Below, one piece after another: positions 1-64,000 of a DNA stretch of 64,000 nucleotides (the stretch's first letter is position 1; every line of letters begins with the position of its first letter). Below the pieces are notes generated by a model. That model searched no databases and was not told the origin of the DNA. It worked only from the letters and a program-made list of their open reading frames with translations. The translations under genes were made by a program, and so were the position numbers. Source of the DNA: Mytilus galloprovincialis (taxonomy: Eukaryota > Mollusca > Bivalvia > Mytilida > Mytilidae). Location: NCBI RefSeq assembly GCF_965363235.1, contig NC_134847.1, positions 56,142,439-56,206,438 of the forward strand, read 5' to 3'.

Positions 1-1060
1 AGGTGAAATAACCCTAATAGAACATATGTACCCGTTTCAGCGCTCGACTGATACCCTGTTACTTATTCGTTCCCTATTCGCTTTTAATACGCGTGGTATA
101 CGTTGCACCTTGGAATAAATCGATTATCTATTGCTTTCATGTCTCTGGCGGTAATTGTGTGTTCTCTGAAGTGAAAAAATCCTATTAGCACATATGTACC
201 CGTTTCAGCGCAACACTGATACCCTGTTACTTATTCGTTTCTTATTCGCTTATAAAACGTGTTGTAGCGGTTAGTGCATCGGACTACTAACACAATGGTT
301 CCTGGTTCGATTCCCGTTAAGGATGAAAATTTCAGGAACTCAATTTTCGGCTCTCCCTTGACACCATTTGCGACTATGGTCTTCAGGAAACGATGATAGT
401 CCGTCGGAAGGGGACGATAAATGGCTGACCCGTGTTAAGAGAGAGCCATATCTCGCACGTTGAAGACACCCTTGTAGGGTAAATATAAGTTGCAAAACTT
501 GTTTCCCAATCCACTATAAATAAAGATGTTAAAAATTAAAAGATAAAACGTGTGTTATGCGTTGCACTTTAAAAAAAGAAATATGTTTGTGTCTTTGGTG
601 GTAACTGTCGGTTTTTAGAGGTGAAATAACCCTAATAGAACATATGTACCCGTTTCAGCGCTCGACTGATACCCTGTTACTTATTCGTTCCTTATTCGCT
701 TTTAATACGCGTGGTATACGTTGCACCTTGAAATAAATCGATTATCGATTGCTTTCACGTCTCTGGTGGTGATTATGTGTTCTCTGATCTGAGTTGAAAA
801 AACCCTTTTAGCGCATATGTACCCATTCCACCGCTCAGTGATACCCTGTTACTTATTCGTTCCTTATTCGCTTTTAAAACGTGTGTAATGCGTTGCACTT
901 TAAAAAGAAATATGTTTGTGTCTCTGGTGGTAACTGTCGGTTCTTAGAGGTGAAATAACCTTAATCGAACATATGTACCCGTTTCAGCGCTCGACTGATA
1001 CCCTGTTACTTATTCGTTCCTTATTCGCTTTAAATACGCGTGCTATGCGTTGCACCTTGA
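1..1060 (+). repeat. Satellite array, first orientation
   Basis: Four to five diverged units of about 170-180 bp, the first cut by the window start. Each unit carries the blocks CCCGTTTCAGCGCT, ATACCCTGTTACTTATTCG and TTGCACCTT, then a segment ending in a run of pyrimidines and TCTCTGGTGGTAA. Units begin near 1, 170, 620, 790 and 950. The second unit is interrupted by a SINE at 263-542. The array ends where the orientation flips near 1060. Confidence 0.9.
263..542 (+). mobile_element. tRNA-derived SINE inserted in the satellite
   Basis: The head reads TGTAGCGGTTAGTGCATCGG and is followed by a perfect Pol III B box, GGTTCGATTCC, near 303. The body contains CGGCTCTCCCTTGAC and GGGGACGATAAATGGCTGAC, and the tail is CTTGTTTCCCAATCCACTAT followed by AATAAA-like DNA. 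An 11-bp target duplication, ATAAAACGTGT, lies at 252-262 and 543-553, so this is a true retroposition event. The copy lacks about 65 bp of the body that is present in the copy at 25990-26335. I do not assign a family name. Confidence 0.9.
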
Positions 1061-3010
1061 AATAAGAAGTAACGAATAGGTAACAAGGTATTAGCCGAGC
1101 GCTGACACGGGTACATACGCGCTAAAAGGGTTATTTTATCTCTAAGAACACATTGTTACCACCAGAGACATGAACACAAATGAAAATCTTTTTCTAAAAG
1201 GTGCAACGTACAACAAACGTATTATAAGTGAATAGGTAACGAATAGGTAACGAATAGGTAACGAATAGGTAACAGGGTATTAACCGAGCGCTGGAACAGG
1301 TACATGAGCGCTAATAGGGTCATTTCATCTCTAATTACACATTGTTACCACCAGAGACATGAACACAAGTGAAAATCTTTTTCTAAAAGGTGCAACGTAC
1401 AACAAACGTATTATAAGTGAATAGGTAACGAATAGGTAACGAATATGTAACGAATAGGTAACAGGGTATTAACCGAGCGCTGGAACGGGTACATGAGCGC
1501 TAATAGGGTAATTTTATCTCTAATTAGACATTGTTACCTCCAGAGACATGAACACAAGTGAAAATCCTTTTCTAAAAGGTGCAACGTACAACAAACGTAT
1601 TATAAGTGAATAGGTAACGAATAGGTAACGAATAGGTAACAGGGTATTAACCGAGCGCTGGAACGGGTACATATGCGCCAATAGGGTCATTTCATCTCTA
1701 ATTACACATTGTTACCACCAGAGACATAAACACAAGTGAAAATCCTTTTATAAAAGGTGCAACGTACAACAAACGTATTATAAGTGAAAAGGTAACGAAT
1801 AGGTAACAGGGTATTAACCGAGCGCTGGAACGGGTACATATGCGCTAATAGGGTCATTTCATCTCTAAGAACACATTGTTACCACCAGAGACATGGACAC
1901 AAGTGAAAATCCTTTTCTAAAAGGTGCAACGTACAACAAACGTATTATAAGTGAATAGGTAACGAATAGGTAACGAATAGGTAACAGGGTATTAACCGAG
2001 CGCTGGAACGGGTACATGAGCGCTAATAGGGTCATTTCAACTCTAATTACACATTGTTACCACCAGAGACACGAACACAAGTGAAAATCCTTTTCTAAAA
2101 GGTGCAACGTACAACAAACATATTATAAGTGAATAGGTAACGAATAGGTAACGAATAGGTAACAGGGTATTAACCGAGCGCTGGAACGGGTACATATGCG
2201 CTAATAGGGTCATTTCATCTCTAATTACACATTGTTACCACCAGAGACATGAACACAAGTGAAAATCCTTTTCTAAAAGGTGCAACGTACAACAAACGTA
2301 TTATAAGTGAATAGGTAACGAATAGGTAACGAATAGGTAACAGGATATTAACCGAGCGCTGGATCGGGTACATATGCGCTAATAGGGTCATTTCATCTCT
2401 AAGAACACATTGCTACCACCAGAGACATGGACACAATTGAAAATCCTTTTCTAAAAGGTGCAACGTACAACAAACGTATTATAAGTGAATAGGTAACGAA
2501 TAGGTAACGAATAGGTAACAGGGTATTAACCGAGTGCTGGAACGGGTACATGAGCGCTAATAGGGTCATTTCATCTTTAATTACACATTGTTACCACCAG
2601 AGACATGAACACAAGTGAAAATCCTTTTCTAAAAGGTGCAACGTACAACAAACGTATTATAAGTGAATAGGTAACGAATAGGTAACAGGGTATTAACCGA
2701 GGGCTGGAACGGGTACATGCGCTCAAATAGGGTCATTTCGTCTCTAAGAACACATTATTACCACCAGAGATATGAACACAATTGAAAATCCTTTTCTTAA
2801 AGGTGCAACGTACAACAAACGTATTAAAAGCGAATAAGTACCGAATATTTAACAGGGTATTATCCGAGCGCTGGAACGGGTACATATGCGCTTATAGAGT
2901 TATATCACCTCTAAGAACCCAAATCTACCACCAGAGACAACAAAACAATTGAAAATCATGTTGTAAAAGGTGCAACGTATGATACACGTATGATAAGCGA
3001 ATTATAAGCG
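1060..3010 (-). repeat. Satellite array, inverted orientation
   Basis: About ten units of roughly 170-190 bp that are the reverse complement of the array at 1-1060, with blocks such as GGTAACAGGGTATTAACCG, GAGCGCTGGAACGGGTACAT and AAAGGTGCAACGTACAAC. Between units sit one to four copies of an 11-bp monomer, CGAATAGGTAA. Units from about 1200 to 2700 are nearly identical, while those after 2700 and before 1200 are diverged, the usual pattern of a homogenised core with older edges. Confidence 0.92.
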
Positions 3011-3049
3011 AGTGATGGAACGAATTAAACAAGGTAATAGCATGCTCCG

Positions 3050-3390
3050 AAACGATGTACACCCTGCTAACATGTTTAACCCCACCACATTATGTTAGTA
3101 TGTGCCTGTCCCTAGACAAGAGCCTGAAATTAAGTAGTTATCGTTTGTTTTTGTGTTACATATTTGTTTTCCGTTTATTTTTCTGTATATGAAATACGGC
3201 CGTTATTTTTGTTGTTTGAATTGTTTGAAATTGTCATATCTGGGCCTTTTATAGGTGACTTCACGGTTTAGGCTATGCTCATTGTTGAAGGCCGTACATT
3301 GACCTATAGTTGATAGTTTCTGTGTCATTTTGGTCTAGTGTGGGTTGTTGTCTCATTTGCAATCCTACCACATCTTTTTTTTTATGCAAG
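3050..3390 (+). repeat. Dispersed repeat family 1, near full length
   Basis: The copy starts around CTAACATGTTTAACCCCACC, passes through GGGCCTTTTATAGGTGAC and TTGTTGAAGGCCGTAC, and ends TCTCATTTGCAATCCTACCA before a T-rich tail. Related copies lie at 8045-8365, 34540-34695, 54260-54410 and 60170-60555 (plus strand) and at 32090-32310 and 57440-57715 (minus strand). Copies share the 3' end more often than the 5' end, as 5'-truncated retroposons do. No coding capacity is visible. Confidence 0.8.
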
Positions 3391-3689
3391 CGCTAACACG
3401 GTGATTTCATCCCTTCGAACCAAGATCCACTTCAAACATACGGACATAAAGCAGTTAAAAGGTAGAACGTATAAAAATCAAATAAGGAACAAATGAGTAT
3501 CGAACATAAAGTAAAAGGATCGGTTGAGCACAAATTCATATAAATAGGTCATAAAAAGATCATTTTACCTCAACAAATTTAGAACTATTACCGGATATAA
3601 GAGTATAAACAACAAGAAGTAATTGTAACAGGATGCTGTTACGAAGTCTCCCAAACAAAGTTCCCATAACTCGCAATTCATATGGTCCC

Positions 3690-4770
3690 ATGTTCATTTG
3701 ATTTGATTTTTTGTCCCATACAAGAATATATATGGCTTACTGGTGGGGATCTCCACCATTTACAAGTATTCAAACAGGAGGGGGTGGTGGTGACCCCCAG
3801 GGACTTTACCTACATTTCATTTTATTTGTTTTATTGTCCCCTACAAGAATATATATGGTTTAGGGGTGGGGATGTTGACCGTTTACAAGTTTTCAAACAA
3901 GAGGGGGTGGGATGACCCCCTCAGGACTTCCCTTTTATCTCATTTTATTTGTTTTATTGTCCCCTACAAGAACATATATGGTTTAGGGGTGGGGATCTGG
4001 ACCATTTACAAGATAATAGTACATTCTCAAATTGAACAGGGTGGGGGTGACCCCCAGGAATTTCCATTTAATTTCATTTGATTAGTTTTATTGTCCCTTA
4101 CAAGAATATATATAGTTTAGGGGTGGGGATGTTGACCGTTTATAAGTTTTCAAACAAGAGGGGGTGGGGTGACCCCCTAGGGACTTTCCTTTTATTTCAT
4201 TGCATTTGCTTTATTGTCCCCTACAAGAAAATATATGGTTTAGGGGTGGGGATCTGGACCATTTACAAGATAATAGTACATTCTCAAATTGAACGGGTTG
4301 GGGGTGACCCCCAGGAACTTCCATTTAATTTCATTTGATTAGTTTTATTGTCCCCTACAAGAATATATATGGTTTAGGGTGGGGATCTGGACCGTTTACA
4401 AGATAATAGCACATTCTAAAATTGAACGGGGTGGGGATGACCCCCGGGGACTTCCATTTAATTTCATTTGATTTGTTTTATCGTCCTATTCAAGAATATA
4501 TATGGTTTAGGGGTGGGGATCTGGACCGTTTACAAGATAATAGTACATTCTCAAATTGAACGGGGTGGGGGTGACCCCCAGGAACTTTTATTTAATTTCG
4601 TTTGATTAGTTTTATTGTCCCATACAAGAATATATATGGTTTAGGGGTGGGGATCTGGACCGTTTACAAGTTAAAAGCATATTCTCGAATTGAAGGGGGT
4701 AGGGATGACCCCCGAGGGACTCCCCTATATTTCATGTGATTTGTTTTATTGTCCTTTAATCATTTCTGAA
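3690..4770 (+). repeat. Tandem array, 121/134-bp units with GGGGTGACCCC
   Basis: Eight units, each starting near ACAAGAATATATATGG and containing GGGGTGGGGAT, then an odd palindrome GGGGGTGACCCCC, then T-rich DNA with TTTTATTGTCCC. Two unit types occur: a short one of about 121 bp with TTTTCAAACAAGAGGGGGTG and a longer one of about 134 bp with GATAATAGTACATTCTC. The short open frames across the array are repeat artefacts. Confidence 0.88.
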
Positions 4771-5135
4771 GACTGCATGTATCTATCACTTACAGTTTTC
4801 AAGTTATATTCATTTGAAAATTTTAGAAAATAAAATCCCATAGGGTTCTATAGTAAACCCCTCCCTTCTTTCTGCCCCCTAAAATATCCCTTAATAGACC
4901 CCAATACACAAATGAACGATTGATGGCTCACCTAGACATATTAGTCTAACATTTTATGAAACCCTAAGTAAATCTGACAAGTAGTTTTGGAGAAATGCTG
5001 CGGACAAGTTCATTTTTAAAGTGGCGGAAGAAGAAGAGGAAGAAAAGGAAGAAGAGGAAGAAAAAATAATAAGAACTGAGCAAAAACAACAAGTCTCCAA
5101 AATATGTTTGGGAGACTTAATTAAAAAGGGGGAAG
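4770..5135. other. No gene seen; purine-rich tract
   Basis: AT-rich DNA with a C-rich patch near 4860-4880 and a GAA/GAG-rich stretch at about 5027-5070. No splice-bounded open frame or RNA gene is recognised. Confidence 0.6.
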
Positions 5136-5139
5136 GATA

Positions 5140-5648
5140 TTAAAAATCGAAAAAGTAACGAATAAGGAATAGGGAATAAGTAACGAATAGGTAACGAATA
5201 GGGAATAGGGAATAGGTAACGAATAGGGAATAGGGAATAGGTAACGAATATGTAACGAATAGGGAATAGGGAATAGGTAACGAATAGGTAACGAATAGGG
5301 AATAGGGAATAGGTAACGAATAGGTAACGAATAGGGAATAGGGAATAGGTAACGAATAGGGAATAGGGAATAGGTAACGAATAGGGAATAGGGAATAGGT
5401 AACGAATATGTAACGAATAGGGAATAGGGAATAGGTAACGAATAGGTAACGAATAGGGAATAGGGAATAGGTAACGAATAGGTAACGAATAGGGAATAGG
5501 GAATAGGTAACGAATAGGTAACGAATAGGGAATAGGGAATAGGTAACGAATAGGTAACGAATAGGGAATAGGGAATAGGTAACGAATAGGTAACGAATAG
5601 GGAATAGGGAATAGGTAACGAATAGGGAATAGGGAATAGGTAACCAAC
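5140..5648 (+). repeat. Minisatellite of GAATAGGTAAC / GAATAGGG units
   Basis: About 500 bp built from an 11-bp word (GTAACGAATAG) and an 8-bp word (GGAATAGG), mostly combined into a 36-bp higher unit of 25+11. Because 36 is a multiple of three, one minus-strand frame stays open for 180 codons with a 12-residue period (YLFPIPYSLPIR). I treat that as a by-product, not a gene. The 11-bp word is the same one found between units of the satellite at 1060-3010. Confidence 0.93.
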
Positions 5649-5649
5649 T

Positions 5650-6565
5650 TGACGTCCATAGTATTTTTTAGATTACTCGCATGTAGTCAATAAAGATCTG
5701 TTCAGTATGAATTCGAACTGTTATTTACCTGTAAACATCAGCAGCATACCGATTTAACTGCAAGCAATTGTGTGAACAATACTAAATTAAGCGCAGTAGG
5801 TAAATCAGAAATCTGACTGACAGACTGAATATGACTCATACATTTTTGGTCAGATTTTTCAGATGATGTAAAGATCAAAATGATAGTTTAGGACTAAAAT
5901 TCAATTACTAGTGAATGCAGTATGACTGTTAGTCGTCGTATTAATAAAAAAAAAAAAACATACAGTAACAGATTAATATAATGGATATTTTCAATTATCC
6001 CACCATATATCTCTGATTGATGTAATTCGGCTGCAGCTTCAAAATACATGTACTGTAACGTCTTAAAATGACATGCTATTCGAAATGTCGATCAGCAATT
6101 TAGTAATAACATAAGGGTTTACGACTTCCCTGGACCTAAAACTTTTCCAAACTTCAGAAACCCTAACCAATGGGTGCATATTTCTGAATCAAAAAGAAAC
6201 CTTTGATGGTTATTGCCATTGTCAATAAAAAAAAGTATACAGACAAATAAGAATACTTTCTTTATTAGATATAGCCATCGAAACAATAATTTAAAAAAAA
6301 GATACTACTTAATTTCGATAGCAGACGTAATATTGATTGATTGTTTGATTGATTTTAAACATAACCTACAACACTATTGTGATGTTTCGTGGCAGGTCAT
6401 TTTGTATTGGAGACGGAAGTTGCAGTGTCTCGAGAGAACCATCTACCGTCGGTAGGTAATTCTATTAAATGAAGATTGGAGTTGAACAAACCTGTTACGA
6501 TGCACCATGTAGTAATAGAATGTAGTACATGTATAATTGGCACTTATCTGATCTCGTATATGTCA
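5650..6565. other. No gene seen
   Basis: Unique-looking AT-rich DNA with a poly-A run near 5946-5958. Short open frames here lack splice context and have no recognisable motifs. Confidence 0.5.
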
Positions 6566-6569
6566 ACTA

Positions 6570-6760
6570 GTCCATATAAGGGGCGAAAGATACCAAATGG
6601 ACATTTAAACTCATGTATCGAAAATAAACTGACAACGCCATGGCTAAATAAGAAAAGACAAACAGACAAATAATAATCCACAAGACACAACATAAGACTA
6701 AGCAACACGAACCCCACCAAAAACTGAGGGTAATCTCAGGTGCTCTGGAAGTGTGACAAT
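6570..6760 (-). repeat. Dispersed repeat family 3, minus-strand copy
   Basis: Reading the minus strand gives GGTGGGGTTCGTGTTGCTTA followed by the tail ending in ATCTTTCGCCCC. It matches the plus-strand copies at 21990-22290 and 27973-28252. Family 3 copies typically end in a segment like GTCCCTCTGGTATC. Confidence 0.75.
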
Positions 6761-6764
6761 AAAG

Positions 6765-8040
6765 TGCTGAAAACAACTTAGAAATGTCCTTTGACTTTGA
6801 ATTGTTCCACATTTTTCTAGCATACAGCACAGTAGATAACATAAAAGATTTTATACAGATTAAATAGAACACATAGTTAATCCTATTAAGGACGAAATCA
6901 GAATTCCTACCTTTACATGTATTTGTGGTATTTTCTGTCGATATCAATTTAAAGTTAAGTACCGAGGTAAGTATAATCATCAGCTAATGGAAAACACTGT
7001 TTGCAATATGTCAGTCGTACAGTAGCCAAATATCTCGTGCGTTCAGAGAAAATTAAATAATGTATGATTTTTTTGCATTGAACCAAAACCTCTATCAACA
7101 TGCATATTCAGCACATGTATTCCACATTTGCTGAACACCTGACAGAGTTATGCCAATACATGAAATGTTCGTTCATAAATACGTAATGTAATAAATCAGT
7201 AAAAACATCTTTGTCTATTTACAAGTTTACAAGAAATATTGTACAAATTGAAATGTCAACTAAACGTTTAAAATATAGGTCCAATATCCTTGGTCTTTCC
7301 TTCATTCGGAACTCTTCTTTTAACTGTAATCGAATCCAATGGAATATATATATATGTCCAGTAAGTATACAATCTAGTTTGAAGAAAAAAAAAGTGTCAA
7401 TCCACGTATAAATTCTTGATCATGTCTAATTTAGGTGTCTGTATATATAGTTGCTAGCAACTTCTAGAAGATTGTAGAATGGAAACTTCAATGAAAATGT
7501 AGAAGGGGACGTCTAGAATAATGTAGAAGTTTGAATTAAGCATCATAGATTATGACCATTCCGGAATAATTACAAAAGTCAAATAGAAAGTTTAAAAATC
7601 ATTCCATCAGAATCTATGATTGTTCATGTGACTTCTAAACTACACAGGTATAATTTTGTTTTGTAAACAACTATAAATAGTTTGTAAACATATAAAATGT
7701 AAATATATATTTGATGTTATAAGGCAACACAGAACAAATTAGGCCAATATAAATATACATCGTATTACATTATCATAACAATTATGAATACTTACTAACG
7801 CGAAGAAATTAAATATAACACGTTATTTGAAAAGCATTGTCAAATTGTTCACACTTGCCTATTTTGCAATAGCACTTGGTTGAATAGAGTTGCATTAAGA
7901 CTACAAAAGAATAAGAATCATTGTGTTCACTCTGTGTTCTTGATAGATGTATTTCTATTTGTATATATCTGGTGAGTTGAGTATTTTTTCAACTGATTTT
8001 AATAGTTCGTTCTTATGTTGTATTGTTACACCATTGTCTA
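6765..8040. other. No gene seen
   Basis: AT-rich unique DNA. A cluster resembling heat-shock elements sits next to a TATATATAG at 7441-7480, but no coding exon was found on either side. Confidence 0.45.
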
Positions 8041-8044
8041 AGGT

Positions 8045-8368
8045 GGAGGGGGCATCCAGCTAACATGTTTAACCCCACCACATCTGTATATATGTGCCTG
8101 TCCCAAGTCATGAGCCTGTCATTCAGTGGATGTCGTTTGTTGATGTGTATCATATTTGTTTTTCGTTCATTATTGTGCATTAGGCCGTAAGTTTTCTCGT
8201 TTAAATTGTTTGACATTTTTCATTTCTGTGCCTTTTATAGCTGACTATGCGGTATGGGCCTTGCTCATTGTTGAAGGCCGTACGGTTACCTATATTTGTT
8301 GATTTCTGTGTCATTTGGTCTCTTGTGGAAAGATTTCTCATTGGCAATCAAACCACATCTTCTTTTTA
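8045..8368 (+). repeat. Dispersed repeat family 1, near full length
   Basis: Shares GCTAACATGTTTAACCCCAC, GCCTTTTATAGCTGACTATG and TTGTTGAAGGCCGTACGG with the copy at 3050-3390, and ends in the tail TCTCATTGGCAATCAAACCA before a T-rich run. It is one of the two longest copies in the window. Confidence 0.85.
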
Positions 8369-8369
8369 T

Positions 8370-9060
8370 AAGTATTGTATGTGAAGCCTTTTAGTAATTA
8401 AAATTGAAAAGGAATGATGAAAGATTGGTTATTGCTTGTCTAACGTCTTTATATATCTAATTATAGTAAATAAAGAACAAACATTCGAGGAAAGAACCAT
8501 TTCAATTATATAAGTTTTGATATTACGTCAGTATATGAAAACTTATTTTTAGTAACATTTCCTTTGTTATAATATACTTTTCAAAGTATTTTTTAGTTTT
8601 CTTGGCCTACATGCAGTCCGTCTATTTTAATACAGTTGACCATATACATGTATTTCGCTAATCCAAATGACATATGGCAATAAAACTTGAACTGTATAAC
8701 TTTGTGTAGTTTCAAGATTATATCAAGGTGATGCCGTGACAAGCCGAAACGGACATCTTTTACATCAAACAACAAAGGGAATACACCATGTTTAAGTTTT
8801 ATGTAAATATACCGCCCTAAAGAACCAAATATGAGGAAATTAGTGTAACGCTTGATTTACATTTACAAATTTTGTGTCTTAACTATACATTGATTTTCAG
8901 ATAGTATTTGTCTATGACAGGTCTCCCTGCTGAGGTGTTCTTCGTTTTCTTCACATTCGATTTGACTTTTAAACATTTGGTGTTGATGCATATTTGTCTA
9001 TAAATCGATTTTAAATATGTCTATAAATCAAAATATCATAATGCAATGATTTGAAATAAT
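8370..9060. other. No gene seen
   Basis: AT-rich DNA with only short unsupported open frames. Confidence 0.45.
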
Positions 9061-9063
9061 AAA

Positions 9064-9415
9064 AGCAATAGTTTAACCGCTGTTCGAAAGTCATCAATCG
9101 ATTTAAAGAAAATGAATCCTGGTTACAAACTAAAACCGAGGGAAACACATCGATTATAAGAGGAAAACAACGAAACATTAGAAAAGCTAAAATGCAACAA
9201 AAAACTTAACGACAATGTAACACACACAGAAACGAACTATAAGATAAAGATAACAACTGCCATTTTCCTGACTTTGTACAGGAAATTTTAAGAAAAACAT
9301 GGTGGTTGAACCTAACTTTGTGGCTAGTCAAACACCTTGTTTTATGGCAATCGTATTATAACACCAAAAGCACAACATTACATGACAGGAATAAAGTAAA
9401 AATAAATGCAAGAAG
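9064..9415 (-). repeat. Dispersed repeat family 4, minus-strand copy
   Basis: The plus strand reads GGTTACAAACTAAAACCGAG, then AACTGCCATTTTCCTGACTT and CATGGTGGTTGAACCT. Plus-strand relatives at 24184-24470, 48640-48990 and 58745-58990 carry the complementary words (CCAAGTCAGGAATATGACAG). Fragments lie at 47985-48110 and 52420-52690. Confidence 0.75.
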
Positions 9416-9824
9416 TTACTGGGAGAATATTTACGCATAATGTATTTAAAATGTGTAAGTTATTTGGACTATTCAGATAAATTTAAAGGCTGTTGCTTAC
9501 ATAACTGATTTCAAAGCTTTCAAACTAATGAATATCACGAAAGAACTCAAAAATACAAAACCGTAATGCAAAGTATAGAGTGAGCGACAGGTTCATACAA
9601 CATATGTTTATTCAAATTTTATAATAATGTTCGTATGTTAAATTCCGAATATCACTCATTTCCGTTAATTGAAACGTAGAAATTTGAAACTTATTGGTAA
9701 TAGTCTTGTAATACGTATAAGAAAGAGAAACGAACATGTATAACAAAACATTTATTCTTAAAAAATTCAGACAAATGTAAATGGATTAATTGTACAAATA
9801 CTGATTAAAAACAATCTTTGGAAA

Positions 9825-9915
9825 GTTCAATACATATCTTTCGTTCAATAAATATCTTTCGTTCATTAAATATCATTCATTCAATAAATATTATTCATTC
9901 AATAAATATATCACA
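9825..9915 (+). repeat. Short tandem repeat of about 19-20 bp
   Basis: Four to five imperfect units of the form ATATCTTTCGTTCAATAA or ATATCATTCATTCAATAA. It lies just downstream of the stop codon of the minus-strand peptide gene and may fall in its 3' untranslated region. Confidence 0.6.
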
Positions 9916-9980
9916 GAAACGCTTGGAAATCACAAAAGAACTGTCTGGTAGCTATTGTAAGTTTTCAATCCTTTTGTCTT

Positions 9981-11314
9981 TTAAATCGAAGTCTTCCTAA
10001 ATGACGATTTTTCCTGGACTTTTGGTCTTGTTCTCTCACTTCTTTCTTTAAATATTCTACATTTTTTATGAGACATCCTAGCTGAAAAACAAAACAAAAA
10101 CAATTTCTTAAAATTCTTATTCTATCATTTAACGTTTCTCCATTAAACTAACGTACTACTACTAAGGGGCGTTTGACGACCTTGACTACCCAAGAGATCT
10201 AGGCATATATAATTGGTAGGACTCTGTCTTGTCTGAAAACAAAAATATGAAGAAAAAAAAACAGCAAAAATCTCTTCTAGGGATCGTTTTCAAAACATTA
10301 TTTATATTATTACTACAAATGATTTTGTTAGCACAATTTAATTATCTATAAAACAACACTGCATTGAACGTACAAATTGTTTACTTAATTTGTCTTATAA
10401 AAATGTTACCTCTATACTTTATTTAATCACTCAGCATATTTGTAAACAAAAAATACAAAATAAATTTGAAAAGAATTGTAAAAGTTACCTGTGCTGCAAT
10501 TGCTTTCATGGGGTCTTCTTCTTCAAGATAAAATCTCAATTCTTGTTCATTTTCAGCTAAAACAAATAGAAAGCACTATTGTAATTTTATTTGTCACTTC
10601 TAAGTACGGGTGATAAAAGTTGAGTTGGGCATTGGTAACTTAAACTAATAAAACATTGAAGATGTGAAATGACTGGTAAAAATCTATTTAACCTTTTTAT
10701 TCTTTTCCATATATCACTCAATGTTGAACTGTGGAAAAACATTAACAATTTCGATATTTTATTAAAATGTATTCAAAAGCAATCACCTACAATCTTATTT
10801 TATGGAAATATGTGTAAATCTTTTAAGTAAATAATCTACGTTTTTATTCATATAAAGTTTTTAAAATTATTTTTTAACAATTTATTTGATGTAATTTTTT
10901 TCCTATATTTCGTTGTTAAACACATACGCATAATCAAACGTATATCCGTCACAGATAGCAAATAGCTATCAACGGTACCAGACTTACAATTTAGTACGCC
11001 AGACGCGCGTTACATTAGACTCAGCAGTGACGCTTAGATAAAAATAGTTATAAAGCCAAATACGTTCAAAGTTGAAGAGTATTGAGGACCCACAATTACA
11101 AAAAGTTGTGCCAGATACGGATAAGGTAATCTATGCCTAAGATAAGAAAATCCTTAGTATTTTGAAAAAATCATACTTTTGTAAACAGCAAATTTATCAT
11201 GTAACCTTGAAAAAGCTTTAAATACTTACCACATGGTATACTTCTTGCAGATATTGAAAAGACAGTCATAATGAGGACTACAATTACACTTGATAATATC
11301 GAGTTCATCTTCAT
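9981..11314 (-). CDS. Small secreted peptide precursor, four exons
   Basis: I read four exons: 11230-11314, 10489-10556, 10157-10232 and 9981-10081. All have GT-AG junctions (GTAAGT, GTAACT and GTACGT donors; pyrimidine-TTTTAG or TTTCAG acceptors) and phases 1, 0, 1 that join in frame to about 109 residues. Exon 1 encodes MKMNSILSSVIVVLIMTVF, a clear signal peptide ending near residue 23. Exon 2 is acidic (YLEEEDPMKA). Exon 4 is strongly basic (KKCRIFKERSERTR). Three cysteines remain after the signal region. A TATA box lies about 33 bp upstream of the ATG. The exon 3 donor is the weakest choice, since exon 4 is also open in a second frame. I do not recognise the family. The acidic-then-basic layout occurs in some peptide precursors, but a function is not shown. 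Confidence 0.62.
10930..11205 (+). repeat. Dispersed repeat family 5 in intron 1 of the peptide gene
   Basis: Carries CAGTGACGCT, TTATAAAGCCAAATACGTTC, AAAAGTTGTGCCAGATACGG and TAATCTATGCCTAAGATAAG. These match the copy at 57115-57330 almost word for word. Shorter pieces with GGTACCAGGATTATAATTCA are at 52265-52345 and about 56600-56700. Confidence 0.8.
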
Positions 11315-11346
11315 TTATTCTTAATAGTTCCATATTCGACTATACC

Positions 11347-11355
11347 TTTATATAA
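11347..11355 (-). promoter_or_regulatory. TATA box of the small secreted peptide gene
   Basis: The minus strand reads TATATAAAG. Its last base is 32 bp upstream of the start codon at 11314, which implies a very short 5' leader unless transcription starts elsewhere. It is a good match to the canonical TATA element. Confidence 0.6.
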
Positions 11356-11399
11356 CCTATAGTAGAAACCGCAAAATTAATTCATAAATAGCTTAAGGA

Positions 11400-12035
11400 C
11401 TAGACACATTACCATTGGCTGAACATAATTGTATTTATGAATGAAATTATGACGAAATGATAGATACGCGTCATTTACAACACCTATATTTACGGATTTG
11501 TAAACTTGTACACATTTATTGATGACCTCTTTTTTAAAATATATAGAAGTGACGTAAGCGTGTGTTAACTTGCGGAAATGTGTATGTCCGTACCACAGTA
11601 GTTATCTTATTAATGGATCAAAGTGAAAATGTACTTTTAATTAATAATTATCATTTCGCCACTCCATAGTAACAATAAATCAAACGCGTGTGTCTATAGT
11701 GGAACAACTTTTTTACCTTGGAGTATGGATGTGCATCTGAAAAATGCGTCCAATTTAAATGTTTGACAAGCTATATGCTAAAAAAAAAATATCATCTTCA
11801 ACACTGATTATATTGTATAATATTCATTGGTGTAACAAATTTTATAAAGATAGTGTACCGATGCACGGATAAACATGAGTAAGGTAGGAAAAAAGACGCT
11901 GATCGAAAGATGAACAAACAATGACACCATCAACATATCTTCTACCCCTTGAAACCCTCTAAAATCTATACTATGATGTCTACCTTTTGAATAAAATTGT
12001 AATGCTTAAGGAGGATGACATAATATATGTTTGGA
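11400..12035. other. No gene seen
   Basis: Upstream flank of the peptide gene; AT-rich, with no open frame or repeat that I can support. Confidence 0.45.
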
Positions 12036-12039
12036 TAGA

Positions 12040-13975
12040 ATAAGGAACTTGCCAAGGATGTCCATTATTTCCCCTTTAGTAAATTCGAATCTTAGAAGTA
12101 ATTATCAAAAGTTGTCCAATATATCCTCTTGTGTAAATTCGAATCTGAGAAGGAATTGTCAAAGGCTGTCCATTATTTCCCCTAATGCAAATATGAATCT
12201 AAGAGGAATTGTCAAAGGTTGTCCATTATTTTCCCTTGTGTAAATTAGAATCTACATTGTGTATATTCTAATCTAAAAAGGAATTACCAACGAAGGTTTA
12301 TTATTTCTCCTTGTGTTAATTCGAATCTTAAAAGAAATTTCTTAAGGTTTTCAATTATTTCCCCTTGTGTAAATTCGAATCTAAGCAGAAACTATTGAAG
12401 GTTTTCCATCATTTTCCTTTGTGTAAATTCAAATATATGAATGAATTACCAAATATTGTCCATTATTTCCCCATTGTATAGATTCGAATCTTAGGTGGAA
12501 TTTATCAAAGGATGTCTATAGTTTGTCCATTGTGTAAATTCGAAGTTTGTCCATTATTTCCTCTTATTTTAATTCGAATCAAAGAATGAATTACTAAAGA
12601 TTGCCCATTAGTTCCCCTTATTTTAATTCGAATCAAAGAATGAATTACTAAAGATTGCCCATTATTTCCCTTTATTTTAATTCAATTCTAAGAATGAATT
12701 ACTAAAGATTGCCCATTAGTTCCCCTTATTTTAATTCGAATCAAAGAATGAATTACTAAAGATTGCCCATTATTTCCCTTTATTTTAATTCAATTCTAAG
12801 AATGAATTACTAAAGATTGCCCATTAGTTCCCCTTATTTTAATTCGAATCAAAGAATGAATTACTAAAGATTGCCCATTATTTCCATTTATTTTAATTCA
12901 ATTATAAGAATGAATTACTAAAGATTGCCCATTAGTTCCCCTTATTTTAATTCGAATCAAAGAACGAATTACAAAAGATTGCCCATTATTTCCCTTTATT
13001 TTAATTCAATTCTAAGAATGAATTACTAAAGATTGCCCATTAGTTCCCCTTATTTTAATTCGAATCAAAGAATGAATTACTTAAGATTGCCCATTATTTC
13101 CCCTTATTTTAATTCAATTCTAAGAATGAATTGCTAAAGATTGCCCATTAGTTCCCCATATTTTAATTCGAATCAAAGAATGAATTACTAAAGATTGCCC
13201 ATTATTTCCCTTTATTTTAATTCAATTCTAAGAATGAATTACTAAAGATTGCCCATTAGTTCCCCTTATTTTAATTCGAATCAAAGAATGAATTACTAAA
13301 GATTGCCCATTATTTCCTCTTATTTTAATTCGAATCAAAGAATGAATTACTAAAGATTGCCCATTATTTCCCTTTATTTTAATTCAATTCTAAGAATGAA
13401 TTACTAAAGATTGCCCATTAGTTCCCCTTATTTTAATTCGAATCAAAGAATGAATTACTAAAGATTGCCCATTATTTCCCTTTATTTTAATTCAATTCTA
13501 AGAATGAATTACTAAAGATTGCTCATTAGTTCCCCTTATTTTAATTCGAATCAAAGAATGAATTACTAAAGATTGCCCATTATTTCCCTTTATTTTAATT
13601 CAATTCTAAGAATGAATTACTAAAGATTGCCCATTAGTTCCCCTTATTTTAATTCGAATCAAAGAATGAATTACTAAAGATTGCCCATTATTTCCCTTTA
13701 TTTTAATTCGAATCAAAGAATGAATTACTAAAGATTGCCCATTATTTCCCCTTATTTTAATTCAATTCTAAGAATGAATTACTTATGATTCCCCATTATT
13801 TCCCCTTATTTTAATTCAATTCTAAGAATGAATTACTTATGATTGCCCATTATTTCCCCTTATTTTAATTCAATTCTAAGAATGAATTACTAAAGATTGC
13901 CCATTATTTCCCCTTGTGAAAATTCGAATCTGAGAAGGAATTAACAAAGTTTGTCCATTATGTCCCCTTATATAT
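12040..13975 (+). repeat. 54-bp satellite with 108-bp higher-order period
   Basis: About 35 units. The core consensus includes TTATTTTAATTCGAATCAAA, GAATGAATTACTAAAGATTG and CCCATTAGTTCCCC. Two variants differ at the words TTCGAATCAAAG versus TTCAATTCTAAG and largely alternate, giving a 108-bp dimer. Units at both edges (12040-12560 and 13900-13975) are strongly diverged (for example TGTGTAAATTCGAATCTTAG) while 12600-13750 is nearly uniform. Confidence 0.93.
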
Positions 13976-13979
13976 ATTC

Positions 13980-15030
13980 GAATCGATGAAGATATTATCA
14001 ATGGTTGCTTGTTTCTTCTTTTTTTGTATATGAAAACAAATTTTAATGCTTTTTCGCTATTGTTTTTTTTTTGAAACGATTCTACGTTCATATTGTTATA
14101 TCAGTTAATATTGTAACGATGTTAATGTTGTTTAATAATGATTGATTACTTTTCTTTATATTTTGCGTACAAAAGTTAATGGGTGCAAATTTTGTATATT
14201 TCCATACCACACAGGTGATATTAATTTTGTCAAGTACAATAAAAATTATATTTCAATTGATAAAACAATTAACTATGTAGTTATCCACAACAAACGAGCC
14301 AGGTGTGTAATAATCAGATATTTTAGTTATGTCATAATGGCTCATTCACAAAAATACAACAAATATTTTTTTTACCCTTTGTTTTACATTCCTTAGTTGT
14401 ACTTTTACTATCCTGATGTCATGCATGTTCCGTTTAGTTATTGGACGACTGGTCATCCAGGCAAATCGAAATGAATATAAATTTATACATTAACATAAAT
14501 GGACGGTTGGTCATCCAGTCAGAATTAAATAATAATGATTAGTTCCGGCAGAGTTAGGTTTTAAATGACTCTTGGAAAGTTTATTTTAGCTACAGAAAAC
14601 ATTTTATTTTTTTTATCCAAGCGTTCTGCTATGCAAAATTTCAATAATATTAAAAAGGCATAAACGCAGTTAAAAAAGAATCTGATGGACTTTTTTTTAA
14701 AACATTTTAAATTTGTTGTTGGTACTCAGTCTGTAACATTTATTACAGCAAAACTGCCTATTAATGCATTGTATATATTACTGAGTCAACTCAATTGTGA
14801 GCATCATTTTGATTAAAAAAAAGAAAACAGAAATAAAATCAAACAGAAATCTGAACTCAAAATACTTCAATTTTTCTTAGACTGTTTAAATAAAACAGTA
14901 CAGTAAAGTAAACGGATAACCTATATCCAAAAGTTATTATTTTTCTAATGTATATAGTGTCTATGAATTTTTCCACTTTACTGAAATATGTATTCAATTA
15001 TATACTGGAAACTAGTTTTGTAACTTCAGT
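13980..15030. other. No gene seen; AT-rich
   Basis: Low-complexity AT-rich DNA. A short direct repeat TTGGTCATCCAG / CTGGTCATCCAG at about 14447-14518 is the only structure noticed. Confidence 0.45.
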
Positions 15031-15034
15031 TGGG

Positions 15035-15235
15035 TCAAGAGGTTGATTTTTCTTCCCTAAGAAATATAGCTGGAGCACGCCTCCAGGTGAAAAGTTCTCG
15101 CTGCGTTGAAGACCCATTGGTGGCCGTCGGGTTTTGTCTCTTTGACACATTCCCCATTTCCATTCTCAATTTTATTTTTATAAACAAAACTAGTTGTCTC
15201 ATTGGCAATCATATCACATCTTCTTTTATATAGTT
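15035..15235 (+). repeat. Composite of family 2 fragment and family 1 tail
   Basis: First part matches the 3' half of family 2: GCACGCCTCCAGGTG, TTGAAGACCCATTGGTGGCC and CCCCATTTCCATTCTCAATT. It is followed directly by the family 1 tail GTTGTCTCATTGGCAATCAT. Either one repeat inserted beside the other or the two families can share a 3' end. Confidence 0.75.
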
Positions 15236-15604
15236 ATAAATTTAAATAAATCTACATAAACCGTCGCATGAGCAACGTTACGAAAGTGGGCCCATTCAGT
15301 ACGTGCCTTTCAGTGACAGTGCACTCAGGAACATAGATTTTAAACACGCCAACTATTTACATCTTTGTTCTTTGGTCTCTGGTTAAATTTAAACCTTCTT
15401 TTTTGCTCAGATCCTGCTACCATTATATTTTATACTATAATGTATAATTTTACTATGTTCATAAGCAAACGCTTTAAGAAACAGCATGTTATCTTGTTAG
15501 TGTGTTTGTGTGTTTCATTTTCATATTCTTATCATAATGAAATACGTGCAGTGTTGGAATTAAATCTAGATCATTCAAATTACACCTTTCCGGCCAGAAA
15601 ATAA

Positions 15605-15925
15605 CCACATCATGTCATGAAACAACTGCATTACGTTAAGTCACATACACATCAAGTAATGTTAAAACCACACTCGCTTATGTCACAACTACATTAGATA
15701 ATGGTTAAACCACATCGAGTAATGACAGAACCATATTAAGTAATGACAAGACTATATCAAGCCAATACGAAACCATATCATCTAATATCGAAATATCATA
15801 AGGTAAATTAAAATAACTATTCCATATTAAGTTATATCAAACATTATTACGTAATGTCAAAACCATTTTATGTAAAGACAAACTATCATCAAATAATATT
15901 AAAACAACATAGTGCAATATCAAAG
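15605..15925 (+). repeat. Degenerate minisatellite, about 21-23-bp unit
   Basis: Roughly fourteen imperfect units around the words ACATCAAGTAATGTTAAAAC and CATATTAAGTAATGACA. Conservation is low, so the array is old. Confidence 0.65.
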
Positions 15926-16429
15926 TTACACATAAAACAGTGTTCTATAAGAATTTGATAAAATAATTTTGATATTCTTTATTATGTTTGAAAATCACAA
16001 ATTTAAACATCACTACATTAAGCCTTGTATTAGTTACCTTTAGTGATTGGTCCAATTATTTTTATAGCTCAACTGAGGCTTTTATTGTCTTATTTACAGC
16101 TTGCCATGTGAAGACTTTATTGGATGTCAACCTTTGGTGTTCAATGATACAATAAATGTTAATATCATGGGCGTGTATAAATTAATTTTGACTTCTTGTT
16201 ATAAAAAGATAAAAAGTGACCACAAAAACAAACTCAATGTCATATTTATTGATACCACCAATATCTTATCATTATACAAGTATAGTATTTCTTCATGTTG
16301 GGTTTTTCATGGAGTGGCGGATTGGTGGAATTTAAGAAATGGTTGTTCCGGACAGGACCTGATCCAGGTATGACCATATCGCGTAAATGTCGCTGCGTAT
16401 GGCATACACTGTTGGAAAACGGAACTATT

Positions 16430-16850
16430 TATAATTCTGTCATAGGCGACAATACTTACATTTTCTTACTTACCATTGTTTATAATAAAACCCAGTGGAT
16501 AAAACAGTTATATGTGGTGTTAGTACTTTTTAATCTGTTTTAAAAATAAAAGCCAAACAGTATCATGACCAACTTTCAAAGGAGCTTGTTAATGATATCC
16601 ATGCCCATCGTCATTTTACATCAAATTCATCAAATTTTGAAAGTCTTTACGAATAATTCTCTAGAAAATATTTCATAGGTTTCAAAATGTACATTGTAAA
16701 TATACACACTGCATTTATTCATTAATAAATAAAAAAATATTTATTGTACTCTTACATCTAATCACAGCACTCCTAAGTTGACTTCCGTCACCTGCCTTGG
16801 ATACACTAAAGGCCAACCTAATGCTGGGAAAATGTAATAGTACCGTTTTC
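16430..16850. repeat. Diverged repeat, copy 1 of a pair
   Basis: GGCGACAATACTTACATTTTC and the following 400 bp align in patches with 24475-24850 (GGCGACAATACTTACACTTCC, AAACAGTTATGTTCG, GTATACAATAATCCAACCTT). No frame is shared, so I treat the pair as a non-coding repeat. Confidence 0.5.
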
Positions 16851-17334
16851 CCTATTAGCCTGGTATTTTTATTTTCATATCCGGACTTTATGTATTTCAC
16901 AAGTGATTAAACATTTTTGGATATAAACCAATTTCTTGAAAAGCTAGCGTTCTTAAAGTTACAGCAAATCATTCAAATTGTGTGTGTTTTTTTTATATAA
17001 ATTTCCATTAGTCGACCATGAATAAAAGGAGATAAAAAAGTGGTTAATTGTTCATTACACATTATGTGAATGAATAAAACAAAAATCGGATCTAAAGGGG
17101 ATTTCTTTTTAGAACAATAAAATATGTACTACTGTTCATTTTCCTATAAACATAGTGGAAAATAGAAAAAAAATCTCTTTTTTTACGCTAACAATATCAC
17201 TTCAGCCGAATCCACACAGACTTTCCTAAAGCCGAGTTAGGACAAACGAACATATACTAGTACTTATGAGACATTTGTAGTCAAATCGCTTGTCTGGCGT
17301 ATAAAATTTATAAACCTGGTATTCTGTTTTTGAT

Positions 17335-17680
17335 ATTGTGACCACACTATATCTAGAATACCGTTATGATTTCAAAGTTTATACTGCATATAAACCAACA
17401 CCAGAAGGTGTGTCATAATGTATGTACAACTTCCTAGGTCAAAGGTCAAGGTAAAAACCGTTGGTTTCAGTTGGCCACCTCATGTTCTATATGGTAAAGA
17501 TTGTGTCCGCTCTATATCTTAAGAACCGTTATGATTTCAAAAGATTAATATACTTGACCTGTAAGTATATTAACCAACACCAGAGGGTGTGTCATACCGT
17601 AGTGTATGTACAACTTCCTAGGTCAAAGGTCAAGGTCAAGATCAAAAACTTTGGTTTCAGTTGACAACCCAGATTTTTTT
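17335..17680 (+). repeat. Two-unit tandem repeat with AGGTCA motifs
   Basis: Two copies of about 165-170 bp share CGTTATGATTTCAAA, AACCAACACCAGA, GTATGTACAACTTCCTAGGT and TTGGTTTCAGTTG. Each contains closely spaced AGGTCA half-sites (17436-17450 and 17620-17640). Confidence 0.8.
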
Positions 17681-17699
17681 ACAACACGTTCTCCACAGC

Positions 17700-20680
17700 G
17701 GGGCCCACAGAGATTGATCCCATCTCAACGATATTTAGTTTATACTGATTTAAACAGAACAGAGTAACAATATTTCTTTAGATAATTATTTTTTCGATAA
17801 AAAAAATAAGTTACCGGAAAAATGCTATTGCTACATCGAAAATTGTAATAATTACGAAATCCCATGTACCAGGATTTGACTGTCCCCACTTGTAGTCTTA
17901 AGTGGAATAGTTTGACGATAAACGTATATTTTTTTTTTATATATTTCATATATTTCGCAAGACTTCTACTTACCAGGATTTTAATTTGGGTGGGTTTTGT
18001 TTGCGCTGTTTGGTATTTTGCATATTTTTTTTTCTACATCCTTCGATATTCTCCTGGTTTCCTCCATTTCCTAAACAAGTAAAGCTTTGTATTATTATTT
18101 AATAAACGATTAGCGTAAACACTTCAACAAACAAGATGGTTTTCAAAATCTTTTTTACAATAGAAGTAACTAGATTTTGTTCTATCGCGTTTTGATGGAA
18201 TAAATTTTTCAATGATCACTACGATTATCTATCTTTTTTTTCTGTGAATATCACACAAGGACAATAAGAACAAAATAAAAAGAATTTGCAATTTATTTTC
18301 AATAAAATTAAACCTATCAACACATCACGCAAAGATATCTTGAGGTCTTAAACATAAGACAGGTGTCTTTTCAATAGGCCCATCTTTGAATCTCGAATGT
18401 AGACAAGTTAAGAATCATTTCAATAGCTATATTTCATTTAAATTTTTCACAAGAGAGGAGAGGCATATCAACATCTTGTGGGACAACAATGAACGATTAG
18501 GTAGCAACAACCTAGTTTTGATTATATAATATTATTACAGTATTTTAGACCTAAGTGTGAAACACCATTTGTGTATCAAATTACGATACCGAAATTTCCA
18601 CAAAAAGTCCCTACATAAATGATGCAACTTATTAGATGTTTTTATAGATTTATGATATATGTATCCTGTTGTATAAGTGTTGTAATTAATGAAAATACTA
18701 CCTTCATACATGTAACAGTCTGTTATTGAACTTTAAACACGACAACATTACGCAAACTCTATATTATATACAGCATAAGAAGGACTAAGTGGAGGATCCC
18801 TTAAAAGATAGGAAAATCAACAGTAAGAAGGCAAAAGTCGTCCTGGTTGTACAACTTTCCGATATAGCATTATCCGTGAGAAAATCTTATATCATGTCCT
18901 TAAAGCGACAACACATACTAAGTATTTTACGGGGAACACAGTATATTGCTATATTTAGGATTAAATCTATATTTATCTAAAGCGAATATGTCACCGCAAT
19001 ATCGTCTGTACTGGTTTAAATTGTCTATCAAGTTAAGTGGATCTTTATGAAATTAAGCATTAAGGGAACTAACTGACGGTATACTTTATCTTTAAAACAG
19101 GTTAATAACATATGACCATGGCAGTACAAAAATTTGTATTTAAAGTAACGTGGCTAATACCTATGGGGCATAGATATTTTTAGTCAAAAAACAAAATCTG
19201 CCGGACAACCACATGACAATATTTATATAAGATATGTCTTTTTCCCCTTTGAACTCCAATAGTTTTTTTCGCCTTTGTAAAGTATCCTTGCCTCTCTGGT
19301 CACTACTAGCGCCAAACGATTGTTTAGTTCACCCATTGAAACCACAGGCACTTGTATGTGATTGAAACATGGTTATGGACACCAGATTAGAATGACAAGT
19401 GAATATAACAATTCAAGCCTAAACAACAAGCTATAGGCGCGTACACTCAAAATCCATCACCTGACCTTTAAAAACAATACACTGTATTTAGAAAAGCTAA
19501 ATATCTTACATATTCTTGAGGTATAATTGATATAATGAAGTCCGATATATCAAATATTAAACAGACATGTACTTATAATGTAGGCCTGTAGTATATGATC
19601 GAAAAACATGATTGATGTATGTGCCTCTGTGATTTTACAAAAATAGAATTGACCTGATTATTTCTGTTCATTATAAGCGACGCTCTTATTAAATACTCAT
19701 AATATTTCAACTAAATCATTTGAAGGTGACCTTTTCAATACGAAAACGTTAGAGATATTAACGAGCATTAAATCAAAACTATTATATAACTTCTAGCAGT
19801 ATAAATATAAAGTGATGTAGGCCTTTGCCATCTTGCACATACGAAAATAATTGGGAAATAAAATTTCTTATTTTTCAAAGGGATTTGTCTTTATTATACA
19901 AATCCTTGTTTTTCCTAAATTTCTATATTCAATTTGCAAGTATGTTTAATCATTTGATATGACATTCGTTTAAATAAGATATGCAGTAATTGGACAGTTA
20001 TATGATATGTGGTTTTGATATCTGAAATAAGGCTAATGTAATACATGTATACAAATGAACCACATAAAACAAAATTTATAGATGTATCCCTCAAAGAAGA
20101 ATTTCAATCGCACCGGTGTTACCTTTGACGTAATATGGGGTTCGTGTAGTCTTACACCTATTTACACTTGCACGACATTGATCCGATATTTATTTGAATT
20201 GATCTTGAAAAGTCCAGCTCGCTTTTACATTTTTTAACACAAAAACAATCACTCATGGTACGGCGTTTACAATTCTTTGTGAAAAAAAAACACCCACTAA
20301 CAAACAATCCTTAAAATATACTTGGCAACAAAAATAATACAACACATCTTACAGAACAAAGTAGTGTTAAAATTTCCTGTTTCTGCAACAAATTTGGAAA
20401 TCTTGAATATTTTAAGCGTTACTTTAGAATTGATACAAAATTTAAAGAGAACTTTGACTTTTTATTTTGGCAATTGAGATTTCAACCATGAAAGCCAAAA
20501 ATCAAAAGTCTGAGACAAGTCAATTCAAAATTGGTCATACGAAAAGAATTTAGCATAAGAAACTGAAAATTTTAAGTCTTTATTTTTACTGATTTTAAAC
20601 ACATTTAGTGAAATGTATGTAATATAAATGTTTAAACAGAGAATTAATTTGAGGTGGTAGTAGTTTTTTTTATAATCCCT
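17700..20680. other. No gene seen
   Basis: About 3 kb of AT-rich DNA with short, frame-inconsistent open stretches and no repeat I could match inside the window. Confidence 0.4.
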
Positions 20681-20689
20681 GATTCCTTT

Positions 20690-20905
20690 TTCGTTTGAAG
20701 AGGCGAAGTAGAAAATGGGAATCGAGAAAACAAGGCCAGGGTATGACGATCAGTTGAAGAGATGAAGTTGGTAGAAAGAAGATGGTTGATGAGGAGGAAA
20801 ATGTTTGGGAAGGAGGAAACTATTATGAAAATCGATTAGGAGATCGTAGGGATTGGAAGAAAGAGGGATGAAAGGATGGAGTAAAGAAAACGGAAACGTT
20901 CCGTT
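20690..20905 (+). repeat. Purine-rich tract
   Basis: About 215 bp dominated by A and G on the plus strand, with words such as GAGGAGGAAAATG and GGAAGGAGGAAAC. No clear period and no coding evidence. Confidence 0.5.
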
Positions 20906-21989
20906 TGTTCCCCGATTACCTCACTCCCATTCCTAAAAAGAAGGAGAGAGTACACCTCCTTGTAGTTCGTAATTTTTTGTCGCCGAATATGGGCAAACCT
21001 ATTTTCATATCTTGATATATCACTTTTACATGTTTGTCCCATCACACAATTTCCGATAGTATAGTACACAAGGCAAAGTTTCCACCTTTTTACATACTAT
21101 ACCAAGGGCATTTTATTGGTCGTAATTGATAGTTCCTTAATTTTTTTTGGTCATCTTGGTACAGTTTGAATGTATTCAAATAGAGAACTAGTTGTATAAA
21201 TCAGCAATCTCGAATGAAATCCGTTTACAGCCAACAAATATGCCTTTTAACTGAACATTCAGGTTTCTACTTTTCTAATATATATTGCATAGACTATCAA
21301 TAAATTATTTTTATGTAATCTTTGAAATTACTACTCTACCGCAGTGCTTTGCCTTTGCGTCATTCGGCATTTCGTTTACGGCAAAATGATCTTTCATTTA
21401 AGCCAAACAAAAACCATATATCATTTGCGCCAAAATAAAACATTTCATTTGCCCCAATAATACAGGTAAATACAGGTTAATAGTATGAAAAATATATTTT
21501 TTCAGAAGAGACTTTTAACTGTGTAAAAATTGGTGTGAATGCAATGCGCCCCTCTACCATAACTGATTCTCTAATAAGTAGATTTTGTCGTTGATCAATT
21601 GAAACGCGAATTACATTAAAATAAAGCGTTAGAATCATGCACCGATGTTGACTTTTTATTGCAAATGCAGGAAAGTAAAAATCTAATTATTAATATCATA
21701 GTATTTTTTTCAGATTCGGACAAAATAAACAGCTTAAAATTTCTGACAATGTTTACAAAATTCTAAATATCTCTTTGAAGCCTATAAACGAAAATCTCCC
21801 AACCTTATGCAAACTGTTTTGAATATTGAATGTTTCATTCATATTAATATATAATTTCAATGATTGAACCGTCTGCACATTCAGAGTTCCAATTGGAGTA
21901 TTTGAAATCATCCCTTCGTTAATTTTAAGGACGCCATCCCGAGTTGGTTGTCCGTTATGGAATACACATTTCACAGATGATCTCGGATA

Positions 21990-22290
21990 TGATTGTCCCT
22001 TTTGTCATAACTACAATCCCGTTCCCTTTACACGAATGTGACCTACCGAATTAGACTATTTACCAGGTTTGTGATAACATGAGCACCTCGACGGGTGCCA
22101 CATATGAAGCAGGATCAGCATACCCTTCCAGAGCACATAAAATAACTCCCAGTTTTGGTGGGGTTTGTGTTGCTTGATCTATGGTTTTCTATGTTTTGTC
22201 TTGAGTACTGTGTTTGTCTTTTTAGCCATAGCGTAGTCGGTTTTCGATCTTTGAGTTTGATCTCTGGTATCTTTCTCCTTTTTTTCTAAA
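21990..22290 (+). repeat. Dispersed repeat family 3
   Basis: Contains GTGACCTACCGAATTAGACT, CCAGTTTTGGTGGGGTTTGT and GTTTGATCTCTGGTATCTTT. It matches the copy inside intron 6 of gene A (27973-28252) over most of its length. Confidence 0.85.
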
Positions 22291-22569
22291 TATATCGGAC
22301 TAGCATCCTACTATTCTGCATTTCCATGATAAAACTACATGTATCTATAGATATAATTTTGTCATAAAAAGTTGATAGAAAAATTTTTAAGTAGGTTTTC
22401 ACGCCAAATAATATTTAATAAAAATACGAGATATTTGTAAGCTTTTATGTCTGCATGTTTTGTGGACTTTGATGAGATCGGCAATTCAAATTGTAATAGT
22501 CTGCATAGTTATATACGATGCATATTTGTTTTAATTTTTTCATTTGCTAACATATTTGAAGTTGCTTTT

Positions 22570-23215
22570 GTGGGGAGTTGTCTCATTGACAATCATACCA
22601 CATCTTCTTTATTATATTTCAAATGTTTTGGTTTGAGCGGTCCTGAATCAAGAAAAGGGCTTCGGACGCATGCAATTTATATTTTTTTCTTTCATTTTGT
22701 ACTTCAATCGTGCTCTTAGGAACATCATCAAAATGTTAATTAGTTTTTAATAAGTTTCAAGTTGTTCGGACTTTAACTCCATCATCATCTTGACCAAAAC
22801 CTTATACCTAAAGCGGGACAGATGGACGAACGAACGGTACGACGGATGAACGGACGGACGGACGAACGGACTGATGCACGAACGAACGAACGGACGCACA
22901 GAACAGAAAATATGATACACCTCTTCTATCGTAGGTGGGGCATAAAAAAACTAAGGTTCCAACTCCCTTATACAAAGTTGATCATAGAGAAATTGGATAT
23001 TCTTTTCACGTTCTCTTAGTTCATACATTTCCTATCGTTTCCTACGTATTTATTCATCTCTGACTTTTAAGTGTAAAGGTTTTAGAGGTCCTAAATCAAT
23101 AAAAGGGCTTCGGACGCATGTGATTTGTACTGTGCGTGTTGTTTTTATTTTGTACTTCAAATTGTTTTAAGACCATCATCAACATTAGGATTAGTTTTTA
23201 ATATCATTGAATATT
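22570..23215 (+). repeat. Family 1 tail plus a duplicated 130-bp block and GACG-rich tract
   Basis: The family 1 tail TCTCATTGACAATCATACCA sits at about 22580-22600. A block with AAAAGGGCTTCGGACGCATG occurs at 22623-22750 and again at 23077-23215. Between them, 22820-22905 is a run of GACGAACG/GACGGACG words that is probably microsatellite-derived. Confidence 0.75.
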
Positions 23216-24183
23216 CATTCTTTAATTTATTAAGTGAAGGGATTTTAATTGCGCGTCGGGAACAAATTTAAATTATTCCAAATCAAGAACGGTCAATTCT
23301 TTAAAGTTAACAGCGAAACTATATGACAAAGTGCACGTTATTTTACAGGATGATTCAAATGCATTCAGGAACAAACCCATAAATTAGTCATGTCCATTAT
23401 AATGATAATTCAACATTAACCAAAATGACACAATCTGTTTCTTTATAAAATTGAGTAATACATGTACTTTATATGTTTTCTGACACTTCTTTGTTGAAAA
23501 CCCTTACAATATATAATGTACACAAATCTCGATTTCTCGATTGACAGGTTTTTTGTCACGTACGAAATTTAGTTTTAGCAAAGTTCCTTTGTAGTCAGGT
23601 ACCAAGGTACGCAACCGTTCTTGAAAAAATACTGACATTGGTGTTTAATATATTGAGTCATTTCTATAATTACAGTCATAATTTTCATAAAAATAGCGTC
23701 TCACTTTTATACTCTGTTCATAACTTATTTCTTTTTCCCTTTCTTGTTCATGGCGAAGTTAACCTTAAAATATTGAACATTGTAGAAGAATCAAAGAATT
23801 ATATTGTAGTTTGTCAAACATGTCTTTAGAAAAGTACTCACAAATTGGCGTAAAACACTGCGTATTTATCTCTAATTAAAATTGTGAAGTCATGCGTTTC
23901 AACATGTCTTTGTATGGTTCAACTTCAGCAGAAACATAATTGTACAAAGACGAAAACAAACAAAAAACAAAACAAAAGAAATCTAACTGTCAACACACAT
24001 GTACCGTCTTCCACAAAAAGAAAAGTCATTAACGGATTCAAACTGCGAGGGGGATTATGGGGTTGAAATCTCCTTTATTACGATCAATGCTTATGAATGA
24101 TGACATATGGTTTTAACCGCCTCTTAGAAATTTAATGACTGGACGCGCCCCTAAAAGTACATTTTAGATGAATCACCGATGGT

Positions 24184-24475
24184 AGCGAGTTACATGTTTC
24201 ATTGTTATCTGTTTAGTTCACGCATCATTGTAAATAGAACGGAATTTGGCGAGACTGTCATATGCCTGTACCAAGTCAGGAATATGACAGTTCTTGTACA
24301 TTCATTTTTTATGTGTTTTGTCATTTGAATTTGCCATATGATTCTGGACTTTCCGATAGGATTTTCCTCCGAGTTCAGTATTGTTGTGATTTTACTTTTT
24401 TTTTGGGTCGTACTTTGGGAAGTAACTTAATCTTTAAAAGTTGAATTCACAGTAAAATATTTAATAAAGACAGTA
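24184..24475 (+). repeat. Dispersed repeat family 4
   Basis: Carries CTGTTTAGTTCACGCATC, ACCAAGTCAGGAATATGACA and TTTTCCTCCGAGTTCAGTAT. Matches copies at 48640-48990 and 58745-58990. Confidence 0.8.
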
Positions 24476-24850
24476 GTATTTTGTCTTTCATCGGCGACAA
24501 TACTTACACTTCCTTAATTTACCCCTTTTATAATAAAATCCTGGACAAAACAGTTATGTTCGATATTAGTACTTTATCATTCTTGATCTGTTCACAGAAA
24601 TTAAATTCAAAGGCTTGTTTATTGCATCAATGGACATTTTCGAATATTTCACAAAAAATATATCCTATGTTCCTAATTTTAAATACCTTGAACATAAAAA
24701 ATACACAGAGTTTTGTTCATAAATTATCAAATACTGTATCCCTTCACTTCCAACGACCGCACTCGAAAGTGCATCATATGCCTTGGGTATACAATAATCC
24801 AACCTTAATCTATGAATTCCCTTACACCGTATGTATACCTTTGTCAGGAA
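24475..24850. repeat. Diverged repeat, copy 2 of a pair
   Basis: Partner of 16430-16850; see there. A 133-codon open frame spans it but is not kept in the other copy. Confidence 0.5.
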
Positions 24851-25420
24851 ATTTCAGAGTCAAACGATTGCATTATCAGTGATGTATAAATCCCTGATGA
24901 ACAAGCATGGGTAACCGTTAGTATAAGAATAGCGAATTGGGCCTACTGAAAGTCATATTAGTTTCTATGAACTTTGCGGAAGATACGAAATATCATATTA
25001 CATTTAAAAGTATACCGCATTGTGTTAATCAAATTTAACACTACTTTTGAAATTCATCCTCATTTAGGAGAGTATAACTTTCAAATCTTTTTTCAATAAA
25101 AGTTGTTGGTGTAATAAAGCCTTTTTTATGTCTGGACCAATTAAAAGAAATGACTTTATAGGGATATACCAAAAATAGTTTTGGTGAAGGAAAACAATTT
25201 TGAAAATAGAAAATCTGATATCAAAATTGCTAAAAACTACAGAACAGAAGAGTGAATAGAAACCACTTTTTTTTTAAATAATCAAAGGAAAGCCGGTGAT
25301 ATGATGGACTGGGTAACTAAAACATTAATAGCCAAAATACATTCTAATTGTATAGTAAGAATCTAACAACTCATTAATCATTGACAAAAATATATTTTTT
25401 TGAAGTTTCAATTCAGAATT

Positions 25421-25562
25421 GAATGCTTCTTTTTGTAACTTCATTGGGGTGTAAAAGCGTTGACCGAATACATTTTGCATAAAGCGCGGAAGCGTTTCAT
25501 TCTAATAATGTGCGCACGGTCAACGCTTTCACAACCCTATGAAGTTACAAAAAGAGGCATTC
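25421..25562. mobile_element. Small foldback element (MITE-like)
   Basis: Arms of 45 bp at 25421-25465 and 25518-25562 are reverse complements with four mismatches; each carries TTTTTGTAACTTCAT and AAAGCGTTGACC. The 52-bp centre is not paired. The structure fits a short non-autonomous DNA transposon, but I see no unambiguous target duplication. Confidence 0.75.
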
Positions 25563-25989
25563 AATACTGATAATTACATTTTTTAGCTATTATCATGAAA
25601 ACACGAATTTTATTATTGTTTTATTTAATTTACATGTGTACTTTATTGTGGGACCAAGTGTTATCATGAATGAAAAGTTTTATTGAGTAATGCAATTGCT
25701 TAAGTAATAACACGTGATGTGCAGTTAGCCAATCAGAATAAAATATCATAAGGAAACATACATCTAATGTAATTATTTACATTTAAAGTGTAAACATTCG
25801 TCAAAATCATTTATAAGCATTTACAGTTAAAATATTAAAGCATTAATTACAACGCATGAGCAAACAACCAACCAAAGGTGATAAGCAAATCATTTAAAGT
25901 AAACTCTTTGATTGCATGCTTTGATATTTTAACTGTAAAAGATTGACAGTTTTAATTAAAATCGAAAAAACACTTTTATACATCCGAAG

Positions 25990-26335
25990 CGCTTTCCTTG
26001 TGGTGTAGTGGTTAGTGCACCGGACTACTAACACAAATGTTCCTGGCTCGATTCCCGTTCGGGATGAAAATTTCAGGGACTCAATTGTCGGCTCTCCCTT
26101 GACTTCATTTGCGAGTATGGTCTTGAGGAAACGATTATAGTTCGTCGGAAGGGGACGATAAATGGCTGACCTGTGTTGAGAAAGCCATATATCTTGCACG
26201 TTAAAGACACCCTTGTAGATTTCGAAAAAGGAGAGGATAATGCCTCTACAAGGCAGCACTTGCACCCGCAAAGTGGAAAGGGATTAATATGAGTTGAAAA
26301 ACTTGTTTCCCAATCCACTCTAAATAAATATTTTG
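25990..26335 (+). mobile_element. tRNA-derived SINE, full-length copy
   Basis: The head GTGGTGTAGTGGTTAGTGC resembles a tRNA A-box region and is followed by the B box GGCTCGATTCC. The body is GGGGACGATAAATGGCTGAC, then a 65-bp piece with GCAGCACTTGCACCCGCAAA missing from the copy at 263-542, then the tail CTTGTTTCCCAATCCACTCT. It lies downstream of gene A. Confidence 0.88.
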
Positions 26336-26685
26336 AAACTAAACCATCAGGAACTCTCAAAACCGAATATTTGAAAGGATGTACAAGATCCCGCACGGTT
26401 GAAGAGCTTGACCAAATAGAAAAAATTGAAACAAACCGTTTCTTCTTTTTTATTTTTAAACCTATCGCAATAAATAATTTGACCCCAAGAAAAATAAACT
26501 CCAGTTGGAAAATCAGTAATTATATACATTTATCTGTTAGAAATGTTAAACAGCTAATTTGTCATGTTAGTGAGAACATTTGTTCATAAAACTGGAACTA
26601 AAATAGCTATTATTTATGCTTATACATCATATCAAGGTCACACTTCCTTCTTGAATTGTCTTCTCTGTTGTCTACTGCTGCCTAC

Positions 26686-27478
26686 CTAATTCAAATTTTT
26701 TTTATACAATTTACCATTATCATTCACTGATCCGTAAACGTGTCCATGTTCGTTAGAAGGTATCTTCTTTTTTTCGTTAACAGAATATGTCTTCACTATA
26801 CGACACATACTGGATACATAAAACGCTACTAATGCGATCACTACGAGGGCTGCTAAGCTTCCACCTGAAAAAAAAAACCAAAAACATATGACATACCAAA
26901 ATTGAAATAATCATAATAAAATCTTAAGATCAAGTATTTTGCACGTTTATTGTAAAACAAATGCATCATTTTGGAAGGTACTTTAAAAGTTTCCGATTCA
27001 AACCATTTGTTTTGTGATGTACTAGTATCACATGGGCAATCCACTTTACCTGCGTTATCTTGAGGTCTATTCACAAAAATAGTAAATTAACACCCTTTTG
27101 AAGGTTACACTGGTCTACTGGTTTATGCGCCTGACAATTAACGCTTGCCTCTGCCGTTAGCAGTCTTACTTGAATTTTGAGAATATCAGGGGCAATTAAA
27201 TATAGTTGATCAACCGCTCGGTCTCGTCCACAACTATTATATGGATAGAATCATTCAATTACTATTATATTATTTCCCCATCACCTCACTACAGTTGTGA
27301 AGGTTTTTTTTTTCATGACTTTCGTTTTGACCTCTAAACCATAAATTATTTGAAGCTTAAAATGTGTTATTTGTTTTTCTTTAAAACTTAATATATGTAA
27401 TGTTAACAATGTACTTACCAATAATTATCAGTAAGGTAACACTTATTTTATGCTCATGCGCTGGCATGGGATTCACGT
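26686..27478 (-). CDS. Gene A exons 7-8: membrane helix and tail
   Basis: Exon 7 (27419-27478) supplies HKISVTLLIII and exon 8 (26686-26864) continues GSLAALVVIALVAFYV, so the intron splits the membrane helix. The tail starts with a positive cluster (CRIVKTYS, EKKKIP) and ends YKKNLN. It has no PPxY motif, unlike genes C and D. Confidence 0.82.
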
Positions 27479-30400
27479 CTAAATTTTAAAATGAAAAATA
27501 AGCTATCATGAAATATAAGTCAGATGACAGTGTGTAGTTGTTTTGTGCCATTTAAAAAAAAAATAGTTGAAGAAAGACACTGATATAACTTACTTATATA
27601 ACATCAGACATTCCATAGAGCATACTTTAAGCAGGGGAAAATAAAAGAAGAAGTGCATATATTGAGCAGGAACAATGTTAAATTTTTTTTTTTTTTTGTA
27701 AAAGGAACAATTTCAATGTACTGCATTATTCTAGATTTCAATCAAATTATGATCTTTAATTGTGAATTCACCACTGGTTTTTGGTTGGATTCATTTTACT
27801 CATTTCCCTTCTTCAGGTTTCAGTAAAGCGTTTATTAAACTGCTTATTTTTCATGTCGTCTTTTCGCTTTTATTATGATCTGTGTGTTTTCGATTTACTG
27901 ATTTTAATTGTTATTTGGTGTTTTCTATTTTCTTTGTACTGCTTGTGAAGTTGCACTGAACAATATTTTAAATGTGACCTACCGAATTAGACTATTTACC
28001 GGGTTTGTAATAACATGAACCACACGACGGTGCCACATGTGGATCAGGATCTGCTTATCCTTCCGGAGCACCTGAAATCAACCCCAGTTTTTGGTGGGGC
28101 TCGTGTTGCTTAGTCTTTAGTTTTCTATGTTGTGTCATGTGTACTATTATTTGTTTGTTTGCCTTTTCAATTGTAGCCATGTCGTTGTCAGTTTGTTTTA
28201 GATTATGAGTTCGACTGTCCCTCTGACATCTTTCGCTTCTCTTTTTTATAGTGCATTTTTGACAAATTGAATTATCTTCTCTGTGAAAATTAGATGAAAT
28301 AAGTCACCTGGTGGATCTTGAACTGTTATTGTAAATCTGCATGTTGCGGTATTATTTGACCAGTCTTTGGCTTTATAGACCATGGTGTAAGTTCCGGGAA
28401 CCAGATTGGTTTTGTTCCTTTGTGGTAAGACTGGTCCATCAATTTCCCGAACTCCTACATTATCAGTAACGGTAGGCGCTGTCCATCCAAACAGGTCATT
28501 TGATCGTATAACTCTATCTTGTGGACAGTTATGGAAGACTGGCTCAAATCTATCTGCAAAGGTTTAATAAGTTTGATATTTGATATTTGGTATGGAGTGT
28601 AATTTATAGCTGCGTTCAATTTCGAATCTTTGACTTCTCACAAATACTCTTTTGAAAATCTTTTAAACCAAGACAAATAAAGGCTAACATTCCTTATGTG
28701 ATAATTTATGTTCTTTGCAATAATATTATTCTAATGTTATAAATTGTTCATGGGATAATAATGCATACATTGAAGATTAACTTGTGTCTCATCCCTTCAA
28801 CATATTTAAGCAAATAGAATATGTTTAACCTATGTTGTTGTCTGTATTTCTTTAAATAACAGTTTTTAACCCCTTCCGTTAAAATCCTCATATTGTGTTA
28901 AGGTACAAAATATCATTATCTTAAAAGATTATCAAACCTTTTAAGTAAAATTGACAATATTATGCATCTATAATCAGACTTACCAATAATATTTACCAGG
29001 AAAGTGGTTTCGTTGTAATTTCCAAATTTGTCGGGTACCGATTTAGCAATGACGGATACGGTAGAATTAGTACATAGACAGTGCTTAAATGTATTCTCCG
29101 ATACATAAACTTTCATCATGTTTCCTTCAAAGTCCAGAGCATATATAAAATTGGTATCAAGATATGCAGAATTTCTTGTGCTCAAAACATACACTGATAC
29201 CTTCTGTCCTTTCTTTGGTATGTTTTGTATAACTGGAGCTGCAATGAAGAGGCGTTATACAAACCATATACGAAATAAAATCAACAATGAATGTCATGTT
29301 TATACTTTCCTTCATGTAACAACGTCTATGTTTCTGAAAAAAAAGGATATTAAAAATATCATAAACTCTAAATATGACCATTATGTGGCCGATTCCCTCC
29401 AAATCCGGTATCTGGTAACTTTATTATCTTCGTTGCTTGATATATCATGGTAGGCGTACACATGTACGACAAAGTCCCCCTTATTTAATTATGCATACTT
29501 GTACATGTTTATTTGTTTAATAAATCGATGCATATTCGATTAAACTTTCTCTAGTTCGATTAATAAAGATTTTTTTCATATACGCTTTCATATAATAACT
29601 TGAAGCGAATTTGATTAGTTCAAAAAATGCAAGTTTGATATTTGTTGTAATATGTCTTTTTTAATAAAGATAGGAAACACTATGTAAAATACATGAAACG
29701 GATACATTTCATTGTGCTTGTGCTGTGTACATAACAATTAGCTGAAACAAATGTGTTTGTTTAAGCGATATGGTCAACTTACGTTTATAGTATTTTGGAA
29801 TATCTACAAAATAAATTGAAAAACATTAATTTTGTTAATTGATTGATTAATATTTTTTCTGAATTATAAGAACTGGATCCCTACATAAAAAAGAAGCATA
29901 CATACTGAGTTTGTTCTGAGTTGAAGATGTTGTTCATGGAACGATCTACTTATATGATTCCTTTAAAGACAGATCCCGAGTTACTGTACAGAAGATTTGT
30001 AATAAAATCAAAATGTTTTTTTTTTTTTTATGTTTTAACGAAATTAATTGCTTATGAGAAAGAAATAAAATCACAAAAATACTGAACTTCGAGGGAAATT
30101 TAATCGTAAAGTTCATTATCAAAAGGCAAAATCAAATGACAAAACACGACAACAGTATTGTAAGGGAAGCCATTGTATGTTTTCTACTGTTGTTATTCCA
30201 TAGCTGGGATTAATATAAGTTGCACAACTTGTTTCCCTATCCACTATAAATAAATATGTTTAAACTTAATTCCATGACTAAAGGTCCAATTCATTTTCTG
30301 AAAGCTATCCGCCTTTCAACAATTTAGAGAACTTGCAAAAGATACCCTTCGATTCCTGTCACACCCTATATAAAATATTCATGTCTCTTGACTGGTATAC

Positions 30401-33400
30401 TTAATTTATAATAAAGATTTTTGAAATTCTAATTAAACTTAAATAACCTGTCTGATTGTCCCAGTTACATGTAGATTTCTCACATTCCATAGTTGCTATA
30501 TGACCATCGGTATTACAGCTACACACAGTACATACATCATTGGTCGTTGTATTGGTTTCTCCTACAGTCCGATATACATTACGATACCAGCAGTGGTGTT
30601 TAGACAATTGTATACGTGTACAATAGTTGGAGCAGCATACTTCTCCTTCTTGGCAATAAGTATTGTCTACGCAATATTCACTTCCGTGTCTTTTGGTGCT
30701 GTTGATAAGTGATTCTGAGCATTGAAAATTCTTGATTGCTGTGAAATGATTCATTTATCTTAAAACATGACAAATTATTATGACAATGTATAAGACATAT
30801 TTAGTGTATATAAGTAATGACTCAATGTGAAATATATTTACGAAACTATTTTTCAACCTAGAATGACGTAAAATTTTAACTATTGATTACAAAACAATGC
30901 TGATCTAGAATAAGATCAATGCAGTAACTTCATATCAGCCTTTGTTAGGCAAACACACTAAAGTATTTGCATAAAAAAACCAGAGTAATGAACTGGCATC
31001 TGTCAGAAACTAACAAAACAAAACATAAATTTCTATAAGTGAAAAAATGCATTTGATCATTAGAAAACCTGCAACTGTTACATAAACATCACATCTGATT
31101 GTAAAATAATGTATCTATATCACAGACAGTGATTTATTTTAACACTATATAAACTGAACTTAAATATCATATATATATTTGACCTTCTCTGTCACGTATA
31201 TACTCACGTATGTCACATTTCCCCTTCATGCCTAACTCCCAACCTGGACAACACATACTCTGACATGCGTATGTTGTCACCTCACATTTTGTTTTACCAT
31301 TGTACCGATAGCATTTCTGTGTTCTACTGGTCTGGGTGCAGGAATTGGGATCATCGACTCCTGGACCACAGCTCATGCTAAAATTGCTGATAATAATCAA
31401 AGGATTGATTAATTGTGGTTCAGTGACAACTATTTCATTAGTAATTGAGGAAGATTACAAATAAACAATGATTGAATCTACCTAGTTGGTTGATAAGCTA
31501 GTTCTCGGCTGACAATTACACTTTGTTCAAAGAGAGTTTGAGTGATACTAGCGGATTCCAGTTTAGTGGGTTTACCGGTATAGAGTTGGAATTAAACTGC
31601 CAATTGAAGAGGGAAGTATCTTTAGAAAAGTTCGAAATTGTGCTTTGGTAAAATCAAACCTGCATCCCCTAAAAATCATTTTGGTTTAAAAGTTCTTTGA
31701 CTCTGAGAACGTAACATTCTCACATTTCAATACTGAAAAGTAGATGCGAATTTATGCACCAATACTTGAGTGATTCACATTTGTCTTTAGAAATGAGAGA
31801 AGATCACGTGGACATTTTTTTATATTGTTAATATAGAATTTGGGGTTGAACAAAAAGTCAAATTAATGAATGAAATGTAAGTAAGACGAGCATATTAAAC
31901 TTTTATTTGTTTTTGTGCAAATGAACTATGTTAACCTGTCATTATAAACATATCTTATTTGAATTTGTTTTCTTTTAGAAATCACTTAGATATTTCAATG
32001 TAATATTTTCTCTTTCGTATCGAACATTTACCTGCCAGTGGGTTTTCATTTGTTTCAACTTTCCACCATAGACCAAAAAGACGTAGAAATTACCACATAT
32101 ATGTCATCGTATGGCCTGCAGCAATGAGCAAAACCCATACCACATAGTAAGCTACAAAAGGCCTTACAATGACACATGTAAAACAATTCAAAGGAGAAAT
32201 CTGCATGGCCTAACTTATGAACAAATCAATTAACGAAAAACAAATACGATATACAGCAACAAACGACAACCACTGATTTGGGACAGGTACATACTGAATA
32301 AGACGGAATTTAACATGTGTGTTATAGCACCAGTGCCTTACCTAATTTGTCTATGTTATACTTATTCTGACATTGGACTTACACTGCTTTTAAACTGAGT
32401 TTTACTGTGAGTATTGACGTGTGTTTGTTTATTCAAAAGTGACTACAGGTATAGGGTGAGGGTGGATATCTTATTAAACATGTTTAACCCCGCCGCATTT
32501 TTTGGACCTGTATAGAAAATCTGACCTTTGGTTTGTCTTTTGTGTTTTAACAATTTTGGTTCATTTAAATATTTCAGAGGTTGATGTGGTGTCCATGTCC
32601 CTGAACGAGTATTCAATATTGTTTAAGAGCCCACTGAAGCCCGACTGCGGATGTCTGGTTTTCTCGCTGCGTTTTAACCCCATTGGTGGCCTCGGGCTGT
32701 TTCCTGCTCTTTGTTTGGGTTGATATCTCTTTGGCATATTCCCTATTTCCAGTCTCAATTATTCGTATTAATAAGTGATTCTTTTAGCAATTACTTGTGA
32801 TTTATATTTAATGCTAGATTGGATGTTCATATACTACTGCTGTTATCTAGCCATTAACACAAAACGCCCAATGGAAAGTTACATTTTCTTCAAACTGTTT
32901 GTCAAGATTTGCTGAACAGCTGAACAGATTAACATTTTTGTATTTTATAAAAACAAAACATGTTATTTAACAATAACTAGTCGGGACAGGTATAAGTTAG
33001 ATAAGAAAAAAGACAAAATATGTTTATTGACGTGACATTTTCACATTGAGTTTCTAATAGTATTTCAATGATGGCAAAAACAGTCAGCCAATCGCATTTC
33101 TATAATACAGGCAAAACAACCTTTTCATTCATGTCTGATATTCATATGATGAGGACATAATCTTTCAATCAGTTTAATTGAGGTCTGGAACTGGCATATC
33201 AGTTAACTGCTAGTAGTCTGTTGTTATTTATGTATTATTGCCATTTTGTTTATTTTCTGTTGTTACATCTTCTGACATACGGACTCGGACTTCTCTTCAT
33301 CTGAATTTTAATGTGCGAATTGTTATGTGTTTACCTTTCTACATTGGAAAGAGGTATAGGGCGAGGGTTGAGATCTCATAAACATATTTAACCCCGCCGC

Positions 33401-33867
33401 ATTTTTGCGCCTGTCCAAAGTCAGGAGCCTCTCACCTTTGTAAGTCTTGTATTATTTGTAATTTTAGTTTCTTTATTATAATTTGGAGTTTAGTATGATC
33501 TCCATTATCACTCAACTAGTATACATATATTTCTTTAAGGGCCAGATGAAAGACGCCTCCGGGCGCGGGAATTCCCTGCTGCATTGAAGACCTGTTGGTG
33601 ACCTTCTGCTGTTGTCTGTTCTATGGTCGGATTGTTGTCTCTTTGAAACATGCCCCATTTCCATTCTTAATTTTATTTTTATTTTAATTACGTTAATCTA
33701 TTTGATTTTATACTTGAATATCATTTAGTTTTATTAATAAACTTATAATCATTATTTAAAGCTTTCACATTATTGCATACATACCTGAGTGTCCCCATAC
33801 ATGTAATTTGTCCAACAACTGACAAAATGACAGCAGCATAAATACTATATTCACGTACGTTCTTCAT
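26686..33867 (-). CDS. Gene A: EMI-like/VWC-like/HYR single-pass membrane protein
   Basis: Eight exons: 33785-33867, 31208-31377, 30448-30738, 29783-29803, 28984-29238, 28308-28553, 27419-27478 and 26686-26864. All junctions are GT-AG and every phase joins, giving 434 residues. Residues 1-24 are a signal peptide (MKNVREYSIYAAVILSVVG). Residues 29-84 hold an EMI-like Cys-rich unit ending QSMCCPGWELGMKGKC. Residues 86-181 hold a second Cys-rich region (DNTYCQEGEVCCSNYC, later CTVCSCNTDG) resembling VWC. Residues 190-273 are beta-rich and unrecognised. Residues 274-356 match the HYR (hyalin repeat) pattern (HNCPQDRV, PTVTDNVG, YKAKDWSNNTATC). A membrane helix spans about 367-392 and a 42-residue basic tail follows. 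From exon 3 on, every internal intron is phase 1. HYR and EMI modules are known from adhesion and matrix proteins; the ligand and role here are unknown. Confidence 0.85.
27050..27066 (-). other. Possible 17-nt cassette exon in gene A intron 7
   Basis: Seventeen nucleotides, ACCTCAAGATAACGCAG, are bounded by an AG acceptor and a GTAAAG donor. The same 17 nt, with one change and both splice sites, occur at 41150-41166 in copy B. Inclusion would shift the frame and stop within a few codons of exon 8, removing half the membrane helix. Conservation may simply reflect the duplication. Confidence 0.3.
27973..28252 (+). repeat. Dispersed repeat family 3 in gene A intron 6
   Basis: Contains ATGTGACCTACCGAATTAGA, GGTGGGGCTCGTGTTGCTTA and GTTCGACTGTCCCTCTGACA. 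It is absent from the matching intron of copy B, so it probably inserted after the duplication. Confidence 0.82.
28308..28553 (-). CDS. Gene A exon 6: HYR (hyalin repeat) domain
   Basis: A single symmetrical phase-1 exon of 246 nt encodes one complete HYR module of about 82 residues. Key features in order are Cys-Pro-x-Asp near the start, Trp then PTVTDNVG, the GxYTMVYKAKDWSNN turn, and the second Cys in TCRFTITV. This is the usual HYR length and the usual one-exon organisation. Confidence 0.88.
28984..29238 (-). CDS. Gene A exon 5: beta-rich domain of unknown type
   Basis: 255 nt, phase 1 at both ends, donor GTAAGT. The 84 residues alternate hydrophobic and polar (KVSVYVLSTRNSAYLD, STVSVIAKSVPDKFG) and hold a single CxC pair (KHCLCTN), suggesting an Ig-like or other beta-sandwich fold. 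I do not recognise a family. Confidence 0.75.
29783..29803 (-). CDS. Gene A exon 4: 21-nt micro-exon
   Basis: The acceptor TTTTGTAG and donor GTAAGT frame 21 nt that add Asp-Ile-Pro-Lys-Tyr-Tyr-Lys in phase 1. The counterpart in copy B (45244-45264) keeps both splice sites, the length and the phase. It is too short to be found by open-frame search. Confidence 0.75.
30195..30262 (+). mobile_element. SINE 3' tail, 5'-truncated copy
   Basis: GGGATTAATATAAGTTGCAC followed by CTTGTTTCCCTATCCACTAT matches the end of the SINEs at 263-542 and 25990-26335. Only the tail is present, inside intron 4 of gene A. Confidence 0.75.
30448..30738 (-). CDS. Gene A exon 3: second Cys-rich (VWC-like) domain
   Basis: 291 nt, phase 1 at both ends. 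Cysteines fall in CSESL, EYCVDNTYC, GEVCCSNYC, HHCWYR, VCTVCSC and ECEKSTC. The CxxCxC followed by a later CxxxxC resembles the second half of a von Willebrand C domain. The paralogous exon in copy B (45567-45857) is open over the same length, though it has lost two cysteines (NNGTS, HHYWYR). Confidence 0.78.
31208..31377 (-). CDS. Gene A exon 2: EMI-like domain
   Basis: The acceptor is TTTTAG and the donor a perfect GTGAGT. The exon encodes 56 whole codons with seven cysteines beginning MSCGPGVDDPNSC and ending MCCPGWELGMKGKC. The CCPGW signature near the end is the hallmark of EMI domains. The spacing of the earlier cysteines is shorter than in classical EMI domains, so I call it EMI-like. 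Confidence 0.8.
32090..32315 (-). repeat. Dispersed repeat family 1, minus-strand copy in gene A intron 1
   Basis: The plus strand reads CAATGAGCAAAACCCATACC, then ATACAGCAACAAACGACAAC and TGATTTGGGACAGGTACATA. These complement the family 1 words TTGCTCATTG and CTGTCCCAAGTCA. Confidence 0.75.
32350..32770 (+). repeat. Dispersed repeat family 2 in gene A intron 1
   Basis: Contains GGTATAGGGTGAGGGTGGAT, CATGTTTAACCCCGCCGCAT and GCCCACTGAAGCCCGACTGC, and ends CCCTATTTCCAGTCTCAATT. The open frames over it are artefacts. Confidence 0.8.
33120..33690 (+). repeat. Dispersed repeat family 2, longer copy
   Basis: Begins near CTGATATTCATATGATGAGG, runs through CAGTTTAATTGAGGTCTGGA, GCTAGTAGTCTGTTGTTATT and GGTATAGGGCGAGGGTTGAG, and ends CCCCATTTCCATTCTTAATT. 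It pairs in inverted orientation with 35620-36235. Confidence 0.88.
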
Positions 33868-33913
33868 CGTAGAGTTATAATCAAAATATTTGACCATTCA
33901 GTTGTATTTGTAT

Positions 33914-33925
33914 CTATATATATAG
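33914..33925 (-). promoter_or_regulatory. TATA-like element of gene A
   Basis: CTATATATATAG, a palindrome, lies about 47 bp upstream of the gene A start codon. The equivalent position in copy B carries TATAAAG (47804-47810). Confidence 0.45.
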
Positions 33926-35294
33926 TTTATATGACTCTACATTTGATAACATGGACACAATAAGATAACACACTTTGCATCTCGTGAGGTGTGATAAAGG
34001 ATTTTTATATATTTCACAATCAGTGGAAATTCCAAGTTTGATTTCATGATCTGTCCACGTCAATACCTACTCCGTATAAAGACACTTTTGGTCAAGAAAT
34101 ATTCAAACTTTACTGAAATCTTAACTGTCTGATTTCCATTCTAGGGAATGTTAATATTTAGTGTTATGTTAATTTTATAGCTGATATATTTGTATATAAA
34201 AAAAAAATATTTTCATAAAAACTTTGAATACAGAACCACCGTATAGAACGCCACATGCGGGATGTCGGCTATATTTGATTCGGGGTGGCGGTTTTGAAGC
34301 GGAGAAAATCTATCAAGTCAAGTTCAAGTAGCAAAATTTCATTTTTGAGAATTGTAAGTTACAAACAAAGCAATGCACAGAAGGAAGCAAACCATACTAT
34401 ATTTCCAGCAAGCAGATGCAGACGTTTTCAGTGCTCTGTATACTCGAACAGCTTTCCCGAGGTTTCCGTGTTGAAGATTTTGATGCTTTGTATGCAAGTT
34501 TTAGGGTAATAAACTACTTTTGATGATTTTGTCCTGTAGATCATTTGGGGCCTTTAATAGCTGACTATGTGGTATGAGCTTTGCTCATTGTTGAAGGCCG
34601 TACGGTGACATATAGTTGTTAATTTCTGTGTCATTTTGGTCTATTGTGGATAGTTGTCTCATTGGCAATCATACCACATCTTCTTTTTTTTTTATATCTT
34701 ATCATGAAATTTTAATCAATGCCAGTTTCTAAAGCCTCGGTCACACCTTACCGGATAGCTCGAACGGACGCCTAACGGATAACTTTTTTTCAATCCGTTC
34801 ATGTCCGTGAGACTTCTGTTCTTATCCGTTAGACGTCCGTCCATGTCCGTTGCTTGTCCGTTAAGCGTACGTTTTATCCGTCGACGTCCTTTCTGTCCGG
34901 TGGAAAATTTTGAGCATGTTCAAAACTTTGAACGGACGTCCAACGGATAAAATGTCCGTTGAACGTCCGTTAGTCGTCCGTTTTGTACGGTACTCGTCCG
35001 TTTCGTTTCCGTTTTGTATCCGTTACGTGTTCGTTATACATCTGTTGGAGGTCTGGAAGATAAATTCACCAACGGACTTCTACCGGACGTTTAACGGATA
35101 AAACGGATGTTGAACGGATGAGAAACGGACTTCTACCGGACGTATAACGGATAAAACTGATGATGAACGGATCTGAAATGGATAAATGCAAATTGAAAAT
35201 TTAGAAATGCCAATTATTCGTATGTCAGATTTCTTAAGGTTCATGAATTCTTATTATTCATAATCGATCTTAGAGTATAGGCACGCCTTCAAAA

Positions 35295-35354
35295 TCAAGC
35301 AGTTCTTATTCAGGCCAGACACTGTCAAGCAGTTCTTATTCAGGCCAGACACTG
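35295..35354 (+). repeat. Exact 30-bp tandem duplication
   Basis: Two identical copies of a 30-bp unit beginning TCAAGCAGTTCTTATTCAGG lie inside the transposon. Perfect identity suggests a recent slip or an assembly artefact. Confidence 0.85.
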
Positions 35355-35619
35355 CCCTTTGGCGGAATTTTTGAAGAACAAACCAAAACCAGTTGCACAG
35401 AAACATTTTGAATATTTATTCGGTTTACATGTATTATTATTGTCGCCTTTGATTTTTCCGTATATCTTGTTCATCCGTTTTATCCGGTACGCTTCCGTTA
35501 GGTGTCCGTTTTATGCGGTACTCGCCAATTGGATGTACGTTCGACATCCGTTCTGTCCGGTACGTGTTCGTTTCTCGTACGTTGCATATCCGGTGTGTGT
35601 CCTTTATGCATCCGTTAAA

Positions 35620-36235
35620 ATAAAATTGAGAAAGGAAATGGTGAATATGTCAAAGCGACAACCACCCGACCATAGAGCAAACAACAGCCGAAGGCAACCA
35701 ATGGGTCTTCAATGTAGCGAGAATTCCCGCACCCGTAGGTGTCCTTCAGCTGGCCCCTAAAATATGCATAATAGTACAGTGATAATGGACGTCATACTAA
35801 ACTCCGAATTATACACAAGAAACTAAAAATTAAAATCATACAAGACTAACAAAGGCCAGAGGCTCCTGACTTGGGACAGGCGCAAAATTGCGGCGGGGTT
35901 AAACATGTTTATGAGATCTCAACCCTCCCCCTATACCTCTAGCCAATGTAGAAAAGTAAAAGAATAACAATACGCACATTAAAATTCAGTTCAAGAGAAG
36001 TCCGAGTCTGATGTCAAAAGATGTAACAAAAGAAAATAAATAAAATGACAATAATACATAAATAACAACAGACTACTAGCAGTTAACTGACATGCCAGCT
36101 CCAGACCTCAATTAAACTGATTGAAAGATTATGTCTTCATCATATGAATATCAGGTACAATCCCTCCCGTTAGGGGTTTAGTATCATACTATCATAAAAT
36201 ATATGAGAAGAACATAACCCGTGTCATGCCAACAA
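35620..36235 (-). repeat. Dispersed repeat family 2, minus strand, inside the transposon
   Basis: The plus strand reads TGAGAAAGGAAATGGTGAAT, GGGACAGGCGCAAAATTGCG, AACATGTTTATGAGATCTCA and GACTACTAGCAGTTAACTGA. About 600 bp, the longest copy here, extending to a segment with CCCTCCCGTTAGGGGTTTAG. It must be younger than the element it interrupts. Confidence 0.88.
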
Positions 36236-38464
36236 CTGTTTTTTTTTTTTTTTTTTTTTTTTTTTATTCGGTCAGTACATCAACGGACTCCCAACGAATA
36301 ACAATTTGTCAACGGACAACTTTTATTTTCATCCGTTAGGCGTCCGTTCGTGCTATCCGGTAAGGTGTGACCGAGGCTTAGGTAAATAATTATTGGTTTT
36401 AAAACTAATATGCATCAAAATACAATGTGTCGCTCGGGGCGTCAGATTTTGCGTCTCAAGGGGTAGAGGCTTTTCTAAAAAAAAGAATAGATTTGCATAT
36501 AATTCGGCCTTTATCTGATACTTTGTAATTCAAATTTACTTTCATTGTTATGATGACAAATTACAAATTTAAGGTATTTCATTTTGCACATATTTTAGTC
36601 TTTGAAGTAGTGTTCATTTTAAACATAGTTGGCATCCCGCATGTGGCGTTCTATACGTTGATAACTAACAAACTTTATTGAAACGAATCAAAACAATGTG
36701 AATTATGACAATTAAAATACATCGTATTATTGAAACAAAACGAGTTGAATAAAAAGAGACGATATGTATATGTTACAGTAAAATATAAAAACAAGGGTAC
36801 AGAAAATGAAAAACAACACTGTACAAACCTTTCGCGTCCGAATCACCCGCCTGGATCCACTAAGGAACGTCCAAAGCCAAAACCCGATCGCTGGGTGCAT
36901 AATTGTAAATACCGAGTTACGTTTAAAGTCGTACGATTTAATGCTTTAGTTTTTTATGATTGGCAATAAATTTGATACGTTTGTGGGATGTGTCTTTTTT
37001 AAAATACATTCGGAATACCTATGTGAACCAAGCATGCTCTCCTCCATGTTAATATCGTATCTCATTTGTACGATTCAGAATTATAAGAGATCTTCTGAAG
37101 AAAAATTAATTTTGTTTAAACTTCCGCTATAAAGTAAGTGTCCTCTAACTTATTAATTCAAAGTACTGTGATACTGTGGATCGCATCTATCGTATAAGAT
37201 CATAACAAGTAAGTAAATACAGACACAGTAAATCTCTTTTATATTTTGATATCCATCTAGACATCGACAAATAGGGTCATTTGTATACTAAACGACAAAA
37301 GAAAAAGATGAGATTTCGATTTTCCCATTGTTAATTTTTATTGTATAGCAAAATTCTGAAGTGCCTGAAGTTGAAACGATATTCCCAGGCTTGTGGCGAC
37401 TCCCTTGATAGATAGAGATATTCTGTCGACAAGTAGTCTATAATTGAACATACATGTAGGGTTTATAATAGAGAGTTGAATCAAACATTTTGAAATTTTT
37501 GTGGACACAATCATATATTGATTGACCGTTATTAAATATTCGTGTCACACTTGACTACGAATATTCATTTTTTGTCTTATAAAAAAGTCCTCGTCTCTTT
37601 CCTAATTGTTGCATAAATGAATTTGACTTGTCACTGAACTTTTCAAGACTTTGTCAACACGGCAATATGACATGTGCACGTTCTTATACCTGACGATGAA
37701 TGATTTCAACAACAAACCCATAAATTAGTCATGTCCATTATCATAATTATTAAACAATAAAAACAAAATGGAAACAATATTGTTTTTTTTATGTTTAAAA
37801 AAAAAAAAAAAAAAAAAAAATGAGAAATACATGTATTTTTAGGTACAATATTGTTAAAAACCCTTATGATATATGATGTTCACAAATCTTGATGTCTTGA
37901 TTGAAGTTTTATTCACGTACAAAATGTAGTATTGTCAAACGTCCTTTGTAGTCAGGTACCAAGGTACGCAACCATTCTTGAAAAATTCAGCCCTAGGTGA
38001 CTTATATCTTGAGTCATGGTTTTTTAAAGTACAGTTGTAAATAAGATATAAGTAGGACATTTATCTATCAATTCGTTGTAGTCTATCAAACATATCTTTA
38101 GAAAAATGGTGGAAAAATACTAAAAAGTACTGCATTTTTGTTTAAACAGTCGTTGTGTGGTGCGCCTTCAGTTCACTGTTGCTTGCTTTTTGTTTGTATC
38201 AAGATATACATGGGGCAAGTGTCATTGAAACAGAAATTCGGCGGAGACAAATAAACAACAAAAGACGTCGGACGTCAACATACATGTACGGTTTTCAACA
38301 AAAAGAAAAGTACATCTATGATAATCACCATTTGTATTAGTTATAATTGGTCGTATTGCTTTCAGACATGTACAAGGGGAAGTAACTTAATCTTTCATAA
38401 GTTGAAATCATTGTAAATTACATAAGGCGGCAGTTATTTTACCGACGTTGTTTTAATAAATTTG

Positions 38465-38545
38465 AGAATGGAAATGAGGAATATGTCAAGGAGACAACAA
38501 CCCGACCAAAGAGCGGATAACAGCCGAAGTATGGATAGTAAATTA
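38465..38545 (-). repeat. Family 2 fragment
   Basis: GAGAATGGAAATGAGGAATA and AACCCGACCAAAGAGCGGAT match the 3' end of family 2 in minus orientation. Confidence 0.7.
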
Positions 38546-39364
38546 AGGGATTATCAGAGTTGGCAAATTAGCCCCAAAAACTAGGTACAGTGTAGACAAG
38601 CATAGAAGTGCTAAGTATGTGGTACAATATAGAAGATTTGAATAAAAGTATTCAGTGCATACAACGAAAAAACAAATCCTGTACTCACGCGCCTATGTTA
38701 AATATAACATCTAACACAGTCTTCCTTATGTCTGAAGCATAAAGAATACAAAAGTGTATCTTCTTTATCCATAAGCCTAATCATCCTTTGACTTAAAGTA
38801 CAGAAAGTAATGGCAACTTTTATTATTTCTTGAAATATGGGAAATGCAACCATTTAATACGTTGAAATATAGAATGATAGTCATTCTCCACATCTCCAGA
38901 GTAAAAACGAGTAGAAGTTCTTTTATGCAAGAGATTACCCTGATACCTTCCCGGCTCAACTATTCAGTGTTTTGAGAAAATTCTTAGCTTTATTAAGCTT
39001 ATTCTTTGTTCAAAACTGCCCATGATGGAAAGATATGTTTATTTTCTTTTAAATGTTATCGAATCTCCAAGTTTCAATCTGAATGCTAAAGCTGGTCAGT
39101 GTGTCATCAATCTATAAAATTTGAAATAAGTTTTTGTTTTCCTATAAATTAAGAAGCTATTAATTTTTGACTATGATAATGATAAAGCCATATTTTTCAT
39201 ACATTGACTAATAATCAATCGCCCGGCCTTTGGATTAAATTTTTGTCTTCTTGGTTCAAAAGCCCTTTGCTGAATGTATTTTGATCGTTTTCTCTTTTTT
39301 GTCATTTCATTGTTACATGTAGTTTGTAAATGTATTCCTTTGATATCTTTCGCATCTCTTTTAT

Positions 39365-39745
39365 GAATCACAATTTAAACTTCAATGGAAATGAAGAATG
39401 TGTCAAAGAGCCAACAACTCGAACAAAGAGCAGAAAACAGCCGGAGGCAACTAATTGGTCTCCAACACAGCAAGAAATCCCACAACAGGAGGCTTTCAGT
39501 TGGCCCCTAAACAAATATGTGTACTAGTTCAGTGAAAATGGACGTCACACTAAACTCCAAAGCACACAAACGAACTAAAACTAAAAAAACACAAGACTTA
39601 CAAAGGCCAGAGGCTCCCCGACTTGGTACAAGCGCAATAACACGACAATGCCAAACATGTCCCGTAAGATCCCACCCTCCCCAACACCTCCGGCCAATGT
39701 ATAACAAACAAACACACAGCAACACGCATATCAATAAGCCTGTTA
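39365..39745 (-). repeat. Dispersed repeat family 2, minus-strand copy
   Basis: The plus strand reads AATGGAAATGAAGAATGTGT, CTTTCAGTTGGCCCCTAAAC, AGGCCAGAGGCTCCCCGACT and CCACCCTCCCCAACACCTCC, matching 35620-35990. Open frames on both strands here are repeat artefacts. Confidence 0.82.
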
Positions 39746-39823
39746 TATTATTTTATTAACTAACTACACTGTTATTGGACTTAATATGATGAAAACTGCC
39801 AATGCAATATAATGTGTAGACTG

Positions 39824-39890
39824 GGCCAATACAGAATAACTAGGCCAATACAGATTTTTTCTGTATTTGCCGAGTTATTCTATATTGGCC
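39824..39890. repeat. Foldback with CCAATACAG motif, left
   Basis: 31-bp arms at 39824-39854 and 39860-39890 pair at 28 of 31 positions around a 5-nt loop. The words GGCCAATACAG and CTGTATT recur and are shared with the hairpin at 40483-40591. Confidence 0.75.
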
Positions 39891-40482
39891 GAGTTGACAC
39901 AAGTGCAGGATTTCGGAACGTCTCTAGATTTTACATCGAAAGACACGATAAACACAAACTGAAAGTAAACAGTTGTTTTGAAGACGCAGTTGTCATTTAG
40001 TTATCTTAAACATGCTGAAAATGTCAGTATGGCATACATTTCAGGCGAAAGACGGTCACATCAATTTAAAAAGTACTTTGAAAGCAGACGATAGAACTAT
40101 TTCAGGTTTGGGGAACGAGTTGATTATCACAAAGTTCATTTCTTGACCACCTCATAATTTCACGATTGTACACATCGATTTTAAATTAGTTTCTGCATTA
40201 CACATGCAATGGCAGTACCTTTCCAATTACTATTTATGTGTTGCGTCTAAATTTAAGTTGTAACACTTTATAGTAACTGAAAAGGGTAGAAAAATTCATC
40301 AGATGAGAAAATGCTGAAGACACCTGGAAACAGCACCAGATCATTATGTATTGCATCTAATAAAAAGAAACAAACTGAGATTTGGATAGTTCCACTTCAA
40401 GGTAAAAATATTTATCTCTTTTGAAATGAAATTAAAAAAATATTGTAACACTGTAGTTAATTAATAAAGATATTATTCGTGC

Positions 40483-40591
40483 ATTTCTGTATTGGCCTTG
40501 TTATTGGTCCTCGGCCAGCTGTATTGGCCTTCGGCTTCGCCTCAGGCCAATACAGCAAGCCTCGGACCAATAACAAGGCCAATACAGAAAT
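40483..40591. repeat. Foldback with CCAATACAG motif, right
   Basis: 48-bp arms at 40483-40530 and 40544-40591 pair at 44 of 48 positions around a 13-nt loop. Each arm contains CTGTATTGGCCTTGTTATTGG or its complement. With 39824-39890 it may mark the two ends of one element of about 770 bp. Confidence 0.8.
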
Positions 40592-40806
40592 ACTTACGTA
40601 ATAATATCATAGTATCATACTAGAATTAGTAATTGTAAACATTTATTTTATAGAAATGTAAAACAGCTTATTAGTCCTTTTAGTGAGTGCATGTGTTCTT
40701 AAAACTGGAATTAAAGTAAATGTTATTGACGACTTTATACCATGTGAGGTCACTTCCTTCCTGAATTTTCTCTCCCTTTCGTCTACTGCTGCTACTTATT
40801 ATTCTT

Positions 40807-43800
40807 TCAGAATTTATTAGTATCTTTTACTGATCCGTAAATGTGAACATTTTGATTAGAGGATATCTCCTTTTTCTTGTTTATAGAATATATCTTAACT
40901 ACATGAAACGTTACAAATGCGATCACTAGCAGAGCTACTAAGCTTCCACCTGAAATAAATTGTAAAATTATGACGTACAAAAATTTTAATAATCATAATA
41001 ACATTTAAAATCAAGAATCTGGCATGTTAACTATTAAACCGTTGGTGCCGATGCATTACTTTGGAAGTATTTAAATGTTTCCTATTCAAACCAATTTTTT
41101 AAGCTATTGTACATTGATGAACTAGTATCACACTGGAAATCCAATTTACCTGCGTTATCTTGAAGTCTATTTACAAAAAAAAGTAAAATAGTAAAATTAA
41201 CACCCTTTTTGGGGTTATACTGGTCTACTGGCTTGTGCGTTTGACTACTACTGCTAGCTGCTGCCGTTAGTGCTGCTGCAGTTTCTAGCAATAAATAATA
41301 AATGCAGTGCATTTAAGCCGATAGTATAACCCTCTTCAAAGTTTAATCGAACTTACGACCGTTATTAGACTAGCAGTCTTACTTGAATTTTGAGAATATC
41401 GGTGCAACTAAGTAGTTAATCAACCGTTAGGTCTCGTCTCCAGCTAATATATATGGCTAGAATCATCCAATTACTATTCTTTGACCATTAACTCACTACA
41501 GTCGTTAAGGTTTTTGAATGACTTTCATATTAATCATAAATTATTCAAAATTTAAAGAGTGTTATTATTATTTCTTCTGAACTTATATGTGTAATGATAA
41601 CTATGTACTTACCAATTTTTAACAGTAACAGTGACGGATCCAGAGGGGGGCGTAGAGGTACGCCCCCCTTTGCTTGGTCCTTTTTCTTTGTAACGAAAAA
41701 TGATTTATAGGACTAGACTTCGTGAACTTTGCCATTTCTCGTATATTTAATTTTTATGCGACAATTCTTTACTTGATATAAAGATATTTTTCGCTGGTAT
41801 TTACTGATTATGTCAAAGTCATGTGATTCGCTATGGTGGAGTGCGTCAAAAAAACGTCACTCAGTCATTTTGACATTCAAATTACAGTAACGCATTGCTT
41901 AGGCTGAGAATGAAAACCATGATACCTTCAAAGCGACACAGGATTGAGTAAGAACGTAGTGACTTCTATTTCACAACTCAACCAAACAGAAAGTCATACT
42001 ATATCAAACTCTCAAGAAAAAAAAATCCACAGCAATATAATTTACTTACGAAAACATGTTCAACCCCAATCGCCCCAGACTATTTTAAAATAACATGATA
42101 GCTGAATAATGATCCCCAATCAGTATAAGCTCTAGATAGATTTAAAGTCTAAGGTACGAACTATTTCATTTGAGGAGGCAGTTTAATGTATTTGTGAGAA
42201 AAAAAATCTGACTCTGATTTTTGCATTAAATAAAAATTCTGGCCGTATCTTGATTGAAAACAATAATCTTGTCCACTTTTTGCTATTAGAAACGAAAATT
42301 TCCAACAGAATTATTTAGCATTTATTTAAATGAATATGATGAATAAAAAACGGGCGTATTTTTTTTTTTAGGTCGGGGTTTGCATGTCTGACCAGAATGA
42401 CAAATTCCACAATAATTATATCAGTACATAGCTTTGGATCTATACTATTATTTTATGATAGACAATCAATAGGGAGATTACAGCATAAAAATGTCAAACC
42501 CTTACACTTTACAGCAACTATAGAATATACATGCCCCACGCCAGGAACCGTTTAAAATGTGCATTTTACACTTGTTTTATGATTTTTAGCCCCAAAAAGG
42601 TCTAAATGTTTTGTAGCCTCGCTCTGCTCGGCGATCTTTAAAATTTCGCCCCCTTTTCAAATTACTGGATTCGCCACTGAGTAAAGTAGTCACATCTGAA
42701 TTAAAAAAAAAGAGCTATTATAATTATGCAATATAATCAGATGTCCGTTTGTAATTGTTTGATGCAATAAAAAAAGACAGTTTGAAGAAAAACAATGATA
42801 TCACCTATTTATACACAACATCAGATAGTCCACTGAAATATGGAATAAGTGTATGAATTTTAAAGAGACAATCATGTTTCGTTTCTTCTACAACTTTCTG
42901 TCGGAAAAGGGAACCATTGCAATGTACAGTAATCCTGTAGAATTTCATGAAAACTTTATATGTGTATTCACATGGGTTTTGGTTGGATTCGTTTTACTCA
43001 TTCTTACGGGTTCAGTGAAGCGTGTTGTGGACTAATTTTTCATTTCGTCTTTTGATTTTGTTATGGGCTATCTGTATTCGACTTATTGGTTTTGGTTGTT
43101 GTTTGTGATTTGATATTTTCTTTTTCTTTGTACTGCTTGTGAAGTTGCACTCAATATTTTGTGTGTATCAAAATGTTATCCGTGCATTTTTGAAAAATCG
43201 AATTCTCTTATCTTCAAAAAAAATAAAATAAATCACCTGATGGATCTTTAACTATTATTGTAAATTGACACGTTGTGGTATTATTGGACCAGTCTATGGC
43301 TTTATAGATCACGGTGTAAGTCCCAGGAACAACATTGGTTTTGTTTTTTTGTGGTAAGACTGGTCCATCAATGTCCTGAACTCCTACATTATCAGTAACG
43401 GTAGGCGCTGTCCATTCAAACAGATCACTTGATTGTATAACTCTATCGTGTGGACATTCATGGAAAACTGGCTCAAATCTATCTGCAAAGGTTTGATAAT
43501 TTAATATTGAACGATATTCTATTAAATCAATGAACGAAACTTGATATAGGAATTATCCTTAATATTTGTCTCCGTGGCTTTTCCCTAGCATTAAAAAGTG
43601 TATGTTCATGGCCAGTAACCCTTATATCTATAAGTATGTTATGAAATGACTACCTTTGCAATACCTTTCAAGTAAAACACTATGATATTCGTGTACTTCT
43701 TGAATGATTTTCTTACAGCGTAGGATTTACTGTGTTGCATCATATCAACATAATATTTGGTACGAAGTCTAGTTTATAGCTGTGTTGAAGTAATTTTGAA

Positions 43801-46800
43801 TCTTTCACTTTTCTAAAAATACGCGTTAACAGTCATTTAAATAAATACATTAAAAAGGTTTCTTTCCTCATGTAAAAATTGATGTTCTTTGCAAGAATAG
43901 TATGCAAACTCTTTCAGTGAATAAATTGGGTAGGATTTTTCTTCTGTTTGTTCTAATTGTACTAAGACACTATATACATATGCATTCATATTGTACCATT
44001 ATATTCGGTTAATCTTTTTGAATAGATAAATGGATAAACGAGGGGGGTAAAGACTAGCGCTCTGTCAAAAATTGTATTTTCATTGCTGATTTTAAGTTAA
44101 GTTTGCATACTTTATCTTATCTACAGTAAGCAAAGCCAATTGAGTTTTCAATGAATAAGCGTTGCTGATTTTTAAGATCTATATATAATAATCCCATAAT
44201 TAATTCAGATTTAATATGACATTCTTTCAAACACCAGCATGTGCTTATGAAAGAAGGTTGTCAACGTACCATATTGTCCGCGTTGTTTTAATTCTCCCTC
44301 TTTGTGATATGTTGGGAACTTTTGTATAAATATATGTATATTTTAACAGGCCATATTTTGTCCTTTCATTTTTGAGTGGTTGGAATTATTGTCTTATTGA
44401 CCTATCTATTTTAATATATTGACATTGTTCAATAAGCGCAACTTCTTTTATCGTTTGTCTAAATGTTGTTTAAATGAAAGTTTTGATTCCCCTTCCTTTG
44501 GAATTCTCTAAATGTTTTAAGGTATCAAATATTAGTAGCTTAAAAGATAGTTGTCTATCAAATCTGAAATCTTTAAAGTAAAATTGACAATATGGTGCTT
44601 CTATAATCAAACTTACCAATAATATAAACCTTGAAAGTGGTTTTGGCATAATTTCCAAATTTGTCGGGTTCTGACTTAACAATGACGGACTCAGTGGAAT
44701 AAGCACACAGACAATGTCTAAATGTAGTCTTCGATGCATCGACTTTCATTATGTTTCGTTCAAATTCCAGAGCATACATAGAACTAGTATCAAGATATGC
44801 AGAATTTTTAGTGCTCAAAACATACACTGATAGGTTCTGTCCTTCGTTTGGAGATTTCTCATAACTAGAGCTGCAATGAAAAAGATGGCGTTTAAAAATA
44901 CAAACCTTTTACATAAAACATCAACATTGAATGGTATGTTTATACTTTCCTTGAAATAAAATCAACAGTGCTTCTAAAAAGACACATTATTCTTAAATAT
45001 GAGTATTAATTGATGCATTTCCGATAATATATTATCTTGAATATAATTTCTTTCATGTACGTTTGAAATTGTGTTAAAGCGAATTCAAATAATCAAATAT
45101 ACCAAATGTTCATATGGGGTAAAAACTCTTTTTTAATTTAGCTGGGAAACATAAACAACGGCAAAAATATAGGTTCTGTATAAAATAGCCGTGTGTTGTG
45201 TTCATAAACGAATTTGTGTGTGTAAGCTTAATAACAGACTTACGCTTATAGTTTTCTGGAATATCTGCAAAATAAATCAAACGAACTTGTGTAAACTTGT
45301 TGCTATTACTATAGTATTTCATTTCTAGAACTGGATACCAACTTAAAAAATGTGGAATACATTTTTTGCACTGATGTTGTAGGGGTTTCAATCAATAAAA
45401 TTCTTTCCAAACGAATTGTTTAACTTTCTTGGTAGTACTAATATGAAGTATAATTGCTGAAAACAAATTATCTTTTGGTTGCTGTCTCATACTACAGCAT
45501 ATATTCATGTCTTTTGATAGGTATAATTTTGATATTTTGTAAAAATTCTAATTGAAATTAACTAACCTGTTTGATTATCCCAGTTACATGTAGATTTCTC
45601 ACATTCCATAGTTGCTATATGACCATCGGTATTACAGCTACACAATGTACATATGTCGTTGGTGGCTGTGTTGGTTTCACCAACAGTCTGGTATATGTAA
45701 CGATACCAGTAGTGGTGTTTAGACAATTGTATACTTGTACCATTGTTTGAGCAGCACACTTCTCCTTGTTTACAATAAGTATTGTCAACGCAGTATTCAC
45801 TTCCGTGCATTTTGGTGCTGTTGATTAGTGATTCTGAGCATTCAAAATTCGTGATTGCTGTGAAATAGTTTATTTTTCTTGAATATATATTTAGTATATT
45901 CAAGTAACGACACAATGTAAAATATATTTTACGAAACTGTTTTTCAATTTAGAATGAAGTAAATTATAACTAGAACTTATAAAAAATAATCAATCTAGAA
46001 TAAATTCAGTACAAAAACTTGATAAATATAGCCATATAAGAAAATGCGAACGCACAAAATCATTTGCAAAAAAATATACATAATAATGAGGAACTTGCCC
46101 TTTAAATAAACCAGTAAATCAAAACATAAATATACTATTATGGAAAATGCAGATGCTCATTGACAAGCCACAACTGTTACAGATACATCATATCTGATTG
46201 AAAACGCGAGTTTATTTAAACTACACAGTCATGCATGTATTTTAGCACCATATGAACTGATATATTTCTTATTCTAAATCCATGTCCTTGTCTGTTACGT
46301 ATCTACTCACGTTTGTCACATTTGGCCTAAATCCCAACCTGGACAACACATACTCTGACATGTGTATGTTATCACGTCACATTTGGTTTCATCATTGTAC
46401 CGATAGCATTTTTGTATTCTACTAATACGAAGAAATCTTTGACTCCTGGACCACAGGCCATGCTAGAACTGATGATAATAGTTAATAGGTTGATTAATTG
46501 TGGTTCAGTGACAATTATTTCACCAGTATGCGAGAACAATAACCTATAAACAATGATGGAATCTACCTAGTTGGTCGACCGGTATAGAGTTGGAATTAAA
46601 CTGGCAATTGAAAAAGGAAGTGTTTTAGGTAGGGATCGAAATTATTCTTTGCTAGAGTACACCTCCATATATACCAGTAGAGACCTTTGTGTTTTAAAAG
46701 TCATTGAACGTGACGTTCTGACATTACAATGCCAAAAGATAGATCTATGCGTATTTATGCATCAAACCTGAGGATTTTACATTGGATTTACAGTAGTAAG

Positions 46801-47756
46801 AATTTAGTGTCAAAAGAATAGTCAAATGATTGAATGAAACGTTTTAAATGTAAATTATATCAGCAAATTGAACGTTGTTTTTATATTTTAAAATGAGAAG
46901 TAGCTCTAAAGCTGTCATTATAAACATCTTTTGTTCATTTTTGTTGTTCATTTATGAATCATTTATGATACTCAATTAATTATGTTTTCGCTTTCCTATC
47001 AGACATATATCGATATACAAAACATATTTAAGAACCAACAATAAACAAAGTGGGTGTTTACTTACTTCTCTGTAATGATCTATATTTACTGCTGGATTGA
47101 AAGATAAATTTCTGCCCACGGTTGTTATCATGCAATTAACCAAAAATATGTCCGCTGGAAAGTGACATTTTTTTTCAAATTGTTTGTCAAGATTGGTAGA
47201 ACAGATTTACGTTTTGTATTTTGATATAGTTGTGACGTTTAACAAAAGTGTCGGCGTAAATGATTCCCCTTACTATTCAACAATATTGTCAGTATGTTTT
47301 AAAGATATGAAATTGATATAAGGACATTGCATCAAATGTAGTACATATCTATTTACTCGTCGACTTATTTATAGACATCTGAGGATAATAATATTGACCT
47401 CATAATTGAGGTTTGACCGATAACAAGCAAACCACGCATTGATAATAGTAAAATGATTTAAATTTCGGGGCAATAATAAACTTGATAAGAAAAAGACAAA
47501 AGACAATAGATATTTCATTGACGTTAAATTACATTTGTTGTTTTTGTTATGTTGCATAGATATAAGGAAACATAGTCAGTCTATTGCAAAACCTTTCTGT
47601 TAAGGCAATTTATTTGATCTGGTGTTATGGTGTTATTTTAAACTGTGACAAATTATCTAAAGCTTTCAAATTATTTAATACATACCTTCATGCAATATGT
47701 CCAAAAACTGACAAAAAAACAGCAACATAAACACTATATTCACATACGTTCTTCAT
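40807..47756 (-). pseudogene. Gene B: broken tandem paralog of gene A
   Basis: Counterparts of all eight exons are present in order: 47686-47756, 46311-46462, 45567-45857, 45244-45264, 44617-44870, 43237-43482, remains of exon 7 at about 41613-41628 and after 42680, and 40807-40949. Exon 1 has lost 12 nt and runs into TGA just before its donor. Exon 2 has lost 10 nt then 8 nt, so its middle is out of frame and reaches a stop. Exon 5 has lost one nucleotide near 44845-44860 and stops soon after. Exon 7, which starts the membrane helix, is split by a 1051-bp transposon and part of it is deleted. Exons 3, 4, 6 (HYR) and 8 remain open. Splice sites are mostly kept. The full-length product cannot be made from this reading; short partial products are not excluded. 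Confidence 0.87.
41629..42679. mobile_element. Non-autonomous DNA transposon in gene B exon 7
   Basis: The left end CAGTGACGGATCCAG and the right end (minus strand) CAGTGGCGAATCCAG form terminal inverted repeats. A 5-bp duplication AGTAA lies at 41624-41628 and 42680-42684. Just inside the left end is a perfect 10-bp hairpin, GGGGGGCGTA / TACGCCCCCC with loop GAGG, at 41645-41668. No transposase frame is found in 1051 bp. The ends resemble hAT-type elements, but the 5-bp duplication is shorter than the 8 bp typical of that group, so the class is uncertain. Confidence 0.85.
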
Positions 47757-47803
47757 CGTAGAATTATAATCAAAACAATTGACCTTTCACTTGTATTTTT
47801 AAT

Positions 47804-47810
47804 CTTTATA
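47804..47810 (-). promoter_or_regulatory. TATA box of pseudogene B
   Basis: TATAAAG on the minus strand, about 48 bp upstream of the retained ATG at 47756. The promoter region may be intact although the coding region is not. Confidence 0.45.
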
Positions 47811-47984
47811 CACAGTTGATATGATATGATCCTAAATTTCATAACTTGGACATACTGAGATAACATAATAAAAGTATTCCGTGAGCAGTGATAAAGGAGT
47901 TTTATATTTTATTCAATTTCACAATCAATTGAAATTCGAAGTTTGATAGCATGAGCTGTCCACGTCAATGTTTCCTAAATGATG

Positions 47985-48115
47985 CTCCGGATCCGTATCA
48001 AAATCATATGGTACATAAAGGCAACAGTAGTATACCGCTGTTCAAAACTCATAAATCCATGGACAAAAAACAAAATCGGGGTAACAAACCAAAACCGAGC
48101 GAAACTTCAGATTTA
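47985..48115 (-). repeat. Family 4 fragment
   Basis: GGCAACAGTAGTATACCGCT, ACTCATAAATCCATGG and AATCGGGGTAACAAACCAAA match the start of the family 4 copy at 9064-9415. Confidence 0.7.
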
Positions 48116-48639
48116 ACTAATATGTTGAAAATCTATACTTGAATGGTTAAGTTTAACTATAAATCATGTGTACGTGGACTTTCTTGTAAATTAAAAATCC
48201 TATCAAAATCTTCAGTAATGTTCTGCTTTTCAATAACTGTCCTAAAGTACTATATTTCACTTATCACTTTTCCTATGATATGACCTAATAAGTCACGGGA
48301 TATCTCGTTAAAACTTCGGCAGCCTCAAGCCGCAACGGGAAGGGAAAACGGTTCGGTCTCTGTCGGTCTTATTAATTTGACATGTCCCTATACTTATACA
48401 TCCCGTCATTATTTTATGATAATTTTTGTATGCCTTTTTTCATTTTTGCTAATATGCTTTACCTATATGCTTTTTTTGTCTGTGTTACATATGAAGCCAC
48501 TCTGTACTTATACATCCCATCATTGTGTAATTGTGCCTTGGTAAATGTTTGTTTAAATATTCATTATTTTTTATGGTAATTTAGATAATAACACAATGTA
48601 GAATGAGGTATCCTTATTTTTGACATTTATAGCTTTACT

Positions 48640-48990
48640 GTCCATTTGTTTTGTTCACACATCGTTGTCAAATATATGGAACTTTATGCGACTGTCATAC
48701 AAGTAAGATGTTTATCAGCTATGAAATCAGGTTTAATCCACTTTTTTCTACATAAGAAAAGGCCAATACCAAGTCAGGAATAATTATGACAGTTTTAAAT
48801 ATCTATTCGTTTTGTGTGTTTGTACTTTTGATTTTGCCATTTGATTTGGGACTTTCTTTTTTGAATTTTCCTCGGAGTTCAGTATTTTTTTTATATTTTT
48901 TTTATTTCCAGAGAAGTCGGAAGTTGGATATTTCTGTGGTCTGTTGCATTTTTTCTATATTTTTTGGTAATTCCTGCATGTGATTCCTTT
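48640..48990 (+). repeat. Dispersed repeat family 4
   Basis: Contains TTTGTTTTGTTCACACATCG, CAGGTTTAATCCAC, CCAAGTCAGGAATAATTATG and TTTTCCTCGGAGTTCAGTAT. Confidence 0.8.
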
Positions 48991-48999
48991 CATGTATTA

Positions 49000-51270
49000 C
49001 ATTTTTGAAACCAATTAAAACACCAAGAGATCGATATATGGTCTTTAATAAAATGCAATCGGTTTGCACTTTGATTAAAAGGTTCTAAAGCCTCAAAAAA
49101 ATTAAAACAATATTAAAAAAAAAGCTGATAAGAGCAGATTGTTACATCGAGAAAACATTGTCAACCGAGTCGAAGCCAAGGCTTAAAATGCTTCTTCGAG
49201 GAATGTCAATCTGAGCTATGAGTTATCTAATTTATTATACAGTATGACCTATCATTATTGTCTTTTACAGTTCCATTTTTAATTTAAAGTATTTAACTAT
49301 GAAGTCACGTACATAACAACATTAGGGAAGCAAGATAACTTTTTTTCTAACATTGTCGGTGAAAGAAAAAAGTTCTTAGCCAAAACGTAGAACTTAAGCA
49401 TTGTCTTTACTTTACTTAATGTTAATTCAATTCCTTATCCTTTAGATTATCGATTTTTGATTTGTTTGCACGAAAGGATGACACTTACAAAAATTGTCTC
49501 CCGTTCAGCCATGTGATAGAGTAAATTATCTCACTCGCATAAGCCAATCAAAATATAATATTTTAGAGTTGGGTGTAATGATCTGAAATATCACCAAAAT
49601 AATATGAACTTGCGCTTAACACTGTATGACAACGACAACAACATGCTTTTATCCAGCCAAAGGGAAAAACATAATTTATTTTAATTTGATTTTAATGAAT
49701 AGATTTTTTGAAAAGTCTTAAATACTTAATTTTGGTAATTTCAATTTATTGGCATGTGGTATAAAACATCAAGTATATATTTATAACAGATGTCTTATAA
49801 TTTTATTCATTAAAAAATCTCAACAGAAAACAAACAAACGTACATTTATACACACACAAGATATTAACAAATTACAAAATACTTTAACAGATTTTTCAAA
49901 AGAAATATAACCAGACAATATAATTGGAAATAGTCAAGAATATAGATTAGAAGAAGCAATGAAAATCGAAAAAACTAAGACGTAAGTAACTCGATTAATT
50001 CAAGAATGTTTCGAAGACCCCCTAAAGAACAATTAAATATCAAACAAAAACATTCATAGATCACACAACTGTCTCCTTTTAACTGAATTGTATAGGCCAG
50101 AAAAAATATTTTAATAAAATCTCTACGCATGCCAGTTTATAAATATTAATCGGATTGCTTGTTTTAACCGAAAAAACGATTACTTCTTGCATTATTATAG
50201 CCAATAGTCAAATACGCTTATAACAAAAAACGGAGATCGACAGGAGCACCATGTATTCACCACATACACATTCATAATAAAGGCGAAAAAATAAAGAAAA
50301 TAAACCAATAAAATCAAATATATATTTATCTTTTAGGCTTTTCAAAAATATTAACCTTCTTTATTATTTAAGGTTAAATTTTAAAAAAGAGATAATGTTT
50401 CCAATACAGTAAAATGGTATGTGTTGCTTTGCTATCAGTTCAGTTCTACATTGTTTTTACATTTATAGTCATAATTGCTTAATTAAATCATTGCTATAAT
50501 GACTGAATACTTTTCTTTGCAATTCCCGTTTGGCTATTACGGACACTTGATTTGGACTTAAAAAATTAGACTAGTTTTGAATCTATATTAAAAATAATGG
50601 AAGTTAAGTATGGAAGCAGCTGTCAGTCTATTATTTTGAAACCAAAACTGCATCTACAATGTACGTTATTGAATATAAAGCTTATAGATGAACAGGTTCG
50701 ATATCGAAGTAACATCAATTAATTATTATTTCCGATGACATTGGAAAGTGTTCCATTTATACAGTTGTTAATGTAGTTTAAGTCCTTATGATACTTATTT
50801 ATAGGTTACAGTATTGTATATACGTTATATAAAATTGTATGTAAATAAACTCATCATAGATACCAGGACTAAATGTAAGATAAGTTTATAATGTATTCTT
50901 TTTAAATACATTTTACAATTTAGATAAACCATTCTAGTAAAACACCCCTTTCCTTATTTGATATTTGATCAAATCCCCATCCCTAAATTGGTGAAAGATA
51001 ATTATGATCAATTTCACAATAGTTTTGCATTTTACATAATTACTCGGTTTAATTCTAATAGAATACTTTTGTTTATCAACCCTTCAAGAAATATCACTCA
51101 AAATTAAGATGAAAGAACCCGTCGGCTTATGCATTAGATGGTTATATGTGTTATCTTTTTTTATACTTTTTATATTCAAATAATATTAAAGAAAAATAAG
51201 AAAAACTCATTGTGTGTACAATTGGAAGCAATCTAGGTAGCGGACAATTACAATTTCATCACTTGAAAAA
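49000..51270. other. No gene seen
   Basis: About 2.3 kb of AT-rich DNA between duplicated block B and gene C. No repeat from the families above and no splice-supported exon was found. Confidence 0.45.
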
Positions 51271-51277
51271 ACAAGCT

Positions 51278-51546
51278 TCATATTTGTGTGTCTTCTTTTT
51301 CTTTATATAATGGTGGTATATCACGTGGACTATATTCTGGAAGATTTGAATTAACGACAACTTCATACGGTGGTGGTTCGTTGTTGTAAACTGTAAACAC
51401 ACTTGCGTTTGCTTGTGTTCTTTGGATAGATCTTTGATTGACATGTGGCGATCTGCTATGTGTTAGGTATTGTCCTGCTTTACCGAGTTTAATCAAAGCC
51501 ACCAACACTATCAAAATAACCAACATCACTGCGACTACAACTAGAA
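51278..51546 (-). CDS. Gene C last exon: helix and PPxY tail
   Basis: The acceptor TTTTTTAAG opens on the membrane helix; the tail then runs KAGQYLTHSRSPHVNQ and ASVFTVYNNEPPPYEVV to the stop at 51278. The part after VFTVYNNEP aligns with gene D (IFTVYNNEPLPYDIV), and both contain a following LPEY. Confidence 0.82.
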
Positions 51547-54500
51547 CTTAAAAAAAAATCATTAAAGGTTGTAAGGTCGTTGACATATGTCAGAAATAAA
51601 ATTTAATTAGTCTATGATCATTCCTGCTATTTTTTTTTCTATTTTCATACGCCTAATTGTACCAAAGATGAAATAGCCGAATCTTAATTCATTCACACTA
51701 CAAGTTACCCAAAATACACAAGTGTTGATGATTTTCAACATTATATTTTTGATAATGCCAAGTGTTCTACGAATTTTCCTTTCAATTTTTAACGTTATTT
51801 TATCAGCAATCAAAACCGGGCATCAGAGTTACTGTGCAAATACCGACTCCAGGGAAGGTGCTAGTTACGGCAAAAGCAGTTTTCTGACGTTCAAATTATT
51901 AAGACATAAATCAAGGTAAGAAAATAAACACTGTTGGAATCGCGCGACCTTAACCAAAGACACAGTACGGTGTGTGAAGACGGGGTTAACGTAATAGGAT
52001 GAGCGTATACTGTTATGCATGCATCATCCGCCATTAAAATGTCTCAATCCGAAATAGGACCAAATAGGTAAAATAACAAAATTTTAAGTTCAAAGACCAA
52101 GAAAACATATTGCTTGATAGTAGAGACAAATATATTCGTATTTGTCAATCAACACCGTAAAACCGTGATACTCCTAAAACTTATTAAGTGTCTATTTGAG
52201 TCGTTCTTCTCTACAGAAATACGACAGTTGTTATCCATTCGATGTGTTTGCGCTTTCGACATATTCAAATGGCAAATAGTAATCAAAGGTACCAGGATTA
52301 TAATTCAGTACGTCAGACGCGCGTTTCGTCATAAGCTCAAACAATCAAACGAAGGAATAACAAATGTGGTATTTGTTTTAAAATAACTTGGTACATACAT
52401 TTTCCTATGAAGAAAACGGTGGATATAGCCTAGCCCAACCTCTAACTAGTATGACACTTGCATTAATTTCCATTATAATTGACAACGATGTGTGAACAAT
52501 ACAAAGAGACATAATAGATAAAACTGTCAAAAATAGGAGTAGGGCAATCAAAACATTGTGTTATAATCTTAATCACTATAAAATCAATCAAACATGTCAA
52601 CGTAGAAACACAAAAAGGCATACAGACAGTGAAGACCAACCAAAACGAAAGACAAATGTTCGGAGACTATCGACATTTTTTTTATTTATTCGATATATGA
52701 TGTTGTCTTTTTATAGAATATTTTATTGAACATCTATGATAGCTTCATAAAAAATTAATAAAAATATCATAATCATGACATTAATAGACATAACACATTT
52801 CAATCAGTATCAGTTTTAAAACTGAGCATGGAATACTAAAGAACGATAAATTTGTTTATTATTTTTCATTGAAAGTAACTTAAAAACATTGTGATCTAAC
52901 ATTTGTTTATTGCCAACTTACTAACAATCGTCGGTGCCGTAACTTTGATGCTATGTTTTACATCATCCGTCTTGTCATCCGTCGTGACATGCTGACCTAC
53001 AATTGATGTTACATTAAACATAGTATATGAATGGTTATGTTTTACACTGTGAATAAATCATCGTCAATTAACTGTGTTTTTAATTACTAGTAACAAGTTT
53101 GAATGAATATTTCTCGGAATCGGTTAATTATATTAACAAACTAATCGCTATTTATTTTGATAGTGAACTTTATGCAATATTCAAATATTTCCCTATTGCT
53201 TCTAAAACAGTGGCGACAGATCAAAAAGGAAAATTCAAACTCATAAGCCGAGAACAAGCTGACAATGCAAATGCAAAACACGAAAAAAAAACCCGAACGC
53301 TAAAAAAAAAAAAAACAGTACGCAAACCACAACATTGGATAACTAGAGACAGCGCTACACGAAATAGCCAAAAAATCGGGGTTGGCTTTAGTGCTCAGAA
53401 ATGATAGGCAGATGTGTATGTCTAATTGTGTATTTCACATTCGAAGAAAAGAGCACGGGTTTGTTGTTACAACAATTGGAACATATCCATCGTCATTGGG
53501 AAGCAAATATTCCATAATGGTCAACCAACTCGTGATGGGCTCCGTAAATATTTTCGAAGGGATTATTTCAAATTCATCACTTGCTAAAAAATCTTTCTTG
53601 TAAGCATCGAATGCCGGAATGTTGCTATATAGATACAGAAAGTTCACAATTGGGAAGCTGACATCATCGCCTTTGTTGTAAAGTGTATTCTTCATTTGAT
53701 CCTCATTATCATTTTTTGGAGATTTTACTGATTCTGTTGAATCCTTTTTATAGTTACCAAACTTTGTCTCGTGAGAGGACATCATCCTTATAGCGGAACG
53801 TGTGGCGAAAGAAAATAGTTACTTCTTTTCAATGTTTCATAAATAGCTCTTGTGTTAAGTCAATCTCATATATATAAGGGACAAATCGTCAAGAAGTGGC
53901 GATGCTGATTGTGTACTGAAAAACACGTCCTCCAGTCCTTATATAGATGTAGTCAATTAAGAAATCAAGCATCTTGATTATGTCAGTTATAAAATATTGT
54001 TTGTTTGAATCAGAGTGATTATACAAGATGTCCCTCCTTAAAACAAGATATTTGTTTCAATGTTTGTCATTCTATTAATGAAACTAACAGGAACAATTTT
54101 TGTACTTTAGTTTGGAATGGGGAATACTTGTGTAAAGTGGAGAAGGTCAATTTTTGGAAGATAATTTCGTTCACCTGTATTTTCGAAGGCCCATTTTAGC
54201 AAAAACTTACCGGGATGAATAATATTAACAATACTAAACCCACTAATTTATGCTAGCTTATCGGGGCCTTTTATAGCTCACTATGCGGTATGAGATTTGC
54301 TCATTGTTGAAGGCCGTACGGTGACCTATAGTTGTTAATGTCTGTGTCATTTTGGTCTTTTGTGGATAGTTGTCTCATTGGCAATCATACCACATCTTCT
54401 TTTTTATAGCTTAACATTTCTAAAAAATGTTTGCATTTTCATTTGGGAGATAAATGCTTTTGAAAAAAAACGAGTAAAGTAAAGTAAATATTATGGCTAC

Positions 54501-57500
54501 CGTTATGGATATACAGAATATTGACAAAACAGGAAAAAAACATAAATACTATTATTAAATGTCCAACAACCTATATCGAAATGATTTGATTTGCCATTTG
54601 ATAAGGGACATTCAAATTTGAAATTTACTTGGAGTTCAGTAAATTTGTTATTTGTTTTTCTCTACGATATACATTACATGCTAGAACGGACTTGTAACAT
54701 TATATTTTAGACTGTAAGTGCTGTATTTTGATGGACATGATTTATTTTTATTTAGTGGTGTCTTTATTTTATTAAAATTTGCTTAATTTATTTTATTTCT
54801 GTCGATAAAGTGGGCATTGAATATTTCGTTTTTTGCTAAAATGGGATGGAAAACTTTTATAATTGGTATTACTTTTTCGCTAAAACGTCCGAATATTTTA
54901 ACGCAAATAGTCCTACCCATGCGCCAACATGTCTCCCGCTTGTCAATATAACATAGCTGTTTACTGGGTGGTTTAAAACCAACATTATAACTTTGATTGT
55001 TTAAGAATGCTTGTCCACAAGAATACAACAAAAAGAAAGCTTTTATGGCCAGGACGCAATATTTTAACCAGGATTTTTAAAATTGCTCTTACTCCTTTAT
55101 AATTTTGTTTTCCGATAATTTTATCGTAAATAAATACATCAAACATTTAAAGTTTTTCTTCAAATTGCATTATTTGATTGTAAGCTTAATTTTACTTCCT
55201 GTCTTACTTAGCAAAGTATCACAACGTCCTACCAACAAGTAGATTACTTGTCAAAAAATATATATACTCCGGAGTCAAAAGACAGTAACATGAATATAGT
55301 ATTTTCCGGAACATCTGGGATTTTCCAAATTTGCTCAATTTTTAGTTAAACATGTAATGTTTTTTTTTTTGTCTATCGATGTTTTCATTGTGTTGTTGGT
55401 TGCTCTGCGAGTTACAAATTCTCCTGGATTGTCCCTCTGGTATCGTCTTCTTCTTTTAAAAATAGTAATTAAATAAAAACCAGGTTATTTGACTTGCCTG
55501 CTTTAATTGAGCATTTGCCGTTTATCATCGTCCATTTATCACAACATTTTGGTTTTATACATCTTGTACCAATTTTAACACAAATCTTTCTTGTCACATC
55601 ACAAAATGGCCATTTGTTTTGTGCGCTACAAAATATATATATATATAAAACATTTTCAAGCTAAGGCAACTATTTAATATTAAGAGTTGTCTGCAATTTG
55701 ACAAAGATTTTCATTTAACCATTACAGATAAGCATTTAAAAGAGGGACGAAAGATACCAGAGGGACAGTCAAACTCATAACTGATGCAAAAATTGTATGT
55801 AAGTAAAGATTGTAATATTTAATCTATGTAACAATGAACAATTATAACGTATCGAAAATTATTTTGTTTACACAGAAGTACACTTGTTAAGTAACGTAAC
55901 TTTTCATCTTTCAATATGTCTTATAAACTTGAGCCTTGGTCGTCAAATCAAAGAACAGCTATCGATGGATGTGTCTTTGAAGAGAAGTGAAAGGGTGTGT
56001 CGTCTCTTGGAACTACAGAATATAATCACTTTAGTCAATTATCATTCTGATGTATATTTTTTATATTTGTATTTATGTAGATTTTGAGTTTCCTTTCAGA
56101 TTTCTTTGTTGGTTATTGATACTTTGATAAAATTAAAAGTTTAAGCAAAACAAAAACAAAAAAATACAAATCAAAGGATATATGCAATTAACTGTAAAGT
56201 AATATAATAACATCGGTGTTTTTATTCAACATTTTATGAAGATATAATTTGTTGTATGTTCTACGTACGTGCAATTTATGACTTTGCTTGGATACATAAT
56301 ACACTGTGTTACATCCTCTAACTCTCCACAAAGATGTGGGTCGTTTCCAGTAGGTGAACAACTTATGGCTGTTGTCCTGAATAATAAATACGATTAAAAA
56401 TGGCTAGAATGCAAGCGAATTGTCATTTGTAGATTTTTTTTATTTTAAGAACTGTTCTTTGTCATTTAAAAATAAAATGGCATAATATATTTATTATATA
56501 TCTGAAGTTTTTGTTTAGTAGACAACGATTCTGTAAAATCCACAAACATTTGTTTCAAACACCGGATCAAAGTCTGAAATAAATACTGATGATAATATAA
56601 ACGGTACCAATTTTTTAGCACACGATGCGCATTGCGACAATCATTGTCTCTTTAGTGATGTTCGAGGCAAAAATATTTGAAAATCCAAAGCTTAATAAAC
56701 AGATGAAGAGCTATAAACCAAAAAAGGCAAAAAATGTATACCTAAAGCCAGGCAGGGAATAAAGTTTTGCATGATCATGAGGGCGAAACATTCCTAAATT
56801 CTTAATGATATCCAACATTTTGTAACAGCAAATTTAAATAACAAAAAATCCGTATCTTCATTTTTGTACAATTTTGTATGAAATTTACAATGTTGACCAA
56901 CACGAAGGAAGATACATATGTGCATCGCTTAATTTCCAACATACTATAAGGTTTATGTAAACGTACCGTTACATTCATATCATTTTTAAAATGTACAAAA
57001 AATTTCAATACCTATAAGCATTTTCATTTGTTAAAAGTGTTGACTACTGGGCTGGTGATACCCTCGGGGACGAAACGTCCACCAACAGTGGCATCGACCC
57101 AGTGGTGTAAATAGTTATCAAAGGTCTACATAAGACTCATCAGTGACGCTCATATTAAAATATTTATAAAGCCAAACAAGTACAAAGTTGAAGAGCATTG
57201 AGGATCCAAAATGCCAAAAAGTTGTGCCAAATACGGCTAAGGTAATCTATGCCTGGGATAAGAAAATCCTTAGTTTTTCGAAAAATGTTTTGTAAACAGG
57301 AAATTCATAAAAATGACCACATTATTGATATTCATGTCAACAACAAAGTGTTGACTACTGGGCTGGTGATACCGTCGGGGACGAAACGTCCACCAGCAGT
57401 GGCATCTACCCAGTGGTATTTAAACCAGGTATTGAATATGTAATATAAAAACAGAAAATGTGAGATCGCCTATGAGATAACTATCCACCACATACCAAAT

Positions 57501-58081
57501 GACGTAAACTTTAACACCTATAGATCACCGAACGGCCTTTCACAATGAGCAAAACCCATACTGCCAAATAAAATATGATAAAGCTTTAAAGTCCGAAAAT
57601 GACAAAGGAAAAACAAATCTAACATGAACAGAGACGACCTGAATAATTCACAAACCTATAAACAACGAACAAAATTAATATACAGCAATCAAAATCAACC
57701 GTTTCAATCTCTCAGGACTAATGCGTTCCGATTAATACTTTGAAAACGTACACCAAAACGTTGTGATTGGTCAAGGCTTCCTAAACAAAAGAAATTAAAT
57801 CAACAACACAACGTTATTTTCATTTTGGTGTACGAACAATGATATTATCCATAGCCCTTTAGGGTCTGAAAAGGCAAAAGTCTATATAAATAAACAAATG
57901 TTTTCAATTAATGAGAAAGTATTTACAATTATTATTTTTGTCTCAATTTTTCATTTGTTGAATATTAATATTGAATTTGTTACCAACTTAATTTCTTCAA
58001 AATATTTACTTACCCAACAAAAAGAAATGTACAGCAGAAAAAGAAACAAATAAAAACAAACGCAATTTTCTCTGTCATCAT
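51278..58081 (-). CDS. Gene C: EMI-like single-pass protein with PPxY tail
   Basis: Five exons: 58014-58081, 56269-56376, 55498-55625, 52922-52996 and 51278-51546. Phases 2, 2, 1, 1 all join, giving 215 residues. Intron 3 uses a GC donor (GCAAGT); the others are GT-AG. Residues 1-22 are a signal peptide (MMTEKIAFVFICFFFCC). Residues 24-101 form an EMI-like Cys-rich domain split over two exons (CSPTGNDPHLC, later PKCCDKWTMINGKC), aligning with CCPGWELGMKGKC of gene A. A short stalk (residues 103-126) leads to a helix at about 127-145 (LVVVAVMLVILIVLVALI). The tail has NNEPPPYE, LPEY and PPLY, including a PPxY motif of the kind bound by WW domains. It lacks HYR and VWC-like parts. Same strand and exon phases as gene A, so a shortened relative. 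Confidence 0.8.
52265..52690 (-). repeat. Pieces of families 5 and 4 in gene C intron 4
   Basis: AAAGGTACCAGGATTATAAT and GTCAGACGCGCGTTTCGTC (family 5) are followed by TTCCATTATAATTGACAACG and GACATAATAGATAAAACTGT, which I recall as part of the family 4 repeat. Confidence 0.6.
53435..53785 (-). CDS. Possible small intronless gene nested in gene C intron 3
   Basis: A 116-codon frame starts at ATG ATG (MMSSHETKFGNYKKDS) and ends NPCSFLRM. An in-frame TAA lies 36 bp upstream, so the ATG is the true frame start, and TATATAT occurs near 53868-53876 upstream on the same strand. The composition is protein-like, not low complexity (SDEFEIIPSKIFTEPITSW). No signal peptide, helix or known motif is seen. 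It could be a real gene, a retrocopy fragment or chance. Confidence 0.3.
   Translation of the reverse strand: MMSSHETKFGNYKKDSTESVKSPKNDNEDQMKNTLYNKGDDVSFPIVNFLYLYSNIPAFDAYKKDFLASDEFEIIPSKIFTEPITSWLTIMEYLLPNDDGYVPIVVTTNPCSFLRM
54260..54412 (+). repeat. Family 1 tail in gene C intron 3
   Basis: GGGGCCTTTTATAGCTCACT, TTGTTGAAGGCCGTACGGTG and TTGTCTCATTGGCAATCATA, followed by a T run. Confidence 0.85.
57035..57425 (+). repeat. Dispersed repeat family 5 with direct-repeat ends, gene C intron 1
   Basis: A segment of about 70 bp with GTGTTGACTACTGGGCTGGT, CGGGGACGAAACGTCCACCA and CAGTGGCATC occurs at 57037-57106 and again at 57348-57417. The 240 bp between them matches the copy at 10930-11205. 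This fits a tandem unit of about 310 bp cut after little more than one period. Confidence 0.8.
57440..57715 (-). repeat. Diverged family 1 copy, minus strand
   Basis: GATAACTATCCACCACATACC, CACAATGAGCAAAACCCATA and TATACAGCAATCAAAATCAA complement family 1 words. More diverged than the other copies. Confidence 0.65.
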
Positions 58082-58744
58082 TACAAAGGTGAACGTATGT
58101 TGTGTTAAAATTGATATAATCAAATGTGATTAACCATTTCAATATCTGTACTGTATCAATATTTGTTGTGGGTAAATCACAGATTATAAATTGTACGTTT
58201 TACGTCACGTACTATACTTGTGCTTTCATCAGACCCTGGTACATGTAGTTTCCATTCATTTTTTGGTGGCGTGTTTTGTATATGCGACTTTTTGTATTTC
58301 TTTGGTTCTTAAAACGTGACTCTGTACTTTAAAAGATCCGTATGATATTGTTCTATTTTATCTCATTATGATATATTTCTATTATGAATTACAAAATACG
58401 TTGAACCATAAACGTCAAAATCATTCAATCGCGTAGTGGAATTAACTATTTGTGGATTCTTATAAATTCTATATATAACTTTGGACTATTTTCAATCTCG
58501 GTCTATTTCTGAAATTTATTCTTACATACTTTTGATTTTTTAACCCTATATGCTACCATTGCCTATGTAAATTTTAAAATTGTTTGTATGCACATTGAAC
58601 GACAAATTTATGTGACGTATAAAATTTTCTGAAGTCAAACACACAAATCAATGAATGTGTTTGTAGATAGATTTTTTGTGTTCTGTTAAAATGTTCTTTA
58701 AAAATTGTTATTCGATGATGACTGATGTACCCATATTTTGATTA

Positions 58745-58990
58745 TTGTATTTATTGTGTCTGTTTAGTTAACGCATCAATGTAAATATAACGGAATTTGA
58801 TGAGACTGTAAAACCAGGTTTAATCCACCATTTTCTACATTTGAAAATGCCTGTACCAAATCAGGAATATCACAGTTCTTGTCCATTCGTTTTTGATGCG
58901 TTTTGTTATTTGATTTTGCCATGTGATTATGGACTTTCCGAATTGATTTTCCTCTAAGTTCAGTATTTTTGTGATTTTACTTTTTCCAAA
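58745..58990 (+). repeat. Dispersed repeat family 4
   Basis: CTGTTTAGTTAACGCATCAA, AACCAGGTTTAATCCACCAT and TTTTCCTCTAAGTTCAGTAT match the copies at 24184 and 48640. Confidence 0.8.
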
Positions 58991-58994
58991 TTGA

Positions 58995-60165
58995 CGCATC
59001 GCCATACTTCATTGATACTTTGGAATCAGTTACTAGACAATACTTGCAACTGAACAGGTGATACAAACAGCTTCAAATATTGAACTAACTTATGAACTTT
59101 TCTATGTCTGTGTAAAGTTGAGGATTCAAATGTTTTAGCCTCAAGAGACATTAGTTGTTGAAATATATATATAACACGCTTGGACTCTGTTGTGATATAA
59201 TACAAACCTACAACAGAGCTAGTTGTTCCCAATGAATAAGAAAGTTTTCATGTTATATTTTAGGATATTTGCTCGATAATTTGGACAATATGTTGGTCTC
59301 AAAAGTTGTGTGCTTTTAGTATGCGTTGTTTGGTTTTTTTATGTTTGAAGTTTCTCTTATGTTGGGGTACTTATTTTCAAAAATGCTTTGTAAGCAGTAA
59401 ATTAGGTTTTAAAATAATTCCGTACTATTAAGTAAGTACAAAAAATAATAAATAAATCATGATTAATTACGTTTTTATATGTTTGCCATGTTTCTTTTAT
59501 TGATAGTGAAAGTGTTAATATCTATTCTGTTAATGTATTTTTTCATTAATAGGTATTTTTGTGCCTTTGGTCACCATTTCACGAACTTAATCTTTTCTAA
59601 AAATATCAAGATAATAGTTTGATAAGCTCTGCAATTCTTCATTTGAAGGCATTCAGGAAGTTGGGATACAAGGTTATCGGGGTTCAATGTTAGTTTTAAG
59701 CTATTTATTATTTAGTTCCTCGGATGGATTATTTTTAACGTAGGTATAAATACAGACGTTTAGAAATCTTGCTTATACGGACAGTTTCCAAATAATTGAA
59801 CTCATAAAATAGCACAAATATAGGATAACAATAATAAACATCGAATATTGGGCAGTACAACTGTTACCACCATCTACTTTAGATGTCACCCAACTTCTTC
59901 CTAAAAATATACGTATCAAGAAAGATAAAAACAAAAACAAAACGCACCGATAGCCTGACATGAAACAGGCTCAAGTCTTATCTCATTTTTGTTCTTAGGT
60001 GTCAATGGCCTTGAACAAGCTGTCAGTTACTGCGAGTACTGTCAGATCTATACTTTGGGTCTTTTTGTTTTTGGAATGTATGAGTGCCTGTCCACGTCCT
60101 TTCTGTGTTGATGATAGATGTGCTTCTATTTGAATCCATCTGATTAGTTTTAATTTTCTACTCTT
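58995..60165. other. No supported gene; one signal-peptide-like frame
   Basis: A minus-strand frame at 59773-59961 starts MSGYRCVLFLFLSFLIRIFL, which looks like a signal peptide and might be a first exon. No convincing donor or downstream exon was found, so I do not call a gene. Confidence 0.3.
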
Positions 60166-60169
60166 ATTT

Positions 60170-60558
60170 TATATATTGTTCTTATATTGTAATGCTTTTA
60201 CAACACTGTCCCTGGTTAGTGGAGGGTTGTGCGCTCAAAAACATGTTTTCTATCTCCGCCCCACACACAAACACACAGTATGTATATGTCTGTCGAACGT
60301 CAGGGGCCTGTAGTTCATTTGTTGTTGGTTCATGCCTATCATATTTCTTTTTCGTAAATCATTTTGTTGTTAATTTGGTCGTTAGTTTTCTCAATGTAAT
60401 TATTAAATATTATTCATGTGGGGGCCTTTTAAATACGGTATGGGATCTTCTCATTGTTAAAGACCGTGTGGTTGCCTATACTTGCTTACACTTAACTCAT
60501 TTGAGCTTTGGTGGATAATTATCGCATTGCCAATCATGCCACATCTCCTTATGTTATA
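60170..60558 (+). repeat. Diverged family 1 copy
   Basis: CGTCAGGGGCCTGTAGTTCA, GGGGGCCTTTTAAATACGGT and ATTGCCAATCATGCCACATC follow the family 1 order with many changes. The 108-codon open frame here is a repeat artefact. Confidence 0.7.
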
Positions 60559-60924
60559 TCAGCATAGATGGTGTTAAACAAGTTTAACGTGAAAATTTCG
60601 AAGATTTCAAAAACCTATGTTTAGCAATGTCAATAATAATGGTCACGTGTCAATATTGTGCAGACGAAGCTTCCACTACAATGTCCCTTTCCTCTATGAA
60701 AAAAAGGTAAATTGGATTGAAATTGGGGCTTTGAGATAGGGTTTGTCTATGATTTGTTTTATAAAGGGAACTAACTCTATATATAGTCGCTTTGTGGACG
60801 ACTAGGCAATAGGTTTTAACGACAATGAAAGATTTCAATTAATTTGGTTTCATTTAATTCAATTTATAACAAGTGGCTGTCACACCGACAGCAAACAGGA
60901 TTTATTAACATTTAATTGTGTCCG

Positions 60925-61560
60925 GGCAATATCACAAGAACCATAACTGATGAACGGTGAAAGTGAAAATCGTCAATATCAAATTTGACCTCGAAATTGT
61001 CATCAGTACCAACATATCAAAATTTGAAAATCTTAGGTTGAATGGTTCATGAGTAAATGCAACATAATGAATGGAAACGCCATTTTTCGATCTTTCAAGA
61101 ACCATAACTCCTGAACGATAAAAGTCAAAATCGACATTCTTGAACTTCACCTCCATTTTGTCATCAGTTACAACATATTAAAATTTGAAAAGATTTGGTT
61201 GAACAGTTTATGAGTAAATGCACGGACACGACTGGAAACGCCATTTTTCAATGTTTCAAGAACTATAACTACTGAACGGTAAAAGTCAAAATCGTCATTA
61301 TTAAACTTGACCTCCATTTTGTCATCAGTAACAACATATTAAAATTTGGGAAGCTTTGGTTGAACAGTTCATGCGTAAATGCACGGACACGACAGGAAAT
61401 GCCATTTTTCAATCTTTCAAGAACCATAACACCTGAACGGTAAAAGTCAAAATCGTCAATATTGAACTTGACCTTCATTTTGTTGTCAGTAACAACATAT
61501 TAAAATTTTAAAAGCTATGGTTAAATAGTTCATGAGTAAATGCACGGACAACATTTGGTT
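60925..61560 (+). repeat. Four tandem units of about 161 bp
   Basis: Units start near 60937, 61098, 61259 and 61420, each with AAGAACCATAAC, CTGAACGG, AAAAGTCAAAATCG and CATTTTGTCATCAGT. The last unit runs into a C-rich stretch (61560-61605). Open frames with MEVKFKNVDFDFYRSG-like sequence on the minus strand simply reflect the period. Confidence 0.88.
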
Positions 61561-62186
61561 GCCGCCCAACCGCCTGACCGTGCCCCGTCCGCCCGCCCGA
61601 CGTACATCCCCAAATCAGTAACCGACATTTTTGTCACAAAAATCCGGTTAATAAATGATGATATTTATATATTGATTCTAAATAGTACGTACATGTATTT
61701 AAGGTTGTACTGAACACGTGTAAAATAAACCTTAAGAATTCATATATTTAGGAGCAAAATACAGTTTGGGAATACAAATTATGCAAAGTAAAAAGACTCC
61801 TGCATTTAACAAAACATGTATGGATGAGGTATAAGTTATTTTGATATTTGCATTTTTGATAAACAAACGAATCATATAAATTGTTTTTTGTAAATCATGA
61901 TTGTTCGTGGAAATTCACGATTTCTTGGATCTGTTTAGCGGTAACAGTATTTAAACTTGTACAATTCATTTTGTATGCAGATGTGTCTGTCATAATTTAG
62001 GTCACAAAGCCAAATTTCCTCTGCCTGTTGCATCAGAAATCAATGTTTTAATTAAGAAAAAGTGATTGTTGCAATTGCATGACTTCAGAAGGTTATTCGG
62101 GGCTGGATTTAGGATCATTATGAGCAGGTTCTGGTAAATGGCCCAAAGTGTCTATTGCTATTAAGTCGTTGTTATCATTACTTTGT

Positions 62187-62492
62187 TCAGAAATTGCAAC
62201 TGGTAGTTGACTGTCCCCTCGATTGATCATTGTCCTCATAGCTAGGTGGATCCCGTGGATTATCGTGTAGAGTGTACTCTGGTAGTTTCGAATTTTCTAC
62301 AATATCATATGGAAGTGGTTCATTGTTATACACAGTAAATATTAAAGAATAGTAATTTTTGCATATTGGTCGCACTTCCTCGAATGTTCCTTTGCAATCG
62401 ACCGCGTAAATTTCGGCGGGCTTTACATACTCGAAACATGGCGAATGCCATTATTTCGAGGACAATGAATAATAAACCAACAACAGTGGCAC
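62187..62492 (-). pseudogene. Gene D last exon: membrane helix and PPxY tail, frame broken
   Basis: The acceptor GCTTACAG at 62493 opens in phase 1 on a helix (ATVVGLLFIVLEIMAFAMF) followed by a basic stop-transfer segment (CKARRNLRGRLQRNIR). That frame stops near 62330. The tail that aligns with gene C (VYNNEPLPYDIVENSKLPEY, then PPSYEDN) lies in the +1 frame and ends at 62187. The two frames overlap for about 100 bp, so the shift cannot be placed exactly. It may be a disabling indel, a sequence error or an intron I did not recognise. Upstream exons were not found before the window end. Confidence 0.55.
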
Positions 62493-62943
62493 CTGTAAGC
62501 AAAAATAGACACGATTTATAATTATTAATAATAATAAACCAACATCAATGAAACATGTTATCAAATATAGACACCATTCATTTCACGATAACAAATAACA
62601 AATTATGTATAAGTTTTATACAAATTGAGGTTCATATAACAATTATTCTTGTCATAGGCTTTTTTTCATTTCCGTAAACAGCTCTTCTGGCGTTTTTATT
62701 CAAGATTACATTTAAATGATTTGCCAATGTTTTGTTTTAATATAAATTTCTACATCATTACATATTTTTGTTGGTCCTAAACATATTTTTAATATAAATA
62801 ATGTTCACATGTGCAGATATATATATTCATTAAATAATATAATAAAATAATTAAAAAGTTAACAGTTCCATTCTATCGATTTCATCCTTCCATTGGGACT
62901 CTTCAGGATAACTGATGTAGTGTCGCTATAGGCGACGTCGTTA

Positions 62944-63141
62944 ATGAGGTTTTTAAAGAGCTATTTGACACAACAGTTATACCCAGAGGGTCTAATCGAA
63001 AGTGGAATTCGAAAATCTAAACTATTAACACTTCAAGAATTACGAACCCCGAAAGTGAAAGACACGGATGAAAACTTAAAGAAAATACCGTTTGTTACTA
63101 CACATGACCCGTCATATCCAACTAAGTTAGACATCACGTGA
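62944..63141 (+). pseudogene. Fragment of a retroelement C-terminal region
   Basis: The frame contains QQLYPEGLIESGIRKSKLL, a short linker, then KKIPFVTTHDPSYPTKL. The two-part layout, a Y-P-x-x-L-I-E helix followed by IPFVTTxxPSxP, is what I recall from the segment after the reverse transcriptase in invertebrate retroelements. No reverse transcriptase motifs are present, so this is a short remnant. The family is not assigned. Confidence 0.45.
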
Positions 63142-63149
63142 CTTCTGTG

Positions 63150-64000
63150 ACGTATACTAGCCGCCATTTTGTATTATATTTCCCCATATAAAATGCATAG
63201 ATGCTTCATCAATGTTGGTCCTTACAGTTTAATTTTTGATTAAAGTCGGTCGTTTTAGAGTTGTAAAACATGCACTTTTTCTCGTCATTTCTCCGTTGAC
63301 TCAATGCTAAATTACCGATACCCATGTCTACTTGTACAACAAATAAAGAAATTCCGTAAATAAAAAACAAACTTTGCAAATCGATTAAGTATATTGAAAC
63401 ATAGATCTGGCGGGGAATACTACTTAAAACAGTTTAATTTTACTAGGGCAAATTCGGTCAAACATCGATTTAAAAAAGGGAAATTTTCGGGATTTTTCAA
63501 AATGGCGGATGATGTATATGAAAATGTTGCATCAAATCAAGGATTTGTATAGCATGTATAGAAAGACTTTTCTAGATTATATTTAAATTTTCATTCAGAA
63601 TCTCTGATACTTCTGTTGTTTTCTTTGGTGACATTTCGATATGATTGATTTCAAAATGTCTTGATAAAGAAAATATTATTTTAAGTGTGACACGGGAACA
63701 TTTATTTTGACAGATATCCAGTATTTACTGTTACCGGAAAATATTTTACAATAAAATTCATAATAATTTTTTTTCTCTTCTTTTTTTAAAGGTGTTTTTC
63801 CTGTTTTCTGTATATTTTATCTTTCTGTAGAAATATATTTATACATTCCTTATAGAACAAAAAAATGTTTTCATCCGATGAGAAAAAACCCAATGCCCAA
63901 CAATTATTATAGATAAATATTCCATACCTTTAAAATTTCATCCCTTTACAGAACAGGTGAACTCTGACTTGGGTATAAAGTTACGTAACAATATATTGTC
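63150..64000. other. No gene seen
   Basis: AT-rich DNA to the window end. It may contain upstream introns of gene D, but no exon could be supported. Confidence 0.45.

Follow-up and report, generated by a model that had tools for sequence, protein, structure and literature searches.

What do the neighbouring minus-strand genes in this part of a Mytilus galloprovincialis contig encode, and what might their products do? The window, by which we mean the whole 64,000-nucleotide stretch analysed (NC_134847.1 56,142,439-56,206,438; contig C10 of the 1.38-Gb assembly used in genome searches), had been described in a first-pass annotation as carrying four related modular membrane-protein genes, A, B, C and D, all on the minus strand, and all four do lie on that strand. 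We also examined flanks of 60 kb to the left and 90 kb to the right; coordinates above 64000 extend the window numbering into the flank. Judged by sequence, the region holds several members of a tandemly arranged family of type I membrane proteins in which the extracellular modules vary, and of the four window copies B is dead and D probably broken. We recognised no literature on this family among the papers listed for it in open-licence PubMed Central.

A is an intact-looking eight-exon gene for a type I membrane protein of 437 amino acids, extending from 33867 to 26686 on the minus strand (Table 1). AG is present at seven of seven acceptors and GT at seven of seven donors, with intron phases of 2, 1, 1, 1, 1, 1 and 1. 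A single 437-codon frame running through eight exons with matching phases, together with homologous exons recurring in that order at other sites on the contig, favours the reading as a cluster over chance. The initial description gave A both VWC-like and HYR exons. The HYR domain stands and is the sole Pfam domain above cut-off in A; exon 3 has no Pfam match of its own and resembles the WAP+VWC exon of a relative outside the window, gene F (BLASTP E 0.001). A sequence search of the PDB with A gave no matches. Splice-site reading upheld the short first exon with a signal-like peptide and a phase-2 donor in A, B and C. The phase-1 intron into the membrane-helix exon, also described as common to the genes, is present in A and C, and D has the matching acceptor phase, its upstream exons lying outside the window.

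Table 1. Exons and other features of genes A to D, in window coordinates.
Feature	Coordinates	Strand	Basis
A exon 1, signal peptide, phase-2 donor	33785..33867	-	splice sites and frame
A exon 2, eight-Cys unit ending CCPGW ("EMI-like" in the first-pass annotation)	31208..31386	-	splice sites and frame, profile comparison
A exon 3, WAP/VWC-like	30448..30738	-	splice sites and frame, BLASTP to F
A exon 4, 21-base mini-exon	29783..29803	-	counterpart at matching place in B
A exon 5 (X), diverged HYR-like domain	28984..29238	-	profile comparison, Pfam
A exon 6, HYR domain	28308..28553	-	Pfam HYR E 1.3e-5
A exon 7, stalk and start of membrane helix	27419..27478	-	splice sites and frame
A exon 8, remaining helix and 38-residue tail without PY motifs	26686..26864	-	splice sites and frame, motif count
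B, whole pseudogene	40807..47756	-	comparison with A
B exons 1-4	47756-47686, 46468-46311, 45857-45567, 45264-45244	-	comparison with A
B exons 5-8	44870-44617, 43482-43237, 42695-41613 (interrupted), 40949-40807	-	comparison with A
1,051-base insertion with nearly matching inverted ends, inside B exon 7	41629..42679		sequence comparison
C exon 1, signal peptide, phase-2 donor	58014..58081	-	splice sites and frame
C exon 2, six-Cys unit, GC donor	55498..55625	-	splice sites and frame, profile comparison
C exon 3, stalk	52922..52996	-	frame and splice sites alone
C exon 4, coding for the membrane helix and a tail bearing PPPY, LPEY, PPLY	51278..51546	-	splice sites and frame, motif count
D helix exon with tail, PY portion not in frame with helix	62187..62492	-	comparison with E

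B had been counted as a member gene, and in this assembly it is a pseudogene, a decayed duplicate of A. It retains all eight exons of A, and matching A/B blocks are 74-88% identical. Exon 1 has lost 12 bases and carries an in-frame TGA at its end, exons 2 and 5 are frameshifted, and exon 7 is split by the insertion. Over 323 codons (exons 1, 3, part of 5, 6 and 8, leaving out exons 2, 4, 7 and the start of 5; counts by a custom script), A and B differ with dS 0.27 and dN 0.126, a ratio of 0.47. For exon 3 alone the ratio is 0.19, so B was probably under constraint before it decayed; exon 1 alone (22 codons) gives 2.3, with one synonymous change. The WAP/VWC exons of A and B are 84% identical, and two Cys residues of A are G and Y in B, as if one disulfide pair had vanished together. 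A repeat with inverted ends lies at about 40000-40610. Used as a 601-base query, with 40 of 1,006 candidates scored so that counts are lower bounds, it found at least 88 genome matches, among them at least 40 other near-full-length copies at 95-98% identity, and it looks recently spread.

C is an intact-looking four-exon gene whose 179 residues comprise a signal peptide, a six-Cys unit, a stalk, and a helix with its tail, the signal peptide and helix being judged by sequence and hydropathy. Two further minus-strand open frames lie in its introns. That at 54783-55076 has 97 codons, a hydrophobic start and several Cys, and no relative in the region searched; that at 53435-53818 has 127 codons and may be a repeat, since part of it resembles 21900-22056 and 72413-72557. 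Tandem arrays occupy 1069-3002, 3693-4754 and 5148-5640 (units of about 178, 134 and 36 bases), and 12543-13984 and 60935-61550 (about 54 and 161 bases).

The PPxY tails ascribed to C and D held for C and not for D. D has a sister, E, outside the window, and their helix exons (from 62492 in D and 73420 in E) are 98% identical over 45 residues, but in D one extra base throws the PY portion into another frame, and the first PY motif there has changed to PLPY. We accordingly rejected D as an intact gene in the window, its tail being frameshifted relative to E. The extra base lies in a run of A and could reflect an error in the assembly. Two Cys exons, at 67482 and 78791, were assigned by position to D and E, respectively; a simple signal-peptide scan yielded nothing for D and, for E, a single candidate that lacks corroboration. 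Between D and F, at 1267-2198 of locus L010 (minus strand), are open frames that resemble reverse transcriptase fragments.

The suggestion that further copies be sought in the flanking contig proved fruitful, with E, F and G found upstream and H, I and J in a second cluster on the same contig, 37 Mb away (C10:18.40-18.69 Mb). Predicted genes F (signal peptide at 106763, tail near 85.0 kb) and G (138942 to 111.3 kb) begin with a signal-like peptide exon with a phase-2 donor, two Cys exons, two EGF exons and a WAP+VWC exon, and end with X, HYR and the helix, the tail carrying NPVY as well as three PY motifs. G has in addition further VWC-type exons and two antistasin-type exons between WAP+VWC and X. 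WAP scores above the Pfam cut-off in F and G (37.7 and 40.1 vs 20.8 bits), as does HYR (E 2.2e-12 and 1.1e-11); in neither gene does the VWC part of the WAP exon reach the cut-off, VWC is above it in three of the five further G exons scanned, and Antistasin matches at 1.2e-9 the one scanned of two near-identical exons of G. H, I and J, pieced together short of full gene models, have a Cys unit, X, HYR and a three-PY tail; the stretch examined for J did not include the helix itself. Because H has HYR modules like those of A and a tail like those of C and E, it bridges A/B and C-E.

In genome searches with A as query there were at least 27 matches from 30 candidates, the second cluster included, and with the X-HYR-helix-tail part of F at least 20 from 29, of which all 11 listed with E <1e-4 fall in the two clusters. 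The Cys exons of G gave at least seven matches among 16 candidates, of which six fall in the first cluster and a weak seventh on contig C2, and all eight matches listed for C (from 15 candidates) lie in the two clusters. Weaker HYR-type matches occur outside both, on contigs C1, C2, C6 and C9.

An EMI-like unit had been proposed as common to A, B and C. In profile comparisons, from which B was omitted because its reading frame is broken, the Cys unit of A matched those of F, G, H, I and J at 91.7% (E 7.6e-7), and those of C, D and E matched the same five at 97% (E 1.1e-10). A direct comparison of A with C, D and E, which bears on whether the exons of A and C might be unrelated, gave 71% (E 3.8e-5), so the units are related. 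The label EMI fared less well. The unit ends in CC-x-G-W...C, which we liken to the EMI signature, and yet, with E values up to 10 admitted, Pfam EMI (PF07546) matched neither A, C or D nor the F and G units when joined, the F/G exon border being guessed. A genome search with PF07546, read exon by exon and without a known mussel EMI protein as positive control, gave two matches, neither of them in the clusters. We rejected the identification of the Cys unit with Pfam EMI, PF07546 matching no member tested. Exon X matched HYR at 75% (E 2.4e-5) in profile comparison, and Pfam HYR matches it in two of seven members (best E 0.0038); from these scores it looks like a diverged HYR domain. PDB sequence searches returned four matches for the joined Cys units of F and G (best E 0.47) and one for X (E 0.45). 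In a tree of X+HYR from seven genes, F/G split from A, B, H, I and J (100/100) and A joined with B (100/99), the other branching not being resolved.

Tandem duplication, part of the original interpretation, is borne out for A/B (dS 0.27) and for D/E, whose DNA is 82% identical over 794 bases. The region upstream of C (58982-60875) matches that upstream of D (69922-72114) in four blocks at 71-77%, an alignment consistent with duplication of a whole unit, part of the stretch being found elsewhere too. Symmetrical-exon shuffling, proposed at the same time, survives as gain or loss of phase 1-1 exons, with four architectures (F/G, A/B, H-J and C-E) made from related exons. To call the family expanding was an overstatement: B is dead, D looks broken, and the matches listed for the C query fall in the two clusters only.

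The cytoplasmic tail is the part in which constraint seems to be located. We tested the tails of A, C, E, F, G, H, I and J for PY motifs, leaving out B and D, and seven of the eight have three; that of A has none. Among 10,000 shuffled versions of each of the seven, three PY motifs were reached once for J and never for the other six. Over the 15 pairs of C, D, E, H, I and J, mean identity is 59.6% in the PY core vs 33.3% in the Cys unit, and it is the difference between these values that points to the tail; helix plus stalk are 33.2% identical over six pairs of C, E, H and I.

WW domains, to which PY motifs bind, occur in various proteins. In this family, the motifs would bind those of Nedd4-family HECT ligases, and the protein itself, or a partner held by its ectodomain, would then be ubiquitinated and pass to endosomes. 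The proposal that PY-tailed members recruit Nedd4-family ligases to control membrane traffic, with A outside that control, is one to which we give even weight for and against. C and E would be small membrane adaptors that bring a Nedd4-type ligase to a partner, and F, G and H-J larger surface receptors with the same output, roles we infer by analogy with CYYR1-type adaptors. A, which is without a PY tail and would thus escape the ligase, may act at the surface or as a decoy. B is no longer functional, and D probably is not either. Mytilus coruscus is listed, in the part of a survey drawn on here, with five Nedd4-subfamily genes, NEDD4, SMURF2, WWP1, HECW1 and HECW2 (PMC11353290). Passages of one study describe CYYR1 as having a signal peptide, a Cys-rich region, a transmembrane segment and three PPxY motifs through which it binds WWP1, carrying the ligase to late endosomes for its own degradation, and cite WBP1L as an adaptor in CXCR4 ubiquitination (PMC11399591). 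Sections of another state that Comm and PRRG4 carry such PY motifs and act on Robo trafficking, and that Nedd4 binding by Comm at the midline was reported to be unnecessary (PMC5578492). In favour of the proposal we count the number and conservation of the PY motifs, the CYYR1-like layout of C, the Nedd4-subfamily genes of M. coruscus and the link that H provides; against it stand the finding on Comm, the Pfam scores of PY-adaptor profiles, which stay below their cut-offs in C and E, the binding of PY motifs to other WW proteins, and the tail of A.

The modules of the longer genes suggest a different emphasis, in which these are surface binders like CRIM1, VWC and antistasin modules holding BMP-like ligands or matrix, HYR serving adhesion, and the tail setting turnover only. 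G, with its WAP, several VWC-type and two antistasin-type exons ahead of HYR and the transmembrane segment, fits this, and CRIM1 is, in the portion of the source used, a single-pass type I membrane protein (PMC3299674). Yet C and E retain the tail without any of these modules, and the Cys unit is less conserved than the tail, which makes such a role rather unlikely in our view. The lesions in B, the frameshift and altered first PY motif of D, the tail of A without a PY motif and the GC donor of C could instead mean that the cluster is decaying and has little present function, the window copies being relics of F/G/H-type genes. Against this, the reading frames of A and C run uninterrupted from signal peptide to stop codon and their splice phases agree, and we regard it as improbable.

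A role in immunity, which had been raised for the cluster, would make these recognition receptors diversified through duplication and exon exchange. Tandem copies with varying ectodomains are what one would see, and other immune families are, in the partial accounts available to us, expanded in bivalves; its support ends there. We consider it very improbable, given that the cluster proteins have no lectin, TIR, C1q, ITAM or ITIM feature that we could see, that the copies are few, and that the overall A/B dN/dS of 0.47 gives no sign of positive selection. Recruitment of Nedd4-family ligases through the PY tail is the reading we carry forward.

A bolder version of it, which we hold to be doubtful, is that one exon kit has yielded a matched set: long (F, G) and short (H-J) receptors, adaptors poor in ectodomain (C, E) that retain the putative ligase-recruiting tail, and the tail-less A, acting in opposition on shared ligands or partners. 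Were this true, the set would parallel paired activating and inhibitory receptors, with ubiquitin as its basis. Small PY-tailed adaptors and large modular receptors would share a single mollusc genomic kit, with H linking them, and these proteins would allow one to ask whether Nedd4-type control evolves by loss of ectodomain exons while the tail is kept, or the reverse.

How, then, does the family compare with known systems? F and G, like the EMI-domain proteins MEGF/Draper and EMILIN, have EGF repeats after the Cys unit, but A, C and the joined F/G units differ from them in having no Pfam EMI match. The small members resemble Commissureless and PRRG4 as short membrane proteins with PY motifs, although Pfam Comm stays below its cut-off (25.5 bits in E and 14.9 in C, vs 27), C has an N-terminal signal-like peptide, and C-E have the Cys unit. 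C is like CYYR1, WBP1 and VOPP1, of the STMC6 or Shisa-like group, in its signal peptide, Cys-rich unit, single helix and three PY motifs, and it alone appears to have that complete layout. The six Cys of those adaptors are given, in the part of the source consulted, in the order C*C*CC*CC (PMC5578492). C, D and E differ in having C*C*C*CC*C, and in having cluster relatives with HYR, EGF and WAP/VWC modules. Pfam WBP-1 in C (18.1 vs 28.1 bits) and CYYR1 in E (19.8 vs 31 bits) are also below cut-off, and on Cys order and these scores we rejected C, D and E as STMC6 members. CRIM1 is built from VWC, antistasin and N-terminal IGFBP-like modules. The first exons of G that were scanned have no Pfam match, and G differs from CRIM1 in its Cys unit, EGF, WAP, HYR and three-PY tail; G alone in the family combines, like CRIM1, a helix exon, read from sequence, with both VWC and antistasin modules.
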